From: Anadara kagoshimensis
Taxonomy: Eukaryota; Mollusca; Bivalvia; Arcoida; Arcidae
NCBI GenBank assembly: GCA_021292105.1
Contig: CM037863.1
Span: 13,188,542-13,252,541, forward strand
Length of the DNA: 64,000 bases
Direction: 5' to 3'
In this document: one piece after another, positions 1 to 64,000 of the stretch
Position numbering within the stretch: the stretch's first letter is position 1
How the letters are laid out: every line of letters starts with the position of its first letter
Notes under the pieces: generated by a model
The model's input: the letters and a program-made list of their open reading frames with translations, nothing else
The model's database searches: none
What the model was told of the DNA's origin: nothing
Position numbers and translations under genes: made by a program

Positions 1-94
1 TTAAGGGGAGCAGGTTCCATAGTCCTACGTTCCCCTATCGTCCATTTAGAGGGCTGTTGACGACAGAAATAGTTTGGTCTACTATATGACTTAC

Positions 95-3000
95 CTTATT
101 TGCTTGGTAATATAAAACTACTAGATATCTGTTACACACATTAAACCCTGATAAATGATCACAGGCATTCTTAGCATCAAAGATGTCCTCATATACTACA
201 AATGCTGTCCCTTTGGTTTCTGGTGTGTTTCCACTGTAACATAAAACAAGACTGTAAAATTCAAACATGTATATTAACCAAAATTATTCAGAGAAAATAA
301 TGCTATGTTTCCATTCCTGATATCCAAAATTGACATTGACCATTAATTTCTTTTAAATTCTTTCAAAAAAAAAAACATATTTAAGCAAATTTCAATAAAA
401 ATATTTTAAAAAGGACTATATTTTCACAAATTTTGGAAATTTGGCTACTAAGAAATTTAAATATGTGGAAAACTAGAGTTATGTCGAGCCAATATCTTAT
501 TTCAATTTCTTTGAATTGAAAATTATTTTGATCCAAATTAGTAAAACTGAAAAAAATTTCATTTTTAAACACTTATTTAAATGCATGCTTTTGGGGTTAT
601 TTTCAACAGGTGTGCTTATATATAGAGAGAGACACCAAAAGGAGTTTAAATGTACTTATTTCAAGCAACAGTTCTAGTGAAAACTTTTCACTTACGGTAT
701 GTGGAAATGACCAGCTTGGAAATAGTGTAGAAAATCAAGAGTGTCCAGAGAAAACCACCATCCTTTAGCAAGCCAATTAACAAACTTTCTGCTTGGGTAT
801 TGAGAGTTGTTATCCATCACTGCAACTGTGAGGATTCATAGGTTTTGAGTCTTAACACCACTCAATGCCTAAAATATACATGCACTTACACTCTTATCTG
901 CCTTATTGCACCATATTTGCCAAAAATATCATACATTTCTTCTGCAGTGATTTTATATGGTAGGTTACGTACATAAAGTATTCTGTTAACTTCTGGCGGA
1001 AGCCGAACCTGAGGTTAATAACAAAAATAATTTATTATTAATTAACAATTAACTGAATGGAATGTAGCGAAAGAATCTCCTTACTCTCCTAGTTTATATG
1101 CACAATTAATTAGGAATGGGTATTATTAAAATTTTCGTATTGTGATTATTATGATACAAAGATGCTGAATCGCGATACATATCATAATATATTACCGGTG
1201 TTTCAAAAGTTTAGAAAATAAAGACCTTTACATTATGTATAAAACTCATCAAATATGGTTGTATGTACATTGTCAGACATCTTGTTTTAATACCACCTTG
1301 CACTAGAGTAGATGCCACTTCAGTATCTGTGACATAATGATTATTTATGAGTTTATGTGTTATATTTTGGTCGAGATTTAATGTGTTTACATTTGGACCA
1401 TATGAAGTACCGTACTACTGCGACATTTACAGAAATCATCTATGTTACTCAATTTAAAACAAATATCTGTATTATCTGATCTGGACAGTCGTACCATAAT
1501 ATGTATGTATCAGGAAATTGTTTTGTTATTTATTGGTATACTGATAATACCGCACACCACAACAATTAATGTTACTAAGGTACAAAGTCAGTGTGATTCT
1601 TGATTAGAAGACTGATGTAATATTACCAGTATCGTGTATACAGCTGTATATTGTCGTGACAACAAGTAATTGACTTAATGATGATCCCACTAACTGGGCA
1701 GTATAGGATATTTAGACAGGATGTTCCTCTTGTCTAAGATTTTGCCACTTGATGTGCATGATCAACAACAGTAGTACAAAATTAACAGGTTAAAAATGGG
1801 ATAAAAACAACAGTTTGTACTGGCTTTATTTGAGGAGGTTCAGGTAAGGTCACTAGACCAGACAAAATCAAGTAAACCCGATGAATTATGACAAATGATT
1901 ATGCTGACAACCTTCATTTTGGCAAAAGGATCCAAATTGAAACAGAGATTTTGTTACATTTTTTAAAAGGCGAACGTTATTTACACTTAAGGCCGTATAA
2001 TGCAGGTAGTAGGCTGTCGTTATTTACACTTACGCATGCCCAATACGATAACTAATATCAGCTGTATACAGGCAAGGTTGTGGTTCCACGATCTTAAGTT
2101 GTGATCGCTGGTGGGAAAAAAAGTTGCAGGATCTTTTCATAAACAGATAACATGACTTCCAAAGAAACACAATAGGAAAAACATCAGAAAGTTTAGTTTT
2201 AATCAACGTTTTGTAAATTCCTGGTCACCACTTGTAATTAACAGGTGATAACACATTAAAGCCAGTGACGGATCGGCGAGTGTCACTAAATAAACAAAGT
2301 AATTAACGGCCAGTGTTAATCACTGTGAGTAGAGGGAGATGATTATCTAAGGTGTGAATGCAAGACCGTCTAATTATCGGCAGGTAAATCACTGTAATAT
2401 CGGAGTGTGTCGACACTGCCCGAGGATATACCCAGGTGACCTCCCGATTCCGTTCATGGGACAAAATAAACATCGATGGACACAGAATTATTGTAAAATC
2501 CGTAATAAAATATAATAAAAATTACTTTTTTGTGTTGTTTATTTCATAAAAGAAATTTAAAAGTGTTTGTTGATTAATAATCGTGATTCAAACCGTAGGA
2601 GATCATCTGTTTTGAACAAATTACGCGACTTTTAAATCAGTTATTCCCAAATATGTTTGAGGTTCACGATTATAACGATATATCCACTTAAATTAATTTT
2701 TGTAATCCTAGTCAAGAATATTTCGTGTCTGTCAAGAATATTTCGTGTTTTGTCATGAGTACGTTTTCTCAGGAAAAATAGATCGTGGTGCCTAATAGAT
2801 CGTGAACACGACTAGGAGAACAAAATATTTTTGTTTTAAGTCAAATTTCAAATTCAAATACATTTTAAAATACTTCCCATCTTCGAAAAAAATAAATGCA
2901 CCACCATACTATTTATTTCTCCAAAGTCAGTATCCCGTGTTCACGGGTCGTAATTATTAGATTAAGTGATTAATAGGATCCCCTGCAGCATCCCATGTTC

Positions 3001-6000
3001 ACAGATCTATGCCTGAGCGGTGAATGAATTATTCAGTATTCTGTGTTCACGGGTCTTAATTGGATTAAGAGATTAACAGTGTCCCGTGTTCACAGCCTTA
3101 TTGGAGTATGGAGATTAACAATCAAAGCGAAAGTTCGCATGAATTATGTGTTCGAACACGACTCATCAAGTTGTTGCTCTTTAATTCCTGTTGACAATTC
3201 TTCTATGAACAGGTCAAGTACATCTATATTGATTTAAATTTTAAACTTTTAAAAGATGAATTATTATGTTCTCATCAATAATAATAATTATAATAATAAA
3301 ATAAAAAACAAGAGGCCCATGGGCCTTATACGCTCACCTGATAACTAATGGCTAGCTGATAGATTTAAAGAAAACATAAATACTAAACCCCAATGAATTT
3401 TTTCTTTACATCAAAATGATCATTGCATCAATACCTACAACATTCTAATATACATGCCTATACAAAACTTTTATAGTTTTCAAGATAATTAACCATTTCA
3501 GTATTGTTTTCGCATCTGTGACCTTGACCTTTGAACCCATGACCTTTTTCTATACGTCAAAATGATCATTGTATCAATACCTACAACATTCTAATATACA
3601 TGCCTATACAAAAAGTTTATAGTTTTCGAGATAATTAACCATTTCGGTATTGATTCGCATCTGTGACCTTGACCTTTGAACCCATGACCTTTTTCTATAC
3701 ATCAAAATGATTGTTGTATCAATACCTACAACATTCTTATATACATGCCTATACAAAAAGTTTATAGTTTTCGAGATAATTAACCATTTCGGTATTGTCT
3801 CGCATCTGTGACCTTGACCTTTGAACCCATGACCTTTTTCTATACATCAAAATGATCGTTGTATCAATACCTACAACATTCTAATATACATGCCTATACA
3901 AAAAGTTTATAGTTTTCGAGATAATTAAACATTTCCGTATTGTTTCGCATCTGTGACCTTGACCTTTGAACCCATGACCTCTTTCTGTACATCAAAATGA
4001 TCGTTGTATCAATACCTACAGCATTCTAATATACATGCCTATACAAAAAGTTTATACGGGAAATGTATGTATTATGACGTCATAGAAAATTGTGGAAAAA
4101 TTCTATAGACCGTACGTCCAAATCATTTGACGCCGCGCGTGCACCACTTTTCTCACTTTTCTCAAGGCCATTGAAGGGGTCAAATCGACAGGAAGTGAGC
4201 TCCATATGGGGGAAAATCTCGCCCGTCTCGTTCATCAGAAATGAAACCAAGAAACGATTATCGTGAAAATAATTCATTGAAACAAGTAATAATTTAAATA
4301 GGTTGATCGAATACCAAATATTTACGTTTCTTTCGCCGTTCTGGCTGATCTCCAAGTGTAGCGTTTCAAGATTCGCGATGACGTGATTTCTTTTGATTGG
4401 GTCAAAGTTCAATTCAGATCGATAACCATTGTAAGCCAATCAGCGACCGACTTTCCCACGTGCATCAACCATGATCACACAGTATACAATGCGGGAAGAT
4501 ACAAAATTTGCCGATTTCAAGTTAGATAAATCGATAACCATAGTTACCTGACACAAAACTATTACGAGGTTAGCATAACCACAGTATACGACTTCTACGG
4601 TAACTCTTTTTCACATATTACTTAATTGAATCAAAATTTTGAGTGCATCTGTGACCCTCGCTGAATGCAGTGTAAACAAAAATGGCGATCGTCAGGACGG
4701 GAAAGACGTTTTCACAAACGATCGATTTTTAAAAAAAATAATAAAATGCGTTTTTCGAAGGAATTAATTAACAGTTCTTCCCAATAATCATTTTTATGAA
4801 AATATAGATAAAATTTATTGAATTTATTCCGAATTCAATGTAAATATTGACAAATCCTCTTGTTTGTTTACATGTGACGTGGATATCATGATCAGCTGAT
4901 CGAGCTGGACCAGAAAAGTGCTGACTAAAACTGACTTCAACTACAATGACTGCACTCATCAAAAATCTAACTTGGACATAACTGATGAGGAAACTGTACA
5001 TGTTGTGCAATGAGATGGACCGCTGTCCCAAAAAGTTGTGATAAAAATAACAACAATAATACATTCATGTTGAGTTTAGCAGCTGAAATCCACTTACTGT
5101 AGGTAAGGTCTGAATTGACTCCTTGAAAACCTCCAGGGATGGCGACTGGACTACTGATGCTGGCAGGGGATTCCAATAATTTAGTTCTCGGAATGAATAT
5201 AAAAATTTTAACTAGGGTAAAATCAACATTACCTTCTTCAATATCCCAGACTTGGTTCTCGAAAAAAAAGTTGGTATAAGTGAATAAATGCCAATTTCCA
5301 CTCCACTATCCACATAAGCGACCATTTCAATATAAATCTTAAAGCACCATCTTTCTGTATATCATCCCAGAATGTTCATTTCAATTTAGGTGAATAATGA
5401 ATAATCTTGACTGGGGTAAAAAAAAACTACATCCCACCATCCTAGAATTAACCGTCTCGATATAAGTGAAAAGGCATTTTTAACTCTCTGGGGCTGGGGC
5501 TCTTCATGCAATGAAATTTAAAGGGGCTGGGCTAAAATTGACATTATTTCGGTACAAGCCTGTCAAGTTTTAATCATATCATTTGTCACTTGCAATGGTC
5601 TGTGCTTTAGAAAATTCTCATCATGGTACTATATGGTTGTGAATGTTGAAGGTGTAAGAGGAGCTTACCCTCATACCACTGTATTAATATCGGGTTGTGG
5701 GTTAAAGGTGCTGCCTAACAGAGTCACAGACAAGCATTCCACTCCCAATTAATATAATTCTATAACCAGTCGATAATCTATCCTTTAAGCCAAATGTGGC
5801 TTGCAAAATGAGGAAGCAGTAACTCAAATTTTGAAGTATTGTCATGTATAACACAAGTCAGGTTGGAACCAAAAACCTTCCACTCTCCAAGAGGATGCTA
5901 TACCATTGAGCAACCAAGGCGGTCACAAACAGAATAGATTGTTGACCAAGGGATATTGCAAGCCTAGGCTTATCAGGGCCTTCGGCAAAAAGTTTTATGA

Positions 6001-7752
6001 CCATCATCACTGTTTGATGTCTCTGTGTCCAATATTGACCTGGATGTTTTAGTTCCATGTTCTCTTCACTTAATATTGATTACACAACTGGCCCGGTGTA
6101 GCTAGCTAACAGAAGGTGCTTACCATTCCAGAAAACTCGGTCTCACTTCCCTGGTGGAAGTTCGCGTGTTCAGTTTCAAAGTTTTTTTTTTACTTTACTC
6201 CCGGATTGTGATTTGGACATGGATTAGTATGTTTGTTTTTCATAGGTATAGCTGCTTCATTAATTGAATGGGGCAATCTTGAACTGTGATATGATACACA
6301 TCTTGTTTTAAGAAACAGGAGTAGTTATTTATGCAATCCATAAATCAGTAGATTAAATTATTCACATGGTATGGTAAAATGTGATTTAAGATGAGAAGAC
6401 ATTACAACGTGAGAATGTTGTCGTGGTATGGATTAGTATATTCACTATATTTGGTAATTGAATAGCCTTTTGTGTCCCTGGAAAGATCATACCAAAACTC
6501 AGTTCTGTGTGACAGAACATGATTGAAAGATGACGCAAGAACTCGGCGGTAGTTAACTATAGTCGGTCCCACTAGTATTTGGTGAGACAAAACAATGTGT
6601 GCCATCCCTGTTTTGGGTGGGTGTGTGTGTGTATGTGTATGTATATGTGTGTGTGTGTGTGTGCACAATAACCCGATAATAAATTTGGACATTTCCCGGG
6701 ATAGGCAATGCCTATTTTCATATTAGTTTTCGAGATAATTAAACATTTCCGTATTGTTTCGCATCTGTGACCTTGACCTTTGAACCCATGACCTTTTTCT
6801 ATATATCAAAATGATCGTTGTATCAATACCTACAACATTCTAATATAAATGCCTATACAAAAAGTTTATAGTTTTCGAGATAATTAAACATTTCCGTATT
6901 GTTTCGCATCTGTGACCTTGACCTTTGAACCCATGACCTCTTTCTGTACATCAAAATGATCGTTGTATCAATACCTACAGCATTCTAATATACATGCCTA
7001 TACAAAAAGTTTATAGTTTTCGAGATAATTAAACATTTCCGTATTGTTTCGCATCTGTGACCTTGACCTTTGAACCCATGACTTTTTTCTATATATCAAA
7101 ATGATCATTGTATCAATACCTACAACATTCTAATATAAATGCCTATACAAAAAGTTTATAGTTTTCGAGATAAGTAACCATTTTGGTATTGTTTTACATC
7201 TGTGACCTTGACCTTTGAACCCATGACCTTTTTCTATACACCAAAATGATTGTTGTATCAATACCTACAACATTCTAATATACATGCCTATACAAAAAGT
7301 TTATAGTTTTCGAGATAATAATTATAATCAGAGGTAAAAAAAATTAGGTCACGACCTTCACAATTGACCTTGACCTCAATTTGAAGATACTAACAAGAAG
7401 ATGTCAAAACTGAAAACCCCATGTCATTATCTGGCCAAATAGTCAAGTTATAACAATTTGAAGCTATTTTATGATTTTTTCAAAATTAAACGCAAAAACG
7501 CGTAACCTATTTTTTGTCCGAATTTCACAAAATGAACAAACTATAGGCTAAAGACCCTAGAGAAGCCAAATATCACATCAGATTTTTTCTCTAATCAATA
7601 CTTTCGGAGAAGAAGATTTTTTAAGATTTTTGCACCCCTAGGTCACCTTGACCTAGTTATGGTAGCCATGGCAACACCACGAACAAATTTGAATTGCACC
7701 GACCAAGACATGCATCTGACCAAGTCTCGTTGAAATCTGCCCAGTGGTTCGT

Positions 7753-7794
<42 letters not shown>

Positions 7795-7823
7795 GACGAC
7801 GACGACGACGACAGACAACGGAC

Positions 7824-7855
<32 letters not shown>

Positions 7856-9382
7856 TGGCTCAGGTGAGCTAATAAAATCAATTATTAGAGGAAAATAAGA
7901 ATAAATTGCTTGCATTGATTTAATTTGGTATCATTTTAAAAAAAATACAAGAATTCTGATTACCGGTCGCGACACATGTTGCAATCAAACTTTTTTACAT
8001 TTAAGGATCAATTTACCTTAAATGGTTTCATTTAGTTTGACAGTATCTCATGTATTAATTATTATTAGGCCGATATACTTCAGCAATCACAACTTAAGAT
8101 CGTGGAACCACAACCTTGCCTGTATACAGCTGATATTGGTTATCGTGAATTCTGGTCAACTCGCCCCCTAACCAACTCGCCCCCTTCCAACTCGCCCCCA
8201 CTATATACCAACTCGTCCCCATGCTAACTCGCCCCATTACCAACTCGCCCCCACTTATTTTAAAGTCAACACCAACTCGCCCCAACTTATACCAACTCGC
8301 CCCAATATATAATAATTAAAAAATAATGAACAGAATAAAAATTTATTATTATGATTATAATATTATAAATTAAATCGACCTGTTCTAGAATAGACTTGTG
8401 TTTTGTCATTATGTAAATGTATTGTACATGTAAATTTTTATTTAAGCTGGATAAAATATGATGACGGTGTCTAGGTCAGATTAATCTGATATGCAGTAGT
8501 CAGGGCATTTGTCATCTTATTTTATCCGACTTAAACCAATATCCAATATTATTTATGTTGAATGAAAATGTACTGCCATGTAAATGTTTGTATAATATAA
8601 TATGATTCAAATAAATATATAAGTCTATGGATTCATTTAGTTTGTAATTATTATTTCCGCTTTAAAACGTTGTGCAAAGTCAAGATTCTTTCACTTATTT
8701 CCATCGAGACTGTCAATATTCTAGGTTCACTTATGTGGTCATTTCTGGAGTGTGTTTAGTGGAGTATTTTTGTTTTACGCCACAGTCAAGATTCTTTCAT
8801 TTCATGGTCAGGGGGCGAGTTGGTAACGTCAAGGGGGCGAGTTGGTAATGTCAAGGGGGCGAGTTGGTAGGGGCGAGTTGGTTAAGGGGCGAGTTGGTAG
8901 GGGGCGAGTTGGTTAGGGGGCGAGTTGGTTAGGGGGCGAGTTGACCAACAGCCTACTACCTGCGCTATACGGCCTTAAGTGTAAATAATCAGTCCGTTTT
9001 TAAAACTGCCTTCTACTTTAAAATTATTTGGAAAATATGAAGTTCTGACATACAGCATTGGCACTGACCAGTTGAGAGTGCCAGGTTCTGGTAATATCAC
9101 GCCAGGTGAAATGACATTTTTGACCAAGTGGGAAAGATTACCAAAGTAGAACAAGCAGTTGTGAACTACAAGCTGTACAACATGTGTTTATTGTTTGGGT
9201 AACGAAAGTCGAAAAATACTGCTTATTTCGTTGACAGATGTTGTCTTTAGTAGACGGTTCTCTCCACATGTACATTTATTATGAAGCAAACATTGTGAAA
9301 TATATACAAAGGTTGTTTTTAAATGGTACTTGGTTGATTTTTGGCTGTGTTTACTTACGTTTCCCTTCCGACTCAACGCCAT
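95..9382 (-). CDS. SF3B6: Splicing factor 3B subunit 6 (SF3b14/p14), 5' three exons, C-terminus off the left edge
   Basis: Small RRM protein of the U2 snRNP SF3b complex that contacts the pre-mRNA branch-site adenosine. Three coding exons join in frame on the minus strand: 9359-9382 (MALSRKGN, then a GTAAGT donor), 890-1008 (starts [17 protein letters not shown]; acceptor CAG, donor GTAAGT) and 95-233 (starts [16 protein letters not shown] and ends QANK before a GTAAGT donor). A Val codon is split across the second junction. The 94 residues seen follow human p14 almost residue for residue: RNP2-like ILYVRN, RNP1-like [10 protein letters not shown] and the [23 protein letters not shown] stretch in part. 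Tyr20 corresponds to the human Tyr22 that touches the branch adenosine (family knowledge). The remaining ~30 residues must lie in an exon left of base 1. The start is the only ATG giving a correctly phased donor, and human p14 has a comparable short basic leader. The identity is very secure; the 8-codon first exon is slightly less so. Confidence 0.95.
1009..1970. other. SF3B6 intron 1, near part: no recognised feature
   Basis: AT-rich intronic sequence. No reading frame of interest and no repeat that I can pair with another place in the window. Confidence 0.6.
1971..2105 (-). repeat. Short interspersed element, inverted copy of the ends of the 8085-8990 element
   Basis: The left part (CACTTAAGGCCGTATA, then GCAGGTAGTAGGCTGT) is the reverse complement of 8950-8985. 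The right part (ATCAGCTGTATACAGGCA, then GGTTGTGGTTCCACGATC) is the reverse complement of 8098-8140. Only a few dozen bases separate the two ends here, whereas in the 8 kb copy a palindromic block of about 800 bp lies between them. Confidence 0.65.
2700..3130. repeat. Degenerate repeats around CCCGTGTTCACGGG
   Basis: The hairpin-forming word CCCGTGTTCACGGG and decayed versions recur near 2933, 2990, 3040 and 3083, each followed by similar 'TAATT..GATTAA..GATTAA' text. Just upstream, a GTCAAGAATATTTCGTGT unit is repeated twice (2710-2750) and AATAGATCGTG twice (2778-2806). This appears to be an old tandem array with no coding content. Confidence 0.55.
3380..4056 (-). repeat. 145-bp tandem array of copy 1, part 1
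   Basis: CCTACAACATTCTAATATAC recurs at about 3434, 3580, 3725 and 3870, a spacing of 145-146 bp. Each unit contains TGACCTTGACCTTTGAACC followed by CATGACCT. The array breaks off at 4056, inside a unit, where foreign DNA begins. Confidence 0.9.
5065..5211 (-). pseudogene. LINE reverse-transcriptase C-terminal remnant
   Basis: On the minus strand, after an in-frame stop, 48 codons read ...[18 protein letters not shown], then [12 protein letters not shown] and a stop. The pattern R-x(2)-N-x-WN-x-LP-x(2)-VV-x(2)-PSL-x(2)-FK is the hallmark end of non-LTR retrotransposon ORF2 proteins (RTE/CR1/Jockey-type). Only this tail is present, so it is a 5'-truncated, dead fragment. The clade cannot be named from it. 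Confidence 0.7.
5850..6060 (-). repeat. Possible tRNA-derived SINE fragment
   Basis: On the minus strand, TTGGTTGCTCAATGGTATAG followed by a hairpin-like CTCTTGGAGAG and GGTTTTTGGTTCCAA resembles A and B boxes of a tRNA promoter. No second copy was found in the window, so this is tentative. Confidence 0.35.
6618..6662. repeat. (TG)n microsatellite
   Basis: An interrupted run of TG with TATG variants. It makes a false His/Thr-rich reading frame on the other strand. Confidence 0.9.
6724..7320 (-). repeat. 145-bp tandem array of copy 1, part 2
   Basis: Continues the array broken at 4056, with four more units (motif positions about 6768, 6914, 7058 and 7200). It is followed by the unique 5' part of the element. 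Confidence 0.9.
8085..8990 (+). mobile_element. Interspersed element carrying a nested palindromic block
   Basis: The ends (8085-8148 and 8947-8985) match the short inverted copy at 1971-2105. Between them sits a block bounded by GGTCAACTCGCCCCC and GGGGGCGAGTTGACC, listed separately. This suggests insertion of the block into an older element. Confidence 0.6.
8153..8946. mobile_element. Palindromic element with tandem-repeat inverted termini (GGGGGCGAGTTGGT)
   Basis: The left arm (8153-8305) is a run of about ten CCAACTCGCCCC(C) words with short AT spacers. The right arm (8812-8946) is a run of about nine GGGGGCGAGTTGG words, exactly inverted. About 500 bp of AT-rich, non-coding DNA lies between. 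No transposase frame is present, so it is non-autonomous if it is a transposon. Confidence 0.7.
9359..9382 (-). CDS. SF3B6: SF3B6 first coding exon (8 codons)
   Basis: Encodes MALSRKGN and ends exactly at a consensus GTAAGT donor in phase 0, matching the phase-0 start of the exon at 890-1008. The basic residues before the RRM match the human KRAN leader. It lies 368 bp from the divergent D52 start codon. It was chosen because no other in-phase ATG-plus-donor of similar character was seen in the intervening 8 kb. Confidence 0.8.
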
Positions 9383-9750
9383 TTTCTTATTTATTGGTCA
9401 TGTAAACGTTTGAATTTCGTATGAAAACACAAACGATATAAAACCGTTCACGTGATTATGATTTCAAAATAGTCTCACCACCAAAACATTGAAATTTCAA
9501 ATTTGATTCTTTTTTCATAGTTTTCATTTTATATGAAATGTTTTACAGTTTTAGTTATTTAAACATATCATATAGCTGTCAAATAACCCTATTTATTCAT
9601 GGAGAATCAGGGAATGAATATCCTAAAGGAGTTTAAGGTTAACCTGCTGATGACGTCATATTCTGCCATATGCACAGACGTTGATTTCCGCATTAACTTG
9701 CAATATTTTTGTTTACTTTGAAAAGGTTTTGGTTTCCACACTCGTAGAAA
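9383..9750. promoter_or_regulatory. Divergent promoter region between SF3B6 and the D52 gene
   Basis: 368 bp separate the two start codons, which read away from each other. A perfect CRE palindrome TGACGTCA lies at 9651-9658, and an E-box-like CACGTG near 9449-9454. No TATA box is placed convincingly for either side. Both 5' UTRs should begin here. Shared use is inferred from spacing only. Confidence 0.6.
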
Positions 9751-12700
9751 ATGTCAGCTGCACAGAATGGTGGAAAAGCATTGGATGACGAAAAGCCAAA
9801 TGGTAGGTTTAAAAAGCAAGTTCTTGGAATCTTGTTTACTTGAAAAAATGACTCATTTTCAGCTGTCAACATCATCAACGTGGCTGTTTTGATTTCCGTG
9901 ACACACAAAATTAATTACCACAACAGAAACATAATAATGACCTTAGAATCATAAAGAATATTTGTTTTGAATGTAAGTGTCGGTCTAATTTATTTTCACA
10001 TATAAAAAGAATTAAAACAAAGCTATGCTGTCTACTTGGGGCAAAAGGTTAACAACCTTTAGCTGATTAAGCAGTCCCATTTAGGCATATAGCCAAGGTG
10101 AGGAATAATATTGTACTCAGTTGACAGAGCCCTCTGCGTACCTTTGGAGTTAGTTTGTTTGACAACATTATAAGTCGCATTTAGTTCATAGTAAACACAC
10201 TTTCTCAGTAAACATCCTTGTTGCTTCAAAGTTAAGCTTCCTGCTTGAAGCTTCTGTTGTTATCTAATCTGCTGAAATCTGCTTTTATTATGAATTTGCC
10301 TGGTTCCTCTAGAACATACTCACACAGCATATTTGTCTGATAGATTGGCCATACTCAATGCTGACATTAATATTCAGCAACCCCTTTGCTTAACATAACT
10401 CATCAGCAACCCCTTTGCTTAACATAACTCATCAGCAACCCCTTTGCTTAACATAACTCAATTCATCAGAGAATTCCACAATACTATCCGAACACATGTT
10501 CTCGGTTATATTTATCTTATCTGCCAAAACTTGTTGATCTAACCACTGCGGTAGCTCAGTTGGTAGAGTGCTCTCTCTGTAAATAGGAGGTTGTGGGTTC
10601 AAACCCCGACTAGGTCTGACCCAAGACTTGACAGTGGGAAGTGACTGTTCTTTTGCCAAGCATTCAGCATTACGAAATGAAAGTCACTGTTCTTTGGGAT
10701 GGAAACTTAAAATAAACGAAGTCCTGGGTAAGGGTAGGTTTGGCATGATAAAGAACCCTGCTGTATAATGCTATCAGCACAACACACAGGAAAAATTTCT
10801 GTACCTTCGCCTATAGCTAGCAATGTCTCGATATAAGTGAAAAATTCTTAACTGGGACATTAAACACCATTACTCAGCTCAACTCTGTTGTTGATTTTCT
10901 TCTTCCAATAATGTGCCTGGTTCCTCTGGAACAACACTCACACTCATAATTGTCAGATTGACTTACTTAATTAGTCCTCTTCGTGCTGGGAGCACATAAG
11001 GCCTTGACCGAAGACTTCCATCTCTGCCTGTCTGCTGACGTTTTCTGTATTGTGCCCCACATCCATCCTTGTTGTTTCATTTCCTTTTCGACTGATCTTC
11101 TCCAAGTCTCCTTCGGTCGTCCTCTGCTTCTTTTACCAGGTTGACTTACGCTCTTTGTTTATGAAGAGAATTGCTAACACCCTGCTTTATGTAACCCAGT
11201 TCATCAGAGCATTCCACATTACTGTGTCTGGTTTATCTTTTATTTTTACAGCATACTTGTCTGATTGACTTGTTAAAACAAGTGTCAATAACATTCCATC
11301 TTGGATTTTGATGAGTGTCGCCATTTAAGTTGAATTTAATTTGTGATGCCCATACTTAATGCTGGAATTGAAATCCAGCAAGCACCTTGCTTAATCTAAT
11401 CTAATTAATCAGAGCATTCCACATTCCACAATGCTGTTTGTACACATGTACTGTATGTTTCTTTCTTGCTGCTCCCTAAAGTTTATTAGCTATTTCATCT
11501 TTAAGTTCTCTGTATTGTCTTGGGTTATTTGATAGATTGTCCCATTAGATGCTGAGGTTAAAATTAAGCTTGTCTAAGCTTACCTAACTTAATTTGACAT
11601 ACAGATCTATATAAACATTCTCCGTAAGTGTGAGGTCATAAGTTCAAACCCCAACCGGGTCTGACCCAAGACTTGAAAGTAGGTAGTGACTGTTCTTTCG
11701 CCAAGCACTCGGCATTACAAAATGAAAGTCACAGTTCTTTTGGATGGGAACTTAAAATAAACGAGGTCCTGTGTCATGGTAGTCGTGGCACAATAAAGAA
11801 CCCTGCTGTTTAATGCCATCAGTGCAGCGCACAGGCAAAATTTCTGCACCTTCACCTATAGATGGCGACATCTTGATATAAGTGAAATATTCTTGACTGG
11901 GATGTTAAACGCTATTACTCAACTTAACTAACTCTATATAATTATAAACATTCATTATACATTATTCTACAGAACATCCTGGTTTATCCCTGCTTGTTGA
12001 ATGTTGGAGTTAAACAGTTCTGCTAATTTGACCTATATTCCTTATAATAAAAGCAACTTATTTAACAAACACTCTGCTTGAACTTTCCCTAAACTTATTT
12101 GACAGAACATCAAATTATACTCGAGATTTTTTTGGAATTGGCCAAAGCTAATTTGACAAAGCATCTTACTTTTGTTGAACATTCAGCAAACACCTTGCTT
12201 AATATAAAATAAACTTAATCCATTACAAGAACTTGCTTAATGTTTTAAGATAATTTTATAAGCAATGACAACCATGTAAACCTAAAATTCTGATTAACCT
12301 TTTTGTAAAATTGACTAAATGGCATAAAGTTGGCGGTTTGTCAAAATTTATGATAATTAACATCAAATCATATCTTTCATAATTAATCAAATAAATGTAA
12401 AATTTTTGTGACCGATTTCACCCAAATGAATTATTTTTAGCTTAAATGAATATAGCCAGCTGAGCTAATGACATTGTAAAGCGTGCATGCATCTATCCAC
12501 CTGTCTGTCTGTGTGTGTGTAAACTTTGATATTCTCCTCTGAAACCACTGGGCCAATTAAAACCATATTTGGTTGTAGAGGGTCCTTGGTAGAGAAAATG
12601 AAAGTTTGTACAAGGTGACCCAGTATGAAATTCAAGATGGTCACTGTTACTAAAAATAGCAAATTCACGGAAATGGCCATTGTGGTTCTTCAATTTTCTT

Positions 12701-15700
12701 CAAATTTGCATGTGCAATATAGAAAGTAGATACCTGGTCATTTAACATATGTAACAGGTTTTTCCGAGAAATTTTTCATCCACCCAATTTTAGCAAGTTA
12801 TGCAAATGAAGTCAGATTTTGCCATTTGAGCATTACAACAGGCCCTTTTGGACCTTTTGTTGAAAAGATCTATTAATATATGTCATCACAAACATGTTTC
12901 CCTTTCTTATATGACAATTTGCCTAAAATCTCTGAGTTTGTAAATTTTCAAATCTTTAAATTTGTTTATATGCACTAAAAGCTTTTGTTTTGTCTCATGA
13001 GAGTATGTATTGGGGTCAAAATGTTCTGTAACTTTACAAGAGGATAGCATAGCAGTGTGATAACAGTATTAACACTGCTAGTCTCCATGGTTGACTACAC
13101 ATTTTCAAAATATCTGCCTAATTTTGATGAGACTCGGAGTTTAATATGTTGAATGCTTGTTGATTAAACAAAGTAACTAGATTTTTGTATACCCCACCTT
13201 TCGAAGAAAGAGTGAAATATTAAATTTTAGTTTCCTTTTGTCAGTCTGCCGTCTGTCTGAAATTGTTGTCTGCACTATTTCTCCAAAATTAAGAAGCACT
13301 ATTTTAAGAAACTTGGTGCAAAGTATCAACATTGATAGAAAATGTCCATATTGGTAACCCAAGTTGGTTTGCTCATTTTCCAGAGAGTTATTGCCCTTTA
13401 CATAAGTGCAAATCACAAGAAAAAACCTCTTGGCGGGGAATCCTAATTCACTGAATTTGCTTGTTTTACCACTTCTCCAATGTCTTTGCATTGATTTGTT
13501 TCTGGTAGAAATTTGTGTTTCCGACATCTGTACTTTCACTTGTTTTTATTTGATGGATTTAGCTAGGGTATGCTATTTTATTACTTACACAGTATGTTGG
13601 TGACCTAATATGGTTTTATACTACATATCAGGCAAGGGTGAACATTCAATTTATTCAGCATATTGCCCTACTTAACCTTATACAGCTAATTTGACAAAAT
13701 ATCCCATTTAAGCTTCAGTTACCTGTAAGTTTATTTTGCAGAGTGACCATGACCTGAATGACCTTGAAAACATGATAGATAATAAAAATATGTCTGATTT
13801 TAAACATAGAGATGTTTGTATCATTGTTTATCTTGTAAAAGTTTGTAAAAGGTGATCATTACCATGTAAGAGGGAGTTGAGTAATGGTGTTTAACATCCA
13901 AGTCAAAAATATTTTACTTATATCGAGACATTGCCAGCTATAGAAGAGGTCCCCTGTCATGTTGGTGTGGCACAATAAAGAACCCTGCTGTATAATGCCA
14001 TCAGTGCAATGCAAAGACAAAATTTCTGCACCTTTGTCTATAGCTAATGACTTTTGTATTTTTATTTTATTCTTTTTTTACTATTTGTTTAAAAATTATA
14101 AAACTCAAGTTACTTTGCCTAAACTGTTAAATTTTAACTTTCACCTTTGACCTATTACCTTAATAATTCTTCCTTTTAAGAATATGTATTGTTGTATTTA
14201 GTTGAGTTGAGTAATGGTGTTTAATGTCCCAGTCAAGAATATTTCACTTATATCGAGACGTCGCAAGCTATAGGCAAAGGTGCATAAATTATGCCTGTGC
14301 GTTGTGCTTATGGCATTATACACTAGGGTTCTTTATCATGCCACACCTACTGTGACACGGGACCTCGTTTATTTTAAAAATAAAGTTTCCATCCAAAAGA
14401 ACCGTGACTTTCATTTCGTAATGCAGAGTGCTTGGCGAAAAAACAGTCACTACCTGCTTCAAAGGATTGGGTCAGACCCTGTTTGGGTTCGAACCCATGA
14501 CCTCCCATTTATGGAGCGAGCACTCTACAAATTGAGCTTCTGCAGTAGCATATTGGTGTTATTTAGGTTGATGTCATGAAATTCCATTAGGACAGGGGTC
14601 TCAGTGGCTGAGTGGTCTAAAGCATGTTAGATTTACGGACCACAACACCTCTCATTGCCTAGGTTTGAATCCCATTCGGGCATATCCTTGTGTGAGGAAG
14701 TTTGTCAGTTCGCTTACCAAGGGTCGGTGGTTTTTTCGTGGCACTCTAGTTTCCTCCACCATCCCAGAACTGACTGTCTTGATATAAGTGAAAAAATCTT
14801 GACTGGGGCATAATACACCATCAATCCCATCTAATTCATATTTTATGGAAATAATTATTCCACTTCAGTAGCTCAGTCGTAGAGTGCTCGCTCCGTATGT
14901 GGGAGGTGGTTGGTTGGAAATCTGACCTTGTCTGACTCAAGATTTGAAAGTGAGTAGTGACAATTTTTTCCCCAAGCTGATAGATCGGCATTACGAAATG
15001 AAAGTCACAGTTCTTTCGGATGGGAACTTAAAAATATGAGGTCCTGTGTCACATGGGGGAGGGATACAATAAAGAACCCTGCTGTATAATGCCATCAGCG
15101 CAAGGCACAGGCAAAATTTCTGCACCTTCACCTATGACTGGCAATGTCTCGATATAACTGAAATATTCTCGACTCAACTTAAATGTTATAGGTTATAGAA
15201 CATTGAATTGCTGTGATATAGAAAAACTTGGATAATAAATAAAGTCCCAGTACCTTACTACACTTAGAATGAATAGAATACTGTCACTTATAACAGCTGT
15301 TGGTGTTTGTCATTTTCTTCATTGTGTAGCCTGTACAATGTTATATAGGAATTAAATGATCAGTGACCTTGTTATAACTTGGGGTATAAAACTTGCAAGT
15401 CTTGATAAACAAGAAGTCCTAGTATTTAAAAAGGCCCTCAAAATATTTTCAAAACAAAAATAGATTATGGACTTACAGTGTGTTAATGTATCTTGCATGA
15501 TGTTGACATTACAAAGTGACAGATAGCCTGAAAGACATCATATGCTGGTCATAACGACTTCAGAGAGTGCTGAATGGTCTAAATCACATGCTTACAGGTC
15601 CCAGGGACTCTCATCCCGTAGGTTCGGAACACACTCGGAGCAGATCCTAGTGTTAGAAAGTTGTTCAGTCCGCTTTCAGAAGGTTCTCCATCATTCCAGA

Positions 15701-16339
15701 ACTGAATTTCTTGCACCCCAGATAGAAAAATCCATAAAAATTGAGGTGCAAGATATCTCCATCCTGTAATCCCCCCTCTCCCCACCCTGTGCAAGATAAC
15801 GTACATGCTGTTTTTCCCGCAAAATTTTATCAATAAAATCAGAGGTGTATCGATAAATTGAAATTGATTTAAAATTGAAAAATTGTACTTTCTGATGCAA
15901 GAAATAGAATCGATCACTACTTGTGGTGCCAGATAAGGAACTCTCAACCCTCGTTCTAATATATTTGGTCCAGAACTCAGCAAGCCTGGACTATTAATAA
16001 GTGAAGAATCTTGACTGGGGCATAAAACACTATTACTCCTTTCCACTCCATTACACTTCACTCCACTAGATTAAACAAATTGATGGATGTATGTATCTTA
16101 AAAGATGTTGACATTTCAACATGACCTATGACCTTGAACTGCTTGAAGACAATTTGAAAGATGGCCTCCCCATATTAAAGAAGTACAGGGGTAGATTAAA
16201 CTTAGAGATAGATGGATTTGGGAGTATATCCTGTTAAACATGCTAGTCATTATTAACATTAGGTCTTAATTTTAAAGATAGCCTTCCAAATTATTGAATT
16301 ACCAGGGGGTATATGCAGATTGGAAAAGGGGGTGGATGA

Positions 16340-16371
<32 letters not shown>

Positions 16372-19300
16372 TAACTGTCATTACTAACTAGAGGTACTAG
16401 AAAATGTAATTTTAAAGATAGCCTTCCAAATCGTTGAATTACCAGGGGTAGATTAAACCATGGGATAGATATATACCAGGGGTATATCTTGTAGTAAAAT
16501 TTTGTAAATAATGTGATCAGTGTCTTGTATGATCTTAGGTGTTACAGTAATTGCTAAAGGCCAATGACTGAAGATATATACTTGTATAAATATTAATTTA
16601 TCACTGGCAATATGTAAGTAAGAATGTCATTCAAAGGTGTAATTGACAGCTGACGAGCAACGTGGACAGGTAAAAATATCACCAGGTAGATATATATATA
16701 TGCTTAATATATACATGTATATTAGGAATGTGTAAGTGATGCACTAATGTATAAGGTGAATGATGAAATTTCTCAGTTTTTTTTACCCGGAAACGAAAAT
16801 TATTCATTTGATGTCATAATCAGCGATATCTTATCGCCATATGGGAGCAAATTAGCAAGATTAATTGATTTTAGATGAAAAGGATTTGTATATGTGTACA
16901 TATACATCATAGGTGATTACATGTACAGTGTAGAATTTCTCAGCTATTTTTTCATGCAAAAACAGAAAAATTGAATTCAGAAAATAGTGTATATGTGGAA
17001 TTAATACGAAATCAAAGAGTGACCTCAACTATAGTGGTATGAGTCATTCATGAATTCATTGTACAGTGTGAAATTTTTCAGTTATTTTTCTAAAACAGAA
17101 AATTTCAAAATATGTGGAGTTGTTGTTAAATCATAGAAGGACATTGGTATTCCAACATCAACTATAGTGGTATCAGTCATTTGTGAATACTGTACGTACA
17201 GTGTAAAAAAAACCAGTTATTTTTCCAAAAACAGAAAAGTTGAATTCAGAAAACACTAGTATATATGTGGAATTACATGTGTTGCGATTTCAAAGAACAC
17301 CATTAGTATTCCCACATCAACAATAATGGTATATCAATCGGTGGCAGATTTAGATGAGTTAAGATTAACAGGAATATATTGGTTGTAGATAAAAATACAG
17401 ATATTTTCTTAGGGTGCCCAAAACGGACAGATCTGAGTGTATGTTTGATGTTGACTTTATTGTATAGAAAACAAACATTGATGTGATTCTGGTATTCCCA
17501 ATGGATTAGCAGCGGAAATCATTTGTTTTATTTGTACCATATTTATTTATTTTATGTGGCATATCAAGGACTTGGACATTAACAGAATTAATATTTGCCA
17601 TTTTTTGGATGATTGAATATTTTAAAATTTTTCCCTAAATTGTCTTAACCAGAACTCAGAAATCAAAAAAATATGCCGTTTTAAAGGATTTAGAAAAAAA
17701 ATATCCTAGAAAGACATAAATAGGATTTTGAAATTAACAGTGTTTGCCATTTTTCCGAAGAATATTTTAGAAAACAATTTTTCCCTAGATTGACCATAAC
17801 AAGGACTTGGAAATTAACAGAATTTGCAATTTTTTAGATGAATATTTTGTAGAAAGTATTTTCCGAGAAAGACAGCAACACCTTAATTATTTGAATCAAA
17901 AAGAAGGATTTAATTTTTCCTGTTTGGATTTTAGAAGTTACAGTTATATTCATGCATATAAGTAGATAATATAGTCATTGTATTCATGCATGTACAAGAT
18001 TTATGGAAATTCAGCAGTTTATATAAAAAAAAACATTATTTTAAATTACGACAGTATTTTTATTAATAAGATTAAATTGAGTCATCAATATAATATTTTT
18101 CATTTAATTAAACTTTTCATTACTTAATGACTAACGCCCTGAGCTTAGACAATAAATTAGAAATAGAGCCATATGTTAATCGTGGACAGAAATAGAATAT
18201 AAGGATACAAAAAGTGCCACCATCTTAAAAGTTTGTAACTGCATAGATTGCGTAAAATTGTTTGAGGATTTCGGTCATATATTCGGTTTGAGGATTTTGG
18301 ATTATTTTGAGGATTTTGGATCATATCTTCTGTATAAAAGGGAAATACTCAGTTTAAAAAGTAAGAGGCGATTTGAGAAAAATTGATATTTATTTTGGAA
18401 AAAGAAGAATATAAACATTAAAATAAGGAAAGATAAAAAACATCAGCATATCACATTATTTCATTACTGAAACAAATTTGGAAAAAAAAGGGGACAATAC
18501 AGAATTATATAATGAACTTCAGTAGGATATATTGGTACTATACTGGTTAAGAGAGGAAAGGATATTTAAACAATGGCATGTACTTTACTGCTGACATCAG
18601 CTGATTGACAGTACCATACATATAAGTAGTAAAATTGAGGCTATTTGACAGTAATTGTGTACAAGTGTCAACACCGGGTCATACAATCTGTACATGTTAC
18701 TGGTACACAGTGTGATTTAAGATAAAAAGTGATAAATTCGACTGAAGTCATATGACTACAGGATTGTTTAATTCTAATTTATTGATACCCAGTTACTAAA
18801 AATAGATTTAATGCAACCCAGAAATTGACAACCAGGTGATGATACGTAATGACTTTTTAGAAATTAACCGGTATATCAGTAATTATCTGCAGGTCACATG
18901 TGTACAAACATTTTTCAACGAATTTAACAGATTTGCATAAACCAGTAATGAAAATTAAAAATGCATGTTTGTGTTTGAATGGCAAAAGGTAGACAGGCGG
19001 CTATCTTGTAACTTAATCTTGAATTGATTCACACAATTGACAAGGCCAAGAAAACAAAAAAATCTGGCATTGATTATCATTGTCGTCACTAGTACGAAAA
19101 AATCAAGAGAAAATATTTTTCTGTATGAATATTTTCTGTGGTAGCTACCGGTAAGTGTTTGTAGATATTTGGAGGGAAGTGATCTCGAAAGTGATCTCAG
19201 ATTAGGAGGGATATTTGAAAACAAGATTGGAAGTTATAGATCTAACTGTGGTGCCAGTATGAACAAGCAAAGCAGTATCGAGTCTCAAGATGACTTGGAA

Positions 19301-22300
19301 TATATTCCAAAAATTAGCAATTCGGCAAATTATCTAAAATTTCTACAACTCGTCCATGATGGCGGTCATTCTGACGATGAAAATGTGTCGCATGGAGATG
19401 TGGATGATTATGAGGAAATGATTGGTGGAATAACATCTGCGGAATCAGATCTTGTTATGAGATCCACCAATGAATTGACAGAAGCAGGTGGGGATAATTT
19501 TGTTTGTCAGTACATTTTGGAGTAGGCGAAAGCTTTACATCTTCTTTTCATAAAAATAGCAAAATGGTTAGATATTAATTCAATGCTATAGATGCCAGTC
19601 TGTGAGGCATAATGGCAGAATGGTCCAAATAACCTGACTTGGGATCATAGAAACTCTCTCATCTAGAGTTGTTTGTTTTATATTTGGGAGCTCATAGACT
19701 GAACACTGGTTCTTTAAATATACAGTAAACTAGATAAGGGTACACAGTACTACTGCCATAACTCAGTTGGAAGATCCCTCTCTGTAAGTGGGAGGTCCTG
19801 GGTTTAACCCTGATTGGGTCTGTCTTGAAAGTGGGTAGAGACGATTCTTTCGCCAAGCACTCAGCATTGTTAAATGAAAGTCACAGTTCTTTCAGATTGG
19901 AACTTTAGATAAATGAGGTCCCATGTCACATAGAAAGGGCAGGATAAAGAACCCTACTGTATAATGCCATCAGCGCAATGCACAGGCAAAATTTTAAACT
20001 TAGTCTATAGCTGGTAACATCTCAATACAAGTGAACTATTCTTGACTGGGATGTTAAACAGCATTACTCAACTCAACTCTTTCTAGATAAGGTTTGACAT
20101 TAAATGATTTAAAAGTTAACATCCATACATGTATTAACGGCCAAAAAACGAGAAGACATTCCTTTTGAAATATATGTTGTCAAGGATACCTGGTGCATAT
20201 GTGTTTAATACCTAACTGACATAATGAATTAGTTATTGTCAGACATGCATTTATATTAGTTGATAGACAAACAATTAAATGTAAATGACATCACTCGCTT
20301 TTACGACACAATAAGGTGTATGTGTCTTAGTCATCAGGTATATTGATTAAAAAATAAATGGAGATTTTAAGTTTGTCAAGTATAAACTGAAAATTTTACA
20401 TTTTATGTTTTAATTGACTGATCATAAGATGTCATGTAGTTTTCATTTTGAAAGTTAAAAAAATTAGAATTTTTAAAATTAAAGTTATGGTAAACAACAA
20501 CTTATAACATTCTAAAAATGAAGGATTTTCTTTACTGTAAAAATTCTATAACTATATGATCTAGAATAAAAACACTAGTTGTAAAATTCGGGTATGTGGG
20601 GTGGTTGGGGATTGATAGTCATAATAATCACACAGCTTCCCATTTATACTCCAGTGTCCATACAAAGTCAGGAGTTTTATAATCAGTGGTCCCATAACTC
20701 TAAATATGTGTCTGTCTTTTCTTGTTCTGTTTGACTCTATCTGTCATTAGGATTCTTGGTTCTGTTCAATGGACTTCGCCGCTATACCACGTGATACCCT
20801 CTAACGTATGTGCGGAACACTTATTTCCAATGGATATAGAATAACATGAGATGACGCGAAAACGACATTATTCCTGGAACCTATGATGTTGACGTTTTCC
20901 AAAACGTTCCGCACAAACGTTAAAAGGTATTGATCATGTGGTACAGCGGCGAACCCCATTTCAATGATCAGACTGTATATCAAGTTGCACTTTTGTAGGA
21001 TATCACTTATAATTTTGTGAAATACAGTAAAACATGAATGTAACGAACACACTTACAACGAATACATGAATAGTATGAAGTCAAATATTGACCCCGGCCA
21101 CTGCTCTATATAAGTCTATATATAACAATATAACGAAATGGCTTTATAACGAAGTTAAAAATAGAGTCCCGAGGGCTTCGTTATAAATGTGTTTTATTGT
21201 AATATGTTTGAAAAAACAAAGATTTTTCAATAATCTTGATAATAAAGATAAGTTTTGAATAAAATTTTAGAAGTTTTTACCAATGTAGAAGATGATAATG
21301 ACAATGTCCGCATTGACCAAGGTGACTCCTTTTACTTACAAGACAAAAAATTATCTTTATAACTACAATCTATACAGGTTTAACTTCCTGTATTACATGT
21401 ACTTGTTTGCTAGCTACTACACACATCATATGTATCAGTTTACAGTAGGACAGAATGAAAATTTTAGTCAGTCACGTTGTCTTGAAACTTATACTTTTCA
21501 TTCTGAAATGAACGTTTTATGACATTATGAATTCATCTATATTTGAAAACATACTTATTGGTAAGTTTAGAATTTTTCCATGTTTAAAAAAATATTCTTA
21601 TTTGTAAGTTTAGAATTTGTCCAGTTAAAGAAAAGTTGAGACTTCATCCATGTTTGAATGGTTTTGGAAGCATGTAGCTCGGTTGGTAGTGTCAGACTCC
21701 AGGTCTATAGGTTGTGGGTTCGAATCCCAAAAGGGCATGGCGTAACCTTAAGCAAGATACTTCAATTTACATTGATGCTGACTTACCTGATGTCTGTAGG
21801 ATAATAGACCAATGGGTCCTGCAACCTCTGTAACTGTTGTCTCGGTGAGTTAGGACCTGAAATCGATCTGAGCGTGCACAAAGCAGACATGTACTTAATA
21901 CACACTATAAGTCATGGTTACATCAGCCTCGTCTTAGTGTGATAATGCTGACATTAGCACCACAGTGCAAAGATTAAAATGCCCCTCTTACAAGCCTAAG
22001 GATTACTAAAGGTTTGTTAAAATTGATCCATATATATAACGATACTTATGGGTAAGTTGTAAGACATCATATATCATAATTAATTAATACAATTGTAACT
22101 TGGGTTTTCTCAAAAATCTTTTTCAATATTATCAGATGAGCATTTATATGACAACATGAATTCACCAACATTTGAGGACGTACCCAAGGATGGTGAGGAA
22201 AAGGGAGATAACCAGTTGAGCGAGGCTGAAAGACAGAGACAAATAGAGGAATGGAAAGAAGAATTAACCAGAGTAAGTGTTGTTGTTATTGGAACTAATA

Positions 22301-23115
22301 CTAGGGCTTCAATATGACCCTTGACCTGTTTTAGCTCTTGTGGCCTTAGTGGCCAAGTGGTCTTAGGCATGCACTTTTGAATCACAGGTGATTCTAGTGT
22401 GAGAAAGTTTGTCAGTTTGATTGCTGAAAGTTGATGGTTTTCTCCAGGTACTTTGGTTTATTTCACCATGATTGTACTGACTGCCTCAATATAAGTGTCA
22501 GAATCTTGAATGGGGTGTAAAACTTGATTACTCCACTCTACTCCACAAGCATTTATACAGTATGCCATTCCAAAAATGTGCTCATAATGTACAGTAAGAC
22601 CTTGTTATAATGCCCCTCAATAACTTTGCCACCTTGTTTATTCAAATTATTGCCAGTGTTTTGAGGTCCCAAAGTCTGTTTCTTGTGTTTTCCTTTATAA
22701 GTCTCCCTTAATACTTCACCAAACCCCTTTATAATGCCAAAAGTTTAACTGAACAAATGATGACAATGAATTGAGGGTTTGCTGTCTTTATTTTTAGGTT
22801 GAAGGCGAGATCACAACTCTTAGACAAGTTTTAGGATCTAAAGTTAGATATGCTTCTGAATTAAAGAGAAAAATAGGAATTACCCCATTCCAGGAACTTA
22901 AACAAGACGTACAGTCAGGAATAAAATCCATTAAAGAATCTGACACGTATGTATCTATACTCAATATATCCCACCCCCACACCCATTCTCACCCTCAACC
23001 CAAATAGGAACTTTACCATTACCAGAACTTCAAAGTACAAGATAGAATAAAATCCAGGAATGGATTGTGCAAGCATGCTATGTTTGCATTCCTGGTACCC
23101 AAATTTGCCATTGGC

Positions 23116-23158
<43 letters not shown>

Positions 23159-26100
23159 AGAAATTCTTTTAAAACATATTTGAGCAATTTTATGAAAAAA
23201 TCCTTTCAATTTTTTTTTTTAAATTTGGCTACAAATAATTTTGAATATTAATTGTGGAAACTTAGCCATGTATATTTTTTATGCAAAACCTGCCCTATTT
23301 CTCGAATTCACCCCTGCTTAAGAAGGTTTGAGGTTTGCATGACAACATGAAAATTTCTGATTCCCTTTACCTTCTTTCCAAGCCTTTGGTGATTTTGAGA
23401 AGGCTCTCTATAGAGTCTGATACAGATGTGGTGTGGGTTGCAGGATTCCTGTTATTGACATTATATATTTGTAAAAAAAAAAACAAATGTAAACTTTTAC
23501 ATAAATTTTGATACATTTCAACATATAAAGATGTTTTTACATAGAATGAACAAAATTAAGATATTAAAAATATCCTTTTCCCAACAAAGGTTGAAGGGGT
23601 GTTCCATCATGAACTTTGAAATCATGGGCAACATTAAATGTGATAGAAGATTAGATTTTTTTTTTTTTTGTGATTTTGAAACTAGGTTTTTAATTTTTTC
23701 TTGGTTTTTATTTGATCAGTTTTTCCAGTAGTTTTAAATACCTGATTATTTTTTCTCTCATGTTTGTTATTGTAATCACTTTTCCAAAACTTTTATTATC
23801 CACATAAGTTTTATTTTCTTTTTTAAAAATATTTAAACCTGATGTTAGCACTTTCACTACTTTCACCCTTTGGAAGGGGTGTTCCATCATGAACTTTGAA
23901 GCAAGTTTAGACTTTTTTGTAATTTTGAACTAGGTTTTTGATTTTATTATCCACCTAAGTTGTTGTTCTTTTTTTGAAAACTGGATGTCAGCACTTTCAG
24001 TACTTTCATTATTTTTTCACTTGTGTTTTGTTGACCCCAGGTATCAGAAGACAAATGAAAAGTTAACGAATGTTAAAGACAGAATTACTGGATCATCAGC
24101 GTGAGTCTCTCATTCTGTTAATTCATCGTACATACAGTGAAATTTCGACAACTTCAAGTGTGGCATGGGATTGCAAATACAGTCAAACCTATGTTAAAGG
24201 TCACCTCTGTATAAGGGCCAGTAAAATTTGAAGGGTGACAAAAAGGTTACACAGGTTTTTGGCAAGTTACACAGCACCATGTACCCTGTACTCTCATGCT
24301 TTTTAAAGCCAGTAAAATTTTATCCAAGTGGCTACTGTAAATGTATTTATTTTTGCACTGTGCTAATTTTTCGCTTATTTTGTGGTCGTTTATTTTGCGC
24401 AAAAATTAATACAGAGCGAAAAATAAATTATGCTTATTGTGTTATAGTACATATTTAAAAATGTGAAAATTTAACTCTATGGAAATGACTAAATTCCACT
24501 AAATTCCATATACCTCGAAGTTATGTTTACAGTATTCATGTAATTTGAACCTGTATATAAGGGTCACTTATTCACTTTTACTGGTTCTCTGGCGTGGGTT
24601 TTATAGACAGGTTTGGCTGTAAAATTTTATCCAAGTGACTATTTATGTTACTTGAACCTGTATATAAGGGCCACTTATTTACCTTTTATTGGAGTGGGCT
24701 TTATAGACAGGTTTGACTGTATTAAAATTTGACTTTAGCTTTTTTGGGTGGGTTTATGTTATTTCAATTTAAGCAGATATTAATGGGGTTTGTTGCTGTA
24801 CCATGTGATATACCACCTAACTAACGTTTGTGTGGAACACTTATCTCCAATGAATATGGAATCTCATAAGATGTTCCCTGTAAAAATGACATTATTTCGG
24901 AAATTTGTGACATGAACATTTTCAAAAACATCTGGCACAAACATTCTCAAAAACGTCCGGCACAAATGTTAAGGGGTACAGATCACCCGTAATAAACATT
25001 TTCAAAAACGTCCGGCACAAATGTTAATGGGTACTGATCACATGGTAAGGCGACAAACCCCATTTATACTTAAAGAAAAATGAGTCAAAATTTTCTATGA
25101 TTTTTGTGGAAATGACCATTAAGTTATCAAAGTTCTACTGTATGGAGATGATATAACACTACTGGGCTCTTTGTCAGGTGTCAGTCTCATAATTCTGTTA
25201 ACTCTGTCATGTGTACAAGTGATTCAACAATTATCTGCTTATAATCAATATTGGGCTTTTTATACTGTCTGCCACAAATAGCTGTAACAACAATATTCAC
25301 CAACCCTTCACACTCTCATGGTTTGCTGTTTGTAGTCTAAATACAGTCCTTGGTTCACACTAAAATTTTGACATTTTTGGGCTCTCATATCGAGCTATTT
25401 GTCAGTGTGTTCACACTTGAACCACATAGTCTGTGTGGAATTTCTGTGTTTTTGTTGACATCTTAAAATATAACTTTTTTAATATTATTCCCTGAGTGGA
25501 AAATCCATTTTAAAATGAGAATATAAATGAAGCTCTTAGTCAATATTTAGGTTCTACAGCCTTTATCAAGACATTAGATAATTTAGAAATGTACAAATTG
25601 TTCCTTTCACTTTCACCACCAGTAGATTTCTAAATGATCTAGTGTCTTGATAAATGCTGTAAAGCCAAAATATTGACTTAGAGCTAAATTTATATTGACA
25701 TCTTAAACATTGACCACATTCTAGTTTTTGTCATTGCAATCAAGATTTGACATACATGTATTTATATATAAAACTTAATAATAACTCAACTTTTTGTGGT
25801 TTTTAACTGTAGTGTCTTTATTGTTGCCGTTCCTCTTACTGAAATTATTATCAGCTTTGGTTCAAATTCTATGGATTCGAGGTCTGGGATACAATTTGGG
25901 TATTGGTGTATGAACTGATAGTCAAAAATATTGGGTTGTAATCATAATTTGCTAAAAAAAATGTTGTGTTACAAGCTTATGTGCAGTTATAGCACTATAA
26001 ACGTCATTTCTAGACAGTTAAATGGTTATATTTCATTTTCCAGTTTTTGAAAATCTTATTTTGGTATTTTAATCCTAAAAAAACTTAAAAACACTGCCCT

Positions 26101-29100
26101 GTACGACATGTATTTCCAATCTCTGGAACAGCCAATCAATGACGTCACACGCTAATTTTGAAGCCCTGTCTTAAATACCAAATTTCAAGTCCACTGGTCA
26201 ATTGGACTTTCAAAACTTTCTGTGTTATCTGCCAAAAATAAGATCCTCTAATTTCCATCACAGAACATAACAGAACCCCTGTCCTTGTTGCAAAAGGTCA
26301 CAGATCCAAAGGTGCCTGTCCACAGGTCAAATGGTACTAAACAAAAGGGAATGTGTAAGGATTTTGAGTTTGATAAACAGGAAATATTATGATTTATGTT
26401 TTTCAGATACGTAAAGACAAATGAAAAAATACATGAGATTAATGATAAGATTACACATTCATCTGCGTAAGTAGGTCAAGGTCGTCATGTAGCATGCTAA
26501 CCTACACAGCATAATCATTAATGTTCATGTCAGTGTTAACCAGGTTTCTGTCGTGCTATTGTTTTGTTATCTGTATATATATATATTTGGCTTCAAATTT
26601 TTGTTTACTTTTGGTTTTGTTTTCTTTTGGCTAAGTGTACATCTATATTTGGATATTTTTAAACTTGAAACTTTTTCTTTTGCATCAAAAATTAAATTTT
26701 GTTCTCCTAACAGTGAAAGCATGCTGATTCTGTACATAAAAGTGCAAAATATTTTATGGATATACCTGGGATTATGGAAAAAAAGCTCCTCTTGCCTTTC
26801 TGTATCTTTACCCTTGTTAAACCTAATGAGGTTTTCCAATATTAGGGAAAAAATAATTCTAGCCATTTCTCTCTTCAAAAAAAAAAAGAAGAAAAAAATT
26901 ATTCATGGGAAAAAAACCCATGCAAATCTTGATTGCAAAATGCAGATAAAAATTCATAATATGAAAAACAAAGACCTTTGTCTTTAATCCAGTTTGACTA
27001 CCAACAGCTCAATCCATATGAAATCCTTTCTGCTTCTTCATGTTCTTCCCAGCTTAAAATATTTGATTATTACTCTCTATTGTATGCCTGCTTGTCAAAA
27101 GTAAGTGGTTTGTGACTGACACTCCAGTTTCCTCTTCTACTTGGAAAAATCAGCTTATACTCAAATGCATGGTACAATTTATAGTTCTATTAATAATACT
27201 CGTATATACTGAATACTATTGTTAAATAAATAACATCTGTGGAATTTCCAGTTATTACAGAGTTTTACTGCAGTATTCATTCTGGAAGAAGCCCCATTAC
27301 AGAGTTTTACTGCAGTATTCATTCTGGAAGAGGCCCCATTACAGAGTTTTACTTCAGTGTTCATTCTGGAGGAGGCCCCATTACAGAGTTTTACTGCAGT
27401 GTTCATTCTGGAAGAGGCCCCATTACAGAGTTTTACTGCAGTGTTTATTCTGGAAGAGGCCCCATTACAGAGTTTTACTGCAGATTTCATTCTGGAAGAG
27501 GACACAGGGGCCATTAATCCCTTATTTTACCAAATGACCCCATTGTTAAGAACATAGTGGGCCATATTTACATAACATGAATTTAAAGATATGATTTTTT
27601 ACGTAACAAATTTTGAAAATGCGCCCTTTCTGAAAAATCCTAAAATGAAAAGTTACTGGCAGCAATTATTGTTTTTATTCTTATCAATGGGGTTTGTCGC
27701 CGTACCACGTGATACCCTCTAATGTTTGTGCAGAACACTTATTTCCAATGGATATAGAATCGCATGAGATGACGTTTTCCTGCGGAAACAATGTCATTCC
27801 TGATATCTGTGACGTTGACGTTTTCTAAAACGTTCCGCACAAACATTAAGAGGTATTGATCATGTGGTACAGCAGCGAGCCCCATTACCTTCATGACCCA
27901 AACTTGAGTGATTAGAATTTAGGATATGCCGTTACTAGGGTTAACAACTTAAAACAGCATGTATCTGGTACACTGACATGAAACTGTATAACTAATTAAA
28001 TAGCAGATGAAATGTACTAACTGCAGATGAAACGGGTTCCGATAAAAAAGTTCCAACTGCTTGGCTGTGTCAAGTAATTGGGTTTTGTGCACTTGGACCA
28101 AGAAGTTGTAATTTATTACTAGAAAAGGATGCTATTTACTGGTAATTTTATGTATTTTCTATCTTAGCATCCCATTAAGAATCATTTAGAATCAAGGATG
28201 ATGTGTGACCAATAATCTACTTGGCACTTGCAGTGTTCATTCTAGAAAGGGCCATTGGAGCCTAATTTTGCCAAATGGACCCATTGCTAAGGCCTTAATG
28301 GACCGTATTTAACATTTCATGAATGTGAAATTGTCGATGTAATGGTAATTTAGACAAAGTTTTTGAAAATTTTCCCTTTTGAAAAATCCTAGAATGAACA
28401 CTGCATTGGGCGGAGTTTGAATAAAATCTTACTCGTTACTGGGCTGTTTTGATTCAGTCAGGATGAATGGCCAAGTGCATTTTTCTGTGTCCTTTGAAAT
28501 GTATTTTCAGATGCAATGTACCATTTGATTGTACTAACTGTTGATGAATGTCTGTTTATACTAATTTTCTGTTCGTTGTGTTGTACTTACTACTTATTAT
28601 GTCCCATCAAATAAAGTGGGAGGACATACAGTGTTTACCGGTCCATTTCTACCTCAACATTTTGACGCCACTTTGCAAAAATAAAAAATAAATGAAGTTT
28701 TTAATGTCAGAAGCAGAAATATAATCAGATAATCAGATTTTTCTGTGATCTGTAATTAAAAAAAAACAAACTAAAACTGTATTTCTTTGTGATTTCAAAG
28801 AAAAAAGAACGAAATTGGATCAACACTGAAATAATTTTGCTTCTTGCATTGAAAACTTCACTAAAATCAGGCAGAATAGTCCAACTAGCCTTGAGTTTTA
28901 GATTTTAACACTGCTTTATATATGCATTAATAATACATATAAACATGATAACATTGTTTTAACTTTATATAGGCTTCCACATTAACCAAAAACATACACT
29001 GTTTATATTTGTAATGTTGTTTGTTCCACTTTTATTGTTTTAGTACAATTGCATTTATTTGAGCTACACAAGTACATCCAGTTGATATTTATGACTTGCT

Positions 29101-32100
29101 TACAAATAAATGTATGACTTTATGAGTTTGACTTCGGGCCCTGGTGACCAAGTGGTCTTATGCATGCATACAGATCAGTTGGCTTCAATACCATTAGGGC
29201 AGATCCCAGTGCAAAAAAGTTTCTGAGTTTGCTTGCTAAAGGTCAGTGGTTTTCTTTGGGCACTCTGGTTTCCTCCATACCAGAACTGAATGTTGATGTT
29301 TACCCTGGAATAAGTGAATAGGACATTACATTCACCATTAATCCAATCCAAAGTTGATTTATTTGACTGTTAGAGTGATTGGACATGCATATCATAATTG
29401 GCAGCATTTTAAATTTGTTAAATGAAATAAGAAAGTTTGCAAAATTAAAATATAATATTAAACTGTCTTTAAAGTGTGTTTATAATGCTATAATCTCTAC
29501 CGCTAAACCAATCGTTATTCATAATCTTCTAGCACTTGTTATTCAGTTTGCTTTGCACGGCAACGAAAGTCATAGCACTATAAACGCCATTTCTAGACAG
29601 TTTAATGGTTAAATAAATTCCATCTTATGACCCTTCAGTGGTTAAATATGTAAAGTAAGCAGCAATAGACACAGCAAACAAATGAAAATATGCTTAAATT
29701 TTTAAGAAAATTTGTCATTTGAAAATCTTGGGGTGTTCAAATATCGGCAGTTTTCTTTGGGTTTCTTTTACTATCCTAGAACTGGCCAGCTTAATGTAAG
29801 TAAAAGTATTTTGACTGGGGCATTAAACACCATTTCATTTCTCAATCTGCTAAAATGTGTACCAGAAAGTGAAAGAAACTTGACTAGATGGTGTTTAACA
29901 CCATTTCTCAATCTGCCAAAAAATACTTACATTTGATTAACATTTTGTATATTTACAGGTACCAGAAAACATCATCAACATTAAAAACAGCTGGAGAGAA
30001 AACTAGTACCGCAGTATCCTCCATTGGAGCCTCCATGTCTAAGAAAATGGGAGAAATAAGGTAATACTGGTACAGTTAAACCTCGTTATAATGCCCCTCG
30101 ATAACTTTGCCACCTCGCTCATCGCCACACTATTTTGAAGTCCCAAAATCCATTTTGTATATGTTTTTCTTTATCCACCTCCCCCAATTCATTGCCAAAC
30201 CCCTTTATGTGAATGAACAAATGGTGGCGATGAATTGAGGTTTTACTGTACATTGCTTGACATTTTTGTTAGGTATCAAAGTTAAAAATTACATTTTTGT
30301 GACTTGTAAAACTATTTGTTGGAATTAAAATGATATCTATGGAAGATGGTTAAGTAATTTTGTAATCTTCAATGTATTTCAGAAATGCTCATGCAAACAT
30401 TTAAAACTATAAAACATGGTCAAGTAATGGGGTTCGCCACTGTACCACGTGATTAATACCTCTTAACATTTGTGCGGAACGTGTTGGAAAACATCAACAT
30501 CACAGATTCCCGAATTATGACGTCGTTTTTGCGGGAAAACGTCATCTCATGTTATTCCATATCCATTGGAAATAAGTGTTCCTCACAAACGTTAAGAGTA
30601 TATCACATGGTACAGCGGCAAACCCCATTAATAAATGCAATATTGGCTCTGCTCTGTATTTCGGACATTCTCAAAGTTTGTAATTTATGGAAGATGGTTG
30701 GATAAATGGTAACTCTCAATTTTAATACTGTTCTGTATTTGTTTTAGGAATTCTCAAACATTTAAATCTATGGAAGAGAGAGTAGGAGATGTTTATGCCA
30801 ATGTAAAGGTATGAATATGAAAAAAATATTTATTATATGAAAAATGTAATTATGACAATTAAGGCAGACTGGTGGAGTTTAATGTCTACATGTGGCTAGT
30901 CACTGGTCAGCAGTTAAGGCAATGTTGTCTTTTAATTCCTCAGTGAGAATTTTAGTTTCTCTGTGAAATCATGATTACATTATGATGGCATACAGATTTA
31001 CATTGATGCCATTTGTTGCCATAGTGATAAAGTTTGTTGCCTACAAGCTGTGTTTTCATTCCATGTATCCAAAATTGGAAAAATTCATGCAAAAAGAAAC
31101 CTTTTTTGCAAATTTGTGGGGAAAATACTTTAAAAATTACCAAATTCACTGAGTTTAGAAATTTGGTTACTAAAATATTTAAAGCTGTGGAAACCTGGTA
31201 CATTTATACAGGGAAAATAAATATTTTTAGTGGGGAATTAAAATACAATGTTGCCAAGAATAAAGTTCTTGTTTTATTTCATACCAAACTTATTCAGGGA
31301 TTGAAACCCTGGTGTTTATTAGATCACATGTACAAAGTAGGGTAGCGACTACATATGTCATTTACCCGGTGCAAGCATCAAAAGTACCTATTGTATTTAT
31401 TCAGTTAAGAGTATTGGTGTCCAGGAATAAAATGCTTTGGTTGAAGTTTTTCAGTGTGGTAAATTTGCATTTGAACTAAGCTATTCTTTTGAATGCTCCT
31501 TTATTATACAATTATAGCACTTTTTATAATCATTGAGAATAAGAAGACATTTTATCGAAGTTTGATATTATAAATCTGGATTTCTAAAATGGATCAGAAA
31601 TATTTTTTGTTGGTGTATGTGTGCGTGTGTTTTAGATTTTTATGTATTTTATTTTCATCAGACATCTCGATCAATAGAAAACATAAGAGGACGATTTGGT
31701 TTGGTGAGTTAGATGATAGGGTTCACACAGATAACTTTATTGATTAGTTGCCAAGAGACCAAAGTTATAAAACAAATAATATTCTCAGATGGAACTCGCC
31801 CATAATATCCCATGTTAATGTAGGAATTTCAATATGTAATCTTATAGGTTGACTTTTTCCCATAAAAACCATGTTATTGAGAGAATTTATGACATAACTT
31901 TTCCAAAACATATGGTACAAACATTATGGGGTTCAATCATGTGATATGCCCAAGAACCCATTATTAAATTAAGAAATTAATACTTCAATCTCTATCAAGA
32001 AAATATTTAAGTTCTGATGTGGTCTTAAATGAAAATTATGAAATGGCATATCACAATCAAGGTAAAAATTTGTGACATATACACTAATAGAATCAAATCA

Positions 32101-34271
32101 ATTTTTCATATGATTGTAATCTTGTACTTCTTTACCCATAAACTCTGTCTGATTTCATGTGATAAAAATTGAATTTTGCATTCTATTTCTTGTGAGCTAG
32201 ATATAAGCTTACAATTTTTACACATCAATAGCTTGATTCTATTTGTTTGCTGATTTGCTTGAATGGTAATTGTTACCATTACCTAGTAACGCAAGATCAT
32301 CTAAGATGAATTACATCTATTAGATCTAGAATCCATGTTGAAATATCTATGTATCGTAACGAAAGCTGTGTGAACCCTAGGTCTTCAAAAAATGAATATG
32401 TTGTAAAAATATGTGTATTTTAAACTATTTTTTTTGCCATTTTATTTTTTTCAAGTAAAGTATTTTAATTTCATTTTTGTAAAGTAATTTTCTCTCTAAA
32501 TTTTCAATAGCAAAAGAAATTCTTTTCATATTTTATCATTTTTTCCACAAAAATACTTCTTTGAAGATTTTTTTCACATCCATTTTCCAAATCTTTTTTA
32601 AAAGCAGCACAGCACACAATTTTATCTCTTTGTTTATTTATTTATTTATTTATTTTTGAAACTATATAAACATAGTTTAGAGATTTAGTTTTTTACAAAT
32701 TATTTTATTTTTAAACTTACATTGGCCTAAAGCTCGTGTGAGGAGTTTTGATCTTTTGTTGTATGTTGTTTGTAGGAATTTTGACTCAATTGAGACAAGA
32801 CACTCACAGTTTTTCAGGTTAACTGACCAAAATCTTATATATATAGTATCCACCTTTTTAGGGCAACCAAACAATTTAGATATTGATGTAGTTTGTTTTC
32901 TGAAATACAGAATGTACTTGACTATCTGTTTATGACCAAATGTTTGATTAGTAGCACATGTTAACTAATATCTCTATATTTAAGATCACACAAAATGCCT
33001 TAGAAATATACGTACATAAAATCATGGATCCTGAGGACACCTTAAAACACTTGTGTCTAAATAGACAGGTGGTCTGTGTATAAAAGTTCCCTTTGGTTGA
33101 AAATTGAAGCAAAACGACTTCATGACAATGGTTTAAATTAAGCAGCCCTCAAAGTGGGTTTTAAAACTAAGTAGCCATCTGGCCACCAATTTAAATTTCC
33201 GGGTGGCCAGTAGAAATTCAAAGTGGCCATCCAATCTTTTCTTTCAATTGAAGGAAAATTAAGGCATCTTTAGATATAGAAAACAAAAATATGCATTTTT
33301 AAAACTGACTTACAATCACGTACATACATCAGTGTTATAATTTAAAGTGGACAAGCTGGCCACCATTTACAGATTTTAGGTCGCCAGACACAATTCCAGG
33401 TTGATTTGGCCACCATTTTAGTAGACAAAATTGAGGGCTGTAAAGGTGGATGCTATCAAAAGTTTTATATGTTATATGTGTCGGGGAAATAAAAAGTTTG
33501 GTTCAGATGTTGTATTATAGTAACATGTGACAAGTTGACACACTGAAGGTAGCTAGATACAGATGATTCCAGACAAAGATGAATATAAAAATGGCTTTTT
33601 ACGGGTTTAATTTTACGGAAATATATTGTGCTAAAACCATACAGTTGTGAAAAACTTTAATTTTTAAATTGCCAAAAGTAAATTTTTGTGTAAATCTGCA
33701 AGATTAATTATATGAAAACATAAAATTTTTGCAGTTTAATTTTGATATTATTCACTTGTATTTGCACTGACTTATCTGACAACACTCATTCAAAAATTAG
33801 TCATTTCAAATTCATTCATTCATTCATTCATTCATTCATTCATTCATTCATTCATTCATTCATTCATTCATTTTACAAAAAAATACACATCAGATATTCA
33901 GCCATTTTAATTCAATCATTTATTTTCTCATTATGAATTTTTCTTTCATTTGTAGTTCATTGTTAGGGCAATTTTGAATTGACATCCAATTTCTGTTATA
34001 ACTCATCATATTTTCTTGCTGATATGCAATTTTTTATGTCCAAAAACGTCCAGAGGTTTGGATGAAGAATTTTCATCCTCTTAGGATCATAGACACATTT
34101 ATGAAACAAAATGCACATATTAGAGTTATAGTAATTATTATGTTATTGTCTTTTTTTCAGGCCAAAGTAACAGGCAGTAAATCGGAGGGTAATTTTGAAG
34201 AAGCATTAGAGAGTGATAGTCCAAAAACAGAACAACCGGAAACGCTCCCAGAAGAGAAAGTGCCACTATAG
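9751..34271 (+). CDS. TPD52: Tumor protein D52 family protein (TPD52/D53/D54-like), nine coding exons
   Basis: D52 proteins are small coiled-coil adaptors that homo- and heterodimerise and act in vesicle trafficking and exocytosis. Coding exons: 9751-9802, 22136-22272, 22798-22946, 24041-24100, 26407-26466, 29959-30060, 30748-30808, 31662-31703, 34161-34271. All have AG/GT borders, and phases agree at every join, giving 257 aa. Residues 40-90 hold the conserved coiled coil (WKEELTRVEGEITTLRQVL, then ELKRKIGITPFQELKQ). Residues 114-153 hold two YxKTNEK repeats. Residues 154-207 match the YKKT...STVGSAISRKLGDMRNSATFKSFEDRVG region of vertebrate D52. The tail (NFEEALES) resembles the D54 end. 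The start is the first ATG after the shared promoter and its exon ends in phase 1, as exon 2 requires. Which vertebrate paralog it equals cannot be said, because invertebrates usually have one gene. The 3' UTR end is not resolved. Confidence 0.93.
10375..10463 (+). repeat. 29-bp tandem triplication
   Basis: Three near-identical copies of a unit starting CAGCAACCCCTTTGC. It lies just before a SINE in D52 intron 1. Confidence 0.9.
10544..10886 (+). repeat. SINE type A, full copy
   Basis: The tRNA-like head (GCGGTAGCTCAGTTGGTAGA, then GGTTCAAACCCCGA) gives A and B boxes. A body with AAAGAACCCTGCTGTATAAT and a tail ending near GGGACATTAAACACCATTAC follow. The same order recurs at 11619, 14861 and 19750 and, inverted, at 14201 and 43570. 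Confidence 0.85.
11619..11933 (+). repeat. SINE type A, head truncated
   Basis: Starts inside the tRNA-like head (GTTCAAACCCCAACCGGG) and then follows the 10544 copy to the tail. Confidence 0.8.
12439..12860 (+). mobile_element. Helentron-like element, short copy without the 145-bp array
   Basis: Begins right after TTTTT with AGCTTAAATG...CAGCTGAGCT, then CTGTCTGTCTGTGTGTG. It ends with the hairpin-like AGGCCCTTTTGGACCT and TTTGTT. The ends match the copies at 43721 and 45851, but the tandem array is absent. The 'translation' of this stretch is an artefact. Confidence 0.6.
13185..13400 (+). repeat. Dispersed repeat shared with 39376-39575
   Basis: Both copies contain TTCTCCAAAA, then GAAGCACTATTTTA, AACTTGGTGCAAAG, ATCAACATTG, AACCCAAGTT and GAGTTAT-GCCCTT in the same order. 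The full ends are not defined. Confidence 0.6.
13872..14046. repeat. Rearranged SINE type A: inverted tail joined to forward body
   Basis: 13872-13945 reads as the reverse-strand tail (GTTGAGTAATGGTGTTTAA). From about 13950 the sequence is forward-strand body (AATAAAGAACCCTGCTGTAT). The two halves face each other, so this is an inversion junction rather than a plain copy. Confidence 0.65.
14201..14549 (-). repeat. SINE type A, inverted copy
   Basis: Tail at 14201 (GTTGAGTTGAGTAATGGTGT) through to the tRNA-like head near 14500-14549. Complete but diverged. Confidence 0.8.
14594..14832 (+). repeat. SINE type B (Leu/Ser-tRNA-like head)
   Basis: The head GTCTCAGTGGCTGAGTGGTC and GGTTTGAATCCCATTCGG looks like a class II tRNA promoter. 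The body contains GTTTCCTCCACCATCCCAG and the tail is CTTGACTGGGGCATAATACA. Other copies: 15560, 22337 and 29139, with a fragment at 63818. Confidence 0.75.
14861..15181 (+). repeat. SINE type A, full copy
   Basis: Head CTTCAGTAGCTCAGTCGTAG; body with AAAGAACCCTGCTGTATAAT; tail near 15170. Lies directly after the type B copy. Confidence 0.8.
15560..16040 (+). repeat. SINE type B interrupted by a short inverted-repeat insert
   Basis: The head and first half run to about 15708. A segment bounded by TTTCTTGCACC and GATGCAAGAAA (about 15708-15905) interrupts it. The tail CTTGACTGGGGCATAAAACA resumes near 16010. The 160-codon reverse frame here is spurious. Confidence 0.6.
16341..16370. repeat. 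(TG)n microsatellite
   Basis: About 15 TG pairs inside D52 intron 1. Confidence 0.95.
16920..17345. repeat. Degenerate ~140-bp tandem repeat, three copies
   Basis: TGTACAGTGTRRAATTT-TCAG starts each unit, and each ends with ACATCAAC-ATA-TGGTAT-AGTCATT. The units differ by many substitutions and small gaps. Confidence 0.65.
17570..17880. repeat. Degenerate ~100-bp repeats
   Basis: AAATTAACAG-TTTGCCATTTTT, GAATATTTT and TTTTTCCCTAGATTG recur three times with decay. Confidence 0.5.
18000..18950. other. D52 intron 1: nothing recognised
   Basis: AT-rich, with no repeat partner or exon seen. If 19259-19487 is a first exon, its promoter would lie in the right part of this stretch. Confidence 0.5.
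19259..19487 (+). CDS. Candidate alternative first coding exon of the D52 gene
   Basis: An ATG opens 76 codons (MNKQSSIESQDDLEYIPKIS...) ending ...MRSTNELTEA plus one base before GTGGGG. That leaves phase 1, the same as the standard first exon, so it would splice to 22136 as ...TEA-D-EHLYDNM and give a 316-aa isoform. The composition is acidic and non-repetitive, unlike the surrounding DNA. The frame is open upstream of the ATG to about 19169. D52 family genes are known to use alternative N-termini. The donor is weak (CAG/GTGGGG). Without splicing the frame would run to a stop at 19523. Confidence 0.5.
19750..20080 (+). repeat. SINE type A, full copy
   Basis: Head with ACTCAGTTGGAAGATCCCTC and GGTTTAACCCTGATTGGG; tail CTTGACTGGGATGTTAAACA. 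Confidence 0.8.
20768..20960. mobile_element. MITE family 2, copy A
   Basis: Palindromic, bounded by CGCCGCTATACCACGTGATA and its inverse ending GCGGCGAACCCCATT. Related copies: 24782-25064, 27686-27885, 30426-30629 and, split, 45768-47785. Confidence 0.8.
21023..21201. mobile_element. MITE with TACAGTAAAACA ends, copy 1
   Basis: Starts TACAGTAAAACATGAATGTA and ends ATAAATGTGTTTTATTGTA, an imperfect inverted pair. Same layout as 50009-50186. It directly follows MITE copy A. Confidence 0.75.
21271..21321 (+). CDS. Possible 51-base cassette exon of the D52 gene
   Basis: ATTTTAG acceptor, then (in phase 1) 17 codons EVFTNVEDDNDNVRIDQ, then CAAG/GTGACT donor. It would insert in frame between exon 1 (or the 19259 exon) and 22136. 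Length and phase are exact and the peptide is acidic like its neighbours. A match of this size can arise by chance. Confidence 0.3.
21664..21995 (+). repeat. SINE type D
   Basis: tRNA-like head (AGCATGTAGCTCGGTTGGTA, then GTGGGTTCGAATCCC) and a tail with AGCACCACAGTGCAAAGATT. An inverted copy lies at 54826-55262. Confidence 0.75.
22337..22550 (+). repeat. SINE type B
   Basis: Head CTTAGTGGCCAAGTGGTCTT; tail with AATCTTGAATGGGGTG. In D52 intron 2. Confidence 0.7.
22590..22785. mobile_element. MITE with CCTCGTTATAATGCCCCTC ends, copy 1
   Basis: TACAGTAAGACCTTGTTATA at the left and TGAATTGAGGGTTTGCTGT at the right form the inverted ends. The second copy is 30071-30250. The right end is 12 bases before the acceptor of D52 exon 3. 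Confidence 0.75.
23118..23157. repeat. Poly-T tract, about 40 bases
   Basis: Homopolymer run; produces false poly-Phe and poly-Lys frames. Confidence 0.95.
24041..24100 (+). CDS. TPD52: D52 duplicated exon, copy 1
   Basis: 60 bases, entered and left in phase 2, encoding YQKTNEKLTNVKDRITGSSA. Acceptor CCCCAG, donor GC/GTGAGT. Homologous to the vertebrate YVKTQEKLGEWNEKVTKS exon. Confidence 0.88.
24178..24721. mobile_element. Inverted-repeat element with CAGTCAAACCTATG ends
   Basis: The left end TACAGTCAAACCTATGTTAA, with TCTGTATAAGGGCCA, pairs with repeated right-hand segments ending TATAGACAGGTTTGACTGTA. The 3' part (TATAAGGG-CACTTATT...GACAGGTTTG) is duplicated. Contains a further inverted segment near 24340-24430. 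Confidence 0.65.
24782..25064. mobile_element. MITE family 2, copy B, internally expanded
   Basis: Same ends as copy A, but the CATTTTCAAAAACGTCCGGC block near the right end is present three times, making the copy about 80 bp longer than the others. Confidence 0.75.
25530..25686. repeat. Fold-back palindrome, arms about 60 bp
   Basis: AGCTCTTAGTCAATATTTAG...TTTATCAAGACATTAGAT...TTAGAAAT pairs with ATTTCTAAATGATCTAGTGT...GATAAATGCTGTAAAGCC...CAATATTGACTTAGAGCT across a short loop. Confidence 0.8.
26131..26147. promoter_or_regulatory. CCAAT box next to a perfect CRE
   Basis: GCCAATCAATGACGTCA: a CCAAT motif overlapping up to TGACGTCA (26140-26147), 260 bp upstream of D52 exon 5. The sequence match is exact; any promoter role is a guess. 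Confidence 0.3.
26407..26466 (+). CDS. TPD52: D52 duplicated exon, copy 2
   Basis: 60 bases, phase 2 in and out, encoding YVKTNEKIHEINDKITHSSA. Acceptor TTTCAG, donor GC/GTAAGT. Closer at its start (YVKT) to the vertebrate exon than copy 1. Either or both copies can be spliced without a frame change. Confidence 0.88.
27255..27508. repeat. 42-bp minisatellite, six copies
   Basis: Unit begins ATTACAGAGTTTTACTGCAG and ends GGAAGAGGCCCC. The unit is 14 codons long, so every frame without a stop stays open, which explains overlapping frames on both strands. It lies in D52 intron 5. Confidence 0.95.
27686..27885. mobile_element. MITE family 2, copy C
   Basis: AATGGGGTTTGTCGCCGTAC at the left and TGTGGTACAGCAGCGAGCCC at the right; palindromic. 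Confidence 0.85.
27890..29130. other. D52 intron 5: little recognised
   Basis: AT-rich intronic DNA. 28230-28400 resembles a decayed 27500-27640 segment (ATTCTRGAA...CCATT...CCAAATG-ACCC), an old local duplication. No exon seen. Confidence 0.45.
29139..29345 (+). repeat. SINE type B
   Basis: Head CCTGGTGACCAAGTGGTCTT; body with TTCTTTGGGCACTCTGGTTT; ends near ATTCACCATTAATCCAATC. Confidence 0.7.
30071..30250. mobile_element. MITE with CCTCGTTATAATGCCCCTC ends, copy 2
   Basis: TACAGTTAAACCTCGTTATA at the left and GATGAATTGAGGTTTTACTG at the right. Begins 10 bases after the donor of D52 exon 6. Confidence 0.8.
30426..30629. mobile_element. MITE family 2, copy D
   Basis: AATGGGGTTCGCCACTGTAC at the left, TGGTACAGCGGCAAACCCC at the right; ACGTTTTC-like centre. 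Lies between D52 exons 6 and 7. Confidence 0.85.
31662..31703 (+). CDS. TPD52: D52 42-base exon (likely optional)
   Basis: Encodes TSRSIENIRGRFGL, phase 0 on both sides (CATCAG acceptor, TTG/GTGAGT donor). The basic-plus-Arg/Ser peptide sits where vertebrate D52 genes have variable C-terminal exons, so skipping is plausible. Including or skipping it keeps the frame. Confidence 0.75.
33811..33871. repeat. (ATTC)n microsatellite
   Basis: About 15 tandem tetranucleotides in D52 intron 8; yields a false (SFIH)n frame. Confidence 0.95.
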
Positions 34272-35550
34272 ACCGAAAACACGACGTAATTAGTGTGCAA
34301 TTTCTTAAATAAGAGAATAAGTGATTAATAACTTAACTTCCAATTTCACGGACACGCGCATAAGGAGGTGATAAAACACATCATTGCCAGGGACGGTGCT
34401 TGATGTGTCATGTATAAAAATAGATTAGTGATGGCAGTTAATTTGTTTTGGTGTAAATTTATATAATTCCAGCAAAAAAAATAAGATTTTTATTTTAAAA
34501 AAAACATTTGTATGTATCATCATTTTGTTAGTTAGAAGATAAGTAATTTGTAAGTAAGAAACGTGATATGCCTGCAGTTAGTATTGAAAAGCTAGAAACA
34601 TTTGATCTCACTTCCTGTTGAAGAATTCCCATCATGCTTCACGAGTTTTGTTCTGCTATTGAAGAATCACCTTGGTGAATCAGAATTTGTGCCCAGTTTT
34701 CACATAAATACAAAATTCATGTACATGTATATTGTATTTGATGCATCCTTCCAATATTTAATCGGAATATCTGTTGCAGTCTCATCACAGTTCAAAACAG
34801 AATTTTTTTTTTTTTTTTGCAAGTTCAATGCAAGTTTTTTTGACACAAATGTTTAAACATTCTTGATTTTTTTCATTGTTTATGCTCAATTTATCAATTT
34901 TTGTTTTCTTACACATTGTAATTTTTTTCGGTTATTGACAGCTGAGTGGACTAAAGCGCCAACTAATCAACCGCTTAGGTTTGAAATCCTACTGAGGTTA
35001 GTCTTATTGTGGAAAGTTTGTTAGTTTGAATGCAGAAGGCTGTTGATTTTCTCTGCATGGGAATTCCAGCTTTCTGTACTATTCAACACTCCAGAACTGA
35101 CTGCAGTAATCTACTGGTGTATAAATATCCCAACCATCACATATAAATCAGATTTAGAAATTTTTCAAACTAGTCCATAGATTTTTTACTAGTCGTTTAC
35201 CAAAGCTACAACTAATGTGAATCTACAAGTGTTACCAAAAAAATATTTTTTCGAATTTTTTTTCCTTTGACCCACCAATTTTAAGGATATTTTCCACCAA
35301 GGAATTATACTATTGTGTAGTATTGAGAAAAAGATTGCATTTAGACAGCAATGTAACTTATTGTTTAAGAAGCTGTCTTAATACAAAATGACATAAAACG
35401 TTTTCTATAATGGAGTACCATACAGCATATTTTAATTTTTTTTTTTTTTGGTGACCCATTCAGCATTAGTATAGGTTTGAACCAGTAAAAAGAACAAACT
35501 CCACCTATGGTATTTTTTTAAACCATTTTTTGTCCCAAAATATTTTTTCT
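34272..35550 (+). other. D52 3' UTR and downstream DNA
   Basis: Follows the TAG at 34269-34271. AT-rich, with poly-T tracts. No single polyadenylation signal can be chosen. 34935-35110 has weak similarity to SINE type B (ACTGAGGTTAGTCTTATTG, GGAATTCCAGCTTTCTG). Confidence 0.45.
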
Positions 35551-35555
35551 ACTAT

Positions 35556-35850
35556 GGAAGCGCGTGGCCTAGTGGTTAAGGCGTTGGACTCATGATTCGA
35601 AGGTCGTGGGTTCGATCCCTGGACCGGGCAATGTGTTGTGTCCTTGAGCAAGACACTTAATTTCACATTGTTCCAGTTCACTCAGCTGAAAAATAAATGA
35701 GTACCAGTAAAATGTTGGGGGTTAACCCTGCGATGGACCGGCGTCCCATTCAGGGGAGAGTCTTGTACTCTCAGTCGCTTAACGCCACCGAAACCGGGAT
35801 AAGCTCCGGCCTGATGGGCCTAATGGTTCAGGACAGACTTTAACTTTTAA
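35556..35850 (+). repeat. SINE type C with well-preserved tRNA head
   Basis: The head GTGGCCTAGTGGTTAAGGCG and GTGGGTTCGATCCCTGGACC gives clear A and B boxes. The body contains the widely shared metazoan SINE core CGATGGACCGGCGTCCCATT. Single copy in the window. Confidence 0.8.
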
Positions 35851-36452
35851 CTATTTTCCCTACTAATTGCAGGTATGTCTTATTTCTTGCAATTTACTTA
35901 ATCCAATATTGAATGACCATGCTAGTCTTTTTTGTATGGATAAGGGAAAAAATAGTAGATGGTCATTTCTTACATATTTAAAATTATTTATTTCATAAAA
36001 CAATGCAGTATTTTGTGTATAATATTTAATGAATTTCATATTTGTCTTTTCTAGAAATATCCTGTTGGGGAAAAAATTGTAACTTCTTAACAGAAAATCA
36101 TCAACTGTGACATTGCCTAAATCATCGACTGTGAAATTTTTAATCTTCGATGTGTCTCTATTTTCTTCAAATTCCTCCACCATAAAAAAAGACTTTGTCC
36201 ATAAAAAGTAAATGAATCTTGACTGGTGTAAAATGCCGTCGTTTAACCCCACTCCTTCAACAAAAGACTTCCGACTTCCTATTCTGTCATATATATGCCA
36301 AATGATTATTTACGGTAACTTGTTAGGAAAAAAAATGTGTACTGGTAGTTTTCTGTAAAAAGTTTAGGGTGTAATGTTTATAGAAGGAAAATGGTTTTAG
36401 CTCAGTAGGGTCAATTAGTGCAAAATAAAATACAAATCATTATGGTGGCATA

Positions 36453-36658
36453 ATTGACGGATCGCCAGCCATGCCTCAATGTTCCGACAAAGGCCTGACA
36501 TGCTTCATTTACGCACAAAATGAATGAAAACTGGACCTGAATTGTCCTATTTAATGATGTCACTGACACTGGTACGTCATTAGTTGCTGTGACCTGCTTT
36601 GGTACAGTGATGCGGCCTGTGTCTGAACATTAAAGGCTTGGCCGGCGATACTTCAATT
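36453..36658. mobile_element. MITE family 1, copy 1
   Basis: Ends AATTGACGGATCGCCAGCCA and GCTTGGCCGGCGATACTTCA form the inverted pair; centre has GATGTCACTGACACTGGTAC. Copies 2 and 3 are at 38577 and 49258. Confidence 0.85.
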
Positions 36659-37280
36659 ACATAGTAGGACAATAGTTTGATGGTAGATGTAACTATGTAA
36701 AGAATAATTTATAATTTATTGATATTTTTGTAAGGGATAAAATTGGTGCATTTTAGTGTGAATTTTTTCCTGATATTGAGTTTCCAGTACATTAAAACAT
36801 GGAAATAAATCACTAGTGCGTTTTCCATTGAAATCTTTACATGTTTGCCTGGCAGAATGAATTCAGTGTTACCATACCCATTTTCTGTAAATACTTTTTT
36901 GATGGCTATGAAGAAATAATTTGCTGTCTGTTTCTGATTTGAGATGGTTCAGTCTTTTAGTATTTTTTTTTAATCTGTTGATCTCAGTTTGAAGTTATTT
37001 TATTTAATAAACGGATACATTTTGAGTATCAATCACAATTACAAAATATAAACACTCTAGTGTATTAAAATTTGAAGCCAAAAATGTTACAGAAAGTGTA
37101 TAATGGAAAAAAAACTGCTCAGAAAATAATGTGGTCAAATGTAAATTATTCCAAAAAATACACTTCATTTGTGTACCGGTAATATTTTGGCTTTTTTTGT
37201 ATAATTTTGAATGAAAAAAAGACAAGGATCCTTGGCTATCATTTTGTAACTTGTGTTTCTAATACAGACGTGGCCCCTCT

Positions 37281-37303
37281 TCCCCCTCTCTCTCTCATTC
37301 TCT

Positions 37304-37347
<44 letters not shown>
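37281..37347. repeat. (CT)n(CA)n microsatellite
   Basis: CT-rich run changing to CA. Confidence 0.9.
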
Positions 37348-37349
37348 TT

Positions 37350-38570
37350 TCAAATTCCAATCAGTTGATTACAATTTTTTATTTGTAAATTTTGTAAAAA
37401 TCATTTGACTTTATGTCCATTCACATTTGATAATCTAGTTACATGAATGAAATAAAATATAGAGGACTTTGTACTAGGGGTGTAACATTTCACCAAAAGT
37501 ATCAATTAAGTGCAGTGTGGTGTCAGTGTATTTTAGTTTGGATTCCATACAAATTTTGAATTCAGTGTATCTGGCTCTTGCTAATGTATCATTGCCTAAC
37601 TAAGATTTTTTTAGAAACTATTAAATATGAGTATTTTTTGTAGATTTGAAGATATCAAGAGTTTTAACATTCTTGTTTTAAAGATGCTTTCTGCCCAAAT
37701 TTTGGCAATCACAATTTGAAACTATGAATGAAAATTTCTGTAAAAACTAGTTACTAGTATAAAAGATGTTATAAACTTAAAGTGATATTCAAAATACCGG
37801 TAATACCTTAATTCCTGAATGCCTTAACATTTAACAAATTTATTAAGATTAACAAATTCATTAAGATTCCAAATTTGCCACAATATAAGTTGACAAAACT
37901 CTTTGTTAAGGAATGATTGTGAAACTGGGGTCTATTCGTGTTGAAGTTAGGTAGGCGTCTTGTTACACCCCTAGGGATGTAATTTTTGTGAAGGTTGTTC
38001 GATTTCTGTGTTAGACGTACATGTATGTGTAAATAATATTATACTTATTTTCTGTTTGTAAATTAAATATGTAAATATTCAAATATTCGATATTACCAAA
38101 TATAATTTATATATATAAATATGAATGGTAACATGTCTTGAAAGTTTATTATCATTATTATATATACATTGAATATTTATCTTAAAAGCTTGCTCAGTTT
38201 TGAAAATGGATTCTGGTATAGGCAAACAACATTGACCTGTCCCGTTGACCTTTTATTAGTGATACTGGTATTCATATAGGAGAGTCCGTGCCTCCAATAC
38301 ATGGGTAGTATCAGTGTCAAGGTTCAAAGTTAATACATTAACAGTGCTCAGGTTAAGTGTTTTTCATAAAGTAGTCAAAATAAGTATTTATATTGTAGTA
38401 CTTGTCCATGAAATATTTAAGTTAAGGTCAAGCGAACAGGTCAGTGTTGTTTGTCTATAGGCATTCTCTGTATTTATACTGTAAAATACATGCAGGGTGG
38501 ATATTAAGACCCATGGTCATGTTATATTTAGTACTTTATCTAAAAACATTGAAATAATTGATTGATGCGG
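37350..38570. other. Intergenic: nothing recognised
   Basis: AT-rich, without paired repeats or gene-like frames. Confidence 0.5.
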
Positions 38571-38576
38571 GTTTGC

Positions 38577-38786
38577 AATTGACGGATCTCCGGCCACAAC
38601 CAAAATGTTCCGACAAAGGTCTGGCATGCTTGAATTACACACAAAAAGAATGAAAACTCGGGCTGAATTGTGTCATTTAATGATGTCATTGATTTTAGTA
38701 TGCCATTAGTTGCCATGATGCTGTTTTGGTACCATGATGGTTGGCAGTGTCAGAACATTGTAGGCGTGGCCGGCGATCTGTCAATT
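38577..38786. mobile_element. MITE family 1, copy 2
   Basis: AATTGACGGATCTCCGGCCA at the left, GGCGTGGCCGGCGATCTGTC at the right. Confidence 0.85.
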
Positions 38787-39375
38787 CCAGCGTAATGTTG
38801 GACACTGGATACATATACATGAGTATCAACAGTAGTTAATGTTTAGCAGGATAAGTATTGCATGGCTACAGTTAAAATTAATCTGAAATGACTCTCGTTT
38901 GAGCAGATACATGTAATACTTGGAGAATAAGTCCTGTTTTTTTTTTTGTGAAATTTCAGAATTTGCCATATAGTACTAAATATTGAGAAATTTTCATGAG
39001 AATCATCATTTCAAGATATTTGAGTACATTTATTTCACTATTGCCTAATGGTGGTAAATGATTTATATTCAAATAAATATTCATGCAAGTTTTTTTTTTT
39101 TTTGTATCTTTTTACTCTCTCGAAATTTACACGAAAGTAAAATAAATTCTTTTTTTTTTTTTCAATTACCAGATCGATCATTGCAAAAACGGTTTTCAAA
39201 CATTACTTGAAAATATTTGGACTATTTATTTAGTTAATTGATGTTCATCTAATGTTAGTATGAAAAATAAACTCTTTCCTAAATTTTTGCCACAAATAAA
39301 TATGGTGTCCATGTATTGTTTTCATGTTTTGTCAGGTCTACAAAATAAATAATGCTTGAACATCTTTTTATCCTG

Positions 39376-39575
39376 GCCTTTTGAAAGAAAGCGGGGACAT
39401 TAAATTTGAACTTCTCTCCTTCCTTCAGTCAAGACACTTCTTGTCTGGAGTAATTCTCCAAAACTATGAAGCACTATTTTACAACTTGGTGCAAAGCATC
39501 AACATTGGCAGGATACACATATCATTAACCCAAGTTTGTTTGTTCATTTTCCTGGGAGTTATGGCCCTTGGTTAT
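39376..39575 (+). repeat. Dispersed repeat shared with 13185-13400
   Basis: Same ordered words as the other copy; the short open frame across it is not a gene. Confidence 0.6.
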
Positions 39576-41284
39576 GTTAAAACTGACTAGTGTAAGGTTG
39601 CAGAATATACAGAAGTACCAGCAATTTTCACCATTAAATGATCATAATGGGTTATGAGTTCAAACCCAACCTGGTTGTATGGTATCTCCATGAGCATTAA
39701 ATTTCAAATGGAATCAGTCCACCCAGCTGCTAAATGATTGGCTACAGTCTGTCACAAGAGTTTGGGGTTACCTAGCAACAGGATCCGTAAATCTGGCTCA
39801 GAAACCTTTGCTCATAACTATTAGATTGTCTTTGCCACTTACTGAAGTATAATGTTTATTTCTGAAATCTCTGATTTTTGCTGGCCATTAATTAGAAATT
39901 TTAATTTAAAACATGTTTAAAATAGATTTTAAAACAAACATTTAATTACTGTTAACTTGGTTATTTTTGTGTGGTTGAAATTTTTGCTATTTTCTTAAAT
40001 TGGAAAAAATCACAAAAAAATCCCCCCCTCAGGAATTAAGATAAGACTTTGTTTTCAACACAAGAATGGGTGAAATCATGCAAATAATCCTCTAGCATAA
40101 TGCCAACAATACAATATCCAAAAATTTCCACTCGTAAATAAAAACATGTTAACAGTAAGTGCGATATTTATGTTATCTTTGTCTTCATTAATGCAAAATT
40201 CTTTAAATACAATATCAATTTGACAAACCCAACACATATCACATACTTGCCATAAAATCTGATGATGCCATTTTTAACCAATTTTTGTTACCGGCGATAC
40301 TGCCAGAATATGACTGGATTTTACATTTTATCTGCTTCCAATTGTTGTACTAGCTATATATGTAAATATAACGAGGTCCAGCTGGTTGTCCGTCCTTGAC
40401 CAAATAAAATTACGGCCGCTAATGTAAGTAGAAATATCCACTGGTACACTGTATTTTAATAAAAACTATATTTTGATATTGTCGCCCTTCAAAGCAATTT
40501 CTCGCACAGTGATTGGTTAACTTGCCAGGGTACATAGAACCCTGCAGCTCAGGGTACATAAATCTTTGACAGGGTACATGGATACATGTAACCTGTAAAA
40601 ACCTTGTATAACTTATATCAACATATGATTAAGAGTGAAATGGAGTATTGCTAACTAACCTTTCACAAATTTGAAATCATTAGAAGCCAAATTTCCTAAA
40701 ATTTGTGAAAATACAGTCAAAGTATTTTTACACATATTTGCTGAAATAGGTTATTTTTTGAAAGAATTTTTCAGACATAAGTATCCAATGGTAATTTTAG
40801 CTACCAAGAAAAGAAACATAGAATAATGGTGTTTTATGCGTAGTTAAGATTATTTGACTTACATCAAGGTGGTCAGTATTGGGATGGTGGTGCCATTGAA
40901 CTGCCACAAATGAACTGACAAACTCTCAGACAGGATAGCGGTTGGAATCTAGACTTAGGTTTCGAATACCACTCTGGGAGAGATCCTAGTATGAGAAAGT
41001 TTGTCTGTTTTCTTCTGCCACCCCAGAACTTGACCAGCTTGATGAAAATGAAGGAATCTTTACTGCAGCATAAAATATCATCACTGCATTTCACTTTAAA
41101 GTTTTTGATAGTAAAAATGTTTACTATTCAATGTTATAGATAAATATTTCTATGAGTATGATGAACTTATTTTCCTGGTTGTTTTAGGCTAAAAAAATGA
41201 CAAAATTTTTACCATAGCAGATATTTCTACTCGCATAGCGTGTTCATTTAATGTTGTTAAAGAATTAAGATTTTTAAAATATCT

Positions 41285-41395
41285 ATATATGGCAGTTAAC
41301 TAATGTCCATTTCATTGTTGTTGAACCTACGTTTTTGAGTTATATGGCAGTTAACTAATGTCCATTTCGTTGTTGTTGAACCTCTTTTTTGAGTT
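41285..41395. repeat. ~56-bp tandem duplication
   Basis: TATGGCAGTTAACTAATGTC...GTTGTTGAACCT occurs twice in direct tandem. Confidence 0.85.
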
Positions 41396-41680
41396 GTTAA
41401 TTATTATTTTAAAAAATTTTCTTATTTATAGCGGGACCAATGTTTAGTTTTTCATGAGTTTTATTTTCTCTGGTTGTTAGCTTTCTGGTAAAGTTTGCAT
41501 ATTTTTTGGCTTGCACCTTGTGCTGTTTCAACTATTCTTGCCAGATATTTTGCAGTGCATTTGAAAATATGTTGATTTGTAAGCTTCTAAATGTTTTCAG
41601 TGTTCAATTCACCGTGATCTGGTTCTTGTTCCTGATTAAATATTTAAATATGGTCTAGATATACTTTCATTAGTTGTATT

Positions 41681-41681
<1 letters not shown>

Positions 41682-41718
<37 letters not shown>
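41682..41718. repeat. Poly-T tract
   Basis: Homopolymer of nearly 40 bases followed by GCTGTTGTTGTTG. Confidence 0.9.
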
Positions 41719-41727
<9 letters not shown>

Positions 41728-42479
41728 GTTGAAGGTCATCAAGTTTACACACTGGTATTGTTTTTCTGAACCATGAAACACTATGTTTTTGATTATATAG
41801 CCAAAGGTTTCCAGTCAAAATTCAAAACCTTTTTTCATAAAATGTTATATTTTGCTTTTAAACCAACTCAGTTTATTTGAAAGTTAATTATAAGTTTTAG
41901 GTATTTTTCTGTCATTTTTACAAGATTTAGAAAAACTACATTGTTTTACAGATTTCGAATGGAAGCTAGTAGTCCTTATTGAGATGACTTTAATTTCAAA
42001 TATTGCATTGTGGCCATAAAGAGCATTAAATAACATGAAACATATTTGAAAATATATATATTTATGTATATTTTAGAATTTAGAAATTATTATTTTGTGA
42101 CTTTCAGCTGTACTAATTAGTTATATTCCATTGGTTCAAAATGAAATATTTGTTAATTATTATTAGTATTAAAATTATAATGATTTTTTTTTAAAATGTC
42201 ATTGCATGCAGAATTTGTTTATGTATTTTAAAATTTGAGATGCTGTCTTATAAACAAGTGCTGATATTTGAATCAATGTTTACAAAGAGAAATGTTAAGT
42301 TATTTAGGAAATTTTTGAGGGATCACCCTAAATAAGAGACGTAAGGTCAGCATTTTCTGTCCTGTTGAAGATGAAAGAGTTTTGACTGGGGCAGAAATTA
42401 CTTCTAAACTGACTACCTTGTTAAAGTTTAACGAATCTTGACTAGAGTATTGAAACACCATTACTGAACTCCGCTTCAT

Positions 42480-42735
42480 GGTGATTGAAGTTGTATTATC
42501 ATCCTTGACAGTCGAGTGTAATGTGTATTGTGCACTGGAGTAAAAGATGTGTTGACTGGATTAATATGACCCCCACTACCATGTTGACAGCAAAGACTAG
42601 TTGAATTATCTCCCTTGACATTCAAGTATAAGGTGTTCCATTGTCACTTATAGGCCTCTAGTTGCACTAGAGTAAAACATGTTTTGACTGGATTAATATG
42701 ACCCCCACTACCATATTGACAGCAAAGACTGGTTG
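42480..42735. repeat. ~120-bp tandem duplication
   Basis: GACTGGATTAATATGACCCC, CACTACCAT and TTGACAGCAAAGACT are repeated in order with a small interruption. Confidence 0.75.
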
Positions 42736-42889
42736 GATTATTATTAGCTTGAGAGAGAAACGTCCAATAAGGATGGGCAACCCCAAGTAGGCAATATAAT
42801 TATGCCAAAACTGTTAAACAGACATAAAAAATGTCAAAACTAACAAGAACCAGGTGCTTTATAAAGAAATAAAAATCATAATGAAAGAG

Positions 42890-43330
42890 TTTATGTTTAA
42901 ATTGGCTGTGCCATGTCAAGTGCTATGAGGAATTTCATTTTAGATCAGCTATGCCATATCAAGTGCTATGAGAAATTTCTTTTTAGATTGACCATGCCAT
43001 GTAAAGTGTTATGAGGATTTATATTTTAAATTGGCTGTACCATGTCAAGTGCTATGAAGAATTTTATGTTTTGTTTGCAATAAGTTTATTTTCACTGTTG
43101 TAATAATATGATAATGTCTACAGCACCATCTTATGTGTAAAGGGAGACAACTCCCCTATTTATGTAGATTTCAAGCTTATTCTTTCTAGATTAGCCATCA
43201 GTGCTATCTAGATTGACTTTGCCATGTCAAGTGCTTTGAGGAACTTCATATTTTTTGCAATGTATACAGCGCCATCTTATGTATAAAGGGAGACAACTCT
43301 CCAATGTTTCCCATTATATGTCAAGGTTAT
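42890..43330. repeat. Local repeats: CCATGTCAAGTGCTATGAGG and a second interleaved unit
   Basis: About five copies of a 50-60-bp unit around GCCATGTCAAGTGCTATGAG. A second unit (ACAGC-CCATCTTATGTGTAA, then GGGAGACAACTC) is present twice. Confidence 0.75.
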
Positions 43331-43569
43331 TCTTTTGAATTATTTTCCCACATTGTTTTTGCAGATTTTCATACATTTGTTCCCTCTTTGTTTGTTATCT
43401 GTATCATACTATTTTTTGCTTGGCATTTTAAGGATTTTGTTTCTTTGACTTATAGTAGATTATTTATTACTGAATACTCTACACACCCCATAATAATAAT
43501 AAAATGCTTTAAATAGAAACTGTGTATTTGTTTTATAACAGGATTCAACTCCTGTTTGTGTGGAACAAG

Positions 43570-45755
43570 AGTTGAGTTAAGTTGAGTAATGATGTTTAAT
43601 GTCCTAGTCAAGAATATTTCGAGATATATCAAATACATATTATATAAAGACGTCACCAGCTATAGGTGCAAAGATTTAGCCTGTGTGTTGTGCTGATGAC
43701 ATTATACAGCAGAGTTTTTTAGCTCAACTGGCTTTAGCCAGATGAGCTATTGGCATGATGCGTGCGTGCGTCCGTTAACAGCAAAAACTCTGAAACTACC
43801 AGGCCTTTTGAAACCTGATTTGCTGTGCAAGGTCCTTGCTAGAGTCTGACTGTAGATTGTACAAATCATGGCGATTAGATATCCAAGATGGCTGCCGTTA
43901 CAAAAAATAGAAAAAACTTAAAAAAATCTTCTTTTCCAGAACCAGTCATTGGAGGAAAAATCTGATTTGATATTTGGCTTCTAGATGGTCTTAACCTCTT
44001 AGTTTGTACATTTCGTGGAATTCTGACAACAAATAGGTTACGGGTTTTTGCGTTTAATTTTGCAAAAATCGTAAAATAGCTTTAAATTGTTTTAAATTGT
44101 TATAACTTGACTATAAGGTCAGATAATGGCATGGGGTTTTCAGTTTTGATTTATTCTTGTAATTACCTTCAAAATAGGGTCAAGGTCAATAGTGAAGGTC
44201 ATGACCTAATTTTTTGACTTTCTGATTTTATTTATTATCTCAAAAACTATAAACTTTTTGAATAGGCATTTATATTGGAATATTGTTGGTATTGATGCAA
44301 CGGCCATTTTGATGTATAGATTAAGGTCATGGGTTCAAAGGTCAAGGTCACAGACGTGAAATAATACTGAAACGGTTCATGTATATTAGAATGTTGTAGG
44401 TATTAATACAACAATCATTTTGATGTATAGAAAAAGAACATGGGTCCAAAGGTCAAGGTCACAGAGGCAAAACAATACCGAAATGGTTTATTATCTCAAA
44501 ACTATAAACTTTTTGTATAGGCATGTATATTGGAATATTGTTAGTATTGATGCAACGGTCATTTTGATGTATAGATTAAGGTCATGGGTTCAAAGGTCAA
44601 GGTCACAGATGCGAAATAATACTGGAAAGGTTCATTATCTTGAAAACTATCAACTTTTTGTATAGGCATGTATATTGGAATATTGTTGGTATTGATGCAA
44701 TGGTCATTTTGATGTATAAATAAAGGTCATGGGTTCAAAGGTCAAGGTCACAGATGCAAAATAATACTGAAACGGTCCATTATCTTGAAAACTATAAAGT
44801 TTTTGTATAGGCATGTATATCAGAATGTTGTAGGTATTAATACAACAATCATTTTGGTGTATAGAACAAGGTCATAATTCCAAAGGTCAAGGTCACAGAA
44901 GCAAAATAATACCAAAACAGTTCATTATCTTGAAAACTATAAACTTTTAATATAGGCATGTATATTAGGATGTTGTAGGTACTGATACAACAATTATTTT
45001 GGTGTATAGAAAAAGGTCATGGGTCCAAAGGTCAAGGTCACAGAAGCAAAACAATACCCAAATGGTTCATTATCTTGAAAACTATAAACTTTTTGTATAG
45101 GCATGTATATTGAAATATTGTTGGTATTGATGCAACGGTCATTTTGATGTACAGATTAAGGTCATGGGTTCAAAGGTCAAGGTCACAGACACGAAAGAAT
45201 ACTGAAACGGTTCATTATCTTGAAAACTATAAAGTTTTTGTATAGGCATGCATATTGGAATATTGTTGGTATTGATGCAACAGCCTTTCCTGAAAAAAAA
45301 TTGTTGACCCAATTTTAGGCAGTGTACAACAAATAAGATGTTTGTTTCAATCACATAAGTTGTGTCTGGCATATCAGCCAAAATCCAAGTTGGCTTCTGT
45401 TCCTATACATAGCAATAACATGAAAAACCAATGCAAATTTGGTTTCCAACCACTTTGGTTCCAGTTGCAATTGTAAAAAAGAGGGGGAATGCCATTTCAC
45501 AAGATTTGCATGTTATTTATCAAAAATGTAAATTAGCTGCCAGTTGAGCATCACAGGCCCTATTGGGCCTCTTGTTTATTGTGCCAAGTCTTCCGTGAGA
45601 CGGGACCTCCATTTTGTAATGCCCAGTGCTTGAAGAAAGAACAGTCTACTACTACCTACCCTACTTTCAAGGACTGGGTCGGACCTGGTGATGGTTCGAA
45701 CCCACCACCTCCCACTTAAAGAGCAAGCTCTCTACCATCTGAGCTACCGCAGTGG
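43570..45755 (-). repeat. SINE type A interrupted by a Helentron-like element
   Basis: 43570-43720 is the inverted SINE tail and part of the body, up to ATTATACAGCAGAGTTTTTT. 45576-45755 resumes with TTATTGTGCC and runs to the tRNA-like head (GAGCTACCGCAG). Removing 43721-45575 restores a continuous SINE. Confidence 0.8.
43721..45575 (+). mobile_element. Helentron-like element, copy 2
   Basis: 5' palindrome AGCTCAACTGGCT/AGCCAGATGAGCT, then GCGTGCGTGCGTCCG, a unique region, an array of about seven 145-bp units (44220-45280), and a 3' hairpin AGGCCCTATTGGGCCT followed by CTTGT. No open frame for a replicase, so non-autonomous. It follows a T run, like every other copy here. Confidence 0.7.
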
Positions 45756-45767
45756 TCTTATGTGGAA

Positions 45768-47785
45768 CAAGGGTGTTCACCAGTGTACCATGTGATACCT
45801 TATAACATTTCTGCAGTTTCTGAGATGGAATCGCTTCAGTAGACATTTTTAGCTCACCTGATCGGAAGGTCATGTGAGCTTATGGCATAGCGCAGCGTGT
45901 GTATGTGCGTGCGTGTGTGCGTGCATCGTTAACTCCTATTTTCAACATCTCCTCTGAAACTACAAGACAGATTTCAATGAAACTTGGAGAGAAGTATATA
46001 TGGGCCGGTGCAATTCAGACTTGTTCATGGCATTGCCATGGCTACCATAACTAGGTCTTAAGCCTATAGTTTGTTCATTTTGTGAAATTCGAACAAAAAA
46101 TAGGTTACATTTAATTTTGAAAAAATCGTAAAATAGCTTCAAATTGTTATAACTTGACTATTTGACCAGATAATGACATGGGGTTTTCAGTTTTGACATC
46201 TTCTTGTTAGTATCTTCAAAATAAGGTCAAGTTCAATTGTGAAGGTCGTGACCTAATTTTTTTTACCTCTGATTATAATTATTATCTCGAAAACTATAAA
46301 CTTTTTGTATAGCCATGTATATTAGAATGTTGTAGGTATTGATACAACAATCATTTTGATGTATAGAAAAAGGTCATGGGTTCAAAGGTCAAGGTCACAG
46401 ATGCGAAACAATACCAAAATGGTTAATTATCTCGAAAACTATAAACTTTTTGTATAGGCATGTATATTAGAATCAGGGCCCCACTAATCACCAAAATCGG
46501 CTAAAAATCACTGAATTGGCAAATAAAACGCCGAATTGAAATTCAGTCATTCGTTTTTTTTCCCCATATAAACCTTCTAAATTTTGTCTTGTCAATTAAG
46601 ATTAGTTCAAGATCGAGAAATCACAAGACTTTAAGATGAAGCCACGTGTCCCACAGGTGTACAATCGATGTGATATTTGGCTTCTCTAGGGTCTTAAGCC
46701 TATAGTTTGTTCATTTTGTGAAATTCGAACAAAAAATAGGTTACGCGTTTTTGCATTTAATTTTGAAAAAATCGTAAAATAACTTCAAATTGTTATAACT
46801 TGACTATTTGACCAGATAATGACATGGGGTTTTCAGTTTTGACATCTTCTTGTTAGTATCTTCAAAATGAGGTCAAGTTCAATTGTGAAGGTCGTGACCT
46901 AATTTTTTTTACCTCTGATTATAATTATTATTTCGAAAACTATAAACTTTTTGTATAGGCATGTATATTTTAATGTTGTAGGTATTGATACAACAATCAT
47001 TTTGATGTATAGAAAAAGGTCATGGGTTCAAAGGTCAAGGTCACAGATGTGAAACAATACTGAAATGGTTAATTATCTCGAAAACTATAAACGTTTTGTA
47101 TAGGCATGTATATTAGAATGTTGTAGGTATTGATACAACAATCATTTTGATGTATAGAAAAAGGTCATGGGTTCAAAGGTCAAGGTCACAGATGTGAAAC
47201 AATACTGAAATGGTTAATTATCTCGAAAACTATAAACTTTTTGTACAGGCATGTATATTAGAATGTTGTAGGTATTGATACAACAATCATTTGATGTATA
47301 GAAAAAGGTCATGGGTTCAACGGTCAAGGTCACAGATGTGAAACAATACTGAAATGGTTAATTATCTCGAAAACTATAAACTTTTTGTACAGGCATGTAT
47401 ATTAGAATCTTGTAGGTATTGATACAACAATTATTTTGATGTATAGAAAAAGTTTATGGGTTTAAAGGTCAAGGTCACATATGCGAAACAATACCGAAAT
47501 GTTTAATTATCTTGAAAACCATTAACTTTTTGTATAGGCATGTATATTAGAATGTTGTAGGTATTGATACAATGGTTATCATGATGTAAAGAAAAAAGGC
47601 ATTGGGGTTTAGTATTTATCTTTAAATCTATCAGCTAGCCATTAGTTATCAGGTGAGCGTATCAGGCCCATGGGCCTCTTGTTCTGAAAAAATGACGTTA
47701 CTCTGCGAAATTTTGACGTAAACCTTTTCTAAAACATTCTGCACAAATGTTGAGAGGTATTGATCACGCGGTATGCTGGCGAGCA
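45768..47785. mobile_element. MITE family 2, copy F, split by a Helentron-like element
   Basis: 45768-45850 (GTGTACCATGTGATACC...) is the left half. 47683-47785 (ACCTTTTCTAAAACATTCTG...GGTATTGATCACGCGGTA) is the right half. The right terminus is then partly duplicated at 47803-47855. Confidence 0.7.
45851..47682 (+). mobile_element. Helentron-like element, copy 3
   Basis: 5' palindrome AGCTCACCTGATC/GTCATGTGAGCT, GTGCGTGCGTGTGTGCGTGC, array units at 46260-46480 and 46925-47600, and a 3' hairpin AGGCCCATGGGCCT plus CTTGT. A middle segment (46475-46670, with CGGCTAAAAATCACTGAATT) interrupts the array. After it, part of the unique region (GTCTTAAGCCTATAGTTTGT) appears a second time, so the copy has an internal insertion or duplication. 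Confidence 0.7.
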
Positions 47786-48084
47786 CGGATTCGCACAAGT
47801 GATGCACAAACTTTAAGAGGTGTTGATCATGTGATAAGCTGGCAAAGTCCTATTTTAATGGTTTTCTCAAAATGTACTCACAATAATTGCATCAAGCAGA
47901 GCAACAAGAAACATGCTTCAACAAAGGCCAAGATAGACACACACTGAGACCAATATTATAAAGTTGCACCATCCCAACCCTTGTGTGATGATTAAATATT
48001 ACACAACTGTGTCATTCAAGTACCCTTAATAGCTCTAGAAGGAAATGTGTCATCATTTATCTAAAGGAGGGGGCTGGTTCTACT

Positions 48085-48575
48085 AAGTGGAGAAATGGAG
48101 TTTAATGCCCTAGTCAAGATGGTTTCAGTTATATTGAGGTGTTCTGTTCTAGGATGGCGGAGGAAACTGGTGTACTCAGGAGAAAAACACTTACTATTAA
48201 CAAAAAAGCTTTTTCAAATTAGGATCCGCCTTAAATGGGGGAGTGGGACTTGAGATTAATTGATAAATTGATTGGATATAGTTCTACATTCCAGAATATT
48301 TCACTTATATTAAGACATCACCAGCTATAGATGAAGTGGCAGAAATTTTTAACTTTGCAGTATGCTCGGGGCAGGAAGGGTTCTTTAATGTGCCACCGTA
48401 CATCACTTTTTAAGGTCTCTTCTGAAGGACAACATGACTTTTATTTCTAAATGCTGAGTACTTGGCAAAATAACAGTCACTACCTGTTCAAGTCTTAATC
48501 AGACCCAGGTCAGGGTTTGAACCCATGACCTATATAAGAAGCAAACACTCAACCAATTGAGCTACTGTAATGTAG
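48085..48575 (-). repeat. SINE type A, decayed inverted copy
   Basis: AATATTTCACTTATATTAAG, GGTTCTTTAATGTGCC and GAGCTACTGTAATG keep the type A order, with extra DNA in the tail region. Confidence 0.6.
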
Positions 48576-48750
48576 TGGTCTGGAGATGGACTTGTGCCTA
48601 GGTGGTAAGAGGGACCCTTCAATATTTCTATACTTGAAAGCAGTATAACTAAACCAGTCTTTAGAGAGATAAAAATTTGTTCCAAGTTTGATGGAAATCA
48701 TTCCATAGATGTGGAAGTTATGGAGAGGACATGATACTAGGGTCGACAGA

Positions 48751-48985
48751 TACTGTATATTGGTTATATTTCGCTGTTGTTTTATTTTCGCTATATTCGC
48801 GGTCAAGTGTATTCCCGCGAAAATTAAACCACTGTAAAATAGACACTGGTATTACCAGCCCATTAATCTTGCTAGAGTCATTTTCCTTTAATCTGATAAG
48901 ACCGCAAAAATATGACACCGCGAATACACTAGTCATTGTTAAACCGCGAAATTTTGACACCGTGAAAATAAAGCAATATACAGTA
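48751..48985. mobile_element. MITE with TACTGTATATTGG ends
   Basis: TACTGTATATTGGTTATATT at the left and AAATAAAGCAATATACAGTA at the right, with CGCGAA/TTCGCG words mirrored inside. Confidence 0.75.
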
Positions 48986-49120
48986 GATAGGGTGATCCTT
49001 ATGTACCAACTTGTACTTCACAGGGGGAGAAGGGTTAATAATTGTAATAACCCCTTATTATACATGGAAATAATTTATTTGTTTTCACAAATTGTTCTAC
49101 AGTGTACAATTATATATAGA

Positions 49121-49513
49121 GTAAAACCTCGACAAGTTGTGGCATTATGAAGCAGTTAAAGATGAATTATAAAGAAATTTGGGTGAAGATGAAATAAAAT
49201 GAATAACATAAAAGAAATACCTCGTTCAGTGCTTGGTAGACTTTGGTATTGACGGATCGCCGGCCACGCCCACAATGTTCCAACAAAGGCCAGGCATGCT
49301 TGAATGACACACAATAAGAATGAAAACTTGTGCTGAATTGTGCAATTTAATGACGTCACTGACACTAGTACGTCATTAGTTGCCTTGACACTGCTTTGGT
49401 ACTGTGATGACGGCCAGTGTCGGAACATTGTGGGCGTGGCCGACGATACGTCAATTTTGGTGGCGATAAGTTGGGTGGTAAACCTGTCAAGGGGCATTAT
49501 AACAAGGTTTTAC
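49121..49513. mobile_element. MITE with GTAAAACCTCG ends, host of a nested MITE
   Basis: The left end GTAAAACCTCGACAAG and right end GGGGCATTATAACAAGGTTT resemble 30071-30250. Its middle is occupied by MITE family 1, copy 3. Confidence 0.65.
49258..49456. mobile_element. MITE family 1, copy 3
   Basis: ATTGACGGATCGCCGGCCAC at the left, GGCGTGGCCGACGATACGTC at the right; the best-preserved inverted ends of the three. Confidence 0.88.
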
Positions 49514-50008
49514 TATATATAAGAATATGTTAAGTAAGATGTAAACACTTAAATATAAATATATTAAACATTGGCCTAATACACAGATACACATTTACAA
49601 ATACAACAAATCACCAATGTGACCTTAAAATAATGCGCTTTATAAACAAGTGGTCTTTATATAGAGGTGGTCACTTTGTAAAATATAAAGTACAGTAAAA
49701 ATCTTACACAAGTAAGGTAGATACTGGTATTTTGGTAAAAAAACCCACCTATTTTTTAAATGTTAAGTACCTTGCACAGTTGGCAGTTGTCTCCCTTGAA
49801 AGTTAAAACATAGCAGTTATGCAGTCATATTCCACATTTGGTGGCAACATTTTCGTAAAACCTGGAAATTTTGATTTTGGTATTATTTTACAAGAGTATC
49901 AGTAATAAGATGTGAAAATAGAACTTTTGCAAATATTTTTTGTAATATATAGAATTTCATTTGCATTTGCAATTACTGTTAATCAGAGGAAAATGTAATA
50001 TGCAAAAT

Positions 50009-50186
50009 ACAGTAAAACACAAATATAACGAACACGCTTAAAACGAATCCATGGATAGAACAAAGTCAATTATTTGACCCGACCAATTTTCTATATAAGT
50101 CTATATATAACAATAAAACAAAGTTACTTTATAAAGAAGTTTAAACTTGAGTCCCTAGGGCTTTGTTATAGACATGTTTTACTTTA
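50009..50186. mobile_element. MITE with TACAGTAAAACA ends, copy 2
   Basis: Same ordered words as 21023-21201 (CTATATAAGTCTATATATAA; GAGTCCC-AGGGCTT-GTTATA). Confidence 0.75.
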
Positions 50187-50189
50187 TCA

Positions 50190-52318
50190 ATTTGAATGAA
50201 AATAGCTGAATAATTTTCCTAATTAACTATAGTGACAAACTTTTGAGGCAAGACTTGTGACCCAAAGATGCATATACTATTTTTGTATACCGGTAATACT
50301 AATACAGTAAACAACTGTAAATTAACAGTTAAATTTTGTAAAACAACAAAAACCATCATGTAATTTTAAATTCATTAAGTAGAAAAACTAATATTACCAG
50401 TAATCTAAAAGTAGCTTAACTCCTTCAAATTCATGACAATTAAATCACATACATTTGATAAAGTCACAGTAAGATTTATTGACTGGCCAGTGTTTATAAA
50501 TAGTGTGCCACTTTTTCTTTGTCAGTCTTTAATATGAAATTCATTAAGTAGAAAAACAGTATTATTTTAAGTGTAACGTAACTTAAATTAAATCGCAAGT
50601 ACATGATTTATTCATTATACAAATTCATAAGAAATTTGCCTTCTCCTAGTTTACCAGATGTTATATAAAAACGGAATATTACAGTCCTTTCAAGAAATTG
50701 AAAGTAGCAGGCTGATTTGAACCAGCATGATAATCCACCTTCACACACAGCATGAAACATGAGGACCAAAGTGCCTCATGGGGGTAGAGGGGCGTGTCCA
50801 TTTCCAACTTTTATATTTTTGCAAAGTAACGTAAGAAATCAAAAGCAAACATGCTAATCCATATTTAAATCACAATCACAATTCCATATTAGGTCACTAT
50901 ATTACTGTGTAACTAATACTAGTATTTGCACTTAAAGCAAAGTAGCTGATGTGTATTGTTCAAAAACTGATAAAGTAGCCAACAGTTCCCATCAGCAATA
51001 AGCTTCTATGGAGGAACCGACCAATATACATTGTAATAGATTTTAACAGTCATCCATTTAGGAAGACATTCCTTGAAACCCTTATTTATTAAAGGACCAA
51101 CGAAAAAAAAAAAAAATTACTGACACACTACCCTTTAACCAGTACCCTGTAAGTTAAGCTAGAGCTATCAGTGAGGATAACTTTTAGACTTTTACCCCAT
51201 TTTATCATTTACCCTTGACCTACCGGGTATGCTACTAAATTTGTGACACAACATCTCACATTATCTTACATTTGTGCTAAGTTTGATCAAAATCTATTCA
51301 CAGACATGGAAGATTTGGAGCAGAAATGATATTGGGACAGACAGACAAGGTGATTCCTATAGACATTCATCTTAAACTTTGTTTGCAGGGGGTATCAAAA
51401 TAAGAGATGTGAAAGCTAGAAAGCAACTTTAAAGTAAATATCATCAGTAAAAATCCTTCATCACTTGTGAGTTGCAATGATTTCCCTAAGATGTGTAGCA
51501 GGAGGTAGACTGACAAATCCAACAGGCCAGGGGTCAAGGGCATCGAAACGATTTTCGATTGTAACCTTTGCAACACATGTTGTTTATGACAGTAACAATT
51601 CAACAGACTTTTATGGAATTGAGTTTCGGTAAAAACAACAAATTTATTTAAATTTTATTTATTTTAACTGGACAAAGTTTTAAGTGGCCAAATCAGCCGA
51701 CTGACAGCTGTAATGGAAAACACTGGTTAGTTCATTTGTGATTTATCTGCTGCTATCTCAATAAAAAATACTGTTAACTAATAAAGCTTATAATATACAC
51801 TTTTACTTTATTTATACTGTAGAAAAACTATGAAATTCATTCTTTGGTGTACGAATAGGGAAAGTTGCAATCCACAGCTATCTTATGTTGCCAATAGCAA
51901 CTACACATATACAAAAATAATCGATCATCGATTGTGAAAAACCCAACTTGACTAAGTCAAACAAAGCTTGATTAGTTATATCAAATGTTAAACACAAAAT
52001 TATTATCAAGTGGATAGTTATAAAACAATATGCTGTTGCTTGAAGAAACTCTAAGTGTACAAGGTTGCCATTTAGGCACTTTTTATTGTGGCCATATAGG
52101 TACTTTTTATTGTTAAGTGTTTGATTTTGGTACAATTTCAATACAAAAAGTCCAAATTTTAAGTCCTTTCAATTAAAAAACCTGAAAAATGGAAAAAATC
52201 TTGTCTAATTTTACCTTTTCAATTTAACTGTCCATTTATCCGTTTTTACAGTCCAAATCCGTAAAAACAGATAAATTTGTCAAATTGGTCATACATTTTA
52301 ATAATTTACGATTCTTGG
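50190..52318 (-). other. Region downstream of the zinc-finger gene, probably including its 3' UTR
   Basis: AT-rich, with no gene-like frame. AATAAA-type signals on the minus strand lie at about 52106-52111 and 52082-52087, just past the stop codon. 51166-51395 resembles a dispersed repeat also seen near 48650-49030 (AGTTTGATSRAAATC...). Confidence 0.45.
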
Positions 52319-54445
52319 TTACAAGACATATTTAAAATCAGAATCAACAATACTGTCTCTTTTTGACATGTCTGCAGAATTATGAATTTCTTTTTCTGAC
52401 TTTTCAAATTCTTCTCCTTCTTCCATCAGTATTTCATCTTCGTGTATGGTAGCCATGTGTTCTTTGAACTGATCAACATTCAGGAAATAGATACCACATA
52501 TGTTACAACAATTCACTTTGTCTGCAACATCAGGCACTGCTAATTGGCGAACTTGTCCATGAAACTTTACATTGCCTGCAGCATTAGGCGCAACTGTTTG
52601 GCCAACTTTTTTATTAAATTTTAAATTACCTTCCATATGAGATGATGCTGTTTTGGGAACTTTCTCATGATGTTTCACATTGCCTGCAACATCAGGCAAC
52701 ATGACCTTTTGGCAAATTTTCTCATAACTTTGTTTTTCTATTAATTTATCTGACTTTTGACCAGTAATACCCTTGGGCTCTTCATCAATTTTATCGTACT
52801 TGCCTCCATTTTTATTTTTGTAACTCATCACATCTAGTTTTCCTTTTTCTTGTGTCTTTTTAATGTCAATTTTAGTTTTTGTTATAAACATATTTGTTGT
52901 CTGATTACTTTGCCAGTTTTCTACAGTTTCCGACTTTTGTGAAGCGAACCCCTCAAATTTGTTCTTCACCTCATCTTCACTTTCTGTCGAATTCAAATCT
53001 TTATTTTTCCTTCCAGATTTTCCCTTCTTTTCTATTAACATCTTTTGACGTATATACAACTGCAAGACCTCGTCCGATACAGTACCAGGCTCGGGAGCAT
53101 TTCTTACATGTGCCTTCATGTGCATTTTCTTAGACCGTGTTTTCTCAAATTTTCTTCCACATATTTCACAAGTCAGTGAAGCTATCTGGGATTCGTGAAT
53201 TTCTATATGTCTTTCAAGGTGTTTAAGCTTAGTAAAACCTCTTCCACAGATATAGCATGTGTTTGGATTACTCTCGGAATGAAGAAGCTCATGGCGACTT
53301 AAATCGCCCCGCTGACTGAACTGACGTCCACAAATTTCACATGAAAATGGCTTTTCGCCGGTATGAGTCAGTAGATGCCTGGTGACATGATAGGACAATG
53401 TAAACATTTTACCACAAATATGACATTCATATGGCTTATCACCTGTATGGATCAACAGGTGGCGATTCAAAATGTGTGGAAACGTAAAACGCTTTCCGCA
53501 AACTTCACATTTATGAGGTTTGTCTCCTGAATGTATCATCATATGCCTTGTGAGACTTTCATATCTTGAGAACGGCCGCCCACAGACGCTACATGCATGT
53601 GGTTTTTCTTTTGTGTGAACCAAATTGTGTCGTTTCAAACTACAGAACTCCGTAAACTGCTTGCCACAAAGATCACATTTAAAAGGTCGTTTTTCTATAG
53701 TGTTTAAGTTTTCTTTCCGACCGTTTGTTATTGGTACGTATTCATTATCCTTGGTCAACATCAACATATAATTATTACTTGCCCCCTCATCGGCATCCTC
53801 CATGCCCTCTGCCCCCTCATCAGCATCCTCCATGCCCTCTGCCCCCTCATCAACATCCTCCATGCCCTCTGCCCCCTCATCGACATCCTCCATGCCTTCT
53901 GCACCTTCATTGATGTCATCCACCCCCTCTGACTCCTCCTCTCCAGTGTTAGCTTGGTTAATATAACTCATGTATTTATTTCTTATCTCAGAGTCTATGT
54001 CTTCATCAACATCATTTGTTTGAATTTCTTCTTTTATCTTATTACCAGCTGTTTTGAATTCCATAACCATTTTAAGATTATTTCCCTCATCTGGCACTAT
54101 GCCAGCATTTGGTGCAATACCATCATTTGGTGTAATGCAAACATTTGGCATATGAACCTCAACTGGCTTAATGGCATCATTTGAACGCTCACCATTGACT
54201 TTTTTAACTTGTGTTCTGCCACAGGGTATTTTGTCACTGGACTTGCTGCCTGGAATACGGATCTTGAGTTTGTTATCTGACATCACCCCATCAAGTTTGT
54301 CGTCTGGTGCTTCCTTATCAAATTCATCACCAATTGTCTCTTCATCATCTAGGCAATACTTGTTACTATTTTCAGGTGTATTTTTGTTAACAGTTACAAA
54401 CACTTTATTTTCGTTACACTGGTCATCAACTGCCGGACATTCCAT
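52319..54445 (-). CDS. C2H2 zinc-finger protein, eight fingers, 708 aa
   Basis: Putative nuclear DNA-binding transcription factor. Seven C2H2 fingers are in residues 257-446: six at 28-residue spacing with linkers such as TKEKPHA, SGDKPHK, TGDKPYE and TGEKPFS, and the last after a looser linker. An eighth, isolated finger is at 647-668 (CCNICGIYFLNVDQFKEHM). The N-terminal 250 residues are acidic and include four copies of the ten-residue EGAEGMEDVD type (181-220). Residues 450-640 are Lys-rich and contain an 18-residue repeat about three times (583-636). There is no KRAB, BTB or SCAN domain. The start is the first ATG after an acceptor at 54464/54465; if joined to the exon at 55477-55548, the frame has a stop just upstream. 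The whole frame is in one exon. The target is unknown and no ortholog is recognised. Confidence 0.92.
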   Translation of the reverse strand: MECPAVDDQCNENKVFVTVNKNTPENSNKYCLDDEETIGDEFDKEAPDDKLDGVMSDNKLKIRIPGSKSSDKIPCGRTQVKKVNGERSNDAIKPVEVHMPNVCITPNDGIAPNAGIVPDEGNNLKMVMEFKTAGNKIKEEIQTNDVDEDIDSEIRNKYMSYINQANTGEEESEGVDDINEGAEGMEDVDEGAEGMEDVDEGAEGMEDADEGAEGMEDADEGASNNYMLMLTKDNEYVPITNGRKENLNTIEKRPFKCDLCGKQFTEFCSLKRHNLVHTKEKPHACSVCGRPFSRYESLTRHMMIHSGDKPHKCEVCGKRFTFPHILNRHLLIHTGDKPYECHICGKMFTLSYHVTRHLLTHTGEKPFSCEICGRQFSQRGDLSRHELLHSESNPNTCYICGRGFTKLKHLERHIEIHESQIASLTCEICGRKFEKTRSKKMHMKAHVRNAPEPGTVSDEVLQLYIRQKMLIEKKGKSGRKNKDLNSTESEDEVKNKFEGFASQKSETVENWQSNQTTNMFITKTKIDIKKTQEKGKLDVMSYKNKNGGKYDKIDEEPKGITGQKSDKLIEKQSYEKICQKVMLPDVAGNVKHHEKVPKTASSHMEGNLKFNKKVGQTVAPNAAGNVKFHGQVRQLAVPDVADKVNCCNICGIYFLNVDQFKEHMATIHEDEILMEEGEEFEKSEKEIHNSADMSKRDSIVDSDFKYVL
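53786..53905 (-). repeat. 30-bp in-frame coding repeat, four copies
   Basis: Each unit encodes a ten-residue acidic block of the EGAEGMEDVD type in the zinc-finger protein; units differ by only a few bases, so the expansion is recent or homogenised. Confidence 0.9.
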
Positions 54446-54825
54446 TATTTCATCAGTGATATTCCTGCAAATATAACAACAACCATTTATTAATACACAT
54501 GTAATGATTTTATTTTAGTATTTGATGCAAACTCAGGTCTATATCTAATTTTAATAACATAACTTGATCTGGTAAAACAGTGATTTTGTTACATTTTAAA
54601 AAAACTACCTTCTGCTTTTTAAATTGGTAAAATTTGAAGTTCTGAAATACAGCAAACTGCATACTGAAATGCTTGCAATAGCTTAGGATCCTCACTGCAA
54701 AGATGTTAGGATGTTGTGGCATGATCTACTAGTAAATTACTAGTGTAACAAATTCGAAAAATTTAGTCATTTTTTTCCCAAGGGAAACTTTGCTCAGTGA
54801 GCAAGCACCAAAGAGTCCCCCTGAA

Positions 54826-55262
54826 TGTAAGCTAGTATGAAGCAATCATACACATAACACACACTGCCAGTCATGGCCACATCTCAATAGCCTAGTGTGA
54901 TCTGGCTGTCATCAGCACCACAGTGCAAGGATTAAAATGCACCCTAAGGCTTTCTAAAACCTGTACAGTATAGTGGATGAATTAATGCTTCTATTTAAGA
55001 GACTGAAGCTTTTGTCACAATGTTAGCCAAATTACACTAGACTACCCCAATGTAACCATGACTGGCAATGTGTGATTATGCACTTTGGGTAACTGTTGGG
55101 TGCTAGCTCACAGATACAGCAGTTACAGAGGCTGCTGCCCCACCAGTCCATTATCCTGTCACTGGGCAAGTCAGCGGCAATGTGACACATGCCTGGTCGG
55201 TATTTTAACTCACAATCTTGGGTCTAGAGTCCAAAGCTCTACCAACTGAGCTACATGTTTCC
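54826..55262 (-). repeat. SINE type D, inverted copy
   Basis: AGCACCACAGTGCAAGGATT at the tail and a tRNA-like head at 55215-55258 (CCAACTGAGCTACATG). It lies in the likely 5' UTR intron of the zinc-finger gene. Confidence 0.7.
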
Positions 55263-55312
55263 ACATATGAAAACTGTTCGGCTAGCTGTAAAAGTTGGAA
55301 CCAGCAAGGCAA

Positions 55313-55332
55313 CCCCCCCCCCCCCCCCCCCC
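55313..55332. repeat. Poly-C tract
   Basis: About 20 C residues inside the zinc-finger gene's first intron. Confidence 0.9.
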
Positions 55333-55476
55333 ATTATTTTCTTGATCATGTTTCTTATCAAGGCATTAAATATCATACTGATCCTTTTGGGAAAAAGCTA
55401 CTCTGAAACAAAAAAAAATTAGCATATACCCTTTTCTTTTAAAAAAATAATGATCGAAAGAACAATGGTTACTTAC

Positions 55477-55548
55477 TTGTCACATCATATGAACATTTTC
55501 CCCTCTCGAACCAAAGCCGGAAGTTTGCAATTCATTGTAATTTCTGGT
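55477..55548 (-). other. Probable non-coding 5' UTR exon of the zinc-finger gene
   Basis: 72 bases between a TTTTCAG acceptor and a GTAAGT donor on the minus strand. It holds a 16-codon upstream ORF (starts ATGAATTGC) that ends at TGA inside the exon. Joined to 54464, the frame of the main start codon meets this stop. Confidence 0.5.
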
Positions 55549-55599
55549 CTGAAAATGAAACGGATTCAATCAATTTCGGATTAAGTATCTAAACTAAAA

Positions 55600-56640
55600 C
55601 GTGAAATAAAATAAAATAAAATAAAATAGAATAAACCATTTTTGGCTCATTTGAAAATAAGGTTTAATTTTAATTTTAAATGTTTAAATGTGCGTTGTTG
55701 CACATGTTGCAAATCTTCTATTTCAAATTATGAAGTGGTAGGAGAAAATAGGATTACGGTAGGCCTGTAACCAGTGTAAGCAACCTTGACCTCATTATAT
55801 TTGAGAGACCATACTTGTACCTTGTGCTTTTCTGGTTAAACTTAGAATTTAAAAGACCTCGACCTTTTGTGGCCCGGCTTGGCCTGGTCTGGAAGACATA
55901 GAGGGGTGGTTAGGGTCTATTAGTTCAACGGTTTGGGATTTTGATTTACGCCACAGTCAGTTCTAGCTATGATGGTAGACTCTTCTGAAGACACTGGACA
56001 TCGTGACCAGGAGAAACACAGCGTTACCCAACCAAGTCCTTGTTTCTTCTGTTCAGGTTTACTCTGGACTCCCTTTTCTTCAAATTTCTAAATTTGCTCA
56101 CAGGGCGGTGTAATAACTTTATATATATATATACATAGGCGTAGGAAGGTTTTTAATATTGGGGGGGCCAAACCGAAGATATGTCTATGTCGTGCCGCAG
56201 GCCTATGGCACGAGGCGGGGAGAGTATGAGAGGGGTGCTAAACCCCTCGCATAGGTGGGGGTCTGGGGGGCCTCCCCCGGAAAATTTTTAAAACTAAGTC
56301 CTGTCTAGACGCATTTTCAATGTATTGTGCATCGAGGTATATTAGGAGACAAAAATCTAACCAAAACGGAATACATAAAACAGTGACGTCACGTCTTTTA
56401 GGTGTTCCCAGTCTTGATTTTTAGGAGGGATATAACACAATGTACAAGGAAAGATGGCGAAAACCACGAATGTTCTGTAGAGGAGGACATTAGAAACACA
56501 GGGGCGGATTTTTTGAAAGGGTGGGGGGGGGGGGAGGTTGAGAATGAGCCAGGATTTTTTTTCAAAGGGTTGAGAATCATATCAATGCTCGGCGCGAGCT
56601 TCCAGAGACGTGGGTCTAGGGCAGAGCCACAGGCACTTGT
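55600..56640. other. Interval between the zinc-finger gene and the NRF-1-like gene
   Basis: No certain exon. A plus-strand ATG at 55969 opens about 29 codons up to TCAG/GTTTAC, but that phase does not fit the exon at 58675. 56141-56300 is G-rich (GGGGGGCCTCCCCCGGAAAA) and looks like a transposon end. A perfect CRE TGACGTCA lies at 56384-56391, followed by AAGATGGCG at 56452, a nine-codon-region start that soon stops. The missing first exon of the downstream gene may be here. Confidence 0.4.
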
Positions 56641-58600
56641 TTCTATCAATAACAGATACAACTTTGGACATAAGCTGTCTGTTGTATGTGACAAAATATG
56701 TCCTCATCCAACAGATACAACTTTGGACATTATCTGTCTGTTGTATGTGACAAATTATGTCCCATCCAACAAATACAACTTGGGACATTATCTGTCTGTT
56801 GAATGTGACAAAATATGTCCTCATCCAACAGATACAACTTGGGACATTATCTGTCTGTTGTATGTGACAAAATATGTCCTCATCCAACAGATACAACTTG
56901 GGACACAATCTGTCTGTTGTATGTGACAAAATATGTCCTCATCCAACAGATACAACTTTGGACATTATCTGTCTGTTGTATGTGACAAAATATGTCTTCA
57001 TCCAATGAATACAACTTTGGACACAATCTGTCTGTTGTATGTGACAAAATATGTCCTCATCCAACAGATACAACTTTGGACATAAGCTGTCTGTTGTATG
57101 TGACAAAATATGTCCTCATCCAACAGATACAACTTTGGACATTATCTGTCTGTTGTATGTGACAAAATATGTCCTCATCCAATGAATACAACTTTGGACA
57201 CAATCTGTCTGTTGTATGTGACAAAATATGTCCTCATCCAACAGATACAACTTTGGACACAATCTGTCTGTTGTATGTGACAAAATATGTCCTCATCCAA
57301 CAGATACAACTTTGGACACAATCTGTCTGTTGTATGTGACAAAATATGTCCTCATCCAACAGATACAACTTTGGACATTATCTGTCTGTTGTATGTGACA
57401 AAATATGTCCTCATCCAACAGATACAACTTTGGACATAAGCTGTCTGTTGTATGTGACAAAATATGTCCTCATCCAACAGATACAACTTTGGACATAAGC
57501 TGTCTGTTGTATGTGACAAAATATGTCTTCATCCAACAGATACAACTTTGGACATAAGCTGTCTGTTGTATGTGACAAAATATGTCCTCATCCAATGAAT
57601 ACAACTTTGGACACAATATGTCTGTTGTATGTGACAAAATATGTCCTCATCCAACAGATACAACTTGGGACATTATCTGTCTGTTGTATGTGACAAAATA
57701 TGTCCTCATCCAACAGATACAACTTTGGACATAAGCTGTCTGTTGTATGTGACAAAATATGTCCTCATCCAACAGATACAACTTGGGACATTATCTGTCT
57801 GTTGTATGTGACAAAATATGTCCTCATCCAACAGATACAACTTTGGACATAAGCTGTCTGTTGTATGTGACAAAATATGTCCTCATCCAATGAATACAAC
57901 TTTGGACATTATCTGTCTGTTGTATGTGACAAAATATGTCCGCATCCAACAGATACAACTTTGGACATAAGCTGTCTGTTGTATGTGACAAAATATGTCC
58001 TCATCCAACAGATACAACTTGGGACATTATCTGTCTGTTGTATGTGACAAAATATGTCCTCATCCAACAGATACAACTTTGGACATAAGCTGTCTGTTGT
58101 ATGTGACAAAATATGTCCTCATCCAACAGATACAACTTGGGACATTATCTGTCTGTTGTATGTGACAAAATATGTCCTCATCCAACAGATACAACTTTGG
58201 ACATAAACTGTCTGTTGTATGTGACAAAATATGTCCTCATCCAATGAATACAACTTTGGACACAATCTGTCTGTTGTATGTGACAAAATATGTCCTCATC
58301 CAATGAATACAACTTTGGACATTATCTGTCTGTTGTATGTGACAAAATATGTCCTCATCCAACAGATACAACTTTGGACATAATGTCTGTTGTATGTGAC
58401 AAAATATGTCCTCATCCAACAGATACAACTTTGGACATTATCTGTCTGTTGTATGTGACAAAATATGTCCTCATCCAACAGATACAACTTGGGACATTAT
58501 CTGTCTGTTGAATGTGACAAAATATGTCCTCATCCAACAGATACAACTTGGGACATTATCTGTCTGTTGTATGTGACAAAAATTGTTCTTATCTAACAAA
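56640..58600. repeat. 59-bp satellite, about 33 copies
   Basis: Unit beginning ACAGATACAACTTTGGACAT and ending AAATATGTCCTCATCCA. Period 59, measured at 57061/57120. Variants: GGACATAAGCTG, GGACATTATCTG, GGACACAATCTG; CCAACAGATA or CCAATGAATA. Each unit contains GGACATA...TATGTCC inverted. All frames across it are artefacts of the repeat. Confidence 0.97.
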
Positions 58601-58674
58601 TACATTATACATCCAAAGAAATGTCTGTCTTTTATATGTGATTAGAAAAGTTCCTGTTTTTTTTCTATTTTCAG

Positions 58675-61600
58675 AAAATTCAAAAGAAAAGTGAAGTGAG
58701 GCGTCTCAACCGCCAATGGGGTCTTCTTTGCAAGAGGGTAAGTAGTTTGATATCTAGGTTCCCTTAGCCAAAAAATCAAATAGAGAATAAAATCTTGACA
58801 GGGTTTGTAATCCACAATATTGTTTGAAATTATACATGAGTGCTTCTTTAAAAGATCTTGATTTAACATGTAGAATTTAAATTTTCACATATCTTGGTTG
58901 TTTAGTCACAAAATTATGAAATTATTGACAGGGCCTTATTATTTATTATGAGTATCATTTGCTTAAACCTAGGGCGTGGCACATGTAGAATATTTCTTAA
59001 GTTGTTTATAGGTTAAAATCACTACTATGTTTGAGAGAAATTATCATTGAAATATGATTGTTACCTAACTTATTGGACGTCTTTAGTTACAATACAAATG
59101 TAGATGTTTGAGTATCATAGTTTACTAATCTCTCAGACTCTTCCAGATTCAGATTCATTTACTCAGTATATCTCAGTATAATCTAATTGATCAAATCTAA
59201 AATGGATAATTTGATACCCAAATTCAAGTTTGTAAACTATTAGAGTATCTATACATGAACTTGTAAACATATTTACTTTAGGCACAGAATTGGTATGAAG
59301 GTGGGAAAAATGCCCCAAATATAGTGATGATGTATCTGCAAGGGGGAGAGCTGAGATACAAAGGTAAATAAGATTGGCTGTTTGAAATTAATTTTAAATC
59401 ATAACAGTTGCAATTGATGATTGTGAAAACACAATGTTATAAATTTGATGCACTCTCCTATTAAATTTAAGAAAAGAGATTGGTTGTATACAAGTCAGAA
59501 ACCTGATTAAGCGCTGTACCCAAGTTAAAGAGTAACTGAACATCTGATATTGGTATTTTAAAAGAAACCCAAATATGTATGCACTATTTGTAAATTATTT
59601 TAAAATTCTTTTACTATTCAGATTTCAAGCATTATGCTAAAGATAAAAATCATCTGTTAATCTGTTTGCAATATCTCATGAACTTTGTAAGATGGCATCT
59701 TCATATTGGTTATGTACATGTTATAACCTTTCCGTTTCCATATTGTGTCAGATATTATTCCACAAAATAATTATTAGTTTGATACCAAAAGGTTTTAGAA
59801 ATTATATTTATTTTCTGTGATGATATCTGGGATGTTATGGAAAATGAAATGTGTTAACAATTTTATATTTGACCTAAACTGGAAATAAAATAAATATAAA
59901 CCTGGTGACACAGAAAAGAGCATTTCAAATTTCTAGATTCTAGTTACTGATTCCCATTTGCTGAATGGATTTTAAAAAAGGGTAGTCAGACACCCTTAGT
60001 TAGTCTTTTGGTGAGAGGAGTGTGAACATTTGTTAAAGAAACAAAAGTACTACAAATCTTTGAAAGCAACAAAAAGGAAAGAAGAGTAAAATCGCTTTTC
60101 ATGATTGACATGGAAATTATTCAAAACATTTAGTGAAGTAATGTATCCTTGTACACATATGCTAACATTGATGGTGTCATTTGATTACTGATTACATCAT
60201 TCTCTTGTTCAAATACTTCTGGTTATAATTCCTCGTATTATCATACAGATGATATAAATCTCATATGCATGTTGCCATTCATGTCCTATCTTTGAGGTAA
60301 AACAATATACATGTATATCATGAAAAATAACCATATAGTTTAATGATAAACACCAATGCAATACTAGAGTGGTACATATTATACAAGTATAACGGACATC
60401 ACACCTGTATTTAAAGACTTATGGCCCCTTGATGTACTTACTGTATTTTCCATTTATTACTATATATACATACTCCTCATATCAAAACCTTTTGCCAAGT
60501 TATTGTTCTTGTTCCCATATGGGGATTAGACAGTGTATTAGCGATATTCATACAGTTTTAAGTTGTTAAAAAAATATTGTTTTTTCCTTTACATGTTATG
60601 TTCAATTACTGTGTAATCAAATACTTTTTGTTCAGAAGTACATGTTAATTAAAAAAAGTCAATTATATGTAAACTAAACCTCAATGTGTATAAAAATGGG
60701 CTTGTCTAACCACAATAGAAATAAACTTATTAATTTTATAAGTATGTTATACAGGGATAGCAGTTGACATAATTATCAGGAAAAATAACTTATTATTAAT
60801 TTTCTTTACTCCATTTTATATCAATATAAATCAGGGGTTGGTGATTATGTTTGAATTATTTAAAATTAGAACCTAGGTGTCATTATTTACATTTCTTTAG
60901 CTTTTTTTGTTTTAATGTAACAAAACCAAAATTTAAAAAAAAGAAAGAAGTTTAATTAAACCATTGATTTATTTCAGGGCCGTCACATATGCTTCCTTTT
61001 TGTGAAGATGAAACAGTACAAACGAAATTTAGAGATGTGGCACTGAATCGTCCATTCAATATGGATGGTACTTTTCAAAATCAACAAGGTATGAAATATG
61101 AAACTGAAATGTGAATTGTCAGTTATCTTGGTCATGATGAATATTAGTAGTTAGTTCAAACCATAAAATACTGTTAACACTTTAGAGGCAACAATGGTTT
61201 GTCCTATCTTCATCAACCATTTCTTTTATACATTTTTTTTATTTAGAGGTTAACTCTAAAATGTGTAATGACTTATCATTAAGTATTATAATTTATTATA
61301 TGCTATTGAGATTTTTTTTGCCCTTTATTAAACCACAGAAATTTAAAACTGTTTAATCTTTCCAAAATTACCATTGTTCCAAAACTTTACCTTGCATTAA
61401 AAAAAGAAATATAATCAAAAAGTTATGAACATATTACTTACACTATAATCTCTTTACAGATGATGAAACTGAGGAAGAAATGTTACTGCCTCATTCGGAA
61501 GTGGGGAAATACACCTGGGATTCGTTGGTATTTTTAATACCAGCGATTTTACGAAAACAGAAGATATTTGGTAATAAGAAAATATTAATCATCCAACAGA

Positions 61601-63263
61601 GTAGCTTGTTCAAATATTAAGTTAATTTGATATTTATATACACTTGTCCATTAGTTAAGGACCATATTATTTTTAAAGTTACTAAAATTTTATTTCCATT
61701 TTCCAAGTGAATTATACACCTTAAGTGTAAAAATGCATTGTCATTTTCTAAAACCTCCAAAGGGATTTTAATGAAACACCTATTATGTGATGATATCGAT
61801 ACTAAAGAACTAATTTTTTATTAAATGAGGTCTATGGCTATAGAAATAGTATTTAATATATCTGGAATTCTTAACACATATGTAGTATGTCATTACATAT
61901 AATATTTTATAAAAAATTACAGGAAAAAATGCTTACAGAAAAGAAAACAAGCCTGTGTGGTGGCCTGAAGGGGTCCCATTCTGTTCGCCCAATATCAAAT
62001 CTAAGGGTAGGTTTTTACCTTTTTTTGAAGATAATATTAGTCATGAAATGTATATTGAAATTGATGCCTTTTGTGAGAACCATTTGCATTGTCAAATAAT
62101 TAAATTTGACAAAATTCTAATGATTTCATTGGTTGAAGCCTTATGTGCCAGCAGGTACAAAGAGAATAGGTGAGACGAGGTTATTGGTTATATGGTGAAA
62201 ACAAATTCCATTCATTTCTCAATCTCAATGAGTCGAACACTAAATAGCCACAACCTCTCACATGCCAAATGAATAAATAAATTGATTGTGATGTCATCAG
62301 TGACAATGTGAATCTGAATTTCATTTGTGTCATTGAAAAATAACATGAATAAACACCGTGCATACTGTAATTTGCAAAGCCATGTCCTAAGTAGTCCCTT
62401 ATCTCAGTAAATAAGTAATTATGTACATGTATATAATCAGCATTACATTTAAATAATTCAGAATGAAATAAAGTAGTGCTTAATGTTGAAATATGTGAAA
62501 GATACATGACTGATGGTCAAATCACATGTTTATAGAATTATACCAACAGGGGGGGGTTTAACCTTATAGGGGTGTAAATAGGCAAACAAGATGTTATAAG
62601 GATGTATTCAATAAATTAGGAATAGTAAATATAACCTTTTGTTTTAATTGTAAATCAATGTAAAACATATACATGTATATTGTTACTATTTATCAACAAC
62701 CATTTTAAATGTAACTGTAAGTGATAAAGTTATAATTATCAGTTTTAAATCAACTGCCTTTGGCCATTTACTTGGGCTTTTAAATTACAAACCAAGAGCC
62801 ATTTACTTAAAATTTTGCAAGAACTTCTGTTCCTTGTCTTAGATGCCATTTATAACCAGCAGTTCTCCAATAAATAAACCACATCTATCTCTTTAGTCAC
62901 GATGTGTTTTCTTAAATTTTTCCTAAAGAAGATCAAAGTATATAATATTATAATGTTACATCTGCCAAATTAGAGATATGACAGGCATAACTGATTTTGA
63001 GAAAATTTAAACCCAGTCCTATTGTTGAATTCATGAGTAATCTAAAAAAGAAAAATTTGTCTGAAGCTGGGTTTGTGTAAATCATTATTTTGGTCTTAAA
63101 CAAGTGTTTTGAAATTGCTTAAAATTTCATAAAATAGATACTAATAATTTTTTTTATTTTGTCATAAATAGATGGTCACAGGCTAAGCGTAAAAGAAATG
63201 AGAGAAATTCTCAACTCATTTTTGTCCGATTGCAAAAATGAATACACCATGTTGGTGAAATAA
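58675..63263 (+). CDS. NRF-1/EWG/P3A2-like DNA-binding protein, C-terminal six exons (5' end not found)
   Basis: Exons 58675-58737, 59282-59363, 60978-61088, 61460-61570, 61923-62006 and 63172-63263 have AG/GT borders, agree in phase at all five joins and end at TAA, giving 180 aa. The order is: a basic helix-like start (KIQKKSEVRRLNRQWGLLCK), a hydrophobic strand (NIVMMYLQGGELRYKG), an acidic middle (DDETEEEMLLP), then KENKPVWWPEGVPF and DGHRLSVKEMREILNSF. NRF-1 family proteins have KPIWWPEDIPW followed by a helical segment at the same place in their DNA-binding domain. That makes this a possible divergent relative; the match is by eye and limited to this part. The first exon must end in phase 0 and lies upstream, likely before the 59-bp satellite. 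It could instead be an unrelated mollusc-specific protein. Confidence 0.7.
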
Positions 63264-64000
63264 TGGTTTATTGTTCCTTGTTAATTTGCATGCATTTCAT
63301 GTTATTTTTTAATTGTTATTGTTATAATATTTTGTTGATTAAATAGCTAAAAAAAATATCAGACTTATTATTGAGTGTAAATACTTCATGACCTCAAGAA
63401 TTAGCTACTAACATAATTTTTTTATGTTGAGAATTAGAATCTTCAATTATTGATTATGGAGTTTGCCATTAAAGCTCCAGAATTGGAATAAGAATGTGAC
63501 CAGTGTGAAATACTACAATCATGGAAGTTGTATTGGTCAAAAGAACAATTGCACTGTCAGTAGTATTCCTATGCAGTATTCCTTGAGGAAATGAAAGAGG
63601 GGTATGGCTAATGGACCATTTTAAATGTAAAGAACAGTCTCGGGTGTTATGGTTCTAATGACCCAACATGTACTTCATATGACACAATGCATACCCAGCT
63701 CCATTTATATATTGAATTGCTGTGGCTCTTTTAAATTGTGTCGTGTATCTTTCACATCTTGTTGAATTGTTGCATATGTTTGGTTAGATCCAAGTACATG
63801 TATATTGCTTCATCACAGTGCCTCTCACCACTTATTTTCAATTCCCGCTTGGGACAGATCCTAGTATAAAAAAAATTGTCAGTTTGCTTGTCGAGGGTCA
63901 GTGGTTTTCTCTCACTCACTCCACTCCATATGTGTGTGTATGCATGAATGTATGCACATATCAGGTATTATACTGTTCTACAAAAAAAATAATAATAATA
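63264..64000 (+). other. 3' UTR and downstream of the NRF-1-like gene
   Basis: ATTAAA near 63338 may serve as polyadenylation signal. 63818-63915 contains a SINE type B fragment (CCGCTTGGGACAGATCCTAG, GTCAGTGGTTTTCTC). The window ends in an (AAT)n run. Confidence 0.45.

Follow-up and report, generated by a model that had tools for sequence, protein, structure and literature searches.

Three mobile elements of the bivalve Anadara kagoshimensis contain 145-bp tandem units in which a motif resembling nuclear receptor binding sites recurs again and again. This raises the question as to whether the motif is kept because receptors of the host read it, or whether it has simply been copied along with the repeats. 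The window analysed here is a stretch of 64,000 nucleotides of contig CM037863.1, and all coordinates refer to it.

Anatomy of the three elements

The elements, called E1, E2 and E3, carry the anatomy of HINEs, which are non-autonomous Helentrons with satDNA-like central repeats; such elements, named Cg_HINE, have been described in Crassostrea gigas (PMC7492417). The initial annotation had called them Helentron-like, and its assignment is supported by subterminal inverted repeats (subTIRs), 3' palindromes and tandem arrays, and for E2 by an insertion site without duplication.

3307..7872, minus strand: E1, HINE-like non-autonomous Helentron, 5' end at 7872 and 3' end at 3307, with a foreign insert within; limits from subTIRs, 3' palindrome with CTTGTT and self-comparison of the sequence
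4057..6723, no strand: foreign insert in E1, 2,667 bp, splitting the array; from the gap in the E1/E3 alignment and the junctions
7781..7812, no strand: ACG/CGT microsatellite in the left flank of E1 (TRF), positioned as in HINEs
43719..45577, plus strand: E2, HINE-like, of a different subfamily from E1 and E3; from subTIRs, palindrome and paralogous empty sites
45849..47683, plus strand: E3, HINE-like, E1 subfamily; from subTIRs, palindrome and self-comparison
14197-14546, 11935-11625, 10885-10542 and 20079-19911: paralogues across the E2 join, 65-71% identity

All three elements have subTIRs near both ends, TTAGCTCACCTGA/TCAGGTGAGCGTA in E1 and E3 and TTAGCTCAACTGG/CCAGTTGAGC in E2. In E1, TTAGCTCACCTGA lies at 7860-7872 on the minus strand and its complement at 3329-3341; the 5' subTIR of E2 is TTAGCTCAACTGG and its 3' counterpart occupies 45540-45549, while those of E3 are found at 45849-45861 and 47649-47661. 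The 5' subTIR is adjoined by an inverted repeat, which reads AGCTCACCTGAGCC-AAA-GGCTCAAGTGAGCT in E1, is similar with mismatches in E2 and E3, and is a feature also of Cg_HINE and DINE-1. The 3' palindrome is AGGCCCATGGGCCT in E1 and E3 and AGGCCCTATTGGGCCT in E2. Palindrome and CTTGTT make up 3307-3325 in E1, palindrome and end make up 47665-47683 in E3, and the palindrome of E2 (45555-45570) is followed by CTTGTTT up to 45577. That of E3 folds as a short stem, and a 101-nt region compared with shuffles is not more stable than these (z -0.09). Central 145-bp tandem repeats are present in each element (TRF), with two monomer variants intermixed in E2. At the place of the microsatellite, the left flanks of E2 and E3 have just short TG/CG-rich runs, as judged by eye. 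Part of the left flank and first unit of E3 is duplicated internally, and the insert in E1 carries CGGGAAATGT at one end and an inverted copy of it 25 bp inside the opposite end.

For E2 only, the join is a T-rich site without target duplication, crossed by the four diverged paralogues listed above; one of them reads CAGCAGGGTTCTTTATTGTGCC at this point, and the T run makes it impossible to place the break to the base. The E3 join is spanned by one match (69%, 27702-27869), and the E1 join by none.

The motif arrays and what is kept in them

When up to three mismatches are allowed, TTCAAAGGTCAAGGTCA matches 20 times in the window, compared with a mean of 0.27 and a largest count of 2 in shuffled sequences; 15 of the 20 are exact and five have a single mismatch. 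Eight matches fall in E1 (minus strand), seven in E2 and five in E3 (both plus strand), at a spacing of about 145 bp, which reproduces exactly the 8/7/5 division of some 20 copies given in the initial annotation and agrees with its description of dense arrays of a putative receptor-type motif. The full 19-mer described there is exact in 15/20 units, and the second AGGTCA just ahead of the motif, also claimed, is exact in 17/20. Copies were said there to depart by one to two changes, which is close, except that the unit at 44879 has three over the 19-mer in our alignment.

3399..4056, minus strand: E1 distal array, four motif units (3519-3535, 3664-3680, 3809-3825, 3954-3970); TRF and motif search
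6724..7319, minus strand: E1 proximal array, four motif units (6768-6784, 6913-6929, 7058-7074, 7203-7219); TRF and motif search
44235..45288, plus strand: E2 array, seven motif units (starts 44334, 44445, 44589, 44734, 44879, 45024, 45169), the second of them (44445) shortened
46282..46474, plus strand: first array piece of E3, a full unit with its motif at 46381-46397, then a truncated unit; motif and profile search
46927..47593, plus strand: E3 main array, four motif units (47027, 47172, 47316, 47461), then a motif-less terminal unit

We also searched with a profile of only the left, motif-free portion of the unit. It was built on 18 of the 20 motif-anchored units, and so keeps some dependence on the motif, and it recovered 24 pieces of the unit. 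Twenty lead into the motif; two end before it (45215-45288 and 46427-46474), and two terminal units (3488-3402 and 47507-47593) continue into the right flank with just a degenerate motif remnant, so that the motif is kept in 20 of the 22 units that reach its position. Within it, AGGTCAAGGTCA is a perfect DR0 of two half-sites, a layout that the initial annotation did not name, and contains the extended half-site TCAAGGTCA. The DR0 is exact in 19 motif units and TCAAGGTCA in all 20. Across the whole window, the DR0 occurs 28 times with at most one mismatch, compared with 0.23 expected, and 25 of these lie inside the elements.

To assess retention, we counted changes inferred on a tree built without the motif columns, with non-CpG sites representing the remainder of the unit; the data are the 20 related units of the three elements in this window. 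The alignment masks foreign left ends (the first 20 columns of E1_3970 and the first 44 of E2_44445), mostly-gap columns were removed, and the four motif-less unit pieces were left out. Among sub-windows picked after the data had been seen (six in the main test, others in earlier tests), the DR0 has one change over 12 sites (p = 0.0021) versus 0.62-0.63 per non-CpG site elsewhere, and TCAAGGTCA has none over nine sites (p = 0.0027). As far as 20 related units can tell, the DR0 is better retained than the rest of the unit. The proposal that the motif as such is better kept than the unit holds for this 3' part, including the extended half-site of the ERR/NR5A type, and more weakly for the 19-mer as a whole (p = 0.011); it finds no support in the 5' part resembling a DR1 or in the AGGTCA upstream. 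The DR1-like GGTTCAAAGGTCA (GGTTCA-A-AGGTCA), though exact in 15/20 units, has five changes over 13 sites, most of them in the GGTTCA half (p = 0.16), so that its two half-sites together are not better retained than the unit and a constrained DR1 site of the HNF4/RXR type, as suggested initially, is unsupported. A constrained triple site that includes the upstream AGGTCA was likewise rejected (five changes over six sites, p = 0.80; three half-sites together, p = 0.05). Ranking by position gives a less marked result: of the 145 circular shifts, 7 perform as well as the DR0, 6 as well as the 19-mer and 11 as well as the three half-sites together.

Outside the repeats, and unremarked in the initial annotation, AGGTCA also accumulates in the left flank, with five copies in E1 (0.22 expected) and four in E2 (0.20 expected); 0 of 2000 shuffles reached these counts in either case, the first flank copy of E3 having been left out. 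The layouts are DR0, IR0 and IR3.

7346..7376, minus strand: E1 flank cluster, DR0 AGGTCAAGGTCA at 7365-7376 and IR0 AGGTCGTGACCT at 7346-7357
7640..7654, no strand: perfect IR3 AGGTCAnnnTGACCT, in E1 only
44177..44207, plus strand: E2 flank cluster, GGGTCAAGGTCA (DR0, one mismatch) and IR0 AGGTCATGACCT
46224..46254, plus strand: E3 flank cluster, copy 1, AGGTCAAGTTCA (DR0, one mismatch) and IR0 AGGTCGTGACCT
46870..46900, plus strand: E3 flank cluster, copy 2, AGGTCAAGTTCA (DR0, one mismatch) and IR0 AGGTCGTGACCT

The IR3 has the consensus layout of an oestrogen-response element. In both E3 copies, the change in the DR0 falls inside TCAAGGTCA, and comparison of the flanks gives the cluster no clear advantage in retention (E1 versus E2, 3/31 versus 37/233; E3b versus E2, 4/31 versus 38/225). 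The longest match between the E1 flank and the unit consensus is the DR0 12-mer itself, and because nothing else is shared, a common origin of flank and unit is unsupported.

Candidate readers of the repeats

Our main reading, to which we give a probability of roughly 0.4, is that orphan receptors of the host of the NR5A (FTZ-F1), ERR or NR6A (GCNF) type bind the DR0s and half-sites, perhaps in the germ line or early embryo, and that this would favour mobilisation. NR6A1 (GCNF) binds a DR0 of AGGTCA and is active in germ cells (PMC10909835), and every receptor subfamily is reported to be represented in molluscs, with 43 receptor genes in C. gigas (PMC7827873). Such receptors would occupy the predicted DR0s and half-sites, and the timing is suggested by the action of these factors in the germ line or early embryo of other animals. 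Binding, as we propose, would leave the chromatin of the element accessible, so that a Rep-helicase from elsewhere could mobilise it more easily; a growing array would multiply the DR0, and transposition would scatter it. Binding, receptor identity, germ-line timing, a benefit to the element and an effect on neighbouring genes are all points that we infer. Were the factor NR6A, a repressor, the outcome could be silencing instead, and the absence of the motif from the terminal unit of E1 and that of E3 counts against this reading.

A somewhat less probable reading is that no receptor is involved. The unit would then have held AGGTCAAGGTCA by chance at its capture or duplication, tandem duplication, gene conversion and recent spread would have copied the DR0 20 times, and its low variation would be chance among a few related units. 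Units of one element do become alike (E1_3970 and E1_6929 are near-identical apart from the cut end), so that changes among them are not independent, and there are three elements only. The longest invariant run of the unit, 13 bases, has p = 0.02, the flank cluster is not clearly slower, and AAAACTATAAACTTTTTGT is likewise well kept, which means that the DR0 is not the sole slow stretch. However, the slowest 12-mers of the unit, the 7 of 145 circular ones with at most one change, all overlap the DR0; the three monomer-variant consensuses, with 13, 9 and 20 differences, have none inside CAAAGGTCAAGGTCACAGA and leave the DR0 unchanged; and the same 12-mer recurs in a flank that is otherwise dissimilar to the unit and has its own excess of AGGTCA (5 versus 0.22).

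An unlikely alternative reader is the machinery of the elements, either the DNA-binding part of a partner Rep-helicase or a replication or recombination protein, for which the AGGTCA repeats would aid transposition or array expansion. The motif has a uniform orientation relative to the element in 20/20 units, the left flank has an excess of AGGTCA too, and the subTIRs contain AGCTCA/AGGTGA, one change off AGGTCA. Recognition of satDNA motifs by transposase-related proteins has been proposed (PMC7492417), whereas according to PMC4067079 the signature required for transposition probably consists of the common ends with their subTIRs and stem loops. We give the lowest probability to an incidental motif in a unit that serves as a structural satellite or one of nucleosome size, or that contains an internal pol III promoter. 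A nucleosome core has a length close to 145 bp, and GGTTCAAAGG is similar to the opening half of a tRNA B box; within the motif, however, GGTTCA is where the units vary, and in the units neither Rfam yielded a match at gathering score nor ARAGORN a tRNA, on which a tRNA or known RNA family was rejected. A hairpin-forming unit was also rejected, the single-strand fold of one unit being no better than shuffles (z 0.37).

Receptor binding of the DR0s could be extended to the whole Helentron family, for which germ-line or early-embryo NR5A, NR6A or ERR proteins would act as landing factors; selection would maintain a DR0 per repeat and in the flank, and the multi-site platforms spread in this way would now shape receptor-dependent gene control in the host. 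We regard this as improbable.

Comparison with known systems

Related sequences were sought in viral contigs (0 matches), and a scan of genome contigs with a 20-mer gave one match, in a Nocardia contig, which is about chance level by estimate. A literature search combining Helitron with nuclear-receptor terms found nothing; the motif string led to two papers whose titles do not concern mobile elements and to one oyster paper, in which the match is a PCR primer. The main text of PMC7492417 has 0 occurrences each of "nuclear receptor", "transcription factor" and "AGGTCA". The carriers are thus of a known type, and we found no report of a receptor-like motif in such carriers in the literature searched.

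As described in PMC7492417, Cg_HINE likewise has a 5' subTIR with an adjacent complementary inverted repeat, a left-flank microsatellite, a central array in fixed orientation, a 3' subTIR followed by a palindrome, and a T-rich insertion site without duplication. Its repeats measure 138-181 bp, compared with 145 bp here, and among its 13 clusters CL6, with a 147-bp monomer, can be likened to our unit by description. The bivalve elements Pearl, which has up to six central repeats of about 160 bp, DTC84 and MgE (PMC7492417) and CvA (PMC11136912) are Helentron-like or of comparable architecture, again by description.

If the sites are bound, these satellite arrays would be ready multi-site receptor platforms scattered by transposition, which would hint at a function for HINE central repeats and provide a receptor counterpart to the Helitrons of Caenorhabditis that carry heat-shock elements (HSEs). 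The latter are the closest precedent: 61.4% of C. elegans HSEs lie within Helitrons, and Helitron HSEs gain HSF-1 upon heat shock (PMC6927752). In both cases rolling-circle transposons spread dense clusters of one factor's site, but HSF-1 binding and induction were measured in the nematode, whereas here a receptor-type motif in a Helentron/HINE carrier is read from sequence. Mouse SINE B1 is also a mobile element with orphan nuclear receptor sites of the TCAAGG(C/T)CA type, in that case for NR5A2 (PMC11102866); it is a mammalian retrotransposon for which binding has been shown, whereas the elements described here are DNA transposons with predicted sites in arrays.

Carrier elements and their insertion sites

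The 145-bp tandem units that carry the nuclear-receptor-type motif lie in three HINE-like non-autonomous Helentron elements, E1 to E3, each with its own array.

3307-7872, minus strand: E1, HINE anatomy
43719-45577, plus strand: E2, HINE anatomy
45849-47683, plus strand: E3, HINE anatomy

The 5' subterminal repeat is TTAGCTCACCTGA in E1 and E3 and TTAGCTCAACTGG in E2, with an adjoining complementary copy in each. At the 3' end, all three elements have a matching subterminal repeat as well as a palindrome that precedes CTTGTT. A microsatellite is present in the left flank (the non-repeat part) of E1. These features agree with the portions of PMC4067079 and PMC7492417 that describe HINE and Cg_HINE, respectively, and the carrier type is already known. 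Likeness to oyster elements in the literature makes a bivalve mollusc the probable host. E1 and E3 are 93-94% identical over their longest alignments, E2 represents a separate subfamily (82-88% over the longest alignments), and E3 contains a partial internal duplication that gives it two left-flank copies, the second being termed E3b. E2 interrupts a diverged repeat family, of which four other copies in the window (65-71% identity; e.g. 11935-11625 and 14197-14546) span the E2 join; this join lies within a T run and shows no visible duplication. No match in the window crosses the E1 join, and that of E3 is crossed by a single one (27702-27869, 69%), which may be the E3 empty site.

The window is rich in other repeats. 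A diverged middle-repetitive family (~65-75% identity) occupies 45590-45760, 10542-10885, 11625-11935, 14197-14546 and 19749-20079; E2 and E3 lie in or beside one of its copies, the others supplying the empty site of E2, and a tRNA-like stretch is visible by eye near 45700-45755, reported by neither Rfam nor ARAGORN. The DNA to the right of E3 (47684-47990) belongs to a dispersed repeat with matches at 20859-20966, 24878-25047, 27702-27869 and 30434-30491. A 59-bp satellite (33 copies, 93% matches) spans 56651-58604, and CAACTCGCCCCC-type repeats form a pair of short arrays (8157-8311 and 8810-8943) in opposite orientation, ~500 bp from each other. Among 16 open frames of at least 110 codons, 10 were tested, and the only Pfam match was to a 731-codon frame with several C2H2 zinc fingers (52319-54514, minus strand). 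A weak Rfam tRNA match at 35560-35630 on the plus strand (30.4 bits vs. a gathering score of 29; none by ARAGORN) is possibly a tRNA-derived repeat.

Number and conservation of the motif in the arrays

Searching for TTCAAAGGTCAAGGTCA with up to three mismatches gave 20 matches in the window vs. 0.27 in shuffled sequence, 15 of them exact and five with one mismatch. The initial annotation had counted eight, seven and five copies, and these are exactly the numbers found in E1 (minus strand), E2 and E3 (both plus strand). Spacing inside the arrays is 144-145 bp, except for one shortened E2 unit of 111 bp, and TRF also detects the arrays. A 2,667-bp insert (4057-6723) interrupts the E1 array; it starts with CGGGAAATGT and has an inverted copy of this sequence 25 bp inside the opposite end, which suggests another DNA transposon. 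A unit profile lacking the motif part, made from 18 of the 20 motif-anchored units, recovered 24 unit pieces, of which 20 run into the motif and two end before its position. The remaining two are terminal units of E1 and E3 that continue into the right flank and retain no more than a degenerate trace of the motif, so that the motif is kept in 20 of the 22 units that reach its position.

The initial annotation also suggested that the motif, read as a DR1 (HNF4/RXR) site plus an ERR/NR5A half-site, is better kept than the rest of the unit. We aligned the 20 motif-bearing units and counted changes per site by parsimony on a tree made without the motif columns, with p values from non-CpG sites only, permuted among sites of the same base. 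Over the unit's 145 sites, 100 changes were counted, of which 22 fall in 11 CpG columns; at non-CpG sites outside the tested window, the rate is 0.57-0.65 changes per site, varying with the window excluded. The extended half-site TCAAGGTCA has no change in nine sites (p = 0.0027), the DR0 AGGTCAAGGTCA one in 12 (p = 0.0021), CAAAGGTCAAGGTCACAGA three in 19 (p = 0.0015) and the annotated 19-mer five in 19 (p = 0.011). By contrast, the DR1-like GGTTCAAAGGTCA has five in 13 (p = 0.16) and was rejected as the better-kept part; the upstream AGGTCA has five in six (p = 0.80). Of the 145 circular 12-mers, seven have one change or none, and every one of these overlaps the DR0. The three monomer-variant consensuses show 13, 9 and 20 differences, none inside CAAAGGTCAAGGTCACAGA. 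Simpler, weaker tests rank the 19-mer ninth of 145 windows by diversity, give p = 0.02 for the longest invariant run (13 bases), and find equally good positions under circular shift at 6/145 for the 19-mer, 7/145 for the DR0 and 11/145 for three half-sites together. The AAAACTATAAACTTTTTGT stretch of the unit is also well kept. Taken together, these results bear out the conservation claim for the DR0 and extended half-site and not for the DR1, within the serious limits set by three elements, homogenising units and sub-windows picked post hoc.

AGGTCA outside the tandem units

Exact AGGTCA is also enriched in the left flanks of the shuffle-tested copies (E1, E2 and the second E3 copy): five in E1 vs. 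0.22 expected and four in E2 vs. 0.20 (0/2000 shuffles each), and two in E3b vs. 0.07 (p = 0.002).

7365-7376: exact DR0, E1 left flank
7643, 44177, 46224, 46870: flank DR0 with one mismatch
four of four flank copies: IR0, AGGTC(A/G)TGACCT
7640-7654: perfect IR3, AGGTCA-n3-TGACCT, E1 flank

Between the flank of E1 and the unit consensus, no shared match exceeds the 12-mer itself, so there is no sign of a longer stretch with shared ancestry. In pairwise comparison, the flank cluster shows no clear excess of conservation over the sequence around it, either between E1 and E2 (3/31 vs. 37/233 differences) or between E3b and E2 (4/31 vs. 38/225). The full window contains 28 occurrences of AGGTCAAGGTCA, exact or with one mismatch, vs. 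0.23 expected, with 20 sites in units, five in flanks and three outside the elements (13744, 16129 and 26473). AGGTCA outside the three elements reaches 0.72 per kb vs. 0.42 per kb in five shuffles, and DR0, DR1, DR3 and DR7 pairs occur there at 13.7-16.1 kb (13744-13764, 14141-14160, 16109-16141).

Candidate receptors and precedents

The extended half-site is one that ERR also uses. According to the relevant sections of the cited papers, GCNF/NR6A1, a repressor required in mouse germ cells, has a DR0 of AGGTCA as its site (PMC10909835), TCAAGG(C/T)CA is the NR5A2 motif, which NR5A2 targets within SINE B1 elements when the mouse zygotic genome is activated (PMC11102866), and every receptor subfamily is represented in molluscs, C. 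gigas having 43 receptors (PMC7827873). For these reasons we favour the DR0/extended half-site as a putative binding site of an NR5A, ERR or NR6A orthologue. Binding of such a factor would benefit the element most in the germ line or early embryo; an NR6A factor could equally bring about silencing.

"Nuclear receptor", "transcription factor" and "AGGTCA" are absent from the main text of both PMC7492417 and PMC8268682, as are the first two terms from that of PMC11136912. Full-text searches of open-licence PubMed Central returned no paper combining Helitron with nuclear-receptor terms, and, for the motif string, none that dealt with mobile elements by its title or matched passage. Spreading of factor sites by rolling-circle transposons does have parallels: a Helitron-type element reportedly spread dosage-compensation sites in Drosophila miranda. 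The heat-shock-element Helitron of C. elegans is a precedent as well, since, in the portion of PMC6927752 that covers it, Helitrons contain 61.4% of the genome's HSEs and HSF-1 is gained at many of these upon heat shock.
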